Part shown: one piece after another, positions 1 through 53,615 of the stretch
How the letters are laid out: each line of letters begins with the position of its first letter
How positions within the stretch are numbered: position 1 is the first letter of the stretch
NCBI GenBank assembly: GCA_945898185.1
Contig: CAMDHP010000005.1
Span: 1 to 53,615, forward strand
DNA length: 53,615 nt
Origin: Akkermansia muciniphila
GTDB taxonomy: Bacteria; Verrucomicrobiota; Verrucomicrobiia; Opitutales; Opitutaceae
Direction of reading: 5' to 3'
Notes under the pieces: generated by a model
Database searches by the model: none
Seen by the model: only the letters and a program-made list of their open reading frames with translations
What the model was told of the DNA's origin: nothing
Made by a program: the position numbers and the translations under genes

Positions 1-741
1 GTCTTTGGTGCCGGCGCGGCGCTTGATCACCGATTCCACCAGGTCCGAAACGATGGCCAGGATCGCGACGGGCACCGCAATGAATGCGCCCATCAGAGGG
101 GTAAGCCCCAGGGGGAAGTGTGCGGGCAGGAGCGCCGCGAGCCCGGAGCCCACTCCGGCAGAGGTCAACACGCCGCCGACCGCGCCTTCCCAAGTCTTTT
201 TCGGGCTGATGGTGGGCGACATCTTATGTTTGCCGAAGGCTAGCCCGAATAGGAGCGCGCCTACGTCGCAAAATTTTGATACAGCGATCAACCAGATCAC
301 CAAAAGCAGGCCGGTTGATTCCGAGGGCCCCTCGATCCGCATGATGCGCACCATAAACTGGAGCATGAAGGGAATGTAGAGCAGCCCGAAGAGCGTCCAA
401 GCCAGCGTCTCGACTCGGTTATGCGGCTCGCGTTCGCCGAGGATCCGCAAGGCGAAGACAACCACGGCGACCGCCAGCAAGGTGCCCGACGAGGCCATTT
501 CCGGGTGGAGCGGTAACAGGATGGGCGCGTAATAGGGTGTCAGCATGATGACCGCCCCCAGCGTCATCCCGACGCGGTCGAAAGGGTCCATCCCCATCCG
601 GTGCACCATTTGGTAAAATTCCCGCTGGGTCAGCACCGCCACCACGGCCACCAGCCAGACCGCGCCCGTAATGCCGAGATAGTGCACGCACCCGATGATG
701 ATGCCCCAAAGCAGAAAAGTGCTGAATATGCGTTTTACCAC
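1..741 (-). CDS. cdsA: Phosphatidate cytidylyltransferase (CDP-diglyceride synthase), C-terminus cut by window edge
   Basis: Integral membrane enzyme that makes CDP-diacylglycerol from phosphatidate and CTP, the precursor of bacterial phospholipids. Reading the minus strand from a GTG at 741 gives about 247 residues with several hydrophobic membrane segments. The motif SPKKTWEGAVGG lies near residues 178-190, and the family signature S-x-I-K-R-x4-K-D (SVIKRRAGTKD) is at the very end of the visible part, so the last 20-40 residues are outside the window. The GTG is the most upstream start, because an in-frame TAA lies three codons before it. It follows uppS by 64 bp on the same strand. In many bacteria the order is uppS-cdsA-dxr-rseP, so dxr may lie beyond the edge; that is inference. 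Confidence 0.9.
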   Translation of the reverse strand, partial: MVKRIFSTFLLWGIIIGCVHYLGITGAVWLVAVVAVLTQREFYQMVHRMGMDPFDRVGMTLGAVIMLTPYYAPILLPLHPEMASSGTLLAVAVVVFALRILGEREPHNRVETLAWTLFGLLYIPFMLQFMVRIMRIEGPSESTGLLLVIWLIAVSKFCDVGALLFGLAFGKHKMSPTISPKKTWEGAVGGVLTSAGVGSGLAALLPAHFPLGLTPLMGAFIAVPVAILAIVSDLVESVIKRRAGTKD

Positions 742-805
742 GGTGTTTTAAAGGGTGATGGTTGAAAAGAGTGGGGCAGGGCTTGGGCGTGCGAGTTGGG
801 CGGGA

Positions 806-1591
806 CTAGACGATCACATCCCCCGGTCGTTTCGCTTCCGCCTCGGCGCCTGCCGCTCCAAGTTGCTCGGTAATCTGTCCAAAGCGGCGTTCGCGGCCAC
901 GAAACTCCGTAACGGCCGCGATCAGCTCCGTCTTGCCAAAGTCGGGCCAGAGAACCGGCGTGAAAACGAACTCCGCGTAGGCGGCCTGAAGGAGCAGGAA
1001 GTTACTGATGCGCTTCTCGCCTGAAGTGCGGATTACCAGATCCGGATCCGGCAGATCATGCGTATAGAGGTGACGCGAAAAACCCGCCCAACTCGCGGCG
1101 TCATCCAGCGAGGCCTTGCCCGCCACCACCGCCGCCGCGAACGAACGCGCTGCGTCGATTGCCTCGGTGCGAGCCCCGTAGTTGAGCGCGAGAACCAGAG
1201 TGTAGTCGGTAAACCTCGCCGTCGCCGCCATCGCGGCGGCCAACGCGGCGCGCGCGCCACAGGGAAGCTCATCGGTGCGCCCGATGGTTCGGAGGCGGAC
1301 TTTATCGCGAACCATTTTCGGAGTTTCGCGGGTAAGAAATGTTTCCAGGAGCCCCATCAAGCCCCCCACCTCGTCGCCCGGACGGCGCCAGTTTTCTACC
1401 GAAAACGCATACAGCGTCAAACACCGCACTCCGATTTCGCGCGCCGCGTCCACCACGGTGCGCACCGCCTCGACCCCGCGCCGGTGCCCTTCCAGTCGAG
1501 GCAAGCCCCGCTGCTTCGCCCAGCGGCCGTTCCCATCCATAATGATGGCGATGTGCGCGGGCACGGGAAGCGGAGATGCGGCCGGAGTCAT
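806..1591 (-). CDS. uppS: Isoprenyl transferase (undecaprenyl diphosphate synthase)
   Basis: Cytosolic cis-prenyltransferase that condenses isopentenyl diphosphates onto farnesyl diphosphate to build the lipid carrier for peptidoglycan. The 261-residue protein has the usual length. The first conserved block, IIMDGNGRWAKQRG, starts near residue 16 and supplies the Mg-binding Asp19. Later blocks follow in order: LTLYAFSVENW (about 60), LNYGARTEAIDAAR (about 143), and DPDLVIRTSGEKRISNFLL followed by GRERRFG near the C-terminus. The family usually has an R-x-S-x-F-L-L-W arrangement; here the last position is Leu rather than Trp. It is upstream of cdsA on the same strand and probably cotranscribed with it. 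Confidence 0.95.
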   Translation of the reverse strand: MTPAASPLPVPAHIAIIMDGNGRWAKQRGLPRLEGHRRGVEAVRTVVDAAREIGVRCLTLYAFSVENWRRPGDEVGGLMGLLETFLTRETPKMVRDKVRLRTIGRTDELPCGARAALAAAMAATARFTDYTLVLALNYGARTEAIDAARSFAAAVVAGKASLDDAASWAGFSRHLYTHDLPDPDLVIRTSGEKRISNFLLLQAAYAEFVFTPVLWPDFGKTELIAAVTEFRGRERRFGQITEQLGAAGAEAEAKRPGDVIV

Positions 1592-1794
1592 ACGGGTTGG
1601 AGCAGGGGATTACTCATGACCTTCACGGCGGGGCAATGCCGAATCCCTGTCGCGGTCGGCCTTAGTCCTTCGCAACCGGGTTTGCCGGCCCAAGTTTCGT
1701 GCATGCTGCTCCACTCGCTGGCGCGTTATAGGCAAACTCAGCTTCAACTCCTCTCTCCTTGTGCCTCCCTGTCTTGTCACTATGACGGAGAGTG

Positions 1795-2322
1795 ATGCGC
1801 CCCTTCACCATTCTTATTTCCTTCCTCGCTCTTGCCCTCTCTTCGGTAGCCACGGCCGCCGAAGTAACCATCGTGCGTGTCTGGCCCGACTACCGCACCA
1901 GCGAGAGCTTCCTCCGGGTTGACGAGTATTTCGGCGGTCAGGAAAGCGCCCCCGAGCTAGTGGTCCGCTCGCAATCCAGGACACGCGAGGGCTACTATTT
2001 CCTCACCCGCGTGAAGTCTTCGGAAGCGGTGCCCGGCGCCTTACTTGTCGTCGAGACCATCCTCCCCGGCAGCGAAGTCGCCAGCGTCCACTTTCTCTCG
2101 GTTGATCTCCCGCGCGGCAGCCGGGCCGTCTTGGCCGGCCTCACCGGCACCGACTGGCCTGATGCCAAGGTAAAACCCACCGCCTGGCGCGTTCGCCTGC
2201 TCTCCGCCGGCGGTGTAGAACTCGCCCGCCAGCAGAGCTTCCTTTGGGCTCTCCCGCCCGTCGCCGCCTCGGCCAACACCGACGCGACGCCCGCCGCCGA
2301 AACTCCTTCCTCCGCCCCTTAA
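1795..2322 (+). CDS. Exported hypothetical protein
   Basis: I do not recognise this family. The 175-residue product starts MRPFTILISFLALALSS and has a clear Sec signal peptide ending near VATAA, so it should be exported. The mature part begins AEVTIVRVWPDYRTSESFLRVDEYFGG, is predicted as mostly beta and charged, and ends in an Ala/Pro/Thr-rich tail. ATG 1795 is preferred over the GTG at 1792; GGAG at 1787-1790 is a close ribosome binding site. It is divergent from uppS, with about 200 bp between them. Start choice and function are uncertain, but the signal peptide and steady codon use support a real gene. Confidence 0.65.
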   Translation: MRPFTILISFLALALSSVATAAEVTIVRVWPDYRTSESFLRVDEYFGGQESAPELVVRSQSRTREGYYFLTRVKSSEAVPGALLVVETILPGSEVASVHFLSVDLPRGSRAVLAGLTGTDWPDAKVKPTAWRVRLLSAGGVELARQQSFLWALPPVAASANTDATPAAETPSSAP

Positions 2323-2780
2323 ACTTCCCCGCCCGCACCCGCGAATCGTTGGTCATTATTCGTAGGCTATTTCAGATTAGCTCCTTTCGATTGCCCGACC
2401 TGCCCGCCCCATCCGCGAAGAACCTTAAGAATCAAACTCCAAACGCTTCATCGCCGCTGGCCTGCACGGGTAGCTGGATGCCCTCTAAGCCGTCCACATC
2501 GCCGCCCAGACCGGCTTCACTAATGGAGACGCCCCGGCCGCCCAGCTCCAGACCCAGAGCTGCGCCAAATCTTTCCCTGTATTTTTTCCCCGAGCAACGC
2601 GAAGTCTCGCCTTTGTGGGATTTCGCCCAGCCCGACCGTCTCGTTCTCGTTTTTACCTTGCATGATACGAACCCAAACTGACGAAAGATAGGGAGAAAGA
2701 AGGGAGAGAAAGAGCGATCGGAATGCTTCCCTCCATCGTAGGCTTGAACGTGAGTTCAAGTTCCGCCCGCCGCCCTGTGG
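2323..2780. other. Gap with a possible degraded coding remnant
   Basis: No intact gene is visible between the exported protein and the OGG-type glycosylase. In the plus frame running from about 2437 to 2652, a protein-like stretch (KRFIAAGLHG, then AVHIAAQTGFTNGDAPAAQLQ) is interrupted by two stop codons, which could be the remains of a gene. A single TTGGTCATTATTCG at 2349-2362 resembles the heptamer repeat that follows at 2781. Confidence 0.3.
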
Positions 2781-2843
2781 TCATTCGTCATTCCTCATTC
2801 CTCATTCCTCATTCGTCATCCGTCATTCGTCATTCCGCATTCG
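2781..2843. repeat. Tandem 7-bp repeat, nine units of TCATTCS
   Basis: Nine consecutive heptamers fill these 63 bases: TCATTCG or TCATTCC, with single-base variants TCATCCG and GCATTCG. The array ends 32 bp before the preferred ATG of the OGG-type gene at 2876. The reading frame of that gene is open back through the array, so if an upstream start were used, gain or loss of one unit would shift the frame. Confidence 0.85.
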
Positions 2844-2875
2844 CCACCCCGCCTCACGCGGCCACCCTTGCCGAT

Positions 2876-3841
2876 ATGTCGCTCCCTTGGCATCCTTGGC
2901 AACCCGTTCCACCGCTCCCTCACGCCGTAGCCTTCACCCCGTCGTCGCTTGGTGAGCTGCTTGATGGCGGCCAAGCCTTCCGCTGGACCGCCTTGCCCGA
3001 ATCCGCCTTCGAGGGCCAATGGTCCGAACACCATGTCCGGGTCCGCCTCGTGCCCAACGCGAGCAGCACCCTGGAGTTTGCCGCCCCGCTCCACGCCGAT
3101 CCCGCAGCCACCGCCGCCGCTCTCCACTTCTACCTGAGCGGACCGCCCGCCGCGCCCGACGCCCTTCCCTGGCGCAGCGATGCCCACCTCGCCGCCGCCA
3201 TGGCCGCCTTCCCCGGCCTGCGCATCCTCCGCCAACCCTTTGGTGAAACTCTCCTCGGGTTCGTTTGCAGCGCCACAAAACAAATCCCCCAAATCAAACA
3301 GATGCAGGCCCTTCTCGCCGCCCGCCACGGCCGCGCCCTCAACCCCGTCCCCTCCGCCCCTCGAGCATCCAACCGTCCTTCCCAAACAACTAGTCAATCA
3401 TTGATTGACAATATTGTTTTTCATCAACTCCCCACCTGGACCGAGCTCGCCGCCGTGTCCGAAAGCGAATTACGCGCCTGCTCGCTCGGTTTCCGCGCCC
3501 GCCACGTCGCCTCCATCGCTCGCTTCCTCGCCGAAAACCCCGGCTGGCTTGAAGCCACCGAGCACGCCCCCTACCCCGAGGCCAAAGCCCGCCTCATCAC
3601 CCTTCAGGGCGTCGGTGAAAAAGTCGCCGACTGCGTGCTCCTCTTTGGCGCCGGCCGCCTCGAGGCCTTTCCCGTGGACACCTGGATTTTAAAAGCCCTT
3701 GCACGCCGCTACGATCTCGCCGGCTGGGAACCCGCCCAAGTCGCCCACTTCGGCCGCACCCATTTCGGCCCCCAAGCCGGCCTCGCCCAACAATACCTCT
3801 TCGCCTACGAGCGCGCCGCCGCGCGCGGCAAACTAACCTAA
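2876..3841 (+). CDS. 8-oxoguanine DNA glycosylase, OGG type (HhH-GPD)
   Basis: Base-excision repair glycosylase/lyase that removes oxidised guanine. The 321-residue protein has an N-terminal OGG domain (SLGELLDGGQAFRW, about residues 22-35), GLRILRQPFGETLLGFVCSA in the middle, and a helix-hairpin-helix LQGVGEKVADCVLLFGAG. The HhH lysine is residue 249 and the catalytic aspartate of EAFPVDTW is residue 268; these numbers and their spacing match human OGG1 Lys249 and Asp268. ATG 2876 is chosen because the family alignment begins just after it. Between the N-terminal part and LPTWTELAAV, the usual short loop is lengthened by about 20 residues, including TSQSLIDNIV (172-181), which is encoded by a hairpin element (see repeat at 3384). 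Confidence 0.88.
   Translation: MSLPWHPWQPVPPLPHAVAFTPSSLGELLDGGQAFRWTALPESAFEGQWSEHHVRVRLVPNASSTLEFAAPLHADPAATAAALHFYLSGPPAAPDALPWRSDAHLAAAMAAFPGLRILRQPFGETLLGFVCSATKQIPQIKQMQALLAARHGRALNPVPSAPRASNRPSQTTSQSLIDNIVFHQLPTWTELAAVSESELRACSLGFRARHVASIARFLAENPGWLEATEHAPYPEAKARLITLQGVGEKVADCVLLFGAGRLEAFPVDTWILKALARRYDLAGWEPAQVAHFGRTHFGPQAGLAQQYLFAYERAAARGKLT
3384..3420 (+). repeat. Hairpin element with core GTCAATCATTGATTGAC, inside the OGG gene
   Basis: The core at 3393-3409 is flanked by imperfect arms, AAACAACTA on the left and AATATTGTTT on the right. It is read in the frame AGT CAA TCA TTG ATT GAC, giving SQSLID at residues 173-178. The other two sense frames contain TGA. The left arm is nearly identical to the left arm of the copy at 22543. 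Confidence 0.85.
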
Positions 3842-4145
3842 ACCGAATCGGATAGATTACACCGCGGGCACGAGCGGAGGCACCGAGCCCACGAAGCCAA
3901 GTTCACGCCCCTACTCTAATTTTCCTTCATCCGTGTTTATCCGTGAGCATTCGCCGTTACATTTGAGCCGTCTCTTTCGCGTATTTCGTGTAGCGCGTGA
4001 TTAAAAAATTCCGTTTCCCCTCTCCCCGCATCTCTTTCCATTCCTTTTCTCAGTGGCCTCCGTGCGCCCTTCGTGCCCTCTGTGTAACTTCTTCTCCGTC
4101 TCCGCCTACTACGCTTCATCTTGCGCCGCCCCGCGCCTCCCTGCC
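3842..4145. other. Intergenic region with degenerate repeats
   Basis: No gene is seen. The stretch holds fragments of families found elsewhere in the window: ATCCGTGTTTATCCGTG near 3930, TTTCGCGTATTTCGTG near 3976, and TTCGTGCCCTCTGTGTAAC near 4070. No clear promoter or terminator could be assigned. The ispG frame is open back to 4053, but the conserved protein starts only after 4146. Confidence 0.5.
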
Positions 4146-6263
4146 ATGCCTCCGCTCCCCTACACTGCATCCCGTTTCCACACCGTCCGCCGCCGCACCC
4201 GCGAGGTCATGGTAGGCCCCGTCGGCGTCGGCGGCACGAATCCCCTTCGCGTCCAGTCCATGACCACCAGCGACACCCAGGACATCGCTGCCACCGTGCG
4301 GCAGGCCATCGCCCTCGCCGAGGTCGGCTGCGAGATCGTCCGCATCACCGCTCCCAACGTCCAAGCCGCCCGCTGCCTCAAGCCCATCCGCGAGCAATTT
4401 GCCGCCGCCGGCTTTGGCCATATACCGATTATCGCCGATATCCATTTCCTGCCCTCCGCAGCCATGGAGGCCGTGGAGCACGTCGAGAAGATCCGGATCA
4501 ACCCGGGCAACTACGCCGACAAAAAGAAATTCGCGGTCACCGAATACACCGACGCCGCCTACAACGCGGAGCTTGCCCGTATCCACGAGGCCGTGACGCC
4601 GCTTATTCTTCGTTGCAAAGCCCTCGGCCGCAGCGTGCGCATCGGCACCAACCACGGCTCGCTCAGCGACCGCATCATGAACCGCTACGGCGACACTCCT
4701 CTCGGCATGGTGGAGAGCGCCCTCGAGTTCCTCCGAATCTGCCGCGGCCATGGATTTAACGATATCATCCTTTCGATGAAGGCCTCCAACCCCAAGGTCA
4801 TGATCCAGGCCTACCGCCTGCTCGTCGCCCGCATGGACCAGGAGCAGATGGACTATCCCCTCCACCTCGGCGTCACCGAGGCCGGCGACGGCGAGGATGG
4901 CCGCATCAAGTCCGCCATCGGCATCGGCTCCCTGCTCGCCGACGGCCTCGGCGATACCATCCGCGTCTCCCTCACCGAAGACAGCGTTTACGAAATCCCA
5001 GTCGCACAAGCCCTGGCCCGCAAAGCCATGGCTCTTTGGCAGCAACCTACCAATCCATTTTGTCAATCAATGATAGACAAAGTGCAGAAAGAGAACGTCG
5101 TTGAGCGCACCGACTCTATTGATCCGTTTGTTTACGCCAAACGTTCCGTTAACTCGCTCACCATCTCCCCTGATTTCGCCATCGGTCCCGAACTCCCTTC
5201 CCGCGTCGTCACCCGCGTCGCGTCCGTTGCCGCGCTTGCCGAGGCCGCTCAGAAGTTCGCCGCCACCCGCCTCACCGATACCCCGGTTGAAGGACTGCTC
5301 GTCCCCATCGACAACGCCGCCGACCTCGCCGCGCTCAAATCCGCAGCCTTCCCTGCCGGTTCGGTTCCCTTTCTCGATCTCGCCGCCGCGCTGACACCCG
5401 CCGACCTCGCCAGCCTAAATAGCAGTGCGCCCGTTGTGCTGGTGCGAACCTTCGGCTCCTCCCACGTCGACGCCGACGCCCTCGCTGGCTTCGCGAAACT
5501 CGCCCGCGCCAGCGGACACACTCTCGCCCTCGCCACCACGGTCGAGGCGCTCTCCGCGCCCGCCTCACCACTCGCCGCCACCCTTCGTCAACTCGGCGAA
5601 GCGTCGCTTCTCATCACCCTCGACGACGCCGTCCCGGACCCCGCCTTCCGCCACGAGATCGGCCGCTATCGCGCCCTCGCCGATGCCCTCGGCGCCCTCG
5701 GTATCCACGCTCCCCTCTGGATCCGCAGCACCCAATCCGTGCATTCGAGACCGGGCATTCGCCATTGGTCATTATCCGGCACGGCGCCCGCGCCGGATTT
5801 CCTCTCCAGACTGCTCGACGCCTCAGTCCTTTCCGGAGCCTTGCTCTGCGACGGCCTCGGAGACCTCGTGAGCATCGAGACCGAACCCGACCCCGTGCGC
5901 GCGCTCAAGCTCACCTACAACGTCCTTCAAGGCGCCGGCACACGCAGCAGCAAGACGGAGTTCGTCGCCTGCCCGAGCTGCGGCCGCACGCTCTTCGACC
6001 TGCAAACCACGACGCAAAGAATCCGCGCCCGCACCGGACATCTCAAGGGCGTGAAAATCGCCATCATGGGTTGTATCGTGAATGGACCCGGAGAGATGGC
6101 CGACGCCGATTTCGGCTACGTCGGCGGCGCCCCAGCAAAAATCAATCTCTACGTCGGCAAACAGTGCGTTCAATACAACCTTCCCCAAGCCGAAGCCGAC
6201 GAGCACCTCGTCGCCCTCATCAAAGCCCACGGCAAATGGGTCGAGCCGCCGGTCGGCGCGTGA
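4146..6263 (+). CDS. ispG: 4-hydroxy-3-methylbut-2-enyl diphosphate synthase, long form
   Basis: Iron-sulfur enzyme of the MEP isoprenoid pathway that converts MEcPP to HMBPP. The TIM-barrel part starts at about residue 10 (TREVMVGPVGVGGTNPLRVQSMTTSDT). The C-terminal cluster domain carries CPSCGRTLFDLQ and GCIVNGPGEMADADFGYVGG, giving the three cluster cysteines. At 705 residues it is the long type with a central insert domain, as known from plants, Chlamydiae and Bacteroidetes, rather than the roughly 370-residue E. coli type. ATG 4146 fits the family start. Two odd segments lie in variable regions: CQSMIDK (residues 306-312), encoded by a hairpin element, and HSRPGIRHWSLSG, encoded by a heptamer-like repeat at 5742. 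Confidence 0.95.
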   Translation: MPPLPYTASRFHTVRRRTREVMVGPVGVGGTNPLRVQSMTTSDTQDIAATVRQAIALAEVGCEIVRITAPNVQAARCLKPIREQFAAAGFGHIPIIADIHFLPSAAMEAVEHVEKIRINPGNYADKKKFAVTEYTDAAYNAELARIHEAVTPLILRCKALGRSVRIGTNHGSLSDRIMNRYGDTPLGMVESALEFLRICRGHGFNDIILSMKASNPKVMIQAYRLLVARMDQEQMDYPLHLGVTEAGDGEDGRIKSAIGIGSLLADGLGDTIRVSLTEDSVYEIPVAQALARKAMALWQQPTNPFCQSMIDKVQKENVVERTDSIDPFVYAKRSVNSLTISPDFAIGPELPSRVVTRVASVAALAEAAQKFAATRLTDTPVEGLLVPIDNAADLAALKSAAFPAGSVPFLDLAAALTPADLASLNSSAPVVLVRTFGSSHVDADALAGFAKLARASGHTLALATTVEALSAPASPLAATLRQLGEASLLITLDDAVPDPAFRHEIGRYRALADALGALGIHAPLWIRSTQSVHSRPGIRHWSLSGTAPAPDFLSRLLDASVLSGALLCDGLGDLVSIETEPDPVRALKLTYNVLQGAGTRSSKTEFVACPSCGRTLFDLQTTTQRIRARTGHLKGVKIAIMGCIVNGPGEMADADFGYVGGAPAKINLYVGKQCVQYNLPQAEADEHLVALIKAHGKWVEPPVGA
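5055..5085 (-). repeat. Hairpin element inside ispG
   Basis: The sense-strand core GTCAATCAATGATAGAC at 5062-5078 is identical to the sense core in the epimerase gene at 52539-52555. Read on the other strand it fits GTC-TATCATTGATT-GAC. The arms are short and imperfect (CCATTTT against AAAGTGC). It encodes CQSMIDK in the linker between the barrel and the insert domain. Confidence 0.8.
5742..5776 (+). repeat. Degenerate heptamer repeat inside ispG
   Basis: Five consecutive 7-base units, CATTCGA GACCGGG CATTCGC CATTGGT CATTATC, resemble the TCATTCS array at 2781 and the fragment at 2349. The 35 bases are in frame and encode HSRPGIRHWSLS within the insert domain of IspG. Confidence 0.5.
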
Positions 6264-6386
6264 TGCAGTCCCAGGAACGCCTAGCCCCAGCACGGCTCCG
6301 GTCCGCTCGCTGATTTCAGCTTTCAGGTTAGTCCTCCGTTTGCCGGCTCAAAGAACGGGGCATTTCAAAGCCGATTCTGCACGCGC

Positions 6387-8495
6387 TCACGGTGCCAATG
6401 CGTCGAGCACGATGCTAGGCGTGAGAAGTTCGGGGAGAACCTTGGGCTCCGCTGCGCCCGGGATGTAGACGAGGTTGAAGGGGACGGCAGCGCGTTTGAA
6501 GCGGGCGAGCTCGGCGGTGATGAGCGGGTCGCGGTTGGTCCAGTCGCCGCGCAGGGTGGCAACTTTGCGGTCGCGGAAAGTCTTTAACACTTCACCTGAA
6601 CCCGGGCCGTGGAAGATGGCTTTTTTGTTGGTCTGGCAAGTGAAGCACCAGCGGGCGGTAAAATCCACGTAGATGGGGCGACCCTCGGCGCGCAGGGCAG
6701 CTACACGCTCCGCACTCCAGTGCTCCCAGACGATATCGTCGAGCGCTTTTTCCCGGGGCCAGCCATAGACAAAAGCGGCCGCGGCGAGCGCGAGCGAGAC
6801 GGACAACGTGACGCGGCGGGGTTTGGCCGAGGGGGCAGTGGCGTGGCCGTAAAGCCAAAGGGCGAAGGCGAGGCTGGTGAGGGCGAGCACGGCGGTGAGC
6901 AGGCCGTCGGCGTCGAGCTGGCCGGCGAGGATCCAGAGCATCAAGCCGGCAGTGCCGTAGAGCAGGAAGGCCATGCCATGTTTGAGCGTCTCCATCCACA
7001 TCCCGGGGCGGGGCAGGACGCGGAGCGCCGAGGGGAAGGCGGCGAGCACGAGGTAGGGCGTCGAGAGGCCGAGGCCGATGGCGGTAAACACCGCAAAGCT
7101 CGGCAGGGCGGGCAGCGAGAGCGCGGCGCCGAGGGCGGGCGCAAGGAAGGGTGCGCTGCATGGAGTGGCGACGATTGTCGCAAGGACGCCGGTGAAGAAG
7201 GACCCTGCGAGGCCCTGCTTTTGCTGAAGGCCGCCACCGATGGCAGTGGCGCGTAAGGCGAATTCAAATACGCCGGAAAGGTTCAAGGCGAAGGCGAGCA
7301 CGACGGCGGCCAAAGTGAAGACGAACGTAGGATTCTGGAGCTGGAAGCCCCAGCCGAGTTTGTCGCCACCGGCACGAAGAACGGCGAGCACGGCGGCGAG
7401 CACCCAGAAGGAGAGCAGCACGCCGGCGGTGAAGGTGAGGCCGTGAGCGGTGACTTTTTTTCGGTCCGAGCCAGCTTGCTGAACGAAGCCGATGACCTTG
7501 AGACCGAGCACAGGAAAAACGCATGGCATTAGGTTCAAAATGAGGCCGCCTACGAAGGCGAGGAGGAGGAACGGGGCGAGTGGAGCGTCGGCACCGCCTG
7601 CAGCGGAATTACCCATACCCGATGACGAATTTCCACTGGCGGCGGCGGCCGAGATTTCGACGGGGAGGTCGAGCGTGTAGGCGGGGCCGGACGCGAAAGT
7701 AAGCACGCCTTGCAAGCGGGTCGGAGCGGGAATGGCGTAGTCGGAAACAGTCAGGTCGATGACGGTGGTTTCAGGCGAGGCGGCGATGCGGGGCTGGGCT
7801 TGGTCGTAGGCGATGACGGCGTCGGCGGCGAAGAACCACGGTTCGCCGATGGGGGCAGCGGTAGTGTTGTAGTTGAGGCGGATAATTTTTGAGCCTTCGA
7901 AACGGGAGGCGCTAACGACGAACCCCGCCGGTGGCGGGCGGGGAAGGTCAGCGAGGGTTTTGAGCAGGGCCTCGCCCTCAGCGGAGTCGGTGACATTGGC
8001 GGCGATGATCGCACCAGGCGCGGCGGGTGTGAGCGTGATCGATACGTCGGCCGCGCCGGGCACGCAGACATCTTTGCACATGAGCCACTCGGCTTTGGCG
8101 CGGAGCGTAACGGGCGTGCCGGCGGCCAGACCGCGCGGCGGGGTAAGGGTGACGGGAAGGTAGATGACGCCCTCGTAGCCGTTGCCGGAGAGGTTTTTGG
8201 CGGTGTCGTAAACGCGGTAGGGTGTCGGCCACTGGATGGGTTCGGCGGTCCAGCCTGGGGGGAGATCCCAAGCGAGGGTGGTTGGCAGTCCGGTGCCGGG
8301 TTCGCGCCAGTAAGTGTGCCAATGCGGAGCATGAGTGAGACGCAGGCCGACGACGACGGGGGCATCGGAGTGGAATGAGTTTTTGAGGGCGACGAGCGAG
8401 GCCTCAACCTGGGCGCGAACGGCGGACGCGAGGGGGCAGACCGCCACGAGAACGAGTATCAGAAAACGGAGGGGACGGACGAGAGCGGCAAACAT
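6387..8495 (-). CDS. Thiol:disulfide interchange protein, DsbD family
   Basis: Inner-membrane protein that carries reducing power from the cytosol to the periplasm. The 702 residues hold a signal peptide; an N-terminal periplasmic domain (about 30-270) with cysteines 140 and 144 in WLMCKDVCVPG; and a polytopic DsbD/CcdA domain (about 310-560), with LNLMPCVFPVLGLK and ATPCSAPFLAPALG supplying the membrane cysteine pair. A C-terminal thioredoxin-like domain has the motif WCFTCQTNKKAIF. Length and domain order match the DsbD group that carries the PF11412-type N-terminus. It is convergent with ispG. A small membrane-protein gene lies upstream on the same strand, about 85 bp away. Confidence 0.92.
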   Translation of the reverse strand: MFAALVRPLRFLILVLVAVCPLASAVRAQVEASLVALKNSFHSDAPVVVGLRLTHAPHWHTYWREPGTGLPTTLAWDLPPGWTAEPIQWPTPYRVYDTAKNLSGNGYEGVIYLPVTLTPPRGLAAGTPVTLRAKAEWLMCKDVCVPGAADVSITLTPAAPGAIIAANVTDSAEGEALLKTLADLPRPPPAGFVVSASRFEGSKIIRLNYNTTAAPIGEPWFFAADAVIAYDQAQPRIAASPETTVIDLTVSDYAIPAPTRLQGVLTFASGPAYTLDLPVEISAAAASGNSSSGMGNSAAGGADAPLAPFLLLAFVGGLILNLMPCVFPVLGLKVIGFVQQAGSDRKKVTAHGLTFTAGVLLSFWVLAAVLAVLRAGGDKLGWGFQLQNPTFVFTLAAVVLAFALNLSGVFEFALRATAIGGGLQQKQGLAGSFFTGVLATIVATPCSAPFLAPALGAALSLPALPSFAVFTAIGLGLSTPYLVLAAFPSALRVLPRPGMWMETLKHGMAFLLYGTAGLMLWILAGQLDADGLLTAVLALTSLAFALWLYGHATAPSAKPRRVTLSVSLALAAAAFVYGWPREKALDDIVWEHWSAERVAALRAEGRPIYVDFTARWCFTCQTNKKAIFHGPGSGEVLKTFRDRKVATLRGDWTNRDPLITAELARFKRAAVPFNLVYIPGAAEPKVLPELLTPSIVLDALAP

Positions 8496-8579
8496 GGGCG
8501 GAAGCTTAGGTTAATAAGCGGGGCGGGGAAAGGCTCGGCTGACGAAAGCTCTGGCGGCACGGCGCGCGAGAATGATTTT

Positions 8580-9278
8580 TCACGGCGCCGGCCGGCGGGT
8601 GATGGTCGCAAGAAGAAGGGTGAAAAAGCAGAGAACAATATTCTGCATGGGGAGCTGGAGGGCGGTGGGCAGCAGATAGATGATGGCGACGGCGGGAGTC
8701 CAGATGCCCCAGTTGGCGATGAGAATGGGGAGCACGCAGCGGGCGTAGAACCCCGGGCGGCGAACCTCACGCACGACGGGGGCGGAGTCGAAGCGGTGCT
8801 CTGCCCACGTATAGACCAGCCACGTGACCGGGATCGCGACGACCGGGCAATAGACGTATTGATCGACGAGGGTTTTTAAAATGATCGTGGTCGCAGAGTG
8901 GCCCTCGCCGAAGAGCCAGGCTTGAAACTTATAGAAACAGGAAACTTCGACGCCCTTGTAAGCCCAGAAAGCGGTGATGAGCGCCATCTGCGGGAAGGCG
9001 TAGCGGCTTCGAGTAGAGGCGCGCAGTTTTAGCACCAGAAAAGGGATGACCGCGCCGAAGAGCGCAGTGGAAACCGCATCAAAAGGCGCGCCGATTTCCA
9101 CGCGAAACGTGGCGAGCCGTTCCAGCGCGGTGCGGGAAGGAGAATGCGCGTAATAAGCGGACAGCAAACCGAGGGCAAAAACCTGAAGGCAAATGCCGGG
9201 GACAAGGTTGGCGCGCGCCCCGGCGAGACCCAGCCGCCAAGGGGAGATGGACGAGGCTTGGGTGGCGGGCGAGGACAT
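8580..9278 (-). CDS. Integral membrane protein, distantly Mpv17/PMP22-like
   Basis: A 232-residue protein with about five hydrophobic helices. The segment ILKTLVDQYVYCPVVAIPVTWLVYTWAEHRF and the later ILIANWGIWTPAVAIIYLLPTALQLPMQNI resemble the Lys-x3-Asp-Gln-x3-x-Pro and W-x2-W-P-x2-Q patterns of the eukaryotic Mpv17/PMP22 channel-like family. That is recall-based similarity, not an alignment. ATG 9278 is chosen; a TTG at 9293 is an alternative start. It is probably in the inner membrane. Function is unknown. Confidence 0.6.
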   Translation of the reverse strand: MSSPATQASSISPWRLGLAGARANLVPGICLQVFALGLLSAYYAHSPSRTALERLATFRVEIGAPFDAVSTALFGAVIPFLVLKLRASTRSRYAFPQMALITAFWAYKGVEVSCFYKFQAWLFGEGHSATTIILKTLVDQYVYCPVVAIPVTWLVYTWAEHRFDSAPVVREVRRPGFYARCVLPILIANWGIWTPAVAIIYLLPTALQLPMQNIVLCFFTLLLATITRRPAP

Positions 9279-9391
9279 GAAAAAAGACTGCAAGGCTCTG
9301 GCACGAAGCGGGCAATGTCGAACGGCGATTAAATTTCAAAAAGAGGTGGAGCCCCGCGCGGCTGCCGTGTTGGGTTAAACGCAAAGAACCG

Positions 9392-10708
9392 ATGACCGCA
9401 TTCCGGGAAAAAACGCCGCGCCCTATTTTTGCAGATATTCGCGCTGAAAGTCTGCGCGGGCGGGCCGGTTTTTTCCGGGTCGGGCAGGCTGCGAACGGGA
9501 GTTGGTGGCTACTCACGCCCGAGGATGAGCCCGTGCTGTTGCGCGCAGTTGCCGGAGTAAACCGTCACGGACGCGCGGGGCCGGCTCCGGTTTTGCGTAG
9601 CGCCTACGCCCGCACCGTGGAGCGACTCTACGGACCCGGCTCGGAGGCATGGGAACGCAGCACGGCCACGCGGCTGCATTCCTGGGGCGTGGATACGGTG
9701 GGACCCTGGGCTGACGGTGGGCTGGTGGAGAAGGGATTTTACTTCACGGCCCAGGCGGATTTCTCCCGTGCGCGGGTGGCGCTGATCCACGGGCCGGGAG
9801 TGCGTTTGCCGGATGTATTCGACACGCTATGGCCGGCGGCGGCGGAGGCTCATGCGGCGGCGGTGACCGCGCCCTGGGCGGGACGGCGCGAGCTGGTGGG
9901 CTGGTTCACCGATGATGCACTCGGCTGGGGGGCGGCGGAAGACGCGGGTGGGCCGACCCTGCTGCAAGTTTGCCTGAGTTTGGAGCCGGCGCTGGCAGCG
10001 CACCACGCAGCGTGGGAGTTCGTGCTGGCGGGGCACGGCGGCGGCGCCTCGCCGGAGATAATTGGAAAGGCTTGGGGAATACCGCTCCAACATCGTCAAC
10101 ATATGCGGCAGTGGACCCGCGAAGGGCGGGCGGTGGGCGGGGCGGTCTTCGCCGAGGATGCGCTGCGTTTCGCGAAGGAAGCGGCGCGCCGGTATTTTCA
10201 TGTAATAGGTGCAGCACTACGCCGGCATGATCAGGAGCACCTCGTGCTCGGGTGCAGGTTCGCAACGCCGCCGCCGGAGGGCGTGCGTCTGTCGGCGGGC
10301 TGGCCGGATATGGACGTCGCCTCATGGCGGCTCCACGCGGGCGGTTTCCAAGCGCAGGCGGCGGCAGGCTCGGGCGAAGGTAACGCTATGCCGCAGTGGG
10401 TGACGGGCGGCGGCTTGAGTCACGGCGACTTTCGCGCGCTGCCGGTGCGCGACGGCACCGGGCCGACGCGGCTTGAGCGTCTGTTGCGCGCGGGACGCGA
10501 AGGGCTGGTGTCCGCGTGCCGCGATCCGCGCACGGTTGGCATCGAGTGGGCGCACTGGGCGGATGGCACAGACGACGCGCCGCCCTTCGGATCAGGGCTG
10601 GTGCACGCCGACGACCACGAAGCGGTGGAGCACACCGAGTTGTTGGGTCATGTGCATGCGCGTGCAGGGGCGTTGCACGCGGCGGGGCCACTTCGCTCGG
10701 ACACGTAG
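9392..10708 (+). CDS. Glycosidase-like protein (GH50/agarase-like), function unproven
   Basis: A 438-residue protein without an evident signal peptide. Features seen: FFRVGQAANGSWWLLTPEDEPVLLRAVAGVN at about 28-58, a pattern common at the start of agarase-like catalytic domains; HSWGVDTVGPWAD near 95; GWFTDDALGWG near 170; and RYFHVIGAALRRHDQEHLVLGCRF near 270, which resembles the family pattern preceding the acid/base region. This suggests a TIM-barrel glycoside hydrolase, perhaps GH50-like, acting on an algal or plant polymer or oligosaccharide. Catalytic residues could not be assigned with confidence. It stands alone on the plus strand, divergent from the membrane-protein gene. Confidence 0.5.
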   Translation: MTAFREKTPRPIFADIRAESLRGRAGFFRVGQAANGSWWLLTPEDEPVLLRAVAGVNRHGRAGPAPVLRSAYARTVERLYGPGSEAWERSTATRLHSWGVDTVGPWADGGLVEKGFYFTAQADFSRARVALIHGPGVRLPDVFDTLWPAAAEAHAAAVTAPWAGRRELVGWFTDDALGWGAAEDAGGPTLLQVCLSLEPALAAHHAAWEFVLAGHGGGASPEIIGKAWGIPLQHRQHMRQWTREGRAVGGAVFAEDALRFAKEAARRYFHVIGAALRRHDQEHLVLGCRFATPPPEGVRLSAGWPDMDVASWRLHAGGFQAQAAAGSGEGNAMPQWVTGGGLSHGDFRALPVRDGTGPTRLERLLRAGREGLVSACRDPRTVGIEWAHWADGTDDAPPFGSGLVHADDHEAVEHTELLGHVHARAGALHAAGPLRSDT

Positions 10709-10838
10709 CGCGTCCTCGATCCCCAACTGTCGCCGCGCCGAAACGAACAATCCCCTCAGGACGCCGAGCTTCTGCCGGTAGACGGAAAGGGGGCTCGCCG
10801 AGGACCCCGCGGCGCCACACACTCCCGTCTTTGAATTT

Positions 10839-11390
10839 ATGTCTGCCCCCACCACCGAATTCTACCTCAAGTCAAGGATCCGAACCGTGCGCAACTGGCC
10901 GCATGCGGGAATTAATTTTCGCGATGTCACCACACTGTTCCATGACCCGGAGGCGTTTCGAGTGATGGTGGAAAGTTTTTCCCTCAATGCGACGCGGCTT
11001 GGGGTAAACCTGCTGGCGGCAGTGGATGCGCGCGGCTTCATTTTAGGCGGTGCGCTGGCCTATCAACTGCACAAGCCCTTCATGCTCGTGCGCAAGAAGG
11101 GTAAACTGCCCTTCAGAACCGTGGGCGCGGACTACGCGTTGGAATACGGCAACGCCTCGATTGAGATTCACCAAGACGCATGCAAGGCCGGCGACCGGGT
11201 GCTAATTGTAGATGACCTGATTGCGACAGGTGGCACGGTCCTGGCCGCGGCGAGTTTGATCCGCTCGCTTGGGGCCGAGGTCGTGGGTGTGGCGGCGGTA
11301 ATTGATCTACCGGAGCTGGGCGGCTCGGAAAAACTCCGCACGGCGGGTCTGGCGGTGCATGCGCTGTGTCGCTTTTCGGAGGCAGAGTAA
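10839..11390 (+). CDS. apt: Adenine phosphoribosyltransferase
   Basis: Purine salvage enzyme forming AMP from adenine and PRPP in the cytosol. The 183-residue length is typical. RTVRNWPHAGINFRDVTTLF at residues 14-33 is the conserved N-terminal block of Apt, VDARGFILGGALAY follows, and the PRPP-binding motif VLIVDDLIATGGT lies near residue 124. The substrate-loop region RKKGKLPFRTV is intact. About 100 bp separate it from the downstream dehydrogenase on the same strand. Confidence 0.95.
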   Translation: MSAPTTEFYLKSRIRTVRNWPHAGINFRDVTTLFHDPEAFRVMVESFSLNATRLGVNLLAAVDARGFILGGALAYQLHKPFMLVRKKGKLPFRTVGADYALEYGNASIEIHQDACKAGDRVLIVDDLIATGGTVLAAASLIRSLGAEVVGVAAVIDLPELGGSEKLRTAGLAVHALCRFSEAE

Positions 11391-11492
11391 TTAGCCGCCA
11401 TCCCGAAAAGCGAAAAGCGGAAAGCGAGCGAACGCGGAGGGCGCGAGAGAGGAAGACGGAAGGTGAATGCGTGATTCAGCGGGGTTGAAGAT

Positions 11493-12488
11493 ATGAATAC
11501 AAAAAGCGGGTTGGTGATCTGGACAAATGCGGCGCTCGACGACGCGGCGCGGGCGCGGCTTAAGGAGGGGATCGCGGAGGGCGGGCACCGACTCCTGGTG
11601 TCGGAGCAAACGTCGGCATCGGTGCTGGCGACCGGCGGGGCTGATCCGCTGCTGGCGGAGGCGGATGTCGCTTTTGGTCAACCTGACGCGGGAGAGTGCC
11701 GGCGGTTGCTGCGTCTGAAATGGATCGCGCTCACCTCGGCCGGCTACACGCGCTACGATAACGAGGAAACGAAGGAGGCGCTGTTGGGCCGGCTGGCGGT
11801 GCTGACGAATGCATCGTCGGTGTTTTCCGAGCCCTGTGCGCAACATGCGCTGGCGATGATGCTGGCGCTAAGCCGGCGATTGCCGGACGCGATTGCGGAG
11901 CAGCGCGGAGAGCGCGCGTGGAGATATTTTGAGAACCGCGCGGCGTCGCGGCTGTTGAACGGGCAGACCGTCTTGCTGTTAAGCTACGGGGCTATCGCTC
12001 GACGTTTAGTGGAGTTGCTCGCGCCCTTCGGGATGAAGATTTTTTGCCTGCGGCGGCGCACTTACAGCGAAGCGGGTGTGCATGTGATCGCGGAGGAAAT
12101 GTTGTCGGCGGTGCTCCCGCTGGCGGATCACGTGGTGAACATCCTGCCGGAGAACGAGGCGACGCTCGGCTACGTGAACGCGCGACGACTGGCACTGGTG
12201 AAGCCGGGCGCGTATTTTTATAACCTCGGGCGCGGGCCGACGGTGGACGAAGGCGCGCTGATCCGCGCCTTGGAAAGCGGCCGGCTGGGCGGGGCGTATT
12301 TGGACGTGTTCGCGACCGAGCCGCTGCCGCCGTCGAGCGCGCTGTGGACGGCGCCGAACTGCTGGCTCACACCGCACACGGCCGGCGGACGCAGTGACCA
12401 GGACGACGCGCTGGTAGCTTTGTTTTTGGACAACCTAAAGAAATTCGCAGCGAGTGACGCGGGCGCAATACGGGACCGGGTTTATTGA
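11493..12488 (+). CDS. D-isomer-specific 2-hydroxyacid dehydrogenase
   Basis: NAD(P)-dependent oxidoreductase of the 2-hydroxyacid dehydrogenase superfamily, 331 residues. The nucleotide-binding region around 168-180 reads VLLLSYGAIARRLVELL, a deviation from the usual GxGxxG because the first Gly is Ser. The catalytic residues are in place: Arg in NLGRGPTVDE, Glu in DVFATEPLPP and His in LTPHTAGG. The substrate is not readable from sequence; the group includes glycerate, phosphonate and hydroxypyruvate reductases. A strong terminator follows directly. Confidence 0.85.
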   Translation: MNTKSGLVIWTNAALDDAARARLKEGIAEGGHRLLVSEQTSASVLATGGADPLLAEADVAFGQPDAGECRRLLRLKWIALTSAGYTRYDNEETKEALLGRLAVLTNASSVFSEPCAQHALAMMLALSRRLPDAIAEQRGERAWRYFENRAASRLLNGQTVLLLSYGAIARRLVELLAPFGMKIFCLRRRTYSEAGVHVIAEEMLSAVLPLADHVVNILPENEATLGYVNARRLALVKPGAYFYNLGRGPTVDEGALIRALESGRLGGAYLDVFATEPLPPSSALWTAPNCWLTPHTAGGRSDQDDALVALFLDNLKKFAASDAGAIRDRVY

Positions 12489-12515
12489 GGCGGAGGCGAC
12501 CGCCTCCGCCTTTTT
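12489..12515 (+). terminator. Rho-independent terminator after the dehydrogenase
   Basis: A perfect 10-bp stem, GGCGGAGGCG / CGCCTCCGCC, with a 2-base loop is followed by five Ts. It begins directly after the TGA stop codon. Confidence 0.9.
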
Positions 12516-12561
12516 AAGATGAAAGATTAAGTTTAAGGGGCGGAGGACGGAGTGGCCCGAG

Positions 12562-12626
12562 GGTGGCGGGAGCATCTCGCTCCCGTGGGCTAGGGAGGGG
12601 AGTAAGGAGCGCGAAGCTCCCGCCAC
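12562..12626. repeat. Hairpin repeat with GTGGCGGGAGC ends
   Basis: The outer arms GTGGCGGGAGC and GCTCCCGCCAC pair, with a second internal GGGAGC/GCTCCC pair and GC-rich filler. It lies just downstream of two converging genes. It looks like a dispersed intergenic palindrome rather than a terminator, since there is no T-run. Confidence 0.6.
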
Positions 12627-12639
12627 TTTGGCATGTGCG

Positions 12640-13308
12640 TCAGGCGGGTTGGGGATAGGTGATTTTGGTCGCGCTCACAGAGAGGACGCCGCGGGTTTGG
12701 AGGGCGGCAACGATGCCTCGGAGGTCGTCTTCGCTGAGCGGGTGCTCCTGGCCGAGCAGGGCTTGGATGGTGCTCTGGAGCGTTTTGAGACGGGCCGGGC
12801 GGCTCTTCGGTGAAGCTCTGAGGCGCTTGGAAACGTAGTCGGCGCGCGCGCCGGTTTCGGTAGGCGGGACGCTCGATGGCGCGGCAGCTTTGGCGACGGA
12901 GGCCGGGGCTGGTTTGGCGACCGATGGGCGGGCGGGCTTTGGCGACGGGGCTCGAAAAGCGGCGGCATCAGGCACGCGGCGGACACTGGTGCCTTGAGCG
13001 GCGAGATGAACCACGAGCGGATCGAAACCGGTGTCCCTTGAAACGATAAAGAAGCGCGCGGTCGGATCCTGAGTTGCGAGCTTACCGAGGTAGAAGGCGA
13101 GGTGGAAATCGAGGGCGTTTTTGCCGCTGCCCGACATCTCGATGTAGCGGGCGCGGGGGCCCATGGCCTGCACGGCGAGAACGAGCTCGCGCGGGAACTT
13201 GGTCTGGGTCTTTCCGATAAAAATAAGAAGTTCGACCGACTTGTCGTGGGCGAAGTCGGCGTGTTGCAGCGGGGTGTTTTCGGAATCAACGAGGACGTAA
13301 GTTTTCAT
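12640..13308 (-). CDS. PIN/NYN-like domain protein
   Basis: A 222-residue protein. The first about 110 residues look like a PIN/NYN nuclease fold: MKTYVLVDSENTPL with an early acidic Asp8/Glu10, GSGKNALDFHLAFYLG near 62 with the central Asp, and FIVSRDTGFDPLVVHL near 87 with the third acidic site. This is followed by an Ala/Pro/Lys-rich linker (about 118-155) and a C-terminal helical domain (about 160-222) that could bind nucleic acid. A role as an RNase is an inference from the fold. It is convergent with the dehydrogenase. Confidence 0.7.
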   Translation of the reverse strand: MKTYVLVDSENTPLQHADFAHDKSVELLIFIGKTQTKFPRELVLAVQAMGPRARYIEMSGSGKNALDFHLAFYLGKLATQDPTARFFIVSRDTGFDPLVVHLAAQGTSVRRVPDAAAFRAPSPKPARPSVAKPAPASVAKAAAPSSVPPTETGARADYVSKRLRASPKSRPARLKTLQSTIQALLGQEHPLSEDDLRGIVAALQTRGVLSVSATKITYPQPA

Positions 13309-13337
13309 CGGTAGAGTGTAGGCGTTGAGCGTTGGGG

Positions 13338-13438
13338 CTTAACCGCAGATAAAAACGAATTCACACGGATACAGGCCAATCAAACCAAACTGTGTAAACT
13401 CCGACATCTGCGGACCTCCGTGATAATACACGGTTAAC
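13338..13438. repeat. Hairpin repeat with TTAACCG ends
   Basis: The arms CTTAACCGCAGA and CGGTTAAC bracket about 80 bp containing ACACGGAT and ATCTGCGGA segments that can pair. It belongs to the same loose family as the elements at 20657 and 29737 (words such as CGCGGATAAA and ATCCGCG). Confidence 0.55.
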
Positions 13439-13461
13439 GTGACCTCGTTTTTTCACGGGGC

Positions 13462-14577
13462 TCAGTCCTCGCGGTGCTGGCGGTGGCGGAAGGGTTGGGC
13501 GGCGTGTTCAGCGGCTTTTTTCTTCCAGCTGGGTTTGCTGGCGACGGCGCTGGGTTTGCGGAGAGCGGGGGCTTTGGCGGCTTGTTCGCCCTTGAGCTTG
13601 CGGTAGTTTTCCAGGCGCGAGGCGGGCAGCTCGCCGGCGGCGATCGCGGGGCGCACGGCGCAACCAGGCTCGTCTTCGTGGAGGCAGTTAGTGAAGCGGC
13701 AGCGGAGCGAGAGGGTGACAATGTCGGCGAAGGCTTCCTCGACGGCGTCTTCGGCGTCCCAGAGCTGAAGCTCGCGCATTCCGGGGGTGTCGATGATGAG
13801 GGCGCCGCTAGGAGCAAGGACGAGTTCACGGCGGGTGGTGGTGTGGCGGCCCTTGCCGTCTTTTTCGCGCACCTCGGCGATGGGCAGCTCGGCGTCGCGG
13901 GCGAGGCGGTTGATGAGGCTGGATTTGCCAACGCCGGAGCTGCCGACAAAGGCGAGGGTGCGGCCGGGGGTGGCGTGGCCGCCGAGGAGTTTTAACCCGC
14001 GACGGGTGTGGCTGCTGGTAATGATGACGGACACGCCGGGGACGAGACGCTCGATCTCGGTGCGCACGGCCTCGGGGTCGGGATGGAGGTCGGCTTTATT
14101 GAGCACGACGACGGGCTCAGCACCAGAGTCGCGAGCGGCGACGAGGAAGCGCTGGATGCGCTTGGGGTTGTAGTTGCGATCAAGGCCACTGACGAGGAAG
14201 ACGACGTCAATATTGGCGGCGATGAGCTGCTGGGTTTGAACGCCGCCGGCGGACTGGCGGCAGAAACGGCTGCGTCGCGGAAGGAGGGCGTGGAGCTGAG
14301 CGCGGCCAACCGCACCGGGGCTGGGCGAGATGACGACCCAGTCGCCGACGGCGGGGTAAGCGTCGGGCGCGCGTTTGGCGTCGTGGTGAAACTTGCCGAT
14401 GCACTCGGCGAGCAGTTCGCCCTCGGCGGTCTGCACTGCGTAGTAGTGGCGGCGAAGCTCGACCACGGCGCGGGCGGGCACGAGACCGGCGGCGGCGTGG
14501 GGCGCAAAGGCGGCTTCCCATTTGGCATCCCAGCCGTAGGGCGCGAGCGGATGGTTTGCTGATTCGGGGTTGGCCAC
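13462..14577 (-). CDS. rsgA: Ribosome small subunit-dependent GTPase A
   Basis: Circularly permuted GTPase that helps late 30S maturation. The 371 residues show an OB domain with CRQSAGGVQTQQLIAANIDVVFLVSGLD, then G4 NKAD (about 160), G1 GSSGVGKSSLIN (about 213), and G3 in IIDTPGMRE (about 262). The order G4-G1-G3 is diagnostic. The zinc knuckle CRFTNCLHEDEPGC follows, and the C-terminus is basic (RKPSAVASKPSWKKK), as expected for rRNA contact. It is downstream of yhbY and cinA on the same strand. Pairing with yhbY makes a small ribosome-assembly cluster. Confidence 0.95.
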   Translation of the reverse strand: MANPESANHPLAPYGWDAKWEAAFAPHAAAGLVPARAVVELRRHYYAVQTAEGELLAECIGKFHHDAKRAPDAYPAVGDWVVISPSPGAVGRAQLHALLPRRSRFCRQSAGGVQTQQLIAANIDVVFLVSGLDRNYNPKRIQRFLVAARDSGAEPVVVLNKADLHPDPEAVRTEIERLVPGVSVIITSSHTRRGLKLLGGHATPGRTLAFVGSSGVGKSSLINRLARDAELPIAEVREKDGKGRHTTTRRELVLAPSGALIIDTPGMRELQLWDAEDAVEEAFADIVTLSLRCRFTNCLHEDEPGCAVRPAIAAGELPASRLENYRKLKGEQAAKAPALRKPSAVASKPSWKKKAAEHAAQPFRHRQHRED

Positions 14578-14618
14578 AAAAGGCGCGCAAAGCGCAAGGA
14601 CGGAAGCTGCGGATCCAC

Positions 14619-14927
14619 TTAACCGACCGTCACGACGCGTTTCTCGGGGTCGGGGTTTTGGAGGTAGAAGAGCGCGGTGTGGCCGACGGAGCCGACGCAG
14701 ACGGAACCGGAGGCGGCTTCGATTTGGGTGATGAGGGCGGCGCGCTCGTGACGGTCGGCACCCTCGAAGCGGAGTTTAACGAGTTCGCGGGCGGCGAGAA
14801 GCCGGGCAAGCTCGCGGGTGAAGGCGGGCGTGAAGCCGGCTTTACCAAGCTTGACCGCTGGGTCGATGGTTTGGCCAAGTCCGCGCAAGCGGGTTTTCTG
14901 CGAACTGGTGAGAGGGACGATTTCCAT
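14619..14927 (-). CDS. yhbY: YhbY-like CRM-domain RNA-binding protein
   Basis: A 102-residue single CRM domain: LTSSQKTRLRGLGQTIDPAVKLGKAGFTPAFTREL at 6-40 carries the conserved IDP-x-V-x-x-GK-x-G pattern, and GSVGHTALFYLQN near 80 matches the G-x-x-x-x-LYR region. YhbY associates with pre-50S particles in E. coli. It lies 41 bp upstream of rsgA on the same strand, so the two are probably cotranscribed. Confidence 0.92.
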   Translation of the reverse strand: MEIVPLTSSQKTRLRGLGQTIDPAVKLGKAGFTPAFTRELARLLAARELVKLRFEGADRHERAALITQIEAASGSVCVGSVGHTALFYLQNPDPEKRVVTVG

Positions 14928-15039
14928 GAAGCCAGACCGTGACCGGCAAACCGCCGGCGTCCATGCCGGAAAACAGGCGAGTAGGAGACAGGTGAAGGAA
15001 TGCTGGCCTTAGACCCGGTGCGCCCGATGCCGCCGACGG

Positions 15040-16401
15040 TCACCCTTGTTGATGGCCCGGCACTCGCCGCTCGCCTGCCGCATCGCGGCAGGGCGAAACG
15101 GATTGTCTGCGGGATGAGCGCACCAACTCGCGGCGCAACCAATCCAACGCCCCATTCACCGCACGTTGTTTTACCGTGGGGCGCGGGCCTGGCTGGCTAA
15201 GTTTACGCGACCACACTCCGCTGGGGGTATAGAGCGCGATATAAATGGTGCCGACCGGGTTTTCCTTGGTGCCGCCGCAGGGTCCCGCGAAACCCGTAAC
15301 TGCCAACCCAAAATCCGCCCCAAGGCGCTCCGCCACTCCCGCCGCCATTGCCACCGCATTCTCGGCCGACACCGCGCCATGCTGCGTGAGCAAACACTCG
15401 GGAACGTCGAGCAGCTGCATTTTTGACTCGTTGGAATAGCATACGCATCCGCCGGCGAAAAACTTGGATGCGCCGGAGATGTCGGTGAACGCGTTCGCAA
15501 GCAAGCCGCCTGTCGCCGTCTCTGCGACCGCGAGGGTGTGTTCGCCCGCGCGCAACAAATCCGCGCACGCTTTTGCCAGCGAGTCGTGGCCGTAACACAT
15601 AAAATCCTCGCCCAACAACTGTGCGCACTCCGCCGCCACCGCTTCGAGTTGCGCAAGCGAGCGAGCGCCCGCGGGCGAACTCAGCCGCACATCCACCTGC
15701 CCCGCGTGGGCGCAAAACGCGATCGAAATAGCCTCGCCGTGCGGTCGAAGCACCGGCTGCAAGCGAATCTCCAAGGCGCTCTCCCCCACTCCCGCGGTGC
15801 GGATCTGCACGTAGGCTTCGCGCTCCGCGAGCAGACCAAGTCGGACGAGACGCGGCAACACTTGTTCGACCAGCATCGGGTTCAGCTCGTTCGGCGGGCC
15901 GGGTAACATCACCAGCACGCGGCCGTCCTGTTCCACCCAGAGCCCTGGCGCGGTGCCATTGGCATTGGATAACACCTCGCCGCGCGAGAAGCGGTAGGCC
16001 TGTTTGAGATTGTTTTCCGTCATAGTCCGGCCGAGCCGATTGAAGCGCGCTTCGATGGCCTCGCGTATTGACTGCTCAAATACCAACTCCTGCCCCAAAA
16101 CCCCGGCGATAACCTCGCGGGTGCGGTCGTCGCAAGTCGGCCCGAGTCCGCCAGTGGTGATCACCACGTCGGCGCGCGCCCAGCTCTCGCGAAACTGCGT
16201 CGCGATCGCCTCGGCGTCATCCGTTATAGTGACATTACGGGTGAGACGCGCACCTTGGCGGCCCAGCGCCGCGCCGATAAAAGTGAGGTGAGTGTTGGCC
16301 GTGAGCCCGAGCAATAACTCATCACCGAGCGTGATGAGTTCGTAGCGGATGGTTTGCACGGAGCGACCGGCGAGGGGAAATTGCGAAGAGCTGGAAAGCA
16401 T
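15040..16401 (-). CDS. cinA: CinA-like protein (nicotinamide-nucleotide amidase / ADP-ribose pyrophosphatase type)
   Basis: The 453-residue two-domain CinA has an N-terminal MoaB-like COG1058 domain (ELITLGDELLLGLTANTH at about 21, TTGGLGPTCDDRTREV near 82) and a C-terminal PncC amidase domain (AVAETATGGLLANAFTDISGASKFFAGG near 292, AVTGFAGPCGGTKENPVGTIYIAL near 375). The usual motif AES-x-TGG is AETATGG here, with Thr where the family has Ser. The conserved YSN-x-x-K is retained. PncC activity recycles NMN to NaMN. It is divergent from uvrC, with only 38 bp between start codons. Confidence 0.9.
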   Translation of the reverse strand: MLSSSSQFPLAGRSVQTIRYELITLGDELLLGLTANTHLTFIGAALGRQGARLTRNVTITDDAEAIATQFRESWARADVVITTGGLGPTCDDRTREVIAGVLGQELVFEQSIREAIEARFNRLGRTMTENNLKQAYRFSRGEVLSNANGTAPGLWVEQDGRVLVMLPGPPNELNPMLVEQVLPRLVRLGLLAEREAYVQIRTAGVGESALEIRLQPVLRPHGEAISIAFCAHAGQVDVRLSSPAGARSLAQLEAVAAECAQLLGEDFMCYGHDSLAKACADLLRAGEHTLAVAETATGGLLANAFTDISGASKFFAGGCVCYSNESKMQLLDVPECLLTQHGAVSAENAVAMAAGVAERLGADFGLAVTGFAGPCGGTKENPVGTIYIALYTPSGVWSRKLSQPGPRPTVKQRAVNGALDWLRRELVRSSRRQSVSPCRDAAGERRVPGHQQG

Positions 16402-16439
16402 ACGTTGCGAACGGCACAGTCTGCTTACTCTGTTACAAA

Positions 16440-17939
16440 ATGCCAGCGCCCGAGCCCATTAACTTAAAGGAAAAGGTCCGCCGCCTTCCCGATAAACCAG
16501 GCGTCTACCTGATGAAGGACCGTCTCGGACGCATTCTTTACGTCGGCAAGGCCAAGGCCTTGAAAAAACGAGTCTCCTCCTATTTCACCCCGTCGCGCGC
16601 CATGACGGTTCACCCGAAAATCCGCGCACTCATCAGCCTGATCCACGACTTCGACACAATAGAGGTCAAGTCCGAGCCCGAGGCGCTCCTGCTTGAGGGC
16701 AAACTCATCAAGCAGTGGAAGCCCAAATATAATACCGACTTCATTGACGACAAACGCTTCCTCCTCGTCCGCGTGGACCTCGCCGAGACGCTCCCGCGCT
16801 TCCGCCTCACGCGGCTGCGCAAGGAAGACCGCTCCCGCTATTTCGGCCCCTTTGCCCACTCCGGTCTCCTGCGTAAAACCCTCTCCCAGATGCGGCGTCA
16901 GTTCGGCATTCTTCTCAGCGACGCCACCCCCCAACTCCTCTCCGACGGGACCTGGCAGCTCTACGACGACGTGCGGGAGGAGCTCTATGGTATCCATAAT
17001 CTTGTAGCGCCAGCTGCCTACCGCGTCCGGGTGGACGAGGCCTGCGCCTTTCTCGAAGGCAAATCCCGCGAATGGCTGGAAACCCTGCGCACCGAGATGG
17101 CCGCCGCCGCCGAAAGGCAAAATTTCGAGCACGCCGCCGAGCTGCGCGATATCGTTTTCGCCTTGGAAAAAACCCTCGCCAAGACCCGCAAGTTCGAGCG
17201 CGACCAGCCCTTCGTAACCCCCGATTCCGATGCCATCGCCCAACTCGGTGCCGCACTCGGCCTCGACCCCGCGCCGCGCACTTTAGAGTGCTTCGATATC
17301 TCCCACATAAGCGGCACCTATTGCGTCGCCTCGATGGTCCATTTCGCCGACGCCAGGCCTGATAAGAATCTCTACCGCCGCTTCCAAATCAAGAGCTTCA
17401 TCGGCAACGACGACTTCCGCGCCATGGAGGAGGTCGTCGGCCGCTGCTACCGGCGCCGCGCCGAGGAGGGAAAGCCGTTCCCTGATCTCGTCGTAATAGA
17501 TGGCGGCCGCGGCCAGATAGCGGCCGCACTGAAGGCTTTTCTCGCGCTCGACCTTACTCCGCCCGCCCTTATCGGCCTCGCGAAAAAGCACGAGACGATC
17601 ATCTTTCCCGACGAGCGCGCGCCCCTAAATCTTCCCCTCAATTCCCCCGCGCTTCACCTGCTCCAGCGCCTGCGCGACGAGGCCCACCGCTTCGCCAACA
17701 CCTACAACGCCGATCTGCGTTCTCAAAAGATCCGCGAGAGCGTGCTGGACGATTTCCCCAATCTCGGTCCCGTGCGCCGCGCCGGCCTGCTGGAGCGCTT
17801 CGGCGATATTGATAAACTCCGCCGCGCCACCGCCGCCCAGCTCTCCGAAGTCCCGGGCTTCGGCGGAAAACTCGCCGCCGAGCTTCACTCTTTTCTGCAC
17901 GGCGCACCGGTCAGCGATCCCGCCGCCGAAGCGCCGTAG
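16440..17939 (+). CDS. uvrC: UvrABC system protein C, short form lacking the Fe-S cysteines
   Basis: Nucleotide-excision repair dual nuclease. The 499 residues hold a GIY-YIG domain (GVYLMKDRLGRILYVGKAKALKKR, about 22-45), a UVR motif (AAAERQNFEHAAELRDIVFALE, about 220-242), an RNase H-like domain (LECFDISHISGTYCVASMVHF at about 281; VVIDGGRGQIAAA; RDEAHRFANTYN) and a C-terminal double helix-hairpin-helix. It is about 110 residues shorter than E. coli UvrC. The middle region after RYFGPFAHSGLLRKTL lacks the four-cysteine cluster normally found there, and the segment between the UVR motif and the RNase H domain is reduced to about 30 residues. The catalytic residues I can place are retained, so it is probably functional. 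Confidence 0.92.
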   Translation: MPAPEPINLKEKVRRLPDKPGVYLMKDRLGRILYVGKAKALKKRVSSYFTPSRAMTVHPKIRALISLIHDFDTIEVKSEPEALLLEGKLIKQWKPKYNTDFIDDKRFLLVRVDLAETLPRFRLTRLRKEDRSRYFGPFAHSGLLRKTLSQMRRQFGILLSDATPQLLSDGTWQLYDDVREELYGIHNLVAPAAYRVRVDEACAFLEGKSREWLETLRTEMAAAAERQNFEHAAELRDIVFALEKTLAKTRKFERDQPFVTPDSDAIAQLGAALGLDPAPRTLECFDISHISGTYCVASMVHFADARPDKNLYRRFQIKSFIGNDDFRAMEEVVGRCYRRRAEEGKPFPDLVVIDGGRGQIAAALKAFLALDLTPPALIGLAKKHETIIFPDERAPLNLPLNSPALHLLQRLRDEAHRFANTYNADLRSQKIRESVLDDFPNLGPVRRAGLLERFGDIDKLRRATAAQLSEVPGFGGKLAAELHSFLHGAPVSDPAAEAP

Positions 17940-18084
17940 CATGGCCCTTTCTCTCAAGCTGCTGGGCGCGCCATCCGCTCCGTCCGGCTTCCTTTCCGCG
18001 CCGGGTGCGGCCTGCGCCCCCGAGCCTCTCCCTGTTTCCGTCCTTGGCCTTGGCGCGCCGATGGGCTCACTTTGAGTTAGCCGC

Positions 18085-18630
18085 ATGCAATCCTCCGCAA
18101 CGTCACTGTCCGTGTCCAAAACCCCCTTTTTCGTCGCCGCCGGCCTCTTCGCCGCCGCCGCCGTGTTCGTCGCCCGAGTGAGCTCCACCAAGCTCGACGC
18201 CCTTGAGCTGGCCTGTTTCGGCGCCTGCCTCGCCGCCGCGGGTGCCTGCGCCGCCGTCCCTTTCGCGTTCTTCTATGCCCGCCGCCACGAGCTCCCCGCG
18301 ACCGCCCCGGCCAGCGGCGGCTCGTCTGATCCCACCGCGCTCGCCGCTCACATTGGCACCGCCATTGATGCCCGGCTTACCGCCGCCTTGCCTGCCTTCA
18401 CCGCGCAGTTGGCCGAGGCTCTCGCCGCGCTCGACGACAAACGCCGCGCCGAGATCTTGCTCGCCGTCGCCGAAACCACGGTGCCCCGCCCCTTCGACTC
18501 CGATACCGTTCCTGCGTCCACCGGTAAACCCCGCCTTGGTCGCGGCCTCGAAGGTCTCATCCGCGGCAACGCGCCGACGGCGTTCCCTGCGCCAGCCCTC
18601 TCCTCCGGTTCAGACCCCAGCGCCGCGTAG
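18085..18630 (+). CDS. Hypothetical two-helix membrane protein
   Basis: Not recognised. The 181 residues start with a short polar stretch, then two hydrophobic helices (about 13-31 and 42-64) separated by VSSTKLDALE, then a cytoplasmic-type Ala-rich helix (TALAAHIGTAIDARLTAALPAFTAQLAEALAALDDKRRAEILLAV), and a tail with GKPRLGRGLEGLIRGN. This could be an anchored helical adaptor. Codon use matches its neighbours. It is downstream of uvrC, with about 145 bp between. Confidence 0.6.
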   Translation: MQSSATSLSVSKTPFFVAAGLFAAAAVFVARVSSTKLDALELACFGACLAAAGACAAVPFAFFYARRHELPATAPASGGSSDPTALAAHIGTAIDARLTAALPAFTAQLAEALAALDDKRRAEILLAVAETTVPRPFDSDTVPASTGKPRLGRGLEGLIRGNAPTAFPAPALSSGSDPSAA

Positions 18631-19088
18631 CTTCTCTCGGCCCATGAATCCCGCCCGCGTCGCGTCTGCCTGAACGCGCGCCGCACGACCGTGCTTCACG
18701 GCCTGCCCTAGCTTTTCCTTATCCTGGATTCGGCAGTCCAAGCCAGCTGCGGATTACGCGAATCAAGTGGATAAAAAAGGATGTAAAAAACGCCGCTAAC
18801 CGGAAGGAAGCGCCCTGCAGTCGATCCAGCGGCCTTTGGATATCTTCTGGTATTCGCGTTCGTCCGCTCAATCCGCCGTTTTCAAGGCCGTGCTCGGGCT
18901 GAAAGCATGGTTTGGGGTGGCGTGAGCCGAGGTTTCTCGCATCGCAATACCAGAGCTCGATTGCGGTTTTGGCTGGGCCGGCGCCCTCCTTTCCTCCTTT
19001 CGATTCAGGCCCGATCAAACCCAAACCATTCTTGCTTCCCTGGCCGGCCTCAGGCCACGGTTCCAATTCCCCTATCCTTCCCAAAACT
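18631..19088. other. Intergenic region, no gene seen
   Basis: About 460 bp without convincing coding sequence. It contains GATTACGCGAATCAAGTGG near 18753 (similar to the word at 20663). The region just before 19089 is pyrimidine-rich, with no obvious Shine-Dalgarno. The minus ORF spanning 18719-19084 has no recognisable domain. Confidence 0.5.
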
Positions 19089-20609
19089 ATGCACTCCCGC
19101 CTTCGTTTCCTTGCGTTTTTCTCCGCCGTTCTGTTCGCCGTAGACCTTCATGCTGTCGTCGTGCCCGCGCCTTTGTTCACCGACAACGCCGTGCTCCAGC
19201 GTGACAAGCCGGTCCCCGTCTGGGGCACTGCCGAAGCCGGCGAAAAGGTCTCGGTCGCCTTCGCCGGCCAGTCGCGGTCAACCACCGCCGACGCCGCCGG
19301 TCGCTGGCGGGTTGACCTGGCCCCGCTCCCCGCGAACGACGAGCCCGCCGAGCTCGTCATCACGGGCACCAACACCCTCACCTTCGCCAACATTCTTGTG
19401 GGCGAGGTCTGGCTTGTTTCGGGTCAGTCCAACATGGAATGGACGGTTAAAAAGACTTACGACGCAGCCCTCGACATCCCTGCTTCCGCGCGCTTCCCAC
19501 TCATCCGCCACATCCAGATCGCCAAGAAGGTCTCCACGTCTCCCCTCGCGACCGCCTCCGGCACGTGGAAGGTCGCCAGCGCCTCCACCACGGGGGATTT
19601 CTCCGCCGCCGCCTACTTCTTCGCCCTCGATGTCCACGCCGTGCTTAACGTTCCCGTCGGCATCATCAACAGCTCCTGGGGCGGCACCCCCGTCGAATCC
19701 TGGACGGACTCCGCCGCCTACCAAACCATTCCCACCGAGGCCACCATCGTGCAGGATCGCTGGTCCAAAACCATCGCCGCCTACCCCGCTGCCAAGGTCA
19801 AATTCGACGCCGATCTCGACACTTGGAAGGCCGACCAAGCCGCCGCCAAAGCCGCCAACACCCCCTTCACCAAAACCGCGCCCCGCGCCCCCGCCGGCCC
19901 CGGCCACCAAAATACCCCGTCCGGGCTCTACAATGGCATGATAGCCCCCCTCGCGCCCTACGCTCTGCGCGGCGCCCTCTGGTATCAGGGTGAGTCCAAT
20001 GCCAGCAAAGCCTCCGAATACCGCGCCCTCTTCTCCGCCATGATCACCGGCTGGCGCGCCCAATTTGCGCAAGGAGACTTTCCGTTCTACTGGGTCCAGC
20101 TCGCCAACTTTAAAACGAGCGATCCCGCCGGCACCGAGTGGGCCTTCCTCCGCGAGTCCCAAACCCAGACCCTCGCTCTCCCCGCCACCGGTCAGGCGGT
20201 CATCACTGATATTGGCGACGTGAACGACATCCATCCGCGCAACAAAAAGAATGTCGGCCGTCGCCTCGCCCGCCTCGCCCTTGCCCGCGCCTACGGCCAA
20301 ACTGTTCCCGATAGCGGCCCCGTGTTCGCCAAAGCCGAGCGCGCCGGCGACGGTTTCCGCGTGAGTTTCACCCAGCTCCACGGCGGCCTTCGCGCGCCTC
20401 TCAATGCCCTTTCCGGCTTCGAGCTCGCCGGCGAAGACAAGGTTTTCAAGCCCGCCGCCGCAAAAATTGAAAACGACACCGTGCTCGTCACCAGCTCCGA
20501 GGTCCCCGCGCCCGCTGCGGTCCGCTACGCATGGCGCAACGCCCCCGTTGCCGGCCTCTTCAACAACGAAGGCCTGCCCGCCGTCCCCTTCCGCAGCGAC
20601 ACCTGGTGA
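19089..20609 (+). CDS. Sialate O-acetylesterase-like SGNH esterase, exported
   Basis: Predicted periplasmic or secreted carbohydrate esterase that removes O-acetyl groups from sugars. The 506 residues start with a signal peptide (MHSRLRFLAFFSAVLFAVDLHA), then VVVPAPLFTDNAVLQRDKPVPVWGTA, the typical N-terminal beta domain of this family. The nucleophile block GQSNMEW is near residue 116, WGGTPVESW near 200, ALWYQGESNA near 298 as oxyanion block, and DIGDVNDIHPRNKKNVGRRLA near 375 supplies the Asp-x-x-His. Length fits the family. ATG 19089 is preferred to the open extension upstream because the signal peptide begins there. Confidence 0.9.
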   Translation: MHSRLRFLAFFSAVLFAVDLHAVVVPAPLFTDNAVLQRDKPVPVWGTAEAGEKVSVAFAGQSRSTTADAAGRWRVDLAPLPANDEPAELVITGTNTLTFANILVGEVWLVSGQSNMEWTVKKTYDAALDIPASARFPLIRHIQIAKKVSTSPLATASGTWKVASASTTGDFSAAAYFFALDVHAVLNVPVGIINSSWGGTPVESWTDSAAYQTIPTEATIVQDRWSKTIAAYPAAKVKFDADLDTWKADQAAAKAANTPFTKTAPRAPAGPGHQNTPSGLYNGMIAPLAPYALRGALWYQGESNASKASEYRALFSAMITGWRAQFAQGDFPFYWVQLANFKTSDPAGTEWAFLRESQTQTLALPATGQAVITDIGDVNDIHPRNKKNVGRRLARLALARAYGQTVPDSGPVFAKAERAGDGFRVSFTQLHGGLRAPLNALSGFELAGEDKVFKPAAAKIENDTVLVTSSEVPAPAAVRYAWRNAPVAGLFNNEGLPAVPFRSDTW

Positions 20610-20941
20610 TGTCACTCGCCCGTGGATTTCGGATCTTATCCTTAAAACGGCTTTGGAAATCGCGGATTACGCGGATGAACGCCGATGTCAGAAAATTACG
20701 GAATATCAGCCGTTCATCGGCTGGGTGGCTCGTTTTGAAGCGGGGTTACTTCTGTATCCTGTTTTATCCGCCTGATCCGCGTAAACCGCGGTGGGTTTGA
20801 ACTGCCGTTTCTAGCCCGAAAGGCACGGGTGATTGGAATGCGAATTCCTTTTAGCCCGAACTACTAAATCGGTGGCGATGAGATGGTGCAATGCGCTGAG
20901 GCAGCTGGTTGTGAGTGAACTCCGATGTTTCCCGCTCCGGG
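20610..20941. other. Intergenic region dominated by a large imperfect hairpin
   Basis: Between 20657 and 20795 the words ATCGCGGATTACGCGGATGAACG and GATCCGCGTAAACCGCGG can pair over about 130 bp, a member of the CGCGGAT-type intergenic repeats. The rest (20796-20941) contains GAATGCGAATTCC and no coding signal. Confidence 0.5.
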
Positions 20942-21039
20942 AAAAGTGCATCGAAGTGGGTGAGCGAACGAGCAGATGCCCGGTAGATTGTATCAGATCG
21001 CGGCGTCCAACTCAGGAGTTCGGACTAATCGGTTAAAGC
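20942..21039. repeat. 98-bp dispersed repeat, copy A
   Basis: Nearly identical to copy B at 28762-28851: both contain AGTGCATCGA, GGTGAGCGAACGAG, ATGCCC, GTAGATTG and CGCGGCGTCCAACTCA. Both copies sit at the 3' end of a minus-strand gene in the same orientation. Here the repeat overlaps the end of the PEP-CTERM gene and supplies its last residues and stop. Confidence 0.85.
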
Positions 21040-21637
21040 CCCGGCGGCGACGGAAAGCCGCAAATGCAAACGTTCCCGCAACCAAGCCAAAAGCCGAAGG
21101 CTCCGGTATCACGGTGAACTTCCCAGCCATGCCCCCATGGCTCGTCACGGTGCAGGTATACCAGAAATCGCCTGCTTGGCTAGGCGTCCAACTGATAGTG
21201 TTGCCGGGGGTTCCTGGAGTGGCGGTAAAATTGACGTTCGGGGATAGTGTGGCGTTGCTAATAGCGGTTGAGCTGGTCGTGGTCCGAGAATAAGTTCCGT
21301 CTGCCCCGCTCATAAAAGCAGAAGCTGTGTTGCTCATGATTACGAAAGGATGCGCGGTAGTGATTCGCTGGAAGGTGTAAGTCTGCCCAAGAGTCAGAAC
21401 CAGCGTTGGGTCAACGATGTTCGCAAAGCTGGACACAGTGGCACCCGACGGATCGGTCCAGTTAAAACGAAAATCCGACGCTCCGTCATTTCCAATTGTG
21501 AAGGCGACTCCCTCGTTTACTGAATATCTGTTTTGGCTGACAAGCGTGGTAACGGCGTGCGCCATGGATGTCAGCATGAGAAGGCTAAATGCGATGCAGT
21601 ATTGGATTATTTGTGAATGCGTTTTTTTTATATTCAT
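20993..21637 (-). CDS. PEP-CTERM exported protein with a cupredoxin-like domain
   Basis: A 214-residue protein with a signal peptide (IQYCIAFSLLMLTSMAHA). The mature domain looks like a small blue-copper fold: GQTYTFQRITTAHPFVIMS near 83, and DFWYTCTVTSHGGMAGKFTVI near 160, giving a His and a Cys-x4-His-x2-Met set as in plastocyanin-type sites. The C-terminus has VIPEPSAFGLVAGTFAFAAFRRRR, the PEP-CTERM sorting signal recognised by exosortase. PEP-CTERM proteins normally end soon after the Arg cluster; this one continues with about 15 residues (GFNRLVRTPELDAAI) encoded by the dispersed repeat at 20942. Copper binding is inferred, not shown. Confidence 0.85.
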   Translation of the reverse strand: MNIKKTHSQIIQYCIAFSLLMLTSMAHAVTTLVSQNRYSVNEGVAFTIGNDGASDFRFNWTDPSGATVSSFANIVDPTLVLTLGQTYTFQRITTAHPFVIMSNTASAFMSGADGTYSRTTTSSTAISNATLSPNVNFTATPGTPGNTISWTPSQAGDFWYTCTVTSHGGMAGKFTVIPEPSAFGLVAGTFAFAAFRRRRGFNRLVRTPELDAAI

Positions 21638-22118
21638 AATAGACGTGAATCAAAAGCGGTTTACATCTTACGCAAGGCGCGACAAGCTTTTTTTTGGACA
21701 GCCCACCGAGCGTCTCTCATCCCGCATAAATATTGCCCTTCGCGTCGGAAAAATTCGCACCCGTCCCGGAGTTTACGCAAATCTATGATTTAGGGGATTT
21801 TCACGATCTTCAGTTCGATCTTGGCGTCTTCGCGATGAAGTCTGAACGCTCGGGGAAATTGTCTTAAAACGTTCAGGCGTATGGTGTAAAACCCCTTGGG
21901 AAACGAAATGGGACTTAAGAGAGGAGCCTTCAGGCGTGCCCCCTCCGAATTTCACCACTCGAACGCGGCGCGACCAGTCCCTCCTTCGGGACACTGCCCA
22001 CGGCTCTAGAGTATCAATCTGGAGCGCAAAAGGCATCAGCTCATAGCCACCAACTCAGAATATAGCGCCAACTCAAAAATTCAGGTGAAAAGAGTCTTTT
22101 TTAGCAAGAACACCTGGT
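21638..22118. other. Intergenic region, AT-richer than surroundings, no gene seen
   Basis: About 480 bp upstream of the PEP-CTERM gene and downstream of the HTH gene. It includes an A/T-rich stretch just before the PEP-CTERM start and a weak CAGGTG/CACCTG inverted pair at 22082-22115 near the end of the HTH gene. The minus ORF at 21773-22036 shows no domain. Confidence 0.5.
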
Positions 22119-22520
22119 TCAGCTCTTCACCTTCGCGGATGCCTTCACCTTCGGCGCGGCTTCGGCTTCGGCGAGCGCCAGCCAGACGATCAGCCGCAGC
22201 ACCCGTTCCGCATCCGGCGCGGCCGTGCGGGTCGTGAAGTAGGCGTAAATCTGCTGCCGCGATACCCCGAGCTCCCGCCCAAGTTTCGCCTGTGCGCCGC
22301 GTTGCGCCAGCAAAGGTGCCATCCGCGCCGTCAGCGCCCGCCACAGCGCGCCATCCGCTGCGTGGCTGGCGCTCCGCCCGCGGCCACGCTTCGCCTTAGC
22401 TGAGCCTTTGGCCTTGGCCGCCGCGATCTCCCGCGAGGCCGCGATCAACGACTCGACAATCCCGCCCACTATCGCGGGCAAAATTCCATCACTGCCCATT
22501 TTAAACGGAGGTATAGACAT
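22119..22520 (-). CDS. Small helix-turn-helix protein
   Basis: A 133-residue protein. The N-terminal part (MSIPPFKMGSDGILPAIVGGIVESLIAASREIAAAK) is helical, followed by a Lys/Arg/Gly stretch (KGSAKAKRGRGRS). An HTH at about 82-103 reads LGRELGVSRQQIYAYFTTRTA, resembling the XRE-type LA-x-x-LGVS-x-x-x-IS-x-x pattern. The C-terminus is Lys/Ala-rich. ATG 22520 is preferred, with AAGG at 22526-22529 as ribosome binding site; an upstream TTG at 22559 would put the start inside the palindrome at 22543. It follows the broken araC gene on the same strand. Probably a DNA-binding regulator; target unknown. Confidence 0.65.
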   Translation of the reverse strand: MSIPPFKMGSDGILPAIVGGIVESLIAASREIAAAKAKGSAKAKRGRGRSASHAADGALWRALTARMAPLLAQRGAQAKLGRELGVSRQQIYAYFTTRTAAPDAERVLRLIVWLALAEAEAAPKVKASAKVKS

Positions 22521-22542
22521 CGTGCCTTGGATAAAAAACTCT

Positions 22543-22583
22543 CCAAGGCAACTAGTCAATCATTGATTGACTAGTTGCCTTGG
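22543..22583. repeat. Perfect 41-bp palindrome, intergenic copy of the hairpin element
   Basis: Arms of 15 bp, CCAAGGCAACTAGTC and GACTAGTTGCCTTGG, flank the 11-base centre AATCATTGATT, whose five outer bases also pair. A further TGCCTTGG at 22523-22530 can pair with the same left arm, so two mutually exclusive hairpins are possible in the leader of the HTH gene. The core is shared with copies at 3384, 5055 and 52529. Confidence 0.9.
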
Positions 22584-22634
22584 CCCTTCGCCCACCGATC
22601 TCACCCCTGACGCGACCGATACCGAACCCGGCGA

Positions 22635-23595
22635 TCAGCCTCGGCGGGCCTCGGGCTTTGCCTGCACCACGTAGCCCAGCTCCTCCTCCGGCGGACCGTT
22701 GCCCCCGCCCGCTCGCGCGCGCCGCCACGCAAACGGCGTCAACCCCGTGCGCGCCCGAAACACCCGGATAAAATACGAGGGCTGCGCAAACCCGCAGGCC
22801 CACGCCACCTCCGCCACTTGGTATTTACCTTCCTGCAAGAGCCGCTGCGCCAGAGCCACCCGCTCGCCCGTCACCCACGCGACCGCCGTGCCCCCCGTCT
22901 CGGCGCGGAAACGACGCGCCAGATGATCCGGCGAACACCCCGCCGTCCGCGCCAGGCACTGCACCGACAGCCGCAAATCCGCCAAATGCGAACGCGCCAC
23001 CGCCCGCGCCGACTCCACCACCGGCGAATACACCTGGCTACACGGCTCCGCCCGTCGCGCCTCCTCCGCCAGCACTCTCAAAAACACCCGCGTGAGATCC
23101 ACCGCCGGCTCCCTCCCTTCCACGCCTTCCGCCCACGCCTGCTCCACTTCGTCAAGATAGCGAAAGGCCTCCCGCCCTCGCACGCTTGCCACCGGCAACA
23201 CCACGAGGGGCGCGATCTCCCTGCCGCCCGCCCGCCGCCCCATTATCCACCGGTGCGTGCGCCTGAATGAGCGTGAAACCCGTCCGCCCGCAACACGCCA
23301 CTACCTTCCCGTAAGGCGTCGCCCGATCCAGCGGCGTCTCCGCATGGGGCACCCCGCGCGGCACCAGGCCCAGCTCGCCCGCGGCCAGCTCCCACCGTTG
23401 CTCCGGCCCCTCAAAACGCGTCGCTCCGCCCGTCTGAATAATAAACCCCGGCGTCGGATGAAAATGCCCTCTCGGCCAACGCCGGTTCAAGCCCACCGAG
23501 CGCGCCCGCCGCAAACTCTCCGGCTCCGCATTCAAACTCCTCAACGCCGCCTCCAGCACCCCCACCACTTCTTCTCGGGCCGCGTCGATGCTCAT
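22635..23595 (-). pseudogene. AraC-family regulator, split by a frameshift
   Basis: Two minus-strand frames together encode one AraC regulator. Residues from the start at 23595 give an N-terminal cupin sensor domain (GHFHPTPGFIIQTGGATRFEG, then GELGLVPRGVPHAETP) that continues to about 23225 and then goes out of frame. The second frame, from about 23243 to 22635, continues with GGREIAPLVVLPVASVRGREAF and ends in a complete AraC DNA-binding domain (LARTAGCSPDHLARRFRAETGG; VAEVAWACGFAQPSYFIRVFRARTGLTPFAWRR). The switch falls in a G/C-only run around 23222-23241, so it may be a true frameshift or a sequencing error. The gene is divergent from thuA, 137 bp apart, which suggests it regulates that sugar cluster. 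Confidence 0.8.
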
Positions 23596-23732
23596 CGGAT
23601 CTTTAACATTTTATCTAAAAAATACGACTCTCCACTGTTGGCGCATCTCTCGCGTTTCTTCTACTTTTAACTCGTCGGTCATTTTATCCCTCTGCCCATT
23701 CCCGCCCGGCTTCCCCACCTCCCCCGCCTATC

Positions 23733-24512
23733 ATGCACTCCCCCAACTCCACCATCCGCGTCACCGTCTGGAGCGAATTCCGCCACGAAAAGAAGAACCC
23801 GAAGGTCGCCGCCCTTTATCCGCAGGGCATGCACCAGACCATCGCCGACGCCCTCGGTAAACACGCGGACTTCGCAGTCCGCACCGCCACGCTCGACGAG
23901 CCCGAACACGGCCTCACCGACGCCGTCCTTGACCAGACCGATGTCCTCACTTGGTGGGGCCACATGGCCCACGGCGATGTTTCCGATGCCGTCGTCGCCA
24001 AAGTCCGCACGCGCGTGCTCGAGGGCATGGGCCTCATCGTTCTGCACAGCGGTCACTACTCCAAGATCTTCAAGTCCCTCATGGGCGACACCTGCTCGCT
24101 CACCTGGCGCGAGGCCACCGACAAGGAGCGCCTCTGGGTCGTCGCCCCCTTCCACCCTATCGCCCAAGGGATCGGCCCGTATTTCGAAATCCCGGCGGAG
24201 GAAATGTATGGTGAGCCCTTTGGCATCCCCACACCGGACGAGTTGATCTTCATTTCGTGGTTCACCGGCGGCGAGGTGTTCCGCTCCGGCGCGACCTGGC
24301 GGCGTGGCAATGGCAATATTTTCTACTTTCGCCCCGGCCACGAGACTTACCCGACCTACCACCATCCGCAGGTCCAACTCGTCATCGCCAACGGCGTCCG
24401 CTGGGCCCACTCCGGCATCCGCATCAAGGACCATGCACCCAACGTTAAACCCCTCGAACCCCTCCCCGCCGATCCCGAGGCCACCGCCCGCCCCGCCGAG
24501 GGCCATCGGTAA
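23733..24512 (+). CDS. ThuA-like trehalose-utilisation protein
   Basis: A 259-residue protein with the ThuA fold, a glutamine amidotransferase-like domain without obvious catalytic triad. Seen: [34 protein letters not shown] at 9-42, [16 protein letters not shown] near 70, [21 protein letters not shown] near 98 and [26 protein letters not shown] near 189, all matching the family. ThuA proteins work with ThuB-type oxidoreductases in disaccharide uptake and oxidation. The next gene downstream is such a Gfo/Idh/MocA oxidoreductase, 145 bp away on the same strand. Confidence 0.9.
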
Positions 24513-24533
24513 ACGGCCTAAACCAACTGATCC

Positions 24534-24640
24534 TTTTAACGGGAAGACGCGAAGGCCCAATCCAAGGTCGCAAAGCCCGAAACTAAATCTGGTTTTCTTC
24601 CTAGCCTTCGGATCGCCCTTCGCGTCTTCGCGTTAAAAAA
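24534..24640. repeat. Hairpin repeat with GAAGACGCGAAGG arms
   Basis: The arms TTTTAACGGGAAGACGCGAAGG (24534-24555) and CCTTCGCGTCTTCGCGTTAAAA pair almost perfectly across a 65-bp middle that has internal pairing. The same family occurs at 28632, and short pieces are near 36983. It sits between thuA and the oxidoreductase. Confidence 0.8.
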
Positions 24641-24657
24641 TCCTGTCGCTTTCGCCC

Positions 24658-25782
24658 ATGTCCTCTCCTTCCCGCAAACCCTGCGCCCGCAAATCCCCCG
24701 ACCACAAAAAATCCAGCGCTCCTGCCCCCAAGCTCGTCTGCGTCGCCATCGTCGGCACCGGGGGCATGGCCAACCGCCACGCAGAACTTTACGCCCAGAT
24801 CCCCGGCGTCCAGCTCGTCGGCGCTTGCGATGTGGACCGCGCCCGCGTCGAGGCTTTCTGCACCAAACACGGCATCCCCGCCACCGGCGCCTACACCGAT
24901 CTGGCGAAACTCCTGCGCGATTGCCCGTGCGACGCCGTTTCGAACGTCACACCCGACGCCTTCCACGCCGCCCTTTCCATCCAGCTCCTCGAGGCAGGTA
25001 AACACGTCCTTTGCGAAAAACCCCTCGGCCTCAATCATGCCGAGACCAAACGCATGGTCGCCGCCGCCCAAAAAGCCGGCACCGTTGCCATGGTTAACTT
25101 CTCCTACCGCGACTGGTCCGCGCTCCAAGCCATCGCCGCCCGCGTCCACGCCGGTGAGATCGGCGAACTCCGCCACGTCGAGGCCAGCTACCTGCAAACC
25201 TGGCTCAGCTCGCCGATCTGGGGCGACTGGCGCACCACCCCTGCCTGGCTCTGGCGCCTTTCCACCCAACACGGCTCCAAGGGCGTGCTCGGCGACGTCG
25301 GCGTGCACATCGTGGACTTCGCCACCTTTCCCGCTGGCCCGATCAAGAAGGTGTTTTGCCAGCTCAAGGCCTTCGCCAAGGCCCCCAAAAACCGCATCGG
25401 CGACTACCCGCTCGACGCCAACGACTCCGCCGTGCTCAACGTCGAGTTCGTCAACGGCGCCCTTGGCATCATCCACACCACCCGCTGGGCCACCGGACAC
25501 CCCAACCGCCTCGCCCTCCGCCTCCACGGCACCGCCGGCGCCTTCAGCTTCGATTCCGATCTCGGCACCGACACCTATAAGGCGTGCCTCAGCGCCGATG
25601 TTGGAATCGCCAAGTGGCGGGACATTAAGGCCTCGCCCACTCCCCACAACCACACCCGCTTCATCGCCGCCATCCGGTCCGGTGTCGCCAGCCAGCCCGA
25701 CTTCGCCCGCGGCTCCGAAATCCAGCGCGTGCTCGACGCCTGCTTCGAATCCGACGCCACCGGCAAGCCCGTGAAAATCTGA
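24658..25782 (+). CDS. Gfo/Idh/MocA-family oxidoreductase
   Basis: NAD(P)-dependent sugar or inositol dehydrogenase-like enzyme, 374 residues. After a Lys/Ser/Pro-rich leader of about 22 residues, the Rossmann fold starts VCVAIVGTGGMANRHAELYAQI (about 25-46) with GACDVDRARVEAF. The conserved EKPLGLNHAETKRMV near 122 supplies the catalytic Lys. GVLGDVGVHIVDFATF near 205 carries the D-x-G-x-H-x-x-D motif, and GRRDA-type residues are absent. Located downstream of ThuA, it fills the ThuB role in the same putative pathway. Substrate not determined. Confidence 0.9.
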   Translation: MSSPSRKPCARKSPDHKKSSAPAPKLVCVAIVGTGGMANRHAELYAQIPGVQLVGACDVDRARVEAFCTKHGIPATGAYTDLAKLLRDCPCDAVSNVTPDAFHAALSIQLLEAGKHVLCEKPLGLNHAETKRMVAAAQKAGTVAMVNFSYRDWSALQAIAARVHAGEIGELRHVEASYLQTWLSSPIWGDWRTTPAWLWRLSTQHGSKGVLGDVGVHIVDFATFPAGPIKKVFCQLKAFAKAPKNRIGDYPLDANDSAVLNVEFVNGALGIIHTTRWATGHPNRLALRLHGTAGAFSFDSDLGTDTYKACLSADVGIAKWRDIKASPTPHNHTRFIAAIRSGVASQPDFARGSEIQRVLDACFESDATGKPVKI

Positions 25783-25822
25783 CCCGGTTCTAGTATTGTG
25801 TATCTCGGATTTTTCGGACCAG

Positions 25823-25924
25823 CCACAGAGCCGAGCCGGAGCCCAGACACAGAGTTCACAGAGAAAAGGACAAACTGGTTCAGCTCTCTGGGCCCTCTGT
25901 GTCGGAGCTCTGTGTTCTCTGTGG
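25823..25924. repeat. Hairpin repeat with CCACAGAG ends, copy 1
   Basis: CACAGAG/CTCTGTG-type ends and internal GACACAGAG and CTCTGTGTC words make a long imperfect hairpin. Closely related to the copy at 42824-42918. Elements of this wording are widespread intergenic repeats in several phyla. Confidence 0.75.
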
Positions 25925-25978
25925 TAAAAAACTCATCGATAACGTTTATACCCTCTATGCATTGATTTGAGACTTTGA

Positions 25979-26062
25979 GGTAGGGCGGGACCGCTGGGAC
26001 CGCCGAGTTTGAATGCGATTCCCTGAGGTTCTTCTCGGCGGGCCCAGCGGTCCGGCCCTACC
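25979..26062. repeat. Large near-perfect inverted repeat, GGTAGGGC type
   Basis: The arms of about 29 bp begin GGTAGGGC-GGGACCGCTGGG and end CCCAGCGGTCC-GGCCCTACC, with three mismatches around a 26-bp middle. It lies in the gap between the oxidoreductase and accB, directly after the previous hairpin repeat. Confidence 0.85.
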
Positions 26063-26441
26063 TAGGAGTTACCCTGATTACAGCTGCAGTTCAATTTAAA
26101 CTGCCTACTGGTCCGCCCCACAAAATCCCCGACCTCGGGACCATTACCTCAGAGATTCTCGGGAAGCGCCTTTTCTGGCTTATTTACGCTAAAAGCGTGG
26201 GCTTTTTCGGCCATCTTCAGTCGATTTCGACGGCCCGGGCTACGCCGTATTTTAGCATTTACGTCGCTTTCCTCCTCTGAAAAAGTCCTGCTTTCGCACC
26301 AGTTCAGCCCTGTTTTCTACAAAATTACCTCGTTTTTTGGGTCAAAATTGATGTTTGCCTTCAAATCGTCACCTGTTTGAACACAGGCCACTGCGAGCGG
26401 TCTAAGGACCGTTCTATTTCACCTTAACCAAGGCATTCATT
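26063..26441. promoter_or_regulatory. accB: Leader region of accBC
   Basis: About 380 bp between the hairpin and accB without a coding signal. It is less GC-rich than the neighbours and contains several T-runs (CTTTTTCGG near 26212, TTTTTTGGG near 26334). A promoter is expected here because accBC begin a plus-strand operon, but I cannot place a -10/-35 pair with confidence. The AAGG at 26430-26433 serves as ribosome binding site for the TTG start. Confidence 0.4.
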
Positions 26442-26936
26442 TTGGACCTCAAACAAATCAAACTCGTCATAGACCTCATGAAACGCTCCGACTTGACCGA
26501 ATTCGCGGTCGAGGAAGAGGGTTTTAAGCTCAAGATCCGTCGCGGTGCCAACGGCCTCCCCGTTGTCAGCTCCGGTGGCTCTTACGGTGGGTCCCACAAC
26601 CCGTTCCCCGGATACCAGCCTCAACAGGCCCCGGCCCCCGCCGCCGCTCCCGTGGCAGCGGCCGAGCCCGCCGCCCCCGCCGCCGATGACGCGAGCATCA
26701 CCTACGTGAAGTCGCCGATGGTCGGCACCTTTTACCGCTCGCCCTCCCCGGAGAGCAAAATGTTCGCCGAGGTCGGCACCAAAATCACCGAGACCAGCGT
26801 CGTCTGCATCATCGAGGCCATGAAGATCATGAATGAGATCCAGTCCGACGTGAAGGGCACCGTCATCGAGGTCCTGATCGAAAACGGCCAGCCGGTCGAA
26901 TACGGCCAGAAGCTCTTCAAGGTCAAACAAGGCTAA
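26442..26936 (+). CDS. accB: Biotin carboxyl carrier protein of acetyl-CoA carboxylase, TTG start
   Basis: Carrier subunit that shuttles the carboxyl group in the first step of fatty-acid synthesis. The 164 residues have the usual N-terminal helix pair (MDLKQIKLVIDLMKRSDLTEFAVEEEGFKLKIRR), an Ala/Pro-rich linker (60-82) and a biotinyl domain from about 87 with the biotinylated Lys128 in EAMKIMNE. The start is TTG 26442, chosen because the family begins exactly with MDLKQIK and no ATG or GTG is in range. An in-frame ATT lies directly upstream. accC follows 106 bp downstream. Confidence 0.95.
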   Translation: MDLKQIKLVIDLMKRSDLTEFAVEEEGFKLKIRRGANGLPVVSSGGSYGGSHNPFPGYQPQQAPAPAAAPVAAAEPAAPAADDASITYVKSPMVGTFYRSPSPESKMFAEVGTKITETSVVCIIEAMKIMNEIQSDVKGTVIEVLIENGQPVEYGQKLFKVKQG

Positions 26937-27042
26937 GCCCCGCAACCCCTTCGACCCCCGCGAACCCTTTCTGCACCGTGAATGAGCCCTGCTCATCAGC
27001 GGTCTGCTGGGATTCGTGGTGGTTAACTCATTCCAAAACACC

Positions 27043-28425
<1,383 letters not shown>

Positions 28426-28449
28426 CGCGTGATCCGCCGTTTGCTCTCC

Positions 28450-28480
28450 AGCCCGACGCCGCCTCGCGCCGGGCTTTTTT
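28450..28480 (+). terminator. Rho-independent terminator after accC
   Basis: The stem AGCCCG / CGGGCT, with a further CGC/GCG inner pair, is followed by six Ts. It lies 25 bp after the accC stop codon. Confidence 0.8.
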
Positions 28481-28631
28481 GCGGGCACTCACCGCCGCTT
28501 TTTCTTCGAACAACTCATGCCAGGCACCCGTGACTTCCAGAGTTTACGAGGGGCGCAGAGACACTCAACGTTTCCCATGCCGTTTTTAGGCTGAAAGGTG
28601 CCAGGAATCTAATTCCCGCCCAACGGATTTT

Positions 28632-28742
28632 TTACCGCGAAGACGATCCGAAGGAACGCGAAGCTCAGCAGTAGGCCGGAACAGGTGAATTGTGGCCTTG
28701 AGGCTTAGCTTCGCGCAACTTCGCGAGCCTTCGCGGTTAACC
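28632..28742. repeat. Hairpin repeat, CCGCGAAGACG type
   Basis: The ends TTACCGCGAAG and TTCGCGGTTAA pair, with further pairing of GCGAAGCTCA and TAGCTTCGCG inside. Related to the element at 24534. The stretch from 28481 to 28631 carries nothing recognisable. Confidence 0.75.
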
Positions 28743-28761
28743 CCGAACTCCGAAGCGCACT

Positions 28762-28851
28762 AAAAGTGCATCGAGGTGGGTGAGCGAACGAGTGAATGCC
28801 CAGTAGATTGCATCAAATCGCGGCGTCCAACTCATGAGTTCGCGGGTTAAG
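28762..28851. repeat. Dispersed repeat, copy B
   Basis: Matches copy A at 20942 over its whole length, with about 10 substitutions and a 9-base indel near one end. Here it ends at the stop codon of prmA (TAA at 28847-28849, minus strand), so the repeat starts within a few bases of the gene end. Confidence 0.85.
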
Positions 28852-29725
28852 CCGGACGGCTCAGCGCTACGTCGCTCCATTCGCCCATGTCGCGGTGCTC
28901 CACCTGCCAGCCGGCCATCGCGGACGCGAAGGCCGCGCGCACCTGCGCATTCTCATGCGCGAGGATGCCGCTCAACACCAGCAGGCCGCCCGGCGCCACC
29001 GCGCCGACGAGCTGCGGCACATAACGCATCAAAACATCGGCCTGGATATTCGCCAGCACAACTTCGGCCTGAGTGCCCTCTGGCAAACCGGTGACGAGAT
29101 CAGCGGTCGCAAATCCTACCGCGCCGGCGAGGTCGTTGAGCGCGGCGTTTTCTTCGGAAACGCGCACCGCCTCGGCATCGTTGTCAAAACCAACTACCTC
29201 GCACCAGCCCAGACGGACAGCCGAGAGCGCGAGGATGCCCGAGCCGCAGCCCGCATCTATCACGCGGCCCGTCGTGCCGTGCGCCTCGGCACGAGCGACG
29301 AGACGCTCGACGCAGAGGCGGGTCGTCTCGTGGTTGCCGGTGCCAAAAGCTAGGCCAGGATCAAGCCAGATGGCGGACTCGCCGGCACCGAGCACATGCG
29401 TGGCGCGCTCCCAGACCGGCACCCAATGCAGACGGCCACAGCGCCAGGCTTTGAAGTGGGCCTTGTAGCTTTCGCGCCAATCCTGATCGCCCAGTGCACG
29501 CTCGACCGGCGCGGCGGCGGCGGCTTCGGCAGGCAGGAGCGAGAGCAACTCGGCCCAGCGGACGCGGGCCTCCTCGGCGGCGGGAAAGATACCGACGATC
29601 CACGCGCAGTTTATGATGACGTCCTGAAGCAAGCTCCAGCCCTCGACGCCGATTTCCTGCATGAGCTCATCCACGGTATCGACCGAGGCGGGAGCGATTT
29701 CAACTTTCAGTTCAAAGAGGTGCAT
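28847..29725 (-). CDS. prmA: Ribosomal protein L11 methyltransferase
   Basis: SAM-dependent methyltransferase that trimethylates L11. The 292 residues start [30 protein letters not shown] at 29725, the usual PrmA start; the frame is open further upstream, but through a hairpin repeat. The substrate-recognition N-domain is followed by [22 protein letters not shown] near 128, [19 protein letters not shown] near 160 (SAM site), and [19 protein letters not shown] near 222. Last gene of the minus-strand chain manA-grpE-dnaJ-purN-argC-prmA. Confidence 0.93.
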
Positions 29726-29736
29726 AAAGGGAGAAG

Positions 29737-29823
29737 TTAACCGCGAATGGCGCGGATGTGCGCGGATAAAACAGTTCGAGCAGATTAAAAAATATCCGCG
29801 TTTATCCGCGGTATCCGCGGTTA
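29737..29823. repeat. Hairpin repeat with TTAACCGCG ends
   Basis: The arms TTAACCGCG and CGCGGTTAA pair at the ends, and GCGCGGATAAA / TTTATCCGCG pair inside. It lies between argC and prmA. Confidence 0.8.
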
Positions 29824-29837
29824 AAATTTCGGTTGGC

Positions 29838-30785
29838 TCAAGCCACGAGGCCAAGTCCTTCGTCGAGGCCGAGGTGCAGGTTCATGCACTGGATGGCGGC
29901 ACCCGAGGCGCCCTTGCCGAGATTATCGAGGCGCGCGATGACGACCGCTTGTTCGTCGTGGCCGAAGACGGCGAGGTCGCAGCGGTTGGTGCCATTGCAG
30001 GCCTGCACATCGAAGAAGCCGCCATCGAGCACGCTCTCGTCGCCGAAGGGCAGCACGCGCACGAACCGCTCGCTGGCGTAGGTCTCAGCCAGAGCGTGGT
30101 GGAGGGCGGCAGGTGTGGGCGCGGCAAGCAGGCGCTGCAACGGGAGCGGCACCGTAACGGCGAGTCCCTGGTAAAATGCGGCGACGACCGGATTGAAAAT
30201 CGGAGGCATGGCGAGGCCGGTGTGGACGCGCATCTCCGGCAGGTGCTTGTGCATGAGCGCGAGGGCGTAGGGGCGGGGGCTTTTGAGTTTCGCCAGCGGG
30301 TTTTGTTCGTAGTCGGCGATCATCTTTTTGCCGCCCCCGCTGTAGCCGGTGATGGAGAAGCAGGAGATCGCGAAATCGGCGGGCACGAGGCCGCGCTGCA
30401 CCAGCGGGCGCAGCGCGAGGGCAAAGGCCGTGGCGTGGCACCCAGGGTTCGCGATGCGTTTGGAGGCGCGGATCGCGGTGCGGTAGGAGGCGCCGAGCTC
30501 GGGCACGCCGTAAGTCCAGCCTTCGGCGATGCGGTGGGCGGTGGAGGCATCAATGATGCAAGTGCGGGAATTCGTAACCAGCGCGGCGGACTCTTTGGCC
30601 GCATCGTCGGGCAGGCAGAGGAAGGCGACGTCGGCGGTGTTGAGACAAGCGGCTCGAGCGGCGATGTCCTTGCGCTTGGCGGGGTCAATCTGGATGACCT
30701 CGATGTCCGCGCGTGCGGCGAGGCGGTCGAAAATTTGAAGGCCGGTGGTGCCCTCTTGCCCATCAACGAAGACTTTTGTTTTCAT
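29838..30785 (-). CDS. argC: N-acetyl-gamma-glutamyl-phosphate reductase, short (type 2) form
   Basis: Arginine biosynthesis enzyme that reduces N-acetylglutamyl phosphate with NADPH. The 315-residue length and [23 protein letters not shown] start mark the short AGPR type found in proteobacteria and some others. The catalytic cysteine is C116 in [21 protein letters not shown] near 165 and a C-terminal GAIQCMNL-type region ([13 protein letters not shown]) follow. Located 76 bp after purN. Confidence 0.93.
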
Positions 30786-30860
30786 GTCCGTAAGAGGCTG
30801 ATTTTTGGCTCGGGCGGGCGAACCCGCAAGCGCCGTTTGGCGCAGCCTAAAGCATCGCGT

Positions 30861-31430
30861 TCAACGGCTGAGCCGCGCCACCACGTCTACCAGCAGCCCG
30901 TGCTCGGCAACGTGGATCTTTGCCGCGAGGGTGTCTTCCGTATCGGAGGCTTCGATACGCACGACGGCTTGGTCAATGATGCGTCCGGCATCCACTTCCG
31001 GCGTCACATAATGCACGGTGCATCCAGTAAACTTCACCCCGTGGCGGAAGGCCTGGCCAATGCCATCGAGACCAGGAAAACTCGGCAGTAGGCTGGGGTG
31101 GAGGTTAATCACCTTGCCTGCGAAGGCGGCGAGGAAACCGGGCTTAACCACGCGCATAAAACCCGCCAGCACGATCAGATCGGGCGCGCAGGCGGCCACG
31201 GCCTCGATGTAGCGCAGCTCACCCTCGCCCTCGAGCTTGGTTTTGAAAGGCGCGGGGTCGAGGTAGCGTGCGTCCACTCCGAGGCGCGGGCCGAGCGCGA
31301 GGATCCCCGCCTCCAGCCGGTCGGCGAAGATCGCGACGATCTCCGCGCGGCCGAGGCGACCCGCTTGTTGAGCGAGACAAAGCGCCTCGGCGTTGGAGCC
31401 GCGACCGGAAGCTAGGATGACGACACGCAT
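30861..31430 (-). CDS. purN: Phosphoribosylglycinamide formyltransferase
   Basis: Purine biosynthesis enzyme (GAR transformylase) that uses 10-formyltetrahydrofolate. The 189 residues start MRVVILASGRGSNAEAL. The catalytic Asn-His-Asp set is present in INLHPSLLPSFPGLDG near 107-122 and VTPEVDAGRIIDQ near 141-153. The C-terminus ends VVARLSR. It lies 26 bp downstream of dnaJ on the same strand. Confidence 0.93.
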   Translation of the reverse strand: MRVVILASGRGSNAEALCLAQQAGRLGRAEIVAIFADRLEAGILALGPRLGVDARYLDPAPFKTKLEGEGELRYIEAVAACAPDLIVLAGFMRVVKPGFLAAFAGKVINLHPSLLPSFPGLDGIGQAFRHGVKFTGCTVHYVTPEVDAGRIIDQAVVRIEASDTEDTLAAKIHVAEHGLLVDVVARLSR

Positions 31431-31455
31431 GATGATGACGGCGGGAGCGCGCGGC

Positions 31456-32622
31456 TCAGAAGAACTTTTTTGCCTTCTCGAAGAAGCCCTTGGAAGTCGG
31501 GTTCTCGGCGTCGCCGCTCACGCGGGCGAATTCTTCGAGAATCTTGCGCTGCTCGGCGCTGAGGCTTTGCGGCACCTCGACCTGCGCGCGCACCAGTTGG
31601 TCTCCGAAAACTCCGCGCGAACGCAATGAAGGCATACCTTTGCCGCGCAGACGGAAGGTGGTGCCGCTCTGCGTGCCAGCCGGCACCTTGAGCGAAGCCT
31701 TGCCGGAGAGGGTGGGGACCTCGAGCGTGCCGCCCAGGACGGCGAGCGTGAACTTGATCGGGATCTCACAAAACAAGTCGTCCTCCTGGCGCTCAAAGAG
31801 CTCGTGCTCTTTCACGCTGAGCACGATGTAGAGGTCGCCAGTCTGCCCCCCGGCCAGGCCGGATTCGCCGTTGCCGCTGGAGCGTAGGCGCGTGCCGGTG
31901 TCGACGCCCGGGGGTATGCGCACGGTGACCTTCGCGGCCTTGGGTGCGCGGCCTTCGCCACGACACGCGATGCAGGGCTTCTCGATCTTCTGACCCGCGC
32001 CGCCGCAGGTCGGACAGGTTTGGGCAAACGTAATGATGCCGCCGCTACGGCGCACCTGGCCGGCGCCCCGGCAGGTCGGGCACACGACTTTCTTGGAGCC
32101 GGGCTCGGCGGCCGAGCCATCGCAACGCTCGCAAGTTTGCATGCGGCGGAAGGAGATTTCCTTTTCCATTCCGCGTGCGGCGTCCTCGAGCGAGATTTCG
32201 AGATCGTAGCGTAGGTCTGCACCATCGCGCCCGCCGCCAGCGCCGCCACCCCCGCCGCCGAACATTTCATCAAAAATACCGCCTCCTCCACCGCCCTGCT
32301 GGCTGAAAACCTCGCGGAAGATATCGAAGGGATCGTGGAACCCGCCGCCACCACCGCCCGTGCCGCCTGGGCCGCGCGGGCCGGCGCCGCCCTGCTGATT
32401 GAAGGCGGCGTGGCCGTAGCGATCGTAGGCGGCGCGCTTTTGGGGATCTTTCAAAACCTCGTAGGCCTCGGAGACGCGCTTGAACATTTCCTCGGCCTCT
32501 TTGTTGCCGGGATTTTTATCGGGGTGAAATTGCACCGCTTTTTTGCGGTAGGCCTTTTTTAACTCTTCCTCGTTCGCCGCTTTTTCGACGCCGAGCAGCG
32601 TGTAGTAATCCTCGTTGGCCAT
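31456..32622 (-). CDS. dnaJ: Chaperone DnaJ
   Basis: Hsp40 co-chaperone that stimulates DnaK. The 388 residues show the J domain ([34 protein letters not shown]) with the HPD motif, a long Gly-rich linker (about 77-125), and a zinc domain with four cysteine pairs: CERC, CPTC, CPTC, CIAC (about 165-225). The C-terminal substrate domains are complete. It is preceded by grpE, 44 bp upstream, forming a chaperone operon; dnaK itself is not in the window. Confidence 0.96.
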
Positions 32623-32666
32623 GACTGTTTTATTTAGTATTTAAACGGATGCGGAGGGGCGGGGAC

Positions 32667-33242
32667 TCAGACCACTGGTGCACCCGTGGAGACGACTACG
32701 CTGGCGGCGCGCACGAGGCGCCCGTTGAGAGTGTAGCCGGTTCGGACGACCGTGGACACGGAGTCGGCCGCGATGTCGGCGCTCGGCTGCTGGCTGATGG
32801 CCTCGTGAAGATTGGGGTCAAAGGGTTTGCCCAGCGGGCTGATATCGGCGAGGCCGTGGCCGGAGAGAGCGCCCTTGAGTTTCAGGCCTACCATCTCGAC
32901 GCCGCTGACGAGGGTTTTGAGGTCGGCGTTGGGTGCTTTGGCGGCGGCGAGGCCCTGTTCAAGAGTGTCGAGCACCGGGATTAGGTCTTCGAGCACGCGA
33001 GTGACGGCGCGGTGGGTGGCGTCTTCGCGGTCGCGGATCGCGCGTTTGCGGTAGTTTTCTAGGTCCGCGACGGAGCGCAGGTAGCGATCGTAGTTATCGG
33101 CGGCTTCCTTGCGAGCGCCGGCGAGCGACTCCTCGAGCGCGGAGGCTGGTGCGGGCGAGGCCTCGGCGGGCTCGGTCGCGGAGGGCACGGCGGCGGTGTC
33201 CAGGTTCACAGGCAAGGGTTCGGTCGCATTGGGTTGGCTCAT
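32667..33242 (-). CDS. grpE: Nucleotide exchange factor GrpE
   Basis: ADP/ATP exchange factor for DnaK. The 191-residue length is typical. The Ala/Pro/Glu-rich N-terminal tail is followed by a long helix (EESLAGARKEAADNYDRYLRSVADLENYRKRAIRDRED) and the conserved LIPVLDTLEQGLA and NPNLHEAI-type signature (FDPNLHEAISQQPS near 145). No CIRCE inverted repeat (TTAGCACTC-type) is visible in the 100 bp upstream. Confidence 0.95.
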   Translation of the reverse strand: MSQPNATEPLPVNLDTAAVPSATEPAEASPAPASALEESLAGARKEAADNYDRYLRSVADLENYRKRAIRDREDATHRAVTRVLEDLIPVLDTLEQGLAAAKAPNADLKTLVSGVEMVGLKLKGALSGHGLADISPLGKPFDPNLHEAISQQPSADIAADSVSTVVRTGYTLNGRLVRAASVVVSTGAPVV

Positions 33243-33343
33243 GAGAAAAGATTCATCTTCAAATCACATTTAGCGCGGGCGCAAGCCTGCCGGAGCCGCG
33301 GCCTGAAGCGACGGCTCAACCCGGACGTGGCCTAAGCTCCGGT

Positions 33344-34294
33344 TCAACCGGCGAAATTTTCCGTCACCAGCACGAGCGACGGCGCGGTGGCCTTGAAGGT
33401 GAAGGCGCCGGCGCAGGGAAGGACGGCGTTTTCACCGCGCCGGATATGGTCCTTTCCGGGGCCGGCCAACTCGCCGTTTACCACGCTGAGTATGCGTGGT
33501 TGCTCGCCTGCGGCGAATACCAGGCTCTCGTCGCGATCGAGCACCACGCGGCGGATACGAAACTCGGCGCACTCGGCGATCACGCCACTAGTCGGCGCAC
33601 CGCGCACCGGCGCCGGCTCAAAGTCGTCCCACTTAATGGAGGCGAGGGACTCCTCGACGTGGAGCTGGCGGGGTTTGCCGTCGAGCCCCACGCGGCCCCA
33701 GTCGTAGACACGGTAGGTGGTGTCGGAGTTTTGCTGGATTTCGAGGATGAGGTTACCGCCATCAATCGCGTGAACCTGGCCGCTGCGCACGAGGATGCTG
33801 TCTCCCTCGGCAACAGGGAAACGGTGCACGCACTGCTCGAGAGTGTTGTCAGCGATGGCCTTTTCAAAATGCTCGCGGGTGACGCCTTTCTTAAGGCCCA
33901 CGATGAGGCTCGCGCCGGGCTGGGTGTCTGCGATGAACCAAGTTTCGGTCTTGGGTTCGCCTTTAAGGGCCGGGGCGATAGCGGCGGGCGGATGGACCTG
34001 AAGACTAAGGCGTTCCTGGCAATCCAGCCACTTTACCAAAATCGGAAACGGTTTCTTCTTCGGCCAAGTCGCGCCCATCACCTCGATCGGATTTGAGGAG
34101 ATCACCTGGCGCAGCGTCTTTCCCACGAACGTGCCGGATCGGATCACGGACTGGGCCTCGGGCCGGTCAACAATCTCCCAGCTTTCACCGATAGGGTCTT
34201 TGCCGGGCAGAGTCCGGCCCAGGGAAGATTCGAAACCGCGTCCGCCCCAGACGCGTTTCTGATATACAGATTCAAAATGGAGGACTTCGTTCAT
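33344..34294 (-). CDS. manA: Mannose-6-phosphate isomerase, class I type
   Basis: Zinc enzyme that interconverts mannose 6-phosphate and fructose 6-phosphate. The 316 residues start MNEVLHFESVYQKRVWGGRGFESSLG at 34294. The zinc-site regions are seen in LSLQVHPPAAIAPAL and KTETWFIAD (about 95-117) and the later GQVHAIDGGNLILEIQQNSDTTYRVYDWGR (about 170-200). The open frame extends upstream to 34399, but the family pattern begins at 34294. It heads the minus-strand chain with grpE and dnaJ, and is divergent from ftsK. Confidence 0.9.
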   Translation of the reverse strand: MNEVLHFESVYQKRVWGGRGFESSLGRTLPGKDPIGESWEIVDRPEAQSVIRSGTFVGKTLRQVISSNPIEVMGATWPKKKPFPILVKWLDCQERLSLQVHPPAAIAPALKGEPKTETWFIADTQPGASLIVGLKKGVTREHFEKAIADNTLEQCVHRFPVAEGDSILVRSGQVHAIDGGNLILEIQQNSDTTYRVYDWGRVGLDGKPRQLHVEESLASIKWDDFEPAPVRGAPTSGVIAECAEFRIRRVVLDRDESLVFAAGEQPRILSVVNGELAGPGKDHIRRGENAVLPCAGAFTFKATAPSLVLVTENFAG

Positions 34295-34410
34295 GGCGGC
34301 GTATAAATAGGTTGATGAAAAACGTGGCGGTCGTGATTGCCTTTGACGGTGGGCGTTGATGCGGTGAAATTTAAGTTGTAATCCGGGCACCCCTCCCAAC
34401 GCCTAATCTC

Positions 34411-36906
34411 ATGCCGAAAGCCGCGAGTTCAAACTCAAATCAAGGGCCCTCTTTTCAGCCCAAACGACCGCAAGCCCGCTGGCTCTCAGCCAGCACCACT
34501 TTCGTCTTGGGTATGTTGCTCACTGTAAGCTTCCTCGACTATTCGCCGGAGCAGGTGCCGCTTAATCATCCCAACACCCGGGCGGAAAACGCCGTCGGCC
34601 TGTTTGGCGCTTACAGCACCTATTGGAGCATGTGGTGGCTCGGCGTCAGCGCGTGGTTTATCCCGGTCTTTCTTTTTTGGATGACCTACGTGTCCCTGCG
34701 CAACGCGCGCCAGCTCATCGTCGCCCGCGGTCTTTCCATCATTGTCTGCATCGTGAGCAGCGCGGGACTGGCCGCGATGATCGGGGGCTTCGAGAACAGC
34801 GACTACTTCGCCACCAACCTAGGCGGCCTCGTCGGGCGCGGGGTTTACAACGGTTTCCTCGCCGAGCTCATGGGCGGCTTCGGATCCGCCGTGCTGCTCG
34901 GTCTGCTATACGGCCTGAGCCTAATCTTCATCCTGACCACCGATATTGGCGCCGAGTTTGATCGCGCCTTGCACGCCTTCCACGATTGGCGCGCCCGCCG
35001 CCAGGAAATCAAAACCGAGGAGGCCCGGCTTCGCGCCGAGCTTCGAGTGGCGCAAGAGAAGGCGAAAAAAGAACCCGTCCGCCCCGCCGCCCTCGCCGCC
35101 GGCGTTGCGGGAAGCAAGCTCGCCAGCCCGGGGCGAGACTCCCGCGACCCCTTCGCCGCTCCGCTTGAACCAAAGGCCTCATCAGCCCAACCGATCTCTC
35201 CTTTCGCCGCGCCCGCTCGCCCGGCAGAAAGTCCCTTCGCCGCTCCGCCTTTGCCACCCAGCGACGAGGACGGCCTCGGTCGTGTCCTGCGTGCCGGCAC
35301 CCCGCCGCCCGCCGCCGGCGGTCCCATCGCCATCGTCAAACCCGAGGAGACCAAGAAGGCCAAATCCCCCGAGCGCCACGCCAGCGAGCCCGATTACCAG
35401 TTCCCCCCGCTCTCGTTGCTCAAGGAGCAGGCCATCACCTCCCCCGAGGATTCGGACCAAGAGCATCTGCGCAACATGGAGGACCTCGTCCGCATCCTCG
35501 GCGAGTTTGGCGTTACCGTCACTCCCGGCGAGATTCACGTCGGTCCCGTCATCACTTGCTATGAGGTCGCCCCAGCCGCTGGCGTGCGGGTCGAGAAGAT
35601 CGCCGGTCTCGATAAAAACATCGCCCTCGGCATGCGCGCCCAATCCGTGCGCATCCTCGCCCCCATCCCGGGCAAGGCCGCCGTCGGCGTCGAAATTCCC
35701 AACCGCCACCCCACCCCTGTCGGCATGCGCGAGATTCTCGAGTCCGAGGACTGGGTCTCCAACAAGGGCGAGCTGCCCATCGCCCTCGGCAAGGATGTCT
35801 CCGGCAAGCCGCTCATCTCCGACCTCACGAAGATGCCCCACTTGCTCATCGCCGGCGCCACCGGCTCGGGCAAATCCGTCTGCATCAATTCCATCATCGC
35901 CTCCCTCGTCTATCGCAAGAGCCCGAAAGACGTGCGCCTAATCATGGTGGACCCGAAGGTTGTCGAGCTAAAGGTCTTCAATACCCTCCCTCACATGCTC
36001 ATCCCGGTGGTCACCGAGCCGAAAAAAGTGCCTTCCGCGCTCAAGTGGCTGCTCGGCGAAATGGAGCAACGTTACCAAATATTCGCCAAGGTCGGCGTGC
36101 GCAACATCGCCGGCTTCAACACCCGCAAACCCTCCGCCGCCAACGCCTCCCCCAGCCCGCAACCCGAGCTCGACGGCATCGTCCAGGTCGCCACCGCCGA
36201 CGAGCTCGCCGAGTTGCCCGCCCGCCTGCCCTACATCGTCGCCATCATCGACGAGCTCGCCGACTTGATGATGGTCGCCCCGGCCGAGATCGAGACCAGC
36301 ATCGCCCGCCTCGCCCAGCTCGCCCGCGCCGCCGGCATCCACCTCATCATCGCAACCCAACGCCCTTCGGTGAATGTCATCACTGGCGTCATCAAGGCCA
36401 ACCTCCCCTCACGCATCGCCTTCCAGGTCGCCTCGCAAGTGGACTCCCGCACCATCCTCGACGGCAAGGGGGCCGAGACTCTCATCGGCCGCGGCGACAT
36501 GCTCTTCTCGCCCCCCGGCAGCTCCCGTCTCGTCCGCGCGCAAGGTGCCTTCGTCTCCGACGAGGAGGTCACCGAGTTTGTCGAATTCCTCAAGAAAAAC
36601 GGCCCGCCCAAATACGCCCAGTCGGTGCAAAACCAGATCGACGATGACGCCGCCTCCAACCCCGACAACGACGACGAAGAGGAGGCCGCCACCGGAGAGG
36701 ACGCCGACGACGAAAAGCTTTACCAAAAATCCCTCGGCGTGCTCCGCGCCACCAAACGCGCCTCGACCAGCACCCTGCAGCGCCGCCTGCGCATCGGCTA
36801 CAACCGCGCCGCCCGCATCATGGACCTCATGGAAGAGCGCGGCATCGTCGGCCCCGAAAACGGCTCCAGCCCCCGCGAGATTCTCAAAGACCTCGACAGC
36901 CTGTAA
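34411..36906 (+). CDS. ftsK: DNA translocase FtsK/SpoIIIE
   Basis: Septal DNA pump that clears chromosomes during division. The 831 residues show four N-terminal membrane helices (about 25-185), a charged and Pro-rich linker (about 200-330), an alpha/beta motor with Walker A GATGSGKSVCINSI near 481 and Walker B VAIIDELADLMM near 610, and a C-terminal winged-helix gamma domain (KSLGVLRATKRASTSTLQRRLRIGYNRAARIMDLMEERGIVG, about 773-815) that reads KOPS sites. The motor carries a small insert (KPSAANASPSPQPELDG, near 574). Typical length. Confidence 0.96.
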   Translation: MPKAASSNSNQGPSFQPKRPQARWLSASTTFVLGMLLTVSFLDYSPEQVPLNHPNTRAENAVGLFGAYSTYWSMWWLGVSAWFIPVFLFWMTYVSLRNARQLIVARGLSIIVCIVSSAGLAAMIGGFENSDYFATNLGGLVGRGVYNGFLAELMGGFGSAVLLGLLYGLSLIFILTTDIGAEFDRALHAFHDWRARRQEIKTEEARLRAELRVAQEKAKKEPVRPAALAAGVAGSKLASPGRDSRDPFAAPLEPKASSAQPISPFAAPARPAESPFAAPPLPPSDEDGLGRVLRAGTPPPAAGGPIAIVKPEETKKAKSPERHASEPDYQFPPLSLLKEQAITSPEDSDQEHLRNMEDLVRILGEFGVTVTPGEIHVGPVITCYEVAPAAGVRVEKIAGLDKNIALGMRAQSVRILAPIPGKAAVGVEIPNRHPTPVGMREILESEDWVSNKGELPIALGKDVSGKPLISDLTKMPHLLIAGATGSGKSVCINSIIASLVYRKSPKDVRLIMVDPKVVELKVFNTLPHMLIPVVTEPKKVPSALKWLLGEMEQRYQIFAKVGVRNIAGFNTRKPSAANASPSPQPELDGIVQVATADELAELPARLPYIVAIIDELADLMMVAPAEIETSIARLAQLARAAGIHLIIATQRPSVNVITGVIKANLPSRIAFQVASQVDSRTILDGKGAETLIGRGDMLFSPPGSSRLVRAQGAFVSDEEVTEFVEFLKKNGPPKYAQSVQNQIDDDAASNPDNDDEEEAATGEDADDEKLYQKSLGVLRATKRASTSTLQRRLRIGYNRAARIMDLMEERGIVGPENGSSPREILKDLDSL

Positions 36907-37237
36907 CGGATACGCGGCGGCGGTTACTCGGCGTGCATAAAAAAGTCCGTGGAGCACTTCAGTTCCAGGTCGTTGCTCCCTTTGCGTCTTTGCGTTAATA
37001 AAGTCTCTTTTGCCCGGAAGGTTGGTGTCGTTCGCTCTGAGAATTTATGTAGCGGGGAGCGCCATGCGACCCGTGCTTAAAGTCCAACCGCACAGCGCCC
37101 CCTCCGGAACAGGGACATCAAAGTCTCTCGTCGCGGTTTTCGGATTAAATTCGCCTCGAACCCCGATCTTTTGAACGTGGAACAACAATCTGTGCGTGTC
37201 CCGCGCCGATTTTTCTCTCTACTCTGCGACTTTTCCC
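36907..37237. other. Intergenic region between ftsK and mdh with repeat pieces
   Basis: No gene seen in 331 bp. It holds TTTGCGTCTTTGCGTTAA near 36981, a relic of the GAAGACGCGAAGG hairpin family, and a copy of the AGCGGGGAGCGCC repeat at 37050-37073. No clear terminator for ftsK was found. Confidence 0.5.
37050..37073. repeat. AGCGGGGAGCGCCATGCGACCCGT repeat, copy 1
   Basis: AGCGGGGAGCGCC followed by ATGCGACCCGT. The same 23-24 bases recur at 38283 (identical) and 39394 (two changes: AGGCGACTCGT). Copies 1 and 2 flank mdh; copy 3 lies past the next gene. Confidence 0.85.
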
Positions 37238-38233
37238 ATGAGCAACACCCTCCCACCTATTCGCATCGCCGTCACCGGTGCCGCCGGCCAGATCGGCTAC
37301 GCACTCCTTTTCCGTATCGCCTCCGGCGCGATGTTCGGCCCCGACCGCCCAATTATCCTCCAACTTATTGAAGCCCCCGTCGAGAAGGCCATGAAGGCAC
37401 TCGAGGGCGTCGCCATGGAGCTGGACGACTGTGCCTTCCCGCTTCTCAAAAATATCATCATGACCGACCAGCCCGAGGTCGGCTTCAAGGATGCCAACTG
37501 GTCCCTCCTCGTCGGCGCCAAGCCGCGCGGTCCCGGCATGGAGCGCGCCGACCTGCTCAAGGACAACGGCAAGATTTTCATCGGCCAGGGCCAGATCATT
37601 GATCGCGTCGCTGCCGACGACGCCCGCATCGCCGTCGTGGGCAATCCCGCCAACACGAACTGTATGATCGCCGCCTCCCAAGCCAAACGGCTCACGCCCG
37701 ATCGCTTCACCGCCATGGTCCGCCTCGACCAGAACCGCGCCCAGACCCAACTCGCCAAAAAAGCCGGCGTGGATCTCAGTGAGGTCAAAGACATCTTCAT
37801 CTTCGGCAACCACAGCCCCACGATGGTTTCCGCCTATTGCAACGCCACCATTGGCGGCAAACCCGCCACCGAGGTCATCACCGACCCCGCTTGGTTCCAG
37901 GGCTCCTTCTTTGAGACCGTCGGCAAACGCGGCGCCGCCATCATTGCTGCCCGCGGCGCCTCCTCCGCCGCCTCCGCCGCCAACGCGCTCACCAACCACG
38001 TGCGCGATTTGATGACACCCGGCAAGGTCCACTCCATCGCCGTAAAGTCCGAAGGCCACTACGGCTTCGACCCCAAGGTCTGGGCCGGCATGCCCGTGCG
38101 CACTACCACTCCTGGCGCCTACGAGATCATCACCAGCCAGGTCCTGTGCGATTTCTGCAAGGGCAAGATCGCAGCGACCAACCAGGAGCTCGTGGACGAG
38201 CGCGCCTTCGTAGCCGATATGATCAGCGGCTAA
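37238..38233 (+). CDS. mdh: Malate dehydrogenase
   Basis: TCA-cycle enzyme, NAD-dependent, cytosolic. The 331 residues start [30 protein letters not shown], the sequence of the cytoplasmic-type (type 2) malate dehydrogenase family. Catalytic features: [16 protein letters not shown] near 90 (substrate loop Arg), NPANTNC near 130, [12 protein letters not shown] near 160 and [10 protein letters not shown] near 188 with the active-site His. ATG 37238 is preferred over the GTG-type start 42 bp upstream because the Rossmann strand follows at the usual distance. Confidence 0.95.
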
Positions 38234-38282
38234 TTCACGCGGCCCAGAATTCCCACGCTACACCGGGCGCCCGTCCTTCCCA

Positions 38283-38353
38283 AGCGGGGAGCGCCATGCG
38301 ACCCGTTCCGGAGATTCCGCTCCCCTCCAATGTGGCACGGGCATCTGCCCGTG
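38283..38353. repeat. AGCGGGGAGCGCC repeat, copy 2, plus CACGGGCA-TC-TGCCCGTG palindrome
   Basis: Positions 38283-38306 repeat the AGCGGGGAGCGCC unit exactly as at 37050. At 38336-38353 follows a perfect 8-bp palindrome, CACGGGCA-TC-TGCCCGTG. Both are intergenic, downstream of mdh. Confidence 0.75.
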
Positions 38354-38374
38354 TTCCGACTTCCCCCTTCCGCC

Positions 38375-38456
38375 TCGTTCTCGTTCTCCTTGTCGTCCGG
38401 CCCGCTCTCGAACAAATCTCAAGCCGAGAACGAGTGAAAGAACGAGAACGATTTCC
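38375..38456 (+). repeat. Imperfect direct repeat flanking a hypothetical gene, left copy
   Basis: Contains CTCGTTCTCGTTCTCC, CCGCTC-CGAAC, GCCGAGAACGAG and AACGAGAACGATTTCC. The right copy is at 39262-39344 in the same orientation. Each copy can also fold back on itself (TCGTTCTCG with CGAGAACGA). Confidence 0.75.
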
Positions 38457-38473
38457 CGCGCCGCCGCCGCGCC

Positions 38474-39172
38474 CTACCCGATCAACCCCGCCAACACCTC
38501 ATCGCGACTCAACTTGAACGCGGCGCGCACCGCCGCGAAGGCTTCCAGACACTCCGCCGGCGAACCCGCCCGCCCGTGCCGCATCACGAGCGTCGCCCCA
38601 TCGCACTCCACCCGCGCCGTCAGACCGGGAACGGTGAGCTTGCAACTGCTCGCATCAGAGGGGTATTCCACGTGCAGTGCCGCGTCCTCTGCCAGCGACT
38701 CCACCGCATCAATCACTGCCTCCACCCGCACCCCCCGCGCGAGATCGAAAACCACCGCGTCAAACTGCGCCGCGAAGAGCGTGTTGAACTCCGCCAACTG
38801 CACTAGGTCGCCATTACGTAACGAATGCAGCGAACGCGTCACTTCGTAGCGCGAGGGATCCGCCGCCTTCAGCGCGTAGGTTAGCTCCCAGCAAAAATCC
38901 TTCGTCGTGAGCGTCGCCACGCCCGCGCCCACTTCGAGCGTGATGCCCGCACGTTTGTAGCCCAGCGCCGCCCGCGCGCGCTGGAACATCCCCTCCGCCT
39001 CCTCCGTAAGTTCGCCCGCACAGAGCTTGGCCAAAAATCCGCTCGTAGCCGCATTCACCGCATCCGGCAGCTTGTGCCGGGATTTATCGAAAGCCTTTAA
39101 CGCCTTCACTGCACCCCCGCCGCCGCTACCACTCAGCCGCACTTGCGAGATTCTGGAAAAAGCCGACTTCAT
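38474..39172 (-). CDS. Hypothetical protein between direct repeats
   Basis: Not recognised. The 232 residues start MKSAFSRISQVRLSGSGGGGAVKALKAFDKSRHKLPDAV at 39172, followed by MFQRARAALGYKRAGITLEVGAGVATLTTKDFCWELTYAL near 75-115, and end with a YbjN-like region (FAAVRAAFKLSRDEVLAGLIG). There is no signal peptide or membrane helix; it is mixed alpha/beta and probably cytosolic. The open frame reaches 39283, but only through the right-hand direct repeat, so 39172 is preferred. The repeats at 38375 and 39262 bracket it almost exactly. Confidence 0.65.
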   Translation of the reverse strand: MKSAFSRISQVRLSGSGGGGAVKALKAFDKSRHKLPDAVNAATSGFLAKLCAGELTEEAEGMFQRARAALGYKRAGITLEVGAGVATLTTKDFCWELTYALKAADPSRYEVTRSLHSLRNGDLVQLAEFNTLFAAQFDAVVFDLARGVRVEAVIDAVESLAEDAALHVEYPSDASSCKLTVPGLTARVECDGATLVMRHGRAGSPAECLEAFAAVRAAFKLSRDEVLAGLIG

Positions 39173-39261
39173 GGTTGGATGGAAAATTCGTAGCGTGGCT
39201 AATTTCCCGCCTGCGCCAAGCCCCGCCTCCGCCCCTCCCCCTTCGAAATCTTTCTCTAGAT

Positions 39262-39344
39262 TCTTACTCGTTCTCGTCCGCACCCGCTCCCGAACCGATC
39301 CCAGGCCGAGAACGAGAACCAGTAAAAGGACGAGAACGATTTCC
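39262..39344 (+). repeat. Imperfect direct repeat flanking a hypothetical gene, right copy
   Basis: Shares ACTCGTTCTCGTCCG, CCGCTCCCGAAC, GCCGAGAACGAGAA and GACGAGAACGATTTCC with the left copy, in the same order and orientation. Confidence 0.75.
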
Positions 39345-39530
39345 AGAGCCGCCGAGCCGCGTCTTCACCTCCTCCGCTGTTTTTCCGCCTCGTAGCGGGG
39401 AGCGCCAGGCGACTCGTTCCGCACCTGCCCCAGCTCCGGCGCCCTGCACGTCGGCAAGCTCGACTTCATCCAAAGCCTTGGCGTAGTTAAATTTAAACTA
39501 CGGCTTGCACTTGGGGAAGCCCGCTCGCGC
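39345..39530. repeat. Repeat-rich gap: AGCGGGGAGCGCC copy 3 and a CGTAGTT palindrome
   Basis: At 39394-39417 is a diverged third copy of the AGCGGGGAGCGCC unit. At 39482-39502 is CGTAGTT-AAATTTA-AACTACG, a 7-bp stem similar to the palindrome at 48177. It lies just after the PhoX-like gene and may act as its terminator, although it has no T-run. Confidence 0.6.
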
Positions 39531-40922
39531 TCAGCCCCGCGCCCGCGGCCACGGCCCTGTGATGGCGAGGGTGTAGCCCGGCGTCTGCGAATTTACAAAC
39601 AGGGTCGTTCCGTCCGGCGAAAAACACGCGCCCGCCAGCTCGCGCCCCGGCGTGGGATTGCGTCCGATCACGTAAAAGCCGCCCTTTGGCGTCACGCCGA
39701 CGAGGCGGCAGGCCGAGCCCGTGTCCTCGCACAGCACCAGATCGCCCCAAGGCGCGACCACGAGGTTATCCGCGTTGCTCACCAGCGCCGAATCGTTCGG
39801 CTCCACGAAAAGCTCAATCGTGCCCGGGGTGTTCGCTTCGGCCGCCGTGCCTTCGTCCGGGCTCGGGCGGTAACGAAAAACCTGCCCCAGACGAGCCGAG
39901 CCGCCATTGGTCATGGCAAACCAAGCGGCGTCCCCGCCCCACCACGCACCTTCGCCACGCGCAAAAAGAGCCGCACCCGCCTCGAATCCCCGCCGGCGCA
40001 AATCGCCACGCGGGCTCTCCACTTCATCCACATCCACCCAACGCACCGCCAGCGCACGCCCGACCGGAAAAGTGCGTTCGCTCCAATTGCGCGTATCGGC
40101 TCCGCTTTGCTCGCGCAGGGCCAGCGCCTGCAAACGTCCACCGTCGGCGAGCCGCCCCGGCGTCGCGGGGATGAAGCGGTAAAGCAGACCATCGCCGATA
40201 TCCTCGGTCTGATAAACAATGCCGCTGCGCGGCTCGACACAAATGGCCTCGTGGCGAAAGCGGCCCATCGCCTTCAGCGGCACGGGCACATTCAGCCCCG
40301 GCGTTTCCGAGGGTGTCACCTCAAAGTTAAACCCGTGCGCCCGCTCCGCATCCGGTTCAGGGAATTCGTTAACTTCCTCACAGGTGATCCAAGTGCCCCA
40401 CGGCGTGACGCCGCCCGCACAGTTGCGCACCGTGCCGGCCAAGCTAAGAAAATGCCGCTCCAACCGCTTCGCGCGCGGATCATAAACCAAGGTGGTCGTG
40501 CCGCCGAGGTTGGGCCTCACGCCGCCGCCTCGGTCGTAAAGCCGGGCCACATCCACGCGGCCGAGGCGCGCGCGATCTTTGCCGTAGGGCGAATAGTCGA
40601 GCCACGCGCTTTCCAGCTCGTGATTACGCACCAGGAGCACACGGCCTTCCGCGCCCGGGAAGGCCGCCATACCGTCGTGCATCCCGGGCACCAACAGCCC
40701 GTCGTCCATTTCCTGCCCCCACTCCGAAATCTTTACGTAACTAAACCCGGCCGGTAGATCCAGCAGACCGGCGGGATCACGCACAAGCGGACCAAACCCT
40801 AGTTCCGAGGCACCCGCTTCGCTCAAGGCCGCCGTGAGCGGATTTGAAACCAGGGCGCGCAGCCCAAGAAACCCGGCACTGTAGAGGCCTGCGGAGCGGA
40901 TAAAATCACGACGAGTGGGCAT
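39531..40922 (-). CDS. PhoX-like (DUF839) exported protein, Tat signal
   Basis: 463-residue beta-propeller protein of the PhoX alkaline phosphatase/DUF839 group. The N-terminus MPTRRDFIRSAGLYSAGFLGLRA is a twin-arginine signal, so it should be exported folded. Seen: PAGFSYVKISEWGQEMDDGLLVPGMHDGMAAF near 57, LVRNHELESAW near 95, GTTTLVYDPRAKRLERHFLSLAGTVRNCAGGVTPWGTWITCEE near 145, and HEAICVEPRSGIVYQTED near 224. This pattern is typical of the family, which binds Ca and Fe. ATG 40922 is chosen at the Tat motif. Phosphatase activity is inferred. Confidence 0.88.
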   Translation of the reverse strand: MPTRRDFIRSAGLYSAGFLGLRALVSNPLTAALSEAGASELGFGPLVRDPAGLLDLPAGFSYVKISEWGQEMDDGLLVPGMHDGMAAFPGAEGRVLLVRNHELESAWLDYSPYGKDRARLGRVDVARLYDRGGGVRPNLGGTTTLVYDPRAKRLERHFLSLAGTVRNCAGGVTPWGTWITCEEVNEFPEPDAERAHGFNFEVTPSETPGLNVPVPLKAMGRFRHEAICVEPRSGIVYQTEDIGDGLLYRFIPATPGRLADGGRLQALALREQSGADTRNWSERTFPVGRALAVRWVDVDEVESPRGDLRRRGFEAGAALFARGEGAWWGGDAAWFAMTNGGSARLGQVFRYRPSPDEGTAAEANTPGTIELFVEPNDSALVSNADNLVVAPWGDLVLCEDTGSACRLVGVTPKGGFYVIGRNPTPGRELAGACFSPDGTTLFVNSQTPGYTLAITGPWPRARG

Positions 40923-41027
40923 GCGGGAACAAACTAAAAAGCGGTCTTCTTTCAAGTCAGCCGCAAAGAAAGACGCGGTTAAGCCCGAACTCGGAACCGG
41001 CAATCGGTTCCTATTTAGGATTTCGGG

Positions 41028-41678
41028 TTAAACGTGGGCCAGAATATCGGCGACCGGAAACCGCACCTTCGGAGCCGTGGCATGCTTGTCATCCGCGGCC
41101 CGATACCCGACCGAGCACGCCACGACCGTGGCAAACTCGGTGCCCTTTAATCCAAGAATCTCGTCGTAGGCCGCCGGATCAATTCCCTCCATCGGGCAGG
41201 CATCCACACCGAGCAAGGCGGCGGCGGCCATGAACTGGCCAAGAGCGACGTAAACCTGCTTGGTCGCCCACATGTCGATTTGACCAGCACTGGTCACCTT
41301 GTCCACGAAGCCAGTCATCATGCCACGATAGGGAGCAAGCGCCTCAAGCGAGCCGCCGCGCAACTCGATCTGGCGCGCGAGAAATTTATCGACGTGCGCC
41401 ACATCAACGCCCTTGCGCAGCGCGAACACAACGTGGTGCGAGCAATCCACAACTTGCGCCTGTCCCCATGAAACGGGCAACAACTTCGCCCTCACGGCGG
41501 GATCGGTCACGACGATGAACTTCCAGGGCTGAAGGCCGAAAGAGGATGGCGAAACGACAAGCGCGTGCTCAAGCGAAGCCCAGGTTTCGGCCGGGATCGT
41601 TTTTCCGGCGGCGAATTTTTTCGTGGCGTAGCGCCAGTCAAGTGCGGCGGTGAGTTGGGCGGTGGTGATGGGAGTCAT
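41028..41678 (-). CDS. Nitroreductase-family NAD(P)H oxidoreductase
   Basis: FMN-dependent enzyme of the nitroreductase superfamily, 216 residues from 41678. RYATKKFAAGKTIPAETWASLEHALVVSPSSFGLQPWKFIVVTDP at 15-60 is the FMN-binding N-terminal block. WATKQVYVALGQFMAAAALLGVDACPMEGID near 137 matches the C-terminal block of the NfsB/YdgI group. The frame extends to 41780, but the family start is 41678. It overlaps no neighbour; the OYE gene ends 49 bp upstream. Substrate not readable. Confidence 0.88.
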   Translation of the reverse strand: MTPITTAQLTAALDWRYATKKFAAGKTIPAETWASLEHALVVSPSSFGLQPWKFIVVTDPAVRAKLLPVSWGQAQVVDCSHHVVFALRKGVDVAHVDKFLARQIELRGGSLEALAPYRGMMTGFVDKVTSAGQIDMWATKQVYVALGQFMAAAALLGVDACPMEGIDPAAYDEILGLKGTEFATVVACSVGYRAADDKHATAPKVRFPVADILAHV

Positions 41679-41727
41679 GCGGTGGATAAAGTTGAGGGAA
41701 GAATCGGAAGCTGCGTCGAAGCAAGAA

Positions 41728-42798
41728 TCATGGATTGAGAAACGGATAATCAACATATCCCTTCGGCGACCCGGTTGCATAGAACGTCGCCAAGTCGGGC
41801 GTGTTTAGCGGTGCGTTCCTCAGGAACCGCAGCGGCAGATCAGGATTCGCCAGGAAGGGCACGCCATACGCGATGGCATCGGCCTGGCCACCGAGGATCG
41901 CCGCCTCGCCCGCATCGCGGGTAAACCCGCCGTTGCGCACTAGCGCGCCGGAGAAATGCTGGCGTGCGATCCGCGCCAGCTCGTATTCGGCCGGTTGATC
42001 GTAGTTCGCATGACGCAACTCCAGGAAACCAAGCCCGCGTTTCTCGCTCTCAGTCGCAACGTGCGCGACCAACGCTTGCGGATTCGAGTCCGTCATGTCG
42101 TTAAACGAAACCAACGGCGAGAACCGCAGCCCCACCCGGCCAATGCCGAAGACCGAGGCCGCCGCATCCACCACCTCAAAAAGCAGGCGCGCACGATTCG
42201 CCAGCGACCCGCCATAACCGTCGGTGCGGTCGTTCACCCCGTCGCGCAGGAATTGATCAATCAAGTAGCCGTGCGCGCCATGAACCTGCACGCCGTCGAA
42301 GCCCGCCTGTTTCGCATGCTCCGCCGCGAGCCGGAAGTGCTCGATAATGCCGGGAAGCTCCTCGGTGCGCAGAGCCCGCGGCACGGGGTAGTCGAGCTTT
42401 CCCAATGGCGTGTGGATGGTGTCGCCTCGGATCGCTTTGATAGACGATGAAACCGGTTGCACGCCGGCGTTAAGCGCCGAGTGCGTTGCTCTGCCCGGAT
42501 GCCAGATTTGCAAATAGATGCGCCCGCTGGCGGCATGGACCGCGTCGGTCACACCACGCCAGCCCGCCACGTGCGCGCCCGAGTGAATACCAGGCTGATG
42601 CGGCCAAGCCTGCGCATCGGCTGCTACCATCGTTGCCTCGGCAATGAGCAGGCCGGCGGAAGCGCGCTGCCTGTAATAGTCCGCCATGAGGTCGCCCGGC
42701 ACATTATCCGCGCCGGCACGCACGCGGGTGAGCGGGGCGAAGAGCACGCGATTGGGAATCGAGAGTGAACCGAGCTGGGTGGGAGTGAGAAGTTTCAT
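41728..42798 (-). CDS. Alkene reductase, Old Yellow Enzyme family
   Basis: FMN-dependent NAD(P)H:enone oxidoreductase, 356 residues. MKLLTPTQLGSLSIPNRVLFAPLTRVRAG at the start, VHGAHGYLIDQFLRDGVNDRTDGYGGSLANRARLLFEVVDA near 173-215 with the active-site HGYL pattern, and GGFTRDAGEAAILGGQADAIAYGVPFLANPDLP near 295 are all typical of NemA/OYE. It reduces activated C=C bonds in electrophiles. Same strand as the nitroreductase and alcohol dehydrogenase genes, suggesting a small redox/detoxification group. Confidence 0.93.
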   Translation of the reverse strand: MKLLTPTQLGSLSIPNRVLFAPLTRVRAGADNVPGDLMADYYRQRASAGLLIAEATMVAADAQAWPHQPGIHSGAHVAGWRGVTDAVHAASGRIYLQIWHPGRATHSALNAGVQPVSSSIKAIRGDTIHTPLGKLDYPVPRALRTEELPGIIEHFRLAAEHAKQAGFDGVQVHGAHGYLIDQFLRDGVNDRTDGYGGSLANRARLLFEVVDAAASVFGIGRVGLRFSPLVSFNDMTDSNPQALVAHVATESEKRGLGFLELRHANYDQPAEYELARIARQHFSGALVRNGGFTRDAGEAAILGGQADAIAYGVPFLANPDLPLRFLRNAPLNTPDLATFYATGSPKGYVDYPFLNP

Positions 42799-42823
42799 GG
42801 CGATTATCGAAATGGGTTTTTAG

Positions 42824-42918
42824 TCACAGAGGTCACGGAGCGCGGACACAGAGCGCAAAGAGGAAAAGGCACTGGTTTGGCTCTGTGAACTCAGTGTCCG
42901 AGCCCTGTGTTCTCTGTG
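42824..42918. repeat. Hairpin repeat with CACAGAG ends, copy 2
   Basis: Same layout as the element at 25823: GGACACAGAG, AAAAGG, CTGGTT and TGTTCTCTGTG in the same order, with compensating changes. Lies between the alcohol dehydrogenase and OYE genes. Confidence 0.75.
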
Positions 42919-42934
42919 CCGAATGGATTAAGAT

Positions 42935-44146
42935 TTAGATCGTCGCATCCTGCCGCGCGGTGTCGGCAAGGATAGCGACAATCTCGTCGCGGCTGATCGG
43001 GCCAAGCGCATCAATACTCTTCCCATCGCCGTAGGTTTTTACCGTGTAATCGGCGACGCGCTCAAAATCGGCGGGAGTGAAACCGAGCGAGGCAGCGGAC
43101 TGGCGCAGTCCGTTGGCCGCGAGCCAACGCTCGAATTGGAGGACGAAACCTTGCGCCTTCGCCGTCTCGTCGCCGGCGATCCCAAAGAGTCTCGCGCCAA
43201 GCTGGGCGAAGCGCGCCGGCGCGCGGCCATGCGCCAGCAGCCACCGGAAATAGGCCGGGTAGATCGTCGCAAGTCCGCGACCGTGCGCGAGCGCGGGATG
43301 GACGCCGCTCATGCTGTGCTCGATCGAGTGCATCGGAAAGCCGCTGTCGGCCCGGCCCGCGCCTTGGAAGCCGCCCAGCGCGAGAGTGGAGGCCCAGAGG
43401 AGATTGCCGCGCAAGGTCTCGTCGCCGAGTGCAGCGAGTTGCTTCGGCAAGGTCTCGATGACGGTCAACATCACGCCTTCGCTATGGCGGTCGGCCAAAG
43501 GCGAGGCGTCGCCACCAAGCAGGTAGTTTTCAAAAACGTGACTCAATATGTCGGATGCTCCATCGGCGGTAACGTTGGCGGGGACGGCCGTGGTGTAGGC
43601 AGGATTCAGCCACGAGACACGCGGCTTAAGGAATTCGTGCCCGAGCACCGATTTACCGTGGGAGGCGCGCTGCGAAATCACGCTGTAGGCAGTGACCTCG
43701 CTGGCGGTTGCGGCGGTGGTGGCCACGCAGGCGAGCGGGAGCGCGGCCTTAAGCTGGAAGGCTTTTTTGCCGCCAAGGGTGAAGGGCCAGATGTCGTTTT
43801 CGCCCGGGGTCGCAGCGAGGGCGGCGATCGCCTTGGCGGCATCCATCGCAGAGCCACCGCCGACCGCGACGACAAAGTCGCACCCGGCGGCGCGGAGGGC
43901 GGCGGCCGCGCGGTTGACGGTCTCCGCCTCGGGGTTGGGTTCAATGCCGGCGAACGGGGTGATTTTCACGCCCGCTTCGGTGAGCAGGCGCACAACTTCC
44001 GCGAGATACCCAAGACGGACAACCGAACCCGAGCCAGTGACGACGAAGGCATGTTCACCGAGCTTGCCCGCCGACGCGGCGAAAGCGGGCCCCTTGACAG
44101 CGCCGAAATGAAGTTCTGTGGGAAGATGAAGCGTGAATGGATGCAT
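42935..44146 (-). CDS. Iron-containing alcohol dehydrogenase
   Basis: Group III (Fe-dependent) alcohol dehydrogenase, 403 residues from 44146. The start MHPFTLHLPTELHFGAVKG is typical for the butanol dehydrogenase branch. NAD(P) region: FVVAVGGGSAMDAAKAIAAL near 95. Metal region: ADGASDILSHVFENYL near 195 (Asp and His), and SIEHSMSGVHPALAHGRGLATIYPAY near 275 with two His. Substrate class is uncertain. It is divergent from the ABC exporter. Confidence 0.92.
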   Translation of the reverse strand: MHPFTLHLPTELHFGAVKGPAFAASAGKLGEHAFVVTGSGSVVRLGYLAEVVRLLTEAGVKITPFAGIEPNPEAETVNRAAAALRAAGCDFVVAVGGGSAMDAAKAIAALAATPGENDIWPFTLGGKKAFQLKAALPLACVATTAATASEVTAYSVISQRASHGKSVLGHEFLKPRVSWLNPAYTTAVPANVTADGASDILSHVFENYLLGGDASPLADRHSEGVMLTVIETLPKQLAALGDETLRGNLLWASTLALGGFQGAGRADSGFPMHSIEHSMSGVHPALAHGRGLATIYPAYFRWLLAHGRAPARFAQLGARLFGIAGDETAKAQGFVLQFERWLAANGLRQSAASLGFTPADFERVADYTVKTYGDGKSIDALGPISRDEIVAILADTARQDATI

Positions 44147-44332
44147 GGTTAGCCGCAAAGAGTCCCCAACCGAACCGATGGCAAGTAGGGGGAGATGTCT
44201 GCATCTGTTTTATATTTCGGTTGGGTGCGGGAGCGCACGCCGATCACGGTCTTGGTTTCTCGCTGTTTTCAAAAATTTAAAACGATGCGTTAAAATTGCG
44301 CCGCACAGCGACAGAGTCCTTGCTCCCTGCCG

Positions 44333-46225
44333 ATGTCACCGCCCCAACAAGCCCCCCTAACGAGCGTGCCCACCGACGGGCAGCTCGTCAGGCGGCTGTT
44401 CGGGCTGGCCTGGCGCTACCGCATCCGCTGCGTGCAAGTGATCTTGCTCCAGTGCGCGCTCCTCGCCCTCGGCCTCGCCGGGCTGTCATTCACCGGCCAC
44501 GGCATTGACTACATCAAACACACCGTCGAGTCGCGCGCCGACCCAGGCGCTCCGCCAGCTGAGATCCACTTAAAATGGGTCCCTGAACCGCCCGCCGACT
44601 GGTCACCCCTCGCCGTCGTCGGCGCGCTGGCAGGCGTCATTCTGCTCTTCGCCGCCACCCGCGCCGTCCTTAACTACGCCTACACGGTGGCGGTCAATCG
44701 CCTCGTGCAGCGCCACCTCGTAGTTGATTTGCGCAACGAGCTCTATGCGAAACTCCAGCGCCTCAGCTTCCGCTTCTACGATGCCAACACCACTGGCTCC
44801 ATAATCACCCGCGTCACCGGGGATGTGCAGAATGTCCGCATGTTTGTAGATCAGGTGCTGATCCAGAGTTTCATCATGGCGGTGTCGCTCACCGTTTACC
44901 TGATCTACATGGTGAGCCTAAGCCCCGGCCTCACCCTCGCCTGTCTCGCAACCACGCCCCTGCTTGCCCTCGCCTCGGTGGTTTTCTCCCGCCTGATCCA
45001 GCCGCGCTACGCCGAAAACCGCGTGCTCGCGGAGGGTCTCGTGCAGCACTTCACCGAATCCATCCAGGGCGTGCAGGTCATCAAGGCCTTCGGACGCGAG
45101 GACGAGGACCGCGCTGCCTTCGCCACCCGCAACGACGAGGTGCGCGATCAGCAGCGCGGCATTTTTCTTCGGGTCAGCACCTTTTCCCCGTCCATCGGTC
45201 TGCTCACGCGCGTGAACCTCCTCGTGCTCATGGGCTATGGCGGCTGGCTGGTCATCCAAGGGCAGCTCCCGCTCGGTGCAGGGCTCGTCGTCTTCGCCGG
45301 CTTGCTCGAACAGTTTTCCGGCCAGGTCAACCAGCTCGCGACCATCGTAAATAGCGTGCAGCAATCACTCGTCGCTTCACGGCGCGTCTTCGAAATCCTC
45401 GACGCCCCGGTCGAGGTGCGCGATGCGCCCGGCGCCCTCCCCTGCTCCACCTTGCGCGGCGATGTGCGTTTCGAGGCGGTAAACTTTACTTATGGAGACC
45501 CTGCCATCGAGGCACCGTTTATCTTGAATGAGGTAAATCTCCACGTGCCCGCCGGAGCCTGCGTCGCGATCCTGGGCGCCACCGGCGCGGGCAAGAGCGC
45601 CTTGATGAGTCTCGTGCCTCGCTTCTTCGATCCGCAAGGGGGTCGGGTGTTGATTGATGGCGTGGATGTGCGCGACTACCGGGTTGAGGACCTGCGCCGC
45701 CGCATCGGCATCGTGTTCCAGGAGAGTTTTCTCTTCTCCAACACCATCGCAGCCAACCTCGCTTTCGGCTATCCCGGGGCCACCCACGGGCAGATCGAGC
45801 GCGCCGCCCGCATCGCCCAGGCCCACGACTTCATCACCGCCTTGCCGCAAGGCTACGCCACCATCCTCGGCGAGGGCGGCAATACCCTCTCGGGCGGGCA
45901 GCGGCAGCGCCTCGCCCTGGCGCGCGCCATCTTGCTCGAGCCCGCCATCCTCTTGCTCGACGACCCCACCGCCGCCATCGACGCGCAGACCGAGCACGAG
46001 ATTTTTGCCGCCTTGGAAAACGCCATCCGCGATCGCACCACTTTCATCGTCGCCCATCGCGTAAGCACCCTGCGCCGCGCCGACTTCATCGTCGTGCTCG
46101 AGAACGGTCGTATCGTCCAACGCGGCACTCACGAGGAACTGCTCCGCGTGCCCGGCGCCTACCGCCGCGTAGCCGCCCTCCAACTCGTCGATGGCCGCGA
46201 TCTCGAACCGGAGGCTTCAGCATGA
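44333..46225 (+). CDS. ABC exporter half-transporter with degenerate ATPase site
   Basis: 630-residue type I ABC exporter subunit: six membrane helices (about 20-340, with a periplasmic insert near 68-95), then the ATPase domain. Walker A is GATGAGKSALM near 415, the signature is LSGGQRQRLALARAI (canonical), and Walker B is AILLLDDPTAAID, with Asp where the catalytic Glu is usual. It overlaps the next gene by four bases (ATGA), so the two are translationally coupled and form a heterodimer. Drug or lipid export is likely by family; substrate not readable. Confidence 0.93.
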   Translation: MSPPQQAPLTSVPTDGQLVRRLFGLAWRYRIRCVQVILLQCALLALGLAGLSFTGHGIDYIKHTVESRADPGAPPAEIHLKWVPEPPADWSPLAVVGALAGVILLFAATRAVLNYAYTVAVNRLVQRHLVVDLRNELYAKLQRLSFRFYDANTTGSIITRVTGDVQNVRMFVDQVLIQSFIMAVSLTVYLIYMVSLSPGLTLACLATTPLLALASVVFSRLIQPRYAENRVLAEGLVQHFTESIQGVQVIKAFGREDEDRAAFATRNDEVRDQQRGIFLRVSTFSPSIGLLTRVNLLVLMGYGGWLVIQGQLPLGAGLVVFAGLLEQFSGQVNQLATIVNSVQQSLVASRRVFEILDAPVEVRDAPGALPCSTLRGDVRFEAVNFTYGDPAIEAPFILNEVNLHVPAGACVAILGATGAGKSALMSLVPRFFDPQGGRVLIDGVDVRDYRVEDLRRRIGIVFQESFLFSNTIAANLAFGYPGATHGQIERAARIAQAHDFITALPQGYATILGEGGNTLSGGQRQRLALARAILLEPAILLLDDPTAAIDAQTEHEIFAALENAIRDRTTFIVAHRVSTLRRADFIVVLENGRIVQRGTHEELLRVPGAYRRVAALQLVDGRDLEPEASA

Positions 46226-48180
46226 AGCCCGCCGCATCTTTCTCCCGCCGCGATCCCGATGATCCCAGCGACACACGCCGCCCCGCCACTTTGCGCCAAG
46301 GCCTTCCCGCCGGCCCGCTCACCGTCGTGCAACGGCCAAGCGACGAGGAGGAGGACGTCGCGCAACGTCCGCTCGAATGGGGCCTAATACGCCGCCTTCT
46401 CGCCTACACCCGCCCACACGCCGCACGCCGGAACTGGCTCATTGTCCTCACCTTCCTCCGCGCCATCCAGCTCAACGGTCTCACTTGGCTTTTCAGCTCC
46501 GCCATCGCCGGCCCCGTCACCCGCGGCGATACGCAGGGACTCTGGTGGGCCGTCGCCGGCTACGGTGCGCTCGCCCTCGTCACCGAGATGATGTTCCACT
46601 TCCGGATGCGCTTTGCCCAGGAGCTGGGAGAGAGTGTCGTGCACCGCCTGCGCGCGGAGCTCTTTGCAAACCTGCAACGGCAGCCGATGGCCTTTTTCCA
46701 CCAGACCAAACTCGGACGCATTCTGGGCCGTCTCACGTCCGACGCCGAAGCCCTGCGCGCCGGTATCCAGGATGTCCTCTTCGCCTCCATCGTTCAGTTC
46801 GGGCAGATGGCCGGGGCAGCGATCATCATGCTCTGGACCGATCCAGTCATGTTCTTGGTGGTGCTCGGGCTGGCACCCGTCATCTGGATCGTAAACCGGC
46901 GCTTCCGCGGACGGCTCTCTTACTACTCTCGAGCCAGCCAGGAGAGTTTTAGCCGCGTGACCGCCAATCTGGCCGAATCAGTCAACGGCATCCGCGTCAC
47001 CCAGGGCTTTGTCCGCGAGGAAACCAACGCCGGTCTCTTTCGCCGCCTGCTCGCCGACCACTCAAGGAACAATCTCAACCTCGCCCGCGCCTCCGCCACC
47101 CTCAACCCCATCCTCGAGCTCAACAGCCAGTTCTTCATCGCCGCCCTTCTTCTGCTCGGCGGCTGGCGCGTTCTCCACGGCGACATGGCAATCGGAGAAC
47201 TCATCACCTTTTTCTTTTTCGCCAACTTGTTCTTCCATCCCATTACCGTATTGGGAAATCAATACAACCAGGCTCTCATCGCCATGGCCGGGGCCGAGCG
47301 CGTCTTCCGTCTTATTGATCGCAAGCCCGAGTGGAGCGATGCGCCCGGCGCCGCCGACCTGCCCGACCCGCGCCAGCCTGCGGTTCCGTCCTCTTCACTT
47401 TTCGCTTTAGATTCGGTGGCTTCCACGCCGCCTCCAGCGCCGCCCGGCGTGGACCTTGAGTTCCGAGATGTTTCCTTCAGCTACGTGCCCGGCCAGCCCG
47501 TGCTCAAAGGCGTGAATTTTCACGCCCGCCCCGGTCAAACTATCGCGCTGGTCGGCCACACCGGCAGCGGCAAGAGCTCCATCATCAACCTCGCCACCAA
47601 ATTCTACCTGCCCGACTCCGGCGAGGTGTTGGTGGACGGCCGCGAGATCCGGACCCTCGCCGGACGCTCCCTGCATCGCCAGCTCGGCCTCGTCACCCAG
47701 CAAAATTTTCTCTTCAGCGGCACTATCCTCGAAAATCTCCGCTTCGCCCGGCCCGAGGCCACCGAGGTCGAAGTGCGCGCCGCCCTCGCCGCTTTGGGTT
47801 GCGCCGACCTGCCCAATGCCCTGCCCAACGGGCTCTCAACCGAAGTAGGCGAACGCGGCGGCGGCCTTTCCATTGGCCAGCGCCAGCTCGTGTGCTTCGC
47901 CCGCGCCTGGCTCGCCGATCCGCGCCTCGTCATCTTGGACGAGGCCACCAGCGCAATAGATTCCCTGACCGAGGCCCGCCTGCAAGAGGCGCTGGCCCGC
48001 CTCTTGCGCGGCCGCACCAGCCTCGTCGTCGCCCACCGCCTGAGCACCATTCGATCAGCCGATCTCGTCCTCGTGCTTGATCGCGGATGTATCGTCGAGC
48101 GCGGCACCCACGACGAACTCCTTGCCCGGCGCGGGTCCTACGCCGCCCTCCATGCCAGCTTCGCCAGGGATAATTCGTAG
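46222..48180 (+). CDS. ABC exporter half-transporter with canonical Walker B
   Basis: 652-residue partner of the preceding subunit. A polar N-terminal extension of about 55 residues precedes six membrane helices, and a Pro/Ser-rich linker (about 370-410) precedes the ATPase domain. Walker A GHTGSGKSSIIN is near 443 and Walker B VILDEATSAID has the catalytic Glu. The signature is LSIGQRQLVCFARA, not canonical LSGGQ. The complementary deviations in the two subunits match asymmetric heterodimeric exporters such as TM287/288, with one active and one degenerate site. Confidence 0.93.
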   Translation: MKPAASFSRRDPDDPSDTRRPATLRQGLPAGPLTVVQRPSDEEEDVAQRPLEWGLIRRLLAYTRPHAARRNWLIVLTFLRAIQLNGLTWLFSSAIAGPVTRGDTQGLWWAVAGYGALALVTEMMFHFRMRFAQELGESVVHRLRAELFANLQRQPMAFFHQTKLGRILGRLTSDAEALRAGIQDVLFASIVQFGQMAGAAIIMLWTDPVMFLVVLGLAPVIWIVNRRFRGRLSYYSRASQESFSRVTANLAESVNGIRVTQGFVREETNAGLFRRLLADHSRNNLNLARASATLNPILELNSQFFIAALLLLGGWRVLHGDMAIGELITFFFFANLFFHPITVLGNQYNQALIAMAGAERVFRLIDRKPEWSDAPGAADLPDPRQPAVPSSSLFALDSVASTPPPAPPGVDLEFRDVSFSYVPGQPVLKGVNFHARPGQTIALVGHTGSGKSSIINLATKFYLPDSGEVLVDGREIRTLAGRSLHRQLGLVTQQNFLFSGTILENLRFARPEATEVEVRAALAALGCADLPNALPNGLSTEVGERGGGLSIGQRQLVCFARAWLADPRLVILDEATSAIDSLTEARLQEALARLLRGRTSLVVAHRLSTIRSADLVLVLDRGCIVERGTHDELLARRGSYAALHASFARDNS

Positions 48181-48194
48181 TTGATTCTAACTAC
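48177..48194. repeat. GTAGTT palindrome at the ABC operon end
   Basis: GTAGTT-GATTCT-AACTAC; the TAG stop codon of the second ABC gene lies inside the left arm. Similar to the palindrome at 39482. It may end the transcript, but no T-run follows. Confidence 0.55.
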
Positions 48195-48326
48195 AAAGAA
48201 CTCTTGTCCCGCGCAACTCTCGCGCCGCGCGCACGCAAGTCTTTATTTCTACCTATGAGACGCCGTGATTTACCTCGTGAAATTGCGGTTGCCTTCATCT
48301 GACACAGCTTTACGCCTCTAGTCGCT

Positions 48327-48611
48327 ATGGCTACCAAAACTACCAAACCCGCCAAACGTAAACCTAACGCGGCATTCATGAAACCGGTTCAACCTGATGA
48401 CGTCCTCTCGGCCGTCGTTGGTGCGAAACCTCTCCCCCGCACGGAGCTCACCAAGAAACTCTGGGAATACATCAAGAAGAACGGTCTTCAGGACAAGAAG
48501 GTCCGCACCCAGATCAACGCTGACGACAAGCTCAAGGCTGTCTTCGGTGGCAAAAAGTCTGTCACCATGTTCGAGATGACCAAGCTCGTCTCCGGACACG
48601 TTAAGAAGTAG
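48327..48611 (+). CDS. SWIB/MDM2-domain protein
   Basis: A 94-residue protein that is almost only a SWIB domain: MKPVQPDDVLSAVVGAKPLPRTELTKKLWEYIKKNGLQDKKVRTQINADDKLKAVFGGKKSVTMFEMTKLVSGHVKK. The basic N-terminus (TKTTKPAKRKPN) suggests nucleic acid binding. Small stand-alone SWIB proteins are known in Chlamydiae and Verrucomicrobia, where the domain may have a chromatin-like role; that is inference. A strong terminator follows 37 bp after the stop. Confidence 0.92.
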   Translation: MATKTTKPAKRKPNAAFMKPVQPDDVLSAVVGAKPLPRTELTKKLWEYIKKNGLQDKKVRTQINADDKLKAVFGGKKSVTMFEMTKLVSGHVKK

Positions 48612-48647
48612 GTCTCGTCTTAGTTGTCCCCAGAACCCGTCTCCTTC

Positions 48648-48682
48648 AAGCCGCCGTCGCCTCGTGCGACGGCGGCTTTTTT
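48648..48682 (+). terminator. Rho-independent terminator after the SWIB gene
   Basis: The stem AAGCCGCCGTCGC / GCGACGGCGGCTT (13 bp, perfect) has the loop CTCGT and is followed by Ts. One of the clearest terminators in the window. Confidence 0.95.
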
Positions 48683-48773
48683 ATACCCCAGGAACTCCTG
48701 CGACCGGGACATAAAAAACCAGCCGTTTCGAACCGGGCGCGTAAGACTGTTCCACCTAACCGTGCGGAACGAC

Positions 48774-49289
48774 TCAACCTCCCTGCGTCGCGAGGAACTT
48801 CATAATATCGTCCGCCTGCTGCTTGGTGGAGCCTTTGTGGTCCGCATAGACGATCTTTCCTCCTTCGATTAGGAAGGCCTGGCGGCTGGAAAAGCCGAAG
48901 GTCGAGCCCACTCCGAATGCCTTCAGCACAGCCTTCTCCGTATCGGCCAGAAGAGTGAACGGAAACTTATACTTGGTTTTGAAATCGGCCTGCGCCTTCA
49001 CCGAATCAGTGCTCACGCCGACGATCGCCACCCCTTTCTGGGTCAGGACCTCGTAGGAATCGCGCAGCGAACAGCCCTGGGCGGTGCAACCAGGCGTATC
49101 GGCTTTGGGGTAGAAATAGACCAGCGTGTATTTCTGCTTTGAATACATATCGGCCAAATCAACGGGCACGCCGGCCTCGCTGAGGGCGGCGACTTTGGGA
49201 GCGGCGGAGCCCACAGCAAGGGGCTCGGAGGCGGAGGAGAAGGAGATCATTGAGGTGAAGAGCAGGGCCAGCAGGGCAAAACGTTTCAT
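48774..49289 (-). CDS. Exported peroxiredoxin, Bcp/PrxQ type
   Basis: Thiol peroxidase of the AhpC/TSA superfamily, 171 residues from 49289. A signal peptide (MKRFALLALLFTSMISFSSA) suggests export, which is less usual for Bcp. The peroxidatic Cys is in FYPKADTPGCTAQGCSLRDSYEVL near 67, with a second Cys five residues later as resolving Cys (PrxQ pattern). VAIVGVSTDSVKAQADFKTKYKFPFTLLAD follows. The frame extends upstream to 49349, but the signal peptide begins at 49289. Confidence 0.9.
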   Translation of the reverse strand: MKRFALLALLFTSMISFSSASEPLAVGSAAPKVAALSEAGVPVDLADMYSKQKYTLVYFYPKADTPGCTAQGCSLRDSYEVLTQKGVAIVGVSTDSVKAQADFKTKYKFPFTLLADTEKAVLKAFGVGSTFGFSSRQAFLIEGGKIVYADHKGSTKQQADDIMKFLATQGG

Positions 49290-49416
49290 GTGGGTTGGTG
49301 TGATAAAATTTACTGCGCTCAAGCTTATACACCAGACTTTCGGGCGCAAGAGGACCGGCCGGTATTACGACTTCGCGCTCCGGAAAAAATCCGCCTACCT
49401 TAAGTGCTCATCTCCC

Positions 49417-50238
49417 ATGCGCCTCATCCGCCATCTCACCGCCGCCGGCCCCGCTTACGCCTCTTTGCTTCCCGACGGCACCGCCCTGCCGTTCGCTGGC
49501 GAGCTCTTCACTCCCGGAGGACTCCAGGCGACCGGCCTGCCTCCGCTCCGCCCCGGCAAATTTCTGGCCCCGGTGTCACCGTGCGCGATCTTTGCCATCG
49601 GACTCAACTACCGCCGCCACGCCGAGGAGGTCGGCCGACCCCTCCCAGTCCACCCGATGATCTTCATGAAACCCGCGAGCGCGGTGCAGAATCCCGGAGA
49701 CTCCATACTCCTGCCCCGCACTCTTCGCAGCGACGAGGTGGACTACGAGGGCGAGCTCGCGGTCGTCATTGGTCGCACCTGTAAAAACGTGCGCCGTGAA
49801 CACGCCCTCGAGCACGTGCTCGGTTACACCATTGCCAATGATGTCTCCGCTCGCGACTGGCAGCATCGCTTCGGCGGCGGCCAGTTTTGCCAAGGTAAAA
49901 GCTTCGACACCTTTTGCCCGCTTGGCCCTGTGCTCGTAACCGCCGACGAGGTGCCCGATCCCGGCCGCCTCGCGCTGAGGACTTTCGTTAACGGCGAGCT
50001 CCGGCAGGACTCCTCGACCAGCGACCTCATCTTCGATGTGCCCGCCCTCATCGCCTTCCTCAGCGCGAGCAAGACCCTCCTCGCCGGCACCGTCATCCTG
50101 ACCGGCACTCCCTCCGGCGTCGGCGCCGCCGCCAAGCCGCCGCGCTTCCTCCAGCCTGGCGACACCGTCTCGATCGAGATCGAGTCGCTCGGAACCTTGA
50201 CTAATCCGGTCGCCGCCGAGTCCACAGAAGGCGCTTAA
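49417..50238 (+). CDS. Fumarylacetoacetate hydrolase-family protein
   Basis: 273-residue FAH/2-keto-4-pentenoate hydratase-like enzyme. AIGLNYRRHAEEVGRPLPVHPMIFMKPASAVQNPGDSI near 60 is the catalytic N-block. DEVDYEGELAVVIGR near 107 gives the metal ligands Glu-x-Glu, and the third acid is in NDVSARDWQ near 142. GTPSGVGAA near 230 is the C-terminal motif. Likely an acylpyruvase or ketodicarboxylate hydrolase. ATG 49417 is preferred to the long upstream open frame. The amidase gene follows 15 bp downstream. Confidence 0.9.
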   Translation: MRLIRHLTAAGPAYASLLPDGTALPFAGELFTPGGLQATGLPPLRPGKFLAPVSPCAIFAIGLNYRRHAEEVGRPLPVHPMIFMKPASAVQNPGDSILLPRTLRSDEVDYEGELAVVIGRTCKNVRREHALEHVLGYTIANDVSARDWQHRFGGGQFCQGKSFDTFCPLGPVLVTADEVPDPGRLALRTFVNGELRQDSSTSDLIFDVPALIAFLSASKTLLAGTVILTGTPSGVGAAAKPPRFLQPGDTVSIEIESLGTLTNPVAAESTEGA

Positions 50239-50253
50239 ATTTTTTCTCCTCTC

Positions 50254-51552
50254 ATGACCTTCGCCGACTGGAAATCCCTCTCGCCTGCCACCGCCGCCCA
50301 CCTCCTCCACCAACGCGTCGCCTCACTTCCGCCTGCACAACAACGCGCCGCCGTCGCCACCCTCGCATCAGAGTCAGACCTCGCGTCCGCCATCGCAGCC
50401 GCTCCGTGCGACGCTCCGCTCGCCGGAATACCATTCGCCGCCAAAGACCTTTTCGATGCCGCCGGTCTGCCCACTTTCGCAGGCTCCCTATTTTTACCCG
50501 AAGCCCGCACCGAACACTTGCCCTCGCTAGTCGCGCCGGCTGACGGAGCCTTCATTGCTGATCTTCGAGTCGCTGGCGCGGCGCTCGCCGCCAAGACTCA
50601 CCTACACGAATTCGCCTACGGTCTCACTGGGGAAAACTCCCACTACGGCGACTGCGATCACCCGCTCTTCCCCGGTCGCACCAGCGGCGGCTCCAGCAGT
50701 GGTTCAGCCGCGCTGGTCGCGGCCGGCGTCGTGCCGCTCGCACTCGCCTCCGACACAGGCGGCTCGATCCGCGTGCCCGCCGCTTTCTGCGGTCTCTACG
50801 GATTCCGCCTCATCCCCCATCATCGTTGGGTTGCCGACGCTGTAATGCTTGCCCCGAGCTTCGACACGCCGGGCTTCTTCACCTCCACCGCCACCGATAT
50901 GGGCGCAACGCTCGACGCGCTCGTGCCCGTTGAAGCGGGGAACCCCAAAGCCCATTCGCCAAATCCCAACGGTGAACGCGCTCCTCGTGGCGCCTACCTC
51001 CCCCTGCCCGGCCTCGACCCCGAGGTCGCAAACGCCTTCACCGCCGCCGCTTCGCGCCTCGCCGAGCCGCTTGCCCCCGCGCTCGCGGCAGAGCTGACCT
51101 CGCTCTTCGCTCCCGCCGCCGAGCTCTACGCCATCATCGGCGGACACGAAACCTGGGCAATCCATGCCCCGTGGTTCGAGCATTATCATGATCGCTACGA
51201 CCCGGGCGTCCGCGCCCGAATCGAGCGCGCCAGCACCATCACAGCGGCGCAACTCGCACCCGCGCTCGCTCATCGCATAAAAATTCGCGCCGCTTGGGCT
51301 GCGCTCTTTCGCGATTACGATTTCATCGTGCTGCCTTCGAGTCCGTGCCCGGCGCTGACCAAGGCCGACTGCACCCTCGCCAACCGGAACCGCATCCTCT
51401 CACTCACCGCGCCCGCCAGTATGGCCGACCTGCCCGTCCTGGCGCTTCCTGTCCAGATACCGGACACAGGCGGCCTCACGACCGGCCTTCAAGTAATTGC
51501 GCCAACGGTTTCGAACCCCGCCTTCCGCCACGCCCTAGCCCTTCATGGCTGA
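50254..51552 (+). CDS. Amidase signature-family hydrolase
   Basis: 432-residue amidase with the Ser-cis-Ser-Lys triad: Lys64 in [11 protein letters not shown], the cis-Ser in [18 protein letters not shown] (about 147), and the nucleophile Ser171 in [17 protein letters not shown]. Amide substrate unknown; the family includes AtzF, GatA-like and indoleacetamide hydrolases. It lies directly after the FAH-family gene, so the pair may form a degradation operon. Its 3' end overlaps the convergent VUT transporter by 18 bp. Confidence 0.9.
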
Positions 51553-52089
51553 TGCCCGCATTACTTTTGCCGGCGGCTTCAAGAGGCCTGCCCGCACCAA
51601 AAGCATCCGGTAGGGCGCGAGCAGCAGCACGGCCATAAAGAGCTTCACCGCGAGGTCGCCAGTCGCGAGTGCAAGCCAGTTCAAATGCTCGCCCGCAAAA
51701 GCCAGAGAGAAGAATATCGCGGTATCAAGCACCGAGGCGGCAATCGAGCCGATGAAAGGTGCCTTCCACCAGACCTTTTGTCGCAGTTTATTGAATACAG
51801 CAATGTCCATGAACTGCGAAGCGAGAAATGCTGCCGCCGAGGCGAGCGCGATCCGCGGCGGCGCCAGCATCAAGGAAAGCGCGAGGCCGGTGACGAATCC
51901 GACCCACGCCATCTGGCGCGCACGTGCGACGCCAGCCCGGCGATTGGCGACATCGGTCACAAAGTAGGCGACCGGGTAGGTGAATGCGCCCCAGGTCAGC
52001 CACGTGTTCAGTGGAAACTGCACGAGGTAATTCGAGAGCGCGACGATGCCCGCCATGGCGAGCGCGGAGAGCAGGAAGGAACGGTTCAT
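51535..52089 (-). CDS. VUT-family queuosine precursor transporter (YhhQ-like)
   Basis: Inner-membrane transporter of about six helices, 184 residues. NRSFLLSALAMAGIVALSNYLVQFPLNTWLTWGAFTYPVAYFVTDVANRRAG at 2-53 contains the family core of the vitamin-uptake (VUT) group, and QFMDIAVFNKLRQKVWWKAPFIGSIAASVLDTAIFFSLAF near 92-130 carries the conserved charged and aromatic residues. By family it brings in queuosine precursors. It overlaps the upstream epimerase gene by four bases and is probably cotranscribed with it. Confidence 0.9.
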   Translation of the reverse strand: MNRSFLLSALAMAGIVALSNYLVQFPLNTWLTWGAFTYPVAYFVTDVANRRAGVARARQMAWVGFVTGLALSLMLAPPRIALASAAAFLASQFMDIAVFNKLRQKVWWKAPFIGSIAASVLDTAIFFSLAFAGEHLNWLALATGDLAVKLFMAVLLLAPYRMLLVRAGLLKPPAKVMRASAMKG

Positions 52090-53342
52090 GGGCGTGGCTT
52101 GGCGGCGGAGCGCGACTTCAGGGCGGCGATAAGTTCCGCGGTCCCGGTAGCCATGCTGATGCGCGGCACGTAGCCCAGATCGCGCTGGGCGGCGGTGATG
52201 TTGAACCAGTGATCCTTGGCGAGCTCGGCGGCGATGAAGCGCGTCATGGGCGGCTCATCGGCACGGCGGAGGATTGCCCAAGTCGCTTCGCAGACGGCGC
52301 CGAGCGCGCAGGCGGCGCCAGAGGGCACGCGGAAGGACGGAAGTGGCGGGCGATCGAGCGCGCGCAAGAGATCATCAATCCATTGCCAGAGGCTGATGGG
52401 TTCACCGTTGGTGATGAAGTAGGCGCGACCAGCGGCGGGGCCGGCAGCTTGATCTGCACCGCCACCAACAGCTTGTTCGGCAGCCCCACTTGTAGCCCCA
52501 CTTGTAGCCCCACCTGCAGCCGAACCAACCAAGCTCTTGTCTATCATTGATTGACAAGAGCTTGGGGCGACAATTTCCGAAGAAGTGTCCATCGTGGATA
52601 GACTGGTTGTATTGATGGATGAGGGCAGGAGGGGCAGAAGAGCCTGTTCGGCGAGGAGGTGGGCGTCGGCGGCGTTTTCGACGTGGACCATATCCACCAG
52701 ATTTTGCCCCCCGCCAACGATACGCAGGCGGCCGGCAGCGGCACGCGCGAGGATGCGCGGCACCAGATGCGGATCGCCGACGCCCCAGATAAGATGCGGG
52801 CGCAGCGCGCATGTGGCGAAGCCTGGGACGTTGGCAGCAAGCACCTCCCGCTCGGCGAGTGCCTTCGTGAGCGGATACGGACTAGGGCACGAGGCCGTGA
52901 GCGGCAGCGATTCATCGGCGCCCGAAAGCGGCAGGCCGTTGTAAACCACGCTCGGAGTGCTGGTGTAAACAAAGCGCCTCACGCCAGCGGCACGGGCAGC
53001 AGCAAGAAGGGTGCGGGTAGCGGCGACGTTATCCTGAAAAAAATCAGTGTATCGCCCCCACACACCCACGCGGGCGGCGACGTGAAAAACCGTTTCAACG
53101 CCACGCACCGCCTCGGCGCAGGTGGCGGGGTCAGCGAGCGAGCCGACGACGATGCGCAAGCCCCGCGCGGCTAGGGCGGGTTGGGGCGTGCGGGACACAA
53201 CGGTCACGGTTCGGCCAGCGGCCAGCAAACGAGTAAGGATATGGCCGCCAAGGAATCCGGTAGCGCCGGTGACCAAAGCCGGGCCTCGATCACTGGTGTG
53301 CCGAGCCGCGGAGTCGGAGGCTGCCTTCAGGATTTGGTTCAT
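52086..53342 (-). CDS. NAD-dependent epimerase/3-beta-HSD-like protein with repeat insert
   Basis: 418-residue extended SDR. GPALVTGATGFLGGHILTRLLAAGRTVT near 21 is the NAD-binding motif. YTSTPSVVYNG and SPYPLTKALAERE near 130-160 carry the Tyr-x3-Lys pair. DMVHVENAADAHLLAEQALLPLL near 213 is normally followed closely by GRAYFITNGEPISLW. Here about 65 residues are inserted between them, including CQSMIDK (from a hairpin element) and an Ala/Gly/Ser/Thr-rich run from a 12-bp tandem repeat. The rest of the fold is complete. Probably a sterol- or sugar-modifying SDR. Confidence 0.88.
   Translation of the reverse strand: MNQILKAASDSAARHTSDRGPALVTGATGFLGGHILTRLLAAGRTVTVVSRTPQPALAARGLRIVVGSLADPATCAEAVRGVETVFHVAARVGVWGRYTDFFQDNVAATRTLLAAARAAGVRRFVYTSTPSVVYNGLPLSGADESLPLTASCPSPYPLTKALAEREVLAANVPGFATCALRPHLIWGVGDPHLVPRILARAAAGRLRIVGGGQNLVDMVHVENAADAHLLAEQALLPLLPSSINTTSLSTMDTSSEIVAPSSCQSMIDKSLVGSAAGGATSGATSGAAEQAVGGGADQAAGPAAGRAYFITNGEPISLWQWIDDLLRALDRPPLPSFRVPSGAACALGAVCEATWAILRRADEPPMTRFIAAELAKDHWFNITAAQRDLGYVPRISMATGTAELIAALKSRSAAKPRP
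52481..52516. repeat. 12-bp tandem repeat inside the epimerase gene
   Basis: Three units, CAGCCCCACTTG, TAGCCCCACTTG and TAGCCCCACCTG, are read on the minus strand as AGGATSGATSGA-type peptide. They lie 13 bp from the hairpin element at 52529 and within the same protein insert. Confidence 0.85.
52529..52565 (+). repeat. Hairpin element inside the epimerase gene
   Basis: Perfect 13-bp arms CCAAGCTCTTGTC and GACAAGAGCTTGG enclose the 11-base loop TATCATTGATT. On the gene strand the core GTCAATCAATGATAGAC is identical to the ispG copy and is read as CQSMIDK. The other two sense frames contain a stop codon. Confidence 0.9.
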
Positions 53343-53378
53343 CGGAATTTGGGATTTCGACGTGGCGTGCAGCTCGGT

Positions 53379-53615
53379 TCACCGTTTGGGGTCGGACTCG
53401 AAACCAATGCCCTTGGTGAGAACCCAGCGGGTAAGTTCGAGGCGGTGAATCTTGGCGTTGTGGCGGGCATCCACGGGAAACTTGGGGTGGAAATAGAAGG
53501 TCTTAATCTGAGCGGTGCGAGGGTCGCGCTGCGCGATGGCGCGGAGCGTGCGGGTAAACCGGCGGCACGCGGCGCATGTGCTCATCCACTCGGGCGAAAC
53601 AGGCTCGATGACGAT
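53379..53615 (-). CDS. Hypothetical protein, N-terminus outside the window
   Basis: Open frame running off the right edge, with at least 78 codons. The visible part reads EPVSPEWMSTCAACRRFTRTLRAIAQRDPRTAQIKTFYFHPKFPVDARHNAKIHRLELTRWVLTKGIGFESDPKR. The Cys-x2-Cys pair could be a redox or metal motif. An internal ATG at 53585 is possible as start. Family not recognised. Confidence 0.45.
   Translation of the reverse strand: MVIEPVSPEWMSTCAACRRFTRTLRAIAQRDPRTAQIKTFYFHPKFPVDARHNAKIHRLELTRWVLTKGIGFESDPKR

Follow-up and report, generated by a model that had tools for sequence, protein, structure and literature searches.

The window, by which we mean the whole analysed stretch of 53,615 nt, carries four copies and one decayed copy of a dispersed palindrome, here called family A. 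These 39-bp hairpins are probably non-autonomous selfish elements that are spread in trans and work like the Rickettsia palindromic elements; they would have no function for the host. The four sites named in the initial annotation are all present (Table 1), and three of the four copies lie inside open reading frames and in frame. A search of the window with GTCWATCATTGATTGAC at up to three mismatches gave 8 strand-matches (4 places), while 100 shuffles gave a mean of 0.05 and a maximum of 1. The genome of the window has 18 places at up to two mismatches and the reversed-pattern control had none, so the proposal of a dispersed palindrome family stands far over chance. In a motif-free palindrome search over 418 kb of this genome, this core alone recurred at least three times.

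Table 1. Family A copies in the window and the open reading frames that hold them
Feature	Position	Core	Strand	Reading
Copy 1, family A, 39 bp	3382..3420	3393-3409	+	in frame as TTSQSLIDN in OGG/AlkA-like DNA glycosylase ORF
Host ORF of copy 1, 372 aa	2723..3841		+	Pfam HhH-GPD and OGG_N, each under the curated cut-off
Copy 2, family A	5051..5089	5062-5078	-	in frame as CQSMIDK within ispG
Host ORF of copy 2, 736 aa	4053..6263		+	GcpE/IspG
Copy 3, family A	22543..22583	22555-22571	+	41-bp perfect palindrome; not called coding; one compensated arm pair distinguishes it from the G003 copy at the equivalent place
Copy 4, family A	52528..52566	52539-52555	+	in frame as CQSMIDK (minus strand) in NAD-dependent epimerase/3-beta-HSD-like gene
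Copy 5, decayed		52587..52603	+	core GTCCATCGTGGATAGAC; 48 bp from copy 4, in the same ORF
Host ORF of copies 4 and 5, 418 aa	52086..53342		-	NAD-dependent epimerase/3-beta-HSD-like

The unit consists of a 17-bp palindromic core, GTCAATCA-T-TGATTGAC, between two 11-base arms. Its length of 39 bp follows from the pairing of the arms, which in 80 copies reaches 11 positions past the core and none beyond. The core is conserved and much more constant than the arms, which vary among copies yet pair with each other; the best copy folds into a 19-bp stem with a 3-base loop. The centre that the initial annotation had described as an 11-base loop is indeed conserved, but its 11 bases are palindromic and mostly paired. 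Covariation of the arms, claimed from the copies of the window, extends across the 80 copies: 480 of 880 arm positions were paired, against 383 (sd 15) in shuffles and a value reached by 0 of 20,000 shuffles, and double-changed cells numbered 134 against 77.3 (sd 7.8). Two of five covariation measures gave no excess over shuffles, and arm pairing in the genome G010 alone was not significant (838 of 5,000 shuffles match it). The arm statistics refer to these 80 copies, the frame count given below to 81, which include L013 at a contig edge; the 80-copy set omits four listed places of G001 and three of G003, the latter read subsequently as L132, L455 and L457. In alignment A1 each orthologous group is represented by a single copy with at most one core mismatch, which gives 55 rows.

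Inside genes the placement of the hairpin is restricted. The core has a single stop-free frame, N-GT CAA TCA NTG ATT GAC, translated as x-QS[ML]ID, and 40 of the 48 copies flanked by coding sequence use it (P 1e-12), the other 8 lying outside it. TAG as the codon after the core was found in 0 of 43 coding copies, whereas among the other copies it stood at 18 of 74 ends, and this avoidance of stops is accompanied by unequal arms. The initial annotation missed both the in-frame insertion and the stop avoidance. About half of the copies, 43 of 80, are situated where a reading frame stays open over 230 codons or more. Pfam matches were obtained for 28 of 30 scanned host ORFs, many of them housekeeping enzymes, and the affected genes, among them ispG, hemF, mnmA and gcvP, are unrelated in function. 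The insert sites are loops that vary between relatives; compared with solved homologues, the inserts amount to 32 residues opposite 3 in HemF and 40 opposite 7 in MnmA. Selection on the encoded peptide was considered and rejected: in 42 coding copies core changes numbered 13 at the 252 third positions and 14 at the 420 first and second positions. Because this difference is small and copies outside genes retain the same core, conservation of the core looks to act at the DNA level.

The distribution of the family is patchy. Within the genus, 4 of 15 genomes carry family A; elsewhere it is at background level. More than one exact copy of the core was present in only three of 84,980 species genomes, a set that possibly does not include the window's own genome, and no Rickettsia record with the exact core was listed in the same scan. 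A viral origin was rejected, as IMG/VR gave 8 single matches that were treated as background, and no Rfam RNA family matched the window above its gathering score. The initial annotation had also missed that other Opitutaceae contain related palindrome families with other cores; the core types in the Opitutaceae comprise GTCAATCATTGATTGAC, GTAACCNANTNGGTTAC and GTCACCAATCTGGTGAC, besides one more around GTTCGTAATACGAAC. The Verrucomicrobia that carry such in-frame palindromes include one with a complete genome, IMCC26134.

Relatives without the element and relatives with a different element were both observed at the same loops. Flanks were queried at 14 loci, of which 10 were aligned with relatives, and at least 4 of the 14 held a different palindrome in the same loop of another species, a figure that is a lower bound. 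The ispG loop of copy 2 contains a family A copy in G010 and a family C palindrome in G008, and the loop of the gene hosting copies 4 and 5 contains a family B palindrome in G006. Elsewhere relatives lack the core at the same loop; for copy 1, the 12 aligned relatives had other or shorter sequence and the core was found in none of them.

Many copies of the window's genome are also present in G003 and are therefore old; we argue that the case for recent movement rests mainly on G001, the genome richest in copies. In G003 the epimerase/3-beta-HSD-like gene likewise holds two copies 48 bp apart. No insertion junction with a target-site duplication was readable in the aligned loci. The loops there are hypervariable, and empty loops of DNA ligase fall short of the occupied one by only some 15 bp. 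The search for a clean empty site in close species revealed a decayed copy in the sister species in three of four aligned regions; the fourth, L098, aligned too poorly. For L009 neither G003 nor G010 gave a full match, and L099 matched only itself. Since no clean insertion junction was found, movement of the hairpins by transposition is inferred. Purifying selection on the core of old copies was not concluded, because the contrast between core and flanks is confounded by the way most copies were found; among the four pairs in which the flanks alone had led to the partner, 11 of 68 core positions differ.

For these selfish hairpins, a putative trans-acting machinery would recognise the core, and the arms would need only to pair. 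Insertions into genes would survive only at places where the protein can accommodate some 13 additional residues, namely in a variable loop or linker, and then only if the frame leaves the core free of stops. Copies would then be inherited and erode with time. Very small mobile hairpins are also represented by the small dispersed repeats of cyanobacteria. The Rickettsia palindromic elements are described as inserted in frame, with an open frame and in several families, into unrelated conserved protein genes, at a length of 105-150 bp (PMC2229807, PMC10969869). The likeness drawn in the initial annotation is borne out by in-frame, open-frame insertion into unrelated host genes and by the several families; length, core and host, here Opitutaceae, are different. 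Bacterial MITEs such as RUP, Correia/NEMIS and ERIC are likewise small non-autonomous repeats that are sometimes fused in frame, but they usually measure 100-200 bp with terminal inverted repeats, and several have target duplications (PMC2229807). The present hairpins are palindromic and small too; no target duplication was seen in the aligned loci.

Mobilisation as REP or REPIN elements by RAYT (Y1 HUH) transposases, suggested in the initial annotation as a possible link, is unlikely, yet it is the strongest of the other explanations. Of the 15 genomes of the genus, 14 have RAYT-like genes (PF01797). Opitutus terrae, of the same family Opitutaceae, is described with many GTAG REPs, many of them intragenic, e.g., in uvrA, DNA ligase and RNA helicases (PMC3733652). 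Family B palindromes of other genera (G017, G224, G230) are often paired at 44-54 bp and thereby resemble REP dimers; family A is mostly single, the exceptions being a close pair in G003, 48 bp apart, and the decayed one in the window. REPs with GTAG or CGTC tags are 20-40 bp stem-loops with compensated stem changes, and the CGTC repeats are described without transposase association (PMC3733652). Family A shares with them the short stem-loop, the compensated changes, the intragenic position and, with the CGTC repeats, the lack of a transposase link, but its stem has 18-19 bp versus mostly 6-9 and there is no tag excess: in the 80 copies, GTAG/CGTC showed no higher frequency at offsets 8-18 from the core than at offsets 20-30 or 28-38, and where the core's own GTC and the preceding base make up CGTC/TGTC, this is not at the hairpin end. 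A partnership with RAYT genes is not supported. They occur in carriers and non-carriers of family A alike, PF01797 was not found in G001 (assembly 79 % complete), and 20 loci examined among 35 matches had no core of family A, B or C within about 1.5 kb. REPIN/RAYT systems also comprise non-autonomous short palindromes of species-specific types that are spread in trans; in one well-studied genome, however, REPs adjoin RAYT genes and only 14 of 1,067 16-mers overlap genes (PMC3116915), unlike the hairpins described here.

Considerably less probable is a host-functional signal under selection, i.e. a protein-binding site or RNA signal such as an operator, an attenuator or a chromosome-organising site. 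The steadiness of the core relative to the arms would agree with it, as would compensated changes at one site in two species: L005/L059 have 10 unchanged pairs and one double change, and L055/L044 have 8 unchanged pairs and three double changes. Against it, about half of the copies lie inside ORFs of unrelated function, family A is missing from 11 of the 15 genus genomes, and the arms of coding copies erode (5.0 of 11 positions paired versus 7.1 in others). Numerous shared copies, moreover, have unpaired arms or changed cores. Template switching, by which quasi-palindromes already in place are corrected to equal arms, would produce compensated double changes at fixed sites as well, and the perfection of palindromes by this process is discussed in PMC6649704. 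Alone, it leaves the dispersal to unrelated genes and the species-specific cores unexplained, and many old shared copies remain unpaired; as the sole cause it is very improbable, but it may well act together with the spread of selfish hairpins. Mitochondrial byp hairpins are transcribed but not translated, so their frame is free; that ribosomes skip the intragenic elements of family A in the same way would suit their location inside genes, but skipped inserts need no frame, and such bypass is practically ruled out by the frame restriction and the avoidance of TAG, as judged from DNA alone.

In-frame REPs have already been reported in Opitutus terrae, which belongs to the same family, hence the kind of element is not new. 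A more far-reaching reading, which we put forward tentatively, is that the ultra-short coding hairpins of the Opitutaceae form an undescribed class, in which the 17-base core, the part that would be recognised, may serve as an exchangeable recognition code, each species may expand a core of its own, the arms may be rewritten as matched pairs in each round of copying and the same loops may be entered repeatedly by different families. Descriptions of in-frame palindromes have so far centred mainly on Rickettsia; the Verrucomicrobia add a comparable case, with units that are shorter and fall into several families. As the same loops hold different core families in related species, both the movement of the hairpins and the acceptance of inserts by these loops are testable with close strains.

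The hairpin element (family A), which the initial annotation had reported at four sites, is present there as described: GTCWATCATTGATTGAC with at most 3 mismatches was found at 4 places (8 strand-matches) in the window, against a mean of 0.05 in shuffled sequence. The excess extends over the whole genome of origin (G000; 2.26 Mb, 132 contigs, of which the window is C5): allowing 2 mismatches gave 18 places, against no match of the reversed pattern. In a motif-free search for palindromes with arms of at least 8, recurrence being defined as three or more places, the family-A core was the sole recurrent core in 418 kb of G000 (6 places); no core recurred in 400 kb of the IMCC26134 complete genome (G010), and only one, GC-rich and at 3 places, in 400 kb of G009. 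The distribution within the genus is patchy. Beside G000, family A occurred in G001 (37 forward and 38 reverse matches), G003 (17 and 18) and G010 (10 and 8), thus in 4 of 15 genomes, and was detected in none of the other 11; the reversed control gave no match in all 15. Eight of 42 relatives outside the genus had one to three matches, which are background, since a similar number of these genomes (7) had reversed-control matches. A scan for the exact core in one genome per species (84,980) yielded 78 stretches: 26 in D1_MAG_00083 (G001), 11 in E1_MAG_00038 (G003) and 3 in IMCC26134, together 40 in three species, while the other 38 were singles elsewhere. A stretch of approximately 76 bp rich in GGCTGGGTGGCT, repeated at 97-100% identity, is another dispersed repeat of G000 (see table).

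The core is an 8+1+8 palindrome. Among 80 copies from four genomes, arm pairing exceeded the expectation up to 11 positions outside the core and no further, thus the unit comprises 39 bp. The proposed covariation of the arms was supported: sequences vary among copies, yet 480 of 880 pairs were Watson-Crick, against 383 (sd 15) after shuffling of right arms within each genome, and none of 20,000 shuffles reached this value. When each orthologous group was reduced to a single copy, 358 of 649 positions paired against 281 (sd 13), again with no shuffle of 20,000 as high. The excess was clear in G000, G001 and G003 (reached by 1, 1 and 12 of 5,000 shuffles, respectively), but not in G010 (838 of 5,000). 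In an alignment of 55 rows, double-sided changes were seen in 134 cells against 77.3 (sd 7.8) in shuffles, and the covariation score was 0.248 against 0.135 (sd 0.011), dropping to 0.116 or less when the structure was slid by 1 to 3 columns; two of five measures, pairs with double change and further pair types, were not above shuffles. A covariance model made from this alignment, which its members match by construction, found 10 places in 418 kb of G000; taking the better strand, E was under 1e-7 at nine of them and 0.11 at one. The 400 kb searched in each of G010 and G009 gave 2 places and none, respectively.

Many copies reside within genes. Each strand of the core can be read without a stop in one frame (N-GT CAA TCA NTG ATT GAC), the other two containing a TGA. 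A codon model was trained on the window and applied to 81 copies (the additional one, L013, lies at a contig edge). At a threshold of 0.2, 48 of them were flanked left and right by coding sequence in one and the same frame, and in 40 of these the core used the stop-free frame (P = 1e-12 against one third); at the stricter threshold of 0.4 it was 29 of 32. Around 43 of the 80 copies an open stretch of at least 230 codons was present, and these copies encode, with few exceptions, x-QS[ML]ID or a peptide very like it. None of the 43 had a TAG directly after the core, whereas among the other 37 copies, whose two ends were counted separately, it was present at 18 of the 74 ends (P = 1e-4). Unequal arms (..CTA / AA..) were frequent among coding copies, which had a mean of 5.0 arm pairs of 11 against 7.1 in the others; 10 or 11 positions were paired in 3 of 43 and 14 of 37, respectively. 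Of 30 host reading frames scanned, including some genes counted in two species, 28 had a Pfam match at E 0.001, among them IspG, HemF, MnmA, gyrase/topoisomerase IV A subunit, GcvP, DNA ligase, PfkB, a chorismate-binding enzyme, an RNB-domain RNase, and a SpoU methylase. For the glycosylase that hosts copy 1, all matches fell below the curated cut-offs. In HemF the insert is part of a 32-residue stretch lying opposite 3 residues of chain 8t7w (PDB), and in MnmA of a 40-residue stretch opposite 7 residues of 2hma.

Many copies are common to G000 and G003, some also to G010 or G001. Across 13 G000-G003 pairs, 20 of 221 core positions differed, a value biased low because most copies were found via the core, 79 of 286 in the arms and 732 of 3439 in the flanks. 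Arm changes were compensated with no broken pair in L005/L059 (window 22543-22583), where 10 pairs had stayed as they were and 1 had a double change, and in L055/L044, where these numbers were 8 and 3; elsewhere, most shared sites had partly unpaired arms. G001 presents another picture: it has 27 exact cores, few of its copies are common with other species among the loci compared (L070, L086, L091, L092), and its arm type ATC..GAT is palindromic and stop-free at once. Our reading is that the family is old and eroding in the window's lineage, and that its expansion in G001 is more recent.

Relatives have other palindromes of the same construction. Family B (GTGTAACCAATTTGGTTACAC, within 3 mismatches) occurred in 10 of 15 genus genomes; its form GTAACCNANTNGGTTAC was found in 14 of the 35 genomes belonging to the bacterial family, against none of the 238 from elsewhere in the order, while the reversed control had single places in 3 genomes. 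B' (GTCACCAATCTGGTGAC) had 39 strand-matches in G012, 24 in G013 and 7 in G008, none in the other 12 genus genomes, and C (ATGTTCGTAATACGAACAT) was found in G008 (14), G013 (3) and G012 (2), with one weak match in G001. Several family-B copies are likewise in frame within long reading frames. G017 has 17 places, some paired 44-45 bp apart; pairs at 44-54 bp were seen at L397 and L400 (G017), L402-L405 (G224) and L407 (G230), some with both members in one reading frame. At L160, near position 145, a family-B core lies inside a near-perfect palindrome of approximately 80 bp; this is either a hairpin of great length or an artefact of assembly close to a contig end. When the flanks of 14 family-A loci (8 + 6) were searched through the genus, at least 4 had another family in the same loop of another species (see table); the remaining relatives had short or unrelated sequence. 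Short tandem repeats, e.g., AAATCCTAAATCC and TCAGGTCTCAGGTC, can stand in place of palindromes in the loops of IspG (L146, G003), DNA ligase (L372, G008) and GcvP (L369/L373, G003/G000).

Loops with exchanged palindromes and positions of other repeated features (G, genome; C with number, contig; L, locus)
Feature	Family A	Other palindrome	Position
IspG loop	G000, G010	C in G008	
Epimerase loop	G000, G003	B in G006	
DEAD-box helicase loop	G001	B types in G008, G012, G000 (degenerate)	
PfkB loop	G001	B' in G013	
GGCTGGGTGGCT-rich repeat (G000)			C27 near 5960-6037 (right flank of L009); C11:25528-25603; C102:5730-5805
Three Y1_Tnp matches (L185, L197; G010)			C1:723729-725730

The suggested link to a RAYT/Y1 transposase was not supported: RAYT-like genes gave 35 matches in 14 of 15 genus genomes, and no core lay within approximately 1.5 kb of the 20 of them examined. 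Three such matches in G010, of equal score and 836 bp apart, are apparently a tandem triplication. At L201 (G013) and L202 (G012), one type of GC-rich hairpin (CGACGGGGC..GCCCCGTCG and relatives), unrelated to family A, flanks a RAYT-like gene on both sides, arranged as in a REPtron. No junction with target duplication was readable at family-A loci. The occupied loop of DNA ligase is just approximately 15 bp longer than empty loops, thus this loop either lost sequence as well or was altered in some other way.

The likeness to Rickettsia palindromic elements holds, as family A behaves in the same way as described for them in two reports (PMC2229807, PMC10969869). GTAG REPs, many inside genes, have been reported from Opitutus terrae of the same bacterial family (PMC3733652), thus in-frame palindromes in Opitutaceae are in principle already known; a search of open-licence papers turned up nothing on the family-A core, on where it occurs, on how it avoids stops or on different families taking each other's place in a given loop. 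Dispersed, patchy, paired in its arms and kept in frame, family A most likely represents non-autonomous mobile hairpins. We infer their movement and an enzyme for it; machinery working in trans would recognise the core, and copies in genes would persist only where reading frame and protein permit.

Follow-up and report, generated by a model that had tools for sequence, protein, structure and literature searches.

Introduction

Among the closest described systems are the Rickettsia palindromic elements (RPE) and the Wolbachia WPE, which were reportedly brought to light by Ogata and Claverie; in the case of Rickettsia gmk, the protein carrying an RPE insert has been shown to be both made and active. 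MITEs, in turn, are recognized by a target-site duplication together with a cognate transposase whose terminal repeats match their own. RPEs lie in frame within genes and are described as 105–146 bp in length (PMC2229807), with the shorter RPE-4 and RPE-6 ending in CGTC (PMC3733652). Among the genomes examined by Di Nocera et al. 2013, Opitutus terrae contains the most intragenic GTAG REPs, and permissive linkers have been proposed as their sites (PMC3733652). Finally, coding palindromes of up to 284 bp, which encode conserved residues, are found in the mitochondria of Nematomorpha (PMC6649704).

Here, we analyze a small hairpin element in a 53,615-nucleotide stretch of DNA (the window), which is contig C5 of a 2.26 Mb draft genome (G000) from the family Opitutaceae. 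As with RPE and WPE, one palindrome recurs across numerous unrelated loci, both between genes and in frame within conserved protein genes whose homologues lack it, where it appears to be translated and tolerated. Unlike RPE, however, the element is only ~27–45 nt long overall, comprising a 17-nt core with copy-specific self-complementary arms, and belongs to another phylum; it has neither the 105–146 bp length of RPE nor the CGTC end of RPE-4/6. With the Opitutus terrae REPs it shares the bacterial family, short palindromes located in ORFs, and several families per genome, but it lacks a GTAG, GTGG or CGTC tag, is an odd palindrome centered on one base, and no transposase flanked by copies was found. 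The Nematomorpha palindromes are likewise translated inverted repeats with maintained pairing, for which template switching has been suggested, although they have not been portrayed as members of a dispersed family. The kind of element (a small selfish translated palindromic repeat) is thus already known, and what is new is an untagged version with a core that differs between sister lineages; none of the open-licence papers searched describes these cores.

Results and Discussion

The Element in the OGG-Type Glycosylase Gene

The first copy lies in a gene for an OGG-type 8-oxoguanine DNA glycosylase (2876–3841, forward strand, start assigned by homology; the longest ORF is 2723–3841). The protein scores under the curated Pfam cut-offs for HhH-GPD and OGG_N, and solved OGG structures match it at ~1e-25. 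A sequence-only reading of the window had proposed a hairpin translated in frame at 3392–3418. The translation is borne out, with codons 3389–3418 (ACT AGT CAA TCA TTG ATT GAC AAT ATT GTT) giving TSQSLIDNIV in the frame of the OGG ORF, and the proposed coordinates are right for the translated part, but the hairpin itself extends over 3384–3419 (listed without strand, as are all copies). Its core at 3393–3409, GTCAATCATTGATTGAC, is a 17-nt odd palindrome with perfect 8-bp arms and one central base, flanked by CTA before and AAT after, with partly paired outer arms; the predicted RNA fold is paired over 3384–3419 (−9.4 kcal/mol, z −3.3), and an Rfam search of 3300–3500 gave no match. Read off the sequence, both other sense frames run into TGA, and the antisense strand follows the same pattern, in agreement with the proposal that only one frame could be tolerated. 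Downstream of the element, in the GVGEK...PVD motif, the catalytic Lys and Asp that had been said to be unaffected are indeed intact.

The element sits in a length-hypervariable loop (3335–3427, forward strand; ALNPVPSAPRASNRPSQTTSQSLIDNIVFHQ). An OGG homologue is present in 46 of the 57 genomes searched, and among those examined (30 loci aligned) none carries TSQSLIDNIV, so that the sequence-only reading survives the refuting condition it had set for itself; the loop is short in several of them, as that reading had anticipated. Its prediction that species without the element would lack exactly these residues, in contrast, fails: in IMCC26134 (G106, CP011265.1), the closest of the relatives in which it is complete, the loop (...RHGRPLPDGSHALPTW) is ~23 aa shorter than in the window, and in three other genus members (G111, G116, and G118) it is filled by unrelated sequence, partly GTCATTCG-type tandem repeats. 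The element thus accounts for ~10–12 of the extra residues and not for the whole excess, and because the loop is hypervariable, no exact excision or empty site is definable at OGG.

A GTCATTCGTCATTC-type short tandem repeat is also present at 2781–2850 of the window, just upstream of the OGG start. In other genomes, the OGG loops (L041 and L051) and hemF loops (L114, L116, L117, and L119) contain repeats of this type, which give GHSSLVIGHSS or LRHSDL in the protein, so that these loops host small translated repeats of two kinds.

A Repeat Family in Conserved Genes

Allowing up to 3 mismatches, the core occurs at 4 sites in the window, compared to 0.06 expected by chance, and with family-like arms also demanded, there are 18 sites in the genome, against 0 for a reversed control pattern. 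The OGG copy is therefore one member of a genome-wide family with many in-gene copies, which the sequence-only reading had not recognized. Copy 2 (5056–5084, core 5062–5078) lies in ispG (ORF 4053–6263, forward strand) and is read CQSMIDK, as is copy 4 (52529–52565), in an NAD-dependent epimerase/3beta-HSD gene (52086–53342, reverse strand). Copy 3 (22543–22583) is intergenic; its 41 nt form a perfect palindrome, the inner arms being CTA...TAG. Long ORFs of coding composition contain 14 of the 18 genome copies. Besides OGG, IspG, the epimerase, and an ORF without assigned identity (L012), these comprise, by Pfam match, a MurG-like glycosyltransferase, CrtC, an OppC-like permease, DUF3516, SOUL, a DEAD-box helicase, an HI0933-like flavoprotein, coproporphyrinogen oxidase, NnrD, and MnmA (the short gene names being our interpretation of the Pfam matches); the hosts are ordinary conserved enzymes. 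The G113 orthologue of the epimerase gene with copy 4 (at 52539 in the window) carries two in-frame copies 48 nt apart (L035:1501 and 1549).

Frame and Translation

The reading frame was assessed from the two flanks, each scored separately by stop-free GC3-GC2 periodicity after the element plus 12 nt to either side had been left out. In 28 of the 32 testable copies (both flanks coding), each flank alone places the core in phase 1, for a binomial P of ~3e-10 against a chance of 1/3; this value is approximate, since some copies are orthologous between genomes. The arms show a corresponding asymmetry. Intergenic copies are typically CTA-core-TAG. In the coding orientation, a TAG following the core is an in-frame stop. 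The 55 coding copies include 24 with CTA ahead of the core and none with TAG behind it, compared to 9 of 21 noncoding copies in which TAG follows. This asymmetry within the element is predicted by translation and required by neither splicing nor bypass, indicating that the copies are read as codons and not bypassed. As the sequence is palindromic, xQSLID or xQSMID results whichever strand carries the gene. Among changed codons, 10 are synonymous and 18 nonsynonymous, against a neutral expectation of 7:35, which may be compatible with weak selection on the peptide, although the changes are too few to decide.

Relatives without the element have short loops in OGG, mnmA, crtC, and the HI0933-like gene, and among the genus members lacking it the length of these loops is nearly constant in the latter three. 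No target-site duplication or clean empty site is definable, because the flanking loops change length too.

Arm Pairing and Distribution of the First Core

The paired arms extend ~12–14 nt past the core, and their sequences vary strongly between copies (for example, aaggcaacta/tagttgcctt, cgatccatc/gatggatcg, and caagctctt/aagagcttg). Within a copy they nevertheless pair with each other, in 53% of cells compared to 38% in shuffles (z 8.2), and in 69% compared to 43% for the noncoding copies. This pairing may reflect either the mechanism of spreading or template-switch correction of quasi-palindromes, as put forward for another case (PMC6649704), and the data are compatible with both.

Among 252 Opitutaceae genomes, the core at ≤1 mismatch is found in only 4, all of one genus: the genome of the window (G000), IMCC26134, and the pond MAGs D1_MAG_00083 (G110) and E1_MAG_00038 (G113). 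A search of 84,980 species genomes found the exact core in multiple copies only in CP011265 (the complete genome of IMCC26134) and in JAIXVY and JAIYBI (two Opitutaceae pond MAGs), with the remaining exact matches isolated, as expected of a 17-mer; a search for a phage source gave chance matches only. G110 has the most copies, including 27 exact cores, and these are mostly exact overall with variable arms, whereas the IMCC26134 copies are decayed, which fits an element active at different times. In a five-gene tree, G110 groups with G114 and G115 and not with G000, G113, and G106, and the first core is therefore not simply inherited within one clade; this distribution may be due to either transfer or parallel spread, both of which agree with the data.

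Other Cores and the nnrD Linker

Other members of the genus carry other cores. G109, G119, and G112 have tens of copies of a second core, GTAACC-N5-GGTTAC; where the flanks are coding, most of these are in the xN[PLQ][IFL]GY frame, although a different frame is the open one in some. A third, GTCACC-N5-GGTGAC, has 54 matches in G114 and 37 in G115, compared to 0–5 in other genomes. All three cores are 17-nt odd palindromes that start with GT and end with AC. In G114 (C30:2097–2731), seven palindromes of the third core lie within ~640 bp, several of them 44 nt apart, in a BIME-like cluster. Similar 17-nt GT...AC palindromes with paired arms, GTCACGTATTACGTGAC and GTCACGAATTACGTGAC, were observed in G032 and G012, from other Opitutaceae genera (L049:3506–3522 and L054:1485–1501), and may be further families.

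These cores come together in the interdomain linker of nnrD (loci L161, L162, L165, L166, and L327–L335). The first core is found here in G000 and G113, the second in G109, G117, and G119, and a core of the third type, altered at its final base, in G108, all three residues past a conserved [DE]LGF and at the same codon. The core of G110 is shifted by two residues, that of G106 is decayed, and in G114 and G115 two cores of the third type lie farther along the linker. Linkers with the element have the same length as in several species without it, including several outgroups, which indicates that the hairpin replaced sequence at this site. The linker is either a recurrent landing site or one where resident cores were converted in place. 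It is conceivable, though on balance doubtful, that copies are overwritten as well as inserted, with the active core of a lineage replacing a resident hairpin core through conversion or template switching; the basis for this reading is the presence of three unrelated nnrD cores, each from a family found elsewhere in the genus, in a linker of unchanged length. To our knowledge, such in-place core turnover has not been described for RPE or REP families.

Origin and Nature of the Element

Taken together, our data point to a small palindromic element of the interspersed type, which has spread within a single Opitutaceae genus and is translated in protein loops, very probably as a selfish or neutral passenger. 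Such an element would spread, presumably via a hairpin intermediate, into intergenic DNA and into permissive loops, linkers, and termini of proteins, and the insertions that survive would be those in the single stop-free frame, with no net frameshift and a downstream arm lacking TAG. Surviving in-gene copies would then be translated as a loop peptide of 10–15 residues, such as TSQSLIDNIV, which most likely has no function of its own.

We consider it somewhat unlikely, though well worth weighing, that the element is instead a GTAG/RAYT-type REP, moved by a tyrosine transposase and lying in genes by accident. The palindromes are short and, in the case of the third core in G114, some are clustered, and a Pfam search found Y1_Tnp in 14 of the 15 genus genomes. 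The exception, however, is G110, which is richest in copies (and is 79% complete). Furthermore, no family core lies beside the Y1 genes at the 20 loci examined (~1.5 kb flanks), and the 71 first-core copies have neither a GTAG nor a CGTC tag beside them at any constant position, with GTAG at any single position in at most 2 copies and GTGG in at most 7. A RAYT link is thus not supported by the genus Pfam search and the Y1 flank scan. A functional DNA site, for a regulator or a nucleoid or chromosome-segregation protein, that merely overlaps genes would account for the strictly kept core of the 27 exact copies in G110 while the arms vary, but we regard it as highly unlikely: the core differs in sister lineages and is missing from most of the genus, and the arms covary as a hairpin, which a 17-bp site would not need. 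These lineage-specific cores, along with the decay of the IMCC26134 copies, led us to set a functional binding site aside.

The remaining two alternatives concern the protein. That XQS[LM]IDX is a selected peptide motif, spread for its usefulness in proteins, could be argued from the occurrence of the same hexapeptide in unrelated proteins and from both strands, yet either strand of the palindrome yields this peptide automatically, intergenic copies exist, the motif mutates to QSTSD, QSMLE, LSMID, and others, and the nnrD site is occupied by different peptides in other lineages, such that this reading is scarcely plausible. It is barely credible, in turn, that the hairpin is missing from the protein, whether by byp-like translational bypass or by splicing. 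A hairpin insert within conserved genes does resemble the Magnusiomyces mitochondrial elements (mentioned in PMC6649704), but the reading frame runs unbroken across the element and TAG is shunned solely in the downstream arm of the coding strand, both of which would be needless if the element were bypassed, and the lack of an Rfam match also speaks against it.

These observations add untagged hairpins from Verrucomicrobiota to the known translated palindromic repeats, and mark insertion-tolerant loops in OGG, IspG, MnmA, HemF, and NnrD. With three or more interchangeable cores, and with the same protein loops filled in some and empty in others, the 15 genomes of one genus amount to a replicated natural test, and strains such as IMCC26134 make spread within genes, and insertion anew as opposed to in-place conversion, testable questions.

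Two other repeats were observed in the window. Two 81-nt direct repeats, 90% identical, lie at 20942–21022 and 28762–28842 and are unrelated to the hairpin, and the small repeat AGCGGGGAGCGCCATGCGACCCGT is present in three copies, at 37051, 38283, and 39394.

Follow-up and report, generated by a model that had tools for sequence, protein, structure and literature searches.

A perfect palindrome upstream of a helix-turn-helix gene points to a paired repeat/recogniser system in Opitutaceae

The palindrome and its neighbouring genes

The DNA analysed here (a stretch of 53,615 nucleotides, referred to below as the window) belongs to G000, a 2.26-Mb draft genome in 132 contigs and a congener of Verrucomicrobia bacterium IMCC26134; the records of its relatives are mostly labelled Opitutaceae. 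A perfect palindrome lies between two co-directional genes, an AraC-type gene (22635-23243, minus strand) on one side and the gene of a small helix-turn-helix (HTH) protein on the other. It is located upstream of the latter, its edge being 22 nt from the gene start. The elements of this region are as follows:

22119-22520, minus strand: ORF of the HTH gene, 133 aa, with a predicted Cro/CI (lambda-repressor-like) DNA-binding domain and an N-terminal helix
22523-22531, minus strand: 'third arm' TGCCTTGGA, covering, on the mRNA strand, the Shine-Dalgarno-like AAGG
22543-22583, no strand assigned: perfect 41-bp palindrome found by the repeat search, belonging to a dispersed palindromic repeat
22555-22571, no strand assigned: 17-bp core GTCAATCA-T-TGATTGAC, near-invariant in all copies, the predicted binding site of the HTH protein

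The 133-aa protein yielded Pfam HTH matches that were all below the curated cut-offs, and none of the curated protein families matched it above cut-off. In its AlphaFold2 model an N-terminal helix precedes an HTH domain of five helices; the helices of the model include H58-71, H76-84, H88-95 and H104-121. The best Foldseek matches of this model were mostly repressor-type HTH domains, none of them with E<=0.001, while a sequence search of solved structures gave weak homeodomain matches only and was uninformative. No catalytic domain could be recognised in the protein.

The palindrome is perfect over its 41 bp, as the first-pass annotation had stated: its arms of 20 nt each (22543-22562 and 22564-22583) are 100% complementary and are separated by a single nucleotide, T22563. 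The core, searched as GTCAATCAWTGATTGAC with up to 3 mismatches, was found 4 times in the whole window (0.06 expected; no shuffle got to 4). The remaining copies are:

3393-3409, no strand assigned: exact core copy with short arms, within an ogg-like DNA glycosylase gene
5062-5078, no strand assigned: core copy with 1 mismatch, in frame within ispG
52529-52565 (core 52539-52555), no strand assigned: 37-bp copy with arms of 18 and one mismatch, within a 418-aa 3-beta-HSD/epimerase-like ORF, an assignment taken from the G165 homologue

As these three copies sit in ORFs, the palindrome in front of the HTH gene is the only intergenic one in the window. The earlier description of it as the only intergenic and the most perfect copy holds at this scale but not genome-wide, where others are equally perfect or intergenic. 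The ogg-like gene has an insertion of ~69 nt at the core copy in comparison with its G118 homologue, and the ispG insert of the window is missing from G203, G118, G098 and G044. In ispG of G165 (L204, G165:C238) the position of the window's palindrome is occupied by another insert, made up in part of short repeats of the AAATCCTAAATCC type; it looks as if insertions were perhaps attracted to this loop. The epimerase-like gene has one palindrome in G000 (52547) and two, 48 bp apart, in G165 (L028, G165:C171, 1509 and 1557). The window also contains an 81-nt direct repeat, 90% identical (20942-21022 and 28762-28842), which is unrelated to the palindrome family, and a 14-nt tandem repeat of the GTCATTCGTCATTCC type (2780-2842).

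The first-pass annotation had further proposed that a third arm overlaps the likely ribosome binding site and can pair with a palindrome arm, which would make two mutually exclusive structures in the manner of an attenuator. On this reading, alternative RNA hairpins in the leader would switch expression of the HTH gene. The third arm itself was confirmed: TGCCTTGG(A) at 22523-22531 is an exact match, giving 9 nt of complementarity across the Shine-Dalgarno region including AAGG, and is situated 3-10 nt upstream of the ATG (22520-22518). In the folded G000 leader the alternative structure, when forced, is only ~3 kcal/mol less stable. However, the 20-bp hairpin dominates the folding, and pairing of the third arm is imperfect in the G165 orthologue and absent in those of G075 and G200, where the palindrome arms are just 8 and 13 nt, so that the long arms are missing in two of the four orthologues. 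Moreover, no Rfam family matches anywhere in the window. The attenuator lacks support, since its third arm is not kept across the orthologues, and was rejected on the basis of folding and orthologue comparison; we regard it as very improbable. What the four orthologues have kept is the 17-bp DNA core, together with its spacing from the gene.

Distribution of the repeat between and within genes

A search with GTCAATCA-W-TGATTGAC, allowing up to 1 mismatch, found 17 copies of this (S-type) core in G000, and 0 with the reversed pattern as a control. Among the 15 genomes of the genus, copies are present in G000 (17), G165 (16), G200 (34) and G075 (7), the last being the only complete genome among the carriers, and in none of the others; among 200 sampled genomes of the family, the S-type core is confined to this genus. 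In an alignment of 76 copies from the four genomes the 17-bp core is nearly invariant and the arms are variable. Likewise, at 14 sets of sites common to several species the core is kept, while the flanks and neighbouring indels diverge. Perfect 38-41-mers recur at unrelated loci, and inverted doublets, i.e. pairs 46-180 bp apart with the opposite centre base, were observed in G075 and G118. The aligned copies bear no consistent GTAG/CGTC tag at the hairpin base.

The arms of the S-type copies pair more often than expected (on average 6.0 of 11 pairs; shuffles <=5.0) and the distribution has two humps, with 17 copies reaching at least 10 pairs, 15 of them intergenic, and intragenic copies having mostly short arms. 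Thirty-four of the 76 copies are located inside predicted genes, so the repeat is not strictly extragenic. It might be argued that ordinary transcription terminators or hairpins at mRNA ends account for the copies, as in many intergenic copies the arms covary in a way that preserves their pairing and some copies lie 35-50 nt past stop codons. Nevertheless, the inspected copies have no T-run, nearly half of the copies are within ORFs, and such a hairpin would not need an invariant symmetric DNA core, which makes this explanation extremely improbable.

Intragenic S-type copies are always read in their one open frame, giving the peptide xQS[M/L]ID with a few substitutions, and their carrier genes have unrelated housekeeping functions (e.g. 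mnmA, tatD, ispG, uvrA). The idea of a single regulon was rejected, since the carrier genes have no common theme. Comparison with palindrome-less homologues revealed in-frame inserts of at least 42 nt in mnmA, an HI0933-like gene, tatD and ispG. The inserts are longer than the palindrome (42-159 nt, variable flanking sequence included), and neither a target-site duplication nor a clean insertion boundary could be defined at the compared loci.

At some positions the palindrome differs in type between genomes. In tatD, the same position carries a GTAACCAA palindrome in G118 and G202, a GTAACCTA palindrome in G204 and none in six other genomes. In-place differences of type were also found in uvrA, in NnrE, which in G000 and G165 has the GTCAATCA type, and in a reductase-like gene, where the palindrome block differs as a unit with its length unchanged and its flanks nearly identical. 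Comparison of S-type with A-type genomes gave just one exact positional coincidence (NnrE) among 20 sampled G118 loci, on which ground a global conservation of site positions was rejected; exchange at shared positions is therefore rare across types, and it is clear between the sisters G118 and G204. Upstream of dus, a palindrome-bracketed HTH cassette is present in G118, G202, G201 and G203 and missing in G204, the sister of G118, both neighbours being common to these two genomes; gene and palindromes are thus there or missing as a unit.

Two further loci deserve mention. In uvrA of G118 (L176, G118:C73:45283-45400) there are three palindromes in a row, where G204 carries only one, of a different type, and other genomes have none. 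At L229/L230 (G204:C118:2583 and 7638) a palindrome common to G118 and G204 has a conserved left flank, and its right flank is found 5 kb off in G204; the palindrome is located at a rearrangement breakpoint.

Pairing of HTH types with palindrome types

The HTH protein has close orthologues (64-82% identity) in precisely those four of the 15 genomes that contain the S-type core. The probability of identical sets of four among 15 independent genomes is 1/1365, a figure weakened by shared ancestry. In all four orthologues the core lies ~30-50 nt upstream of the coding match, and none lacks the palindrome, which is the outcome that the first-pass annotation had named as counting against its reading. 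Its suggestion of an HTH protein that could recognise the core and be tied to the element family is supported by this upstream position, by the restriction of the repeat to genomes with an orthologue and by the family-wide relation, with other cores, described below; binding itself is a prediction.

Distant homologues (30-43% identity) in other members of the genus have other perfect palindromes upstream, often also at the stop codon, namely GTAACCAAWTTGGTTAC, GTAACCTAWTAGGTTAC, GTCACGTAWTACGTGAC and TGTTCGTAWTACGAACA; in the S-type pair of the window, the palindrome flanks the HTH gene upstream only. The prediction that such palindromes should be multicopy was tested for two GTAACC types and held, with 76 copies in G118 and G204, 37 in G202 and 0 in G044, G098 and G151, all three of which lack an HTH homologue in the genus-wide search. 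Over the types counted, a carrier genome has 7-76 copies. Exact copies of the GTAACCAA type (GTAACCAAWTTGGTTAC) number 21 in G118, 23 in G202, 14 in G203, 15 in G179 and 5 in G201, and 0-4 in the other ten genomes. The five genomes with 5-23 copies are those with the matching HTH type, a count of five that includes G179, whose HTH gene has composite flanking palindromes.

An HTH profile search extended this picture to members in 73 of 150 Opitutaceae genomes and 33 of 49 genera, with up to 8 per genome; among named genomes it found 40 loci, almost all of them in records labelled Opitutaceae, Opitutae or Verrucomicrobia. A perfect palindrome lies near the HTH gene in 55 of the 62 distinct loci, often at both gene ends and with a clade-specific core. 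For 45 of these loci, palindrome density is 2.28/kb near the HTH gene versus 0.14/kb elsewhere in the same loci. Similarity of the HTH domains correlates with that of the palindrome half-sites (Mantel rho 0.67, with 0 of 2000 permutations as high, shared ancestry being uncorrected), and a correlation exists for the N-terminal helix as well (rho 0.53). Across 51 loci, the variation of half-site position 5 is fully explained by residue 93, which is part of the predicted recognition helix (88-95). The link between HTH protein and palindrome is strongly supported by these sequence comparisons: the palindrome type follows the HTH type across genomes, and the core sequence correlates with the putative recognition helix.

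A viral origin was rejected, as a scan of viral contigs for the HTH protein found none. The IMG/VR collection contains 8 exact S-core matches, which is estimated to be near chance for its size, and 0 matches to the GTAACC-type core. A tRNA origin was considered for a 55-bp palindrome at locus L042 and dismissed, as there is no tRNA there. One locus labelled Akkermansia muciniphila (L100, CAMCHD010000369.1) has an Opitutaceae-like HTH gene with a dus neighbour, and its label looks wrong.

Comparison with known systems and interpretation

Among known systems, the REP/REPIN repeats, which together with RAYT (TnpA_REP) genes are termed 'REPtrons' (PMC3116915, PMC3733652), are one of the closest. 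The palindromes described here resemble them in being short and dispersed, in flanking a dedicated gene, in forming inverted doublets and in their clade-specific families. On the other hand, the REP partner is an HUH/Y1 transposase and not a Cro/CI-like HTH protein, REPs bear the GTAG/CGTC tag and are extragenic, and the palindromes found here are perfect to the centre, with nearly half of the S-type copies in ORFs.

It is conceivable that the repeats are in fact REPs moved by Y1 tyrosine transposases, with the HTH genes doing no more than using or carrying them. Their size, dispersion and doublets would agree with this, and Y1 transposases are present in 14 of the 15 genus genomes. However, Y1 genes are equally present in the palindrome-less G044, G098 and G151, none was found in G200 (79% complete) despite its 34 copies, no such palindrome occurs near any of the four Y1 loci examined, and the palindrome type goes with the HTH type. 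As the Y1 genes do not track the repeats, we rejected mobilisation by RAYTs, which appears quite improbable. In IMCC26134, a tandem array of three nearly identical Y1 transposase genes spaced 836 bp apart is present (L219, G075:C1:723729-725730).

In-frame palindromic insertions that add a peptide to unrelated housekeeping genes are known from the Rickettsia palindromic elements (RPE), which are ~150 bp long (PMC10969869). Unlike RPE, the elements in question are ~41 bp long and each type is accompanied by the gene of a cognate DNA-binding protein, which the palindrome brackets or precedes. With its intragenic copies, its length of 41 bp, its cognate HTH gene and neither a Y1 link nor a tag, the repeat belongs to neither REP/RAYT nor RPE. 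Phage repressors of the Cro/CI type (XRE) share the HTH fold, predicted here, and a two-fold operator adjoining their gene, but here there are dozens of extra sites across the host chromosome. No description of HTH-linked palindromes was found in the searched literature, whose coverage leaves out most subscription journals.

The main rival explanation is that the palindromes are sites of a DNA-binding protein serving the host in nucleoid organisation, nucleoid occlusion or global regulation, and are kept by selection. In SlmA/SBS, Noc/NBS and MatP/matS, one DNA-binding protein has a limited number of dispersed palindromic sites, and these proteins and sites are conserved within their clades. 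The single protein with dispersed palindromic sites is common to both, and sites both between and within genes would also be expected of a nucleoid protein. The near-invariance of the core at the 14 orthologous site sets, where arms and flanks diverge, could equally reflect a useful host function. However, in the present case presence, core and copy number vary between sister species: the core is missing in 11 of the 15 genus members, and its number (7 to 34) and sequence change fast. Identity extends well beyond the core to perfect palindromes of 38-41 bp, copies are inserted in frame in unrelated housekeeping genes, and one genome has as many as 8 HTH paralogues. The turnover, the 38-41-bp identity and the in-frame inserts fit a repeat system better, and we consider a host-serving protein rather unlikely, although less so than the other alternatives.

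Based on our observations, we suggest that the palindrome upstream of the HTH gene is probably a copy of a dispersed repeat whose 17-bp centre is bound by the adjoining HTH protein, and that it is one of many HTH/palindrome pairs in Opitutaceae. The pairing of types, the position of the palindromes, their dispersion, the in-frame insertions and the in-place differences of type can be read directly from the genomes. That each version of the HTH gene has its own palindrome points to a previously undescribed paired repeat/recogniser system, the best reading of which is a REP/RAYT-like dispersed palindrome with a putative non-catalytic, core-binding HTH partner.

We infer that a dimer of the HTH protein binds the 17-bp core. 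At its own gene, this site would let the protein control its own expression, and at the dispersed copies it may mark or protect the palindromes. Copies matching the resident HTH protein would then spread or persist, and others would decay or be overwritten. As the HTH protein has no recognisable catalytic domain, copying and exchange in this selfish, REP/RAYT-like arrangement would be carried out by host replication or repair enzymes. Template switching is known for quasipalindromes, and the arms may be perfected through it at the core hairpin; gene conversion is a candidate route of palindrome exchange.

More tentatively, and with less confidence than we place in the reading above, we hypothesize that these elements may represent a new class of selfish dispersed repeats, in which a palindrome and a small non-catalytic HTH protein that matches it in specificity evolve together, and matching copies spread and overwrite other types in place, even in frame in essential genes, by host replication and repair alone.

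To our knowledge, the dispersed bacterial palindromes known so far are either linked to a transposase or lack a known partner. Here, roughly half of the genomes sampled from one bacterial family encode members of a whole family of predicted DNA-binding proteins, each accompanied by a repeat that matches it. Such repeats may be readable as a record of the specificity in force. Two processes become testable in this way: the joint change of the specificity of a DNA-binding protein and of its dozens of sites across a genome, and the entry or exchange of 41-bp elements inside essential genes with the frame intact.
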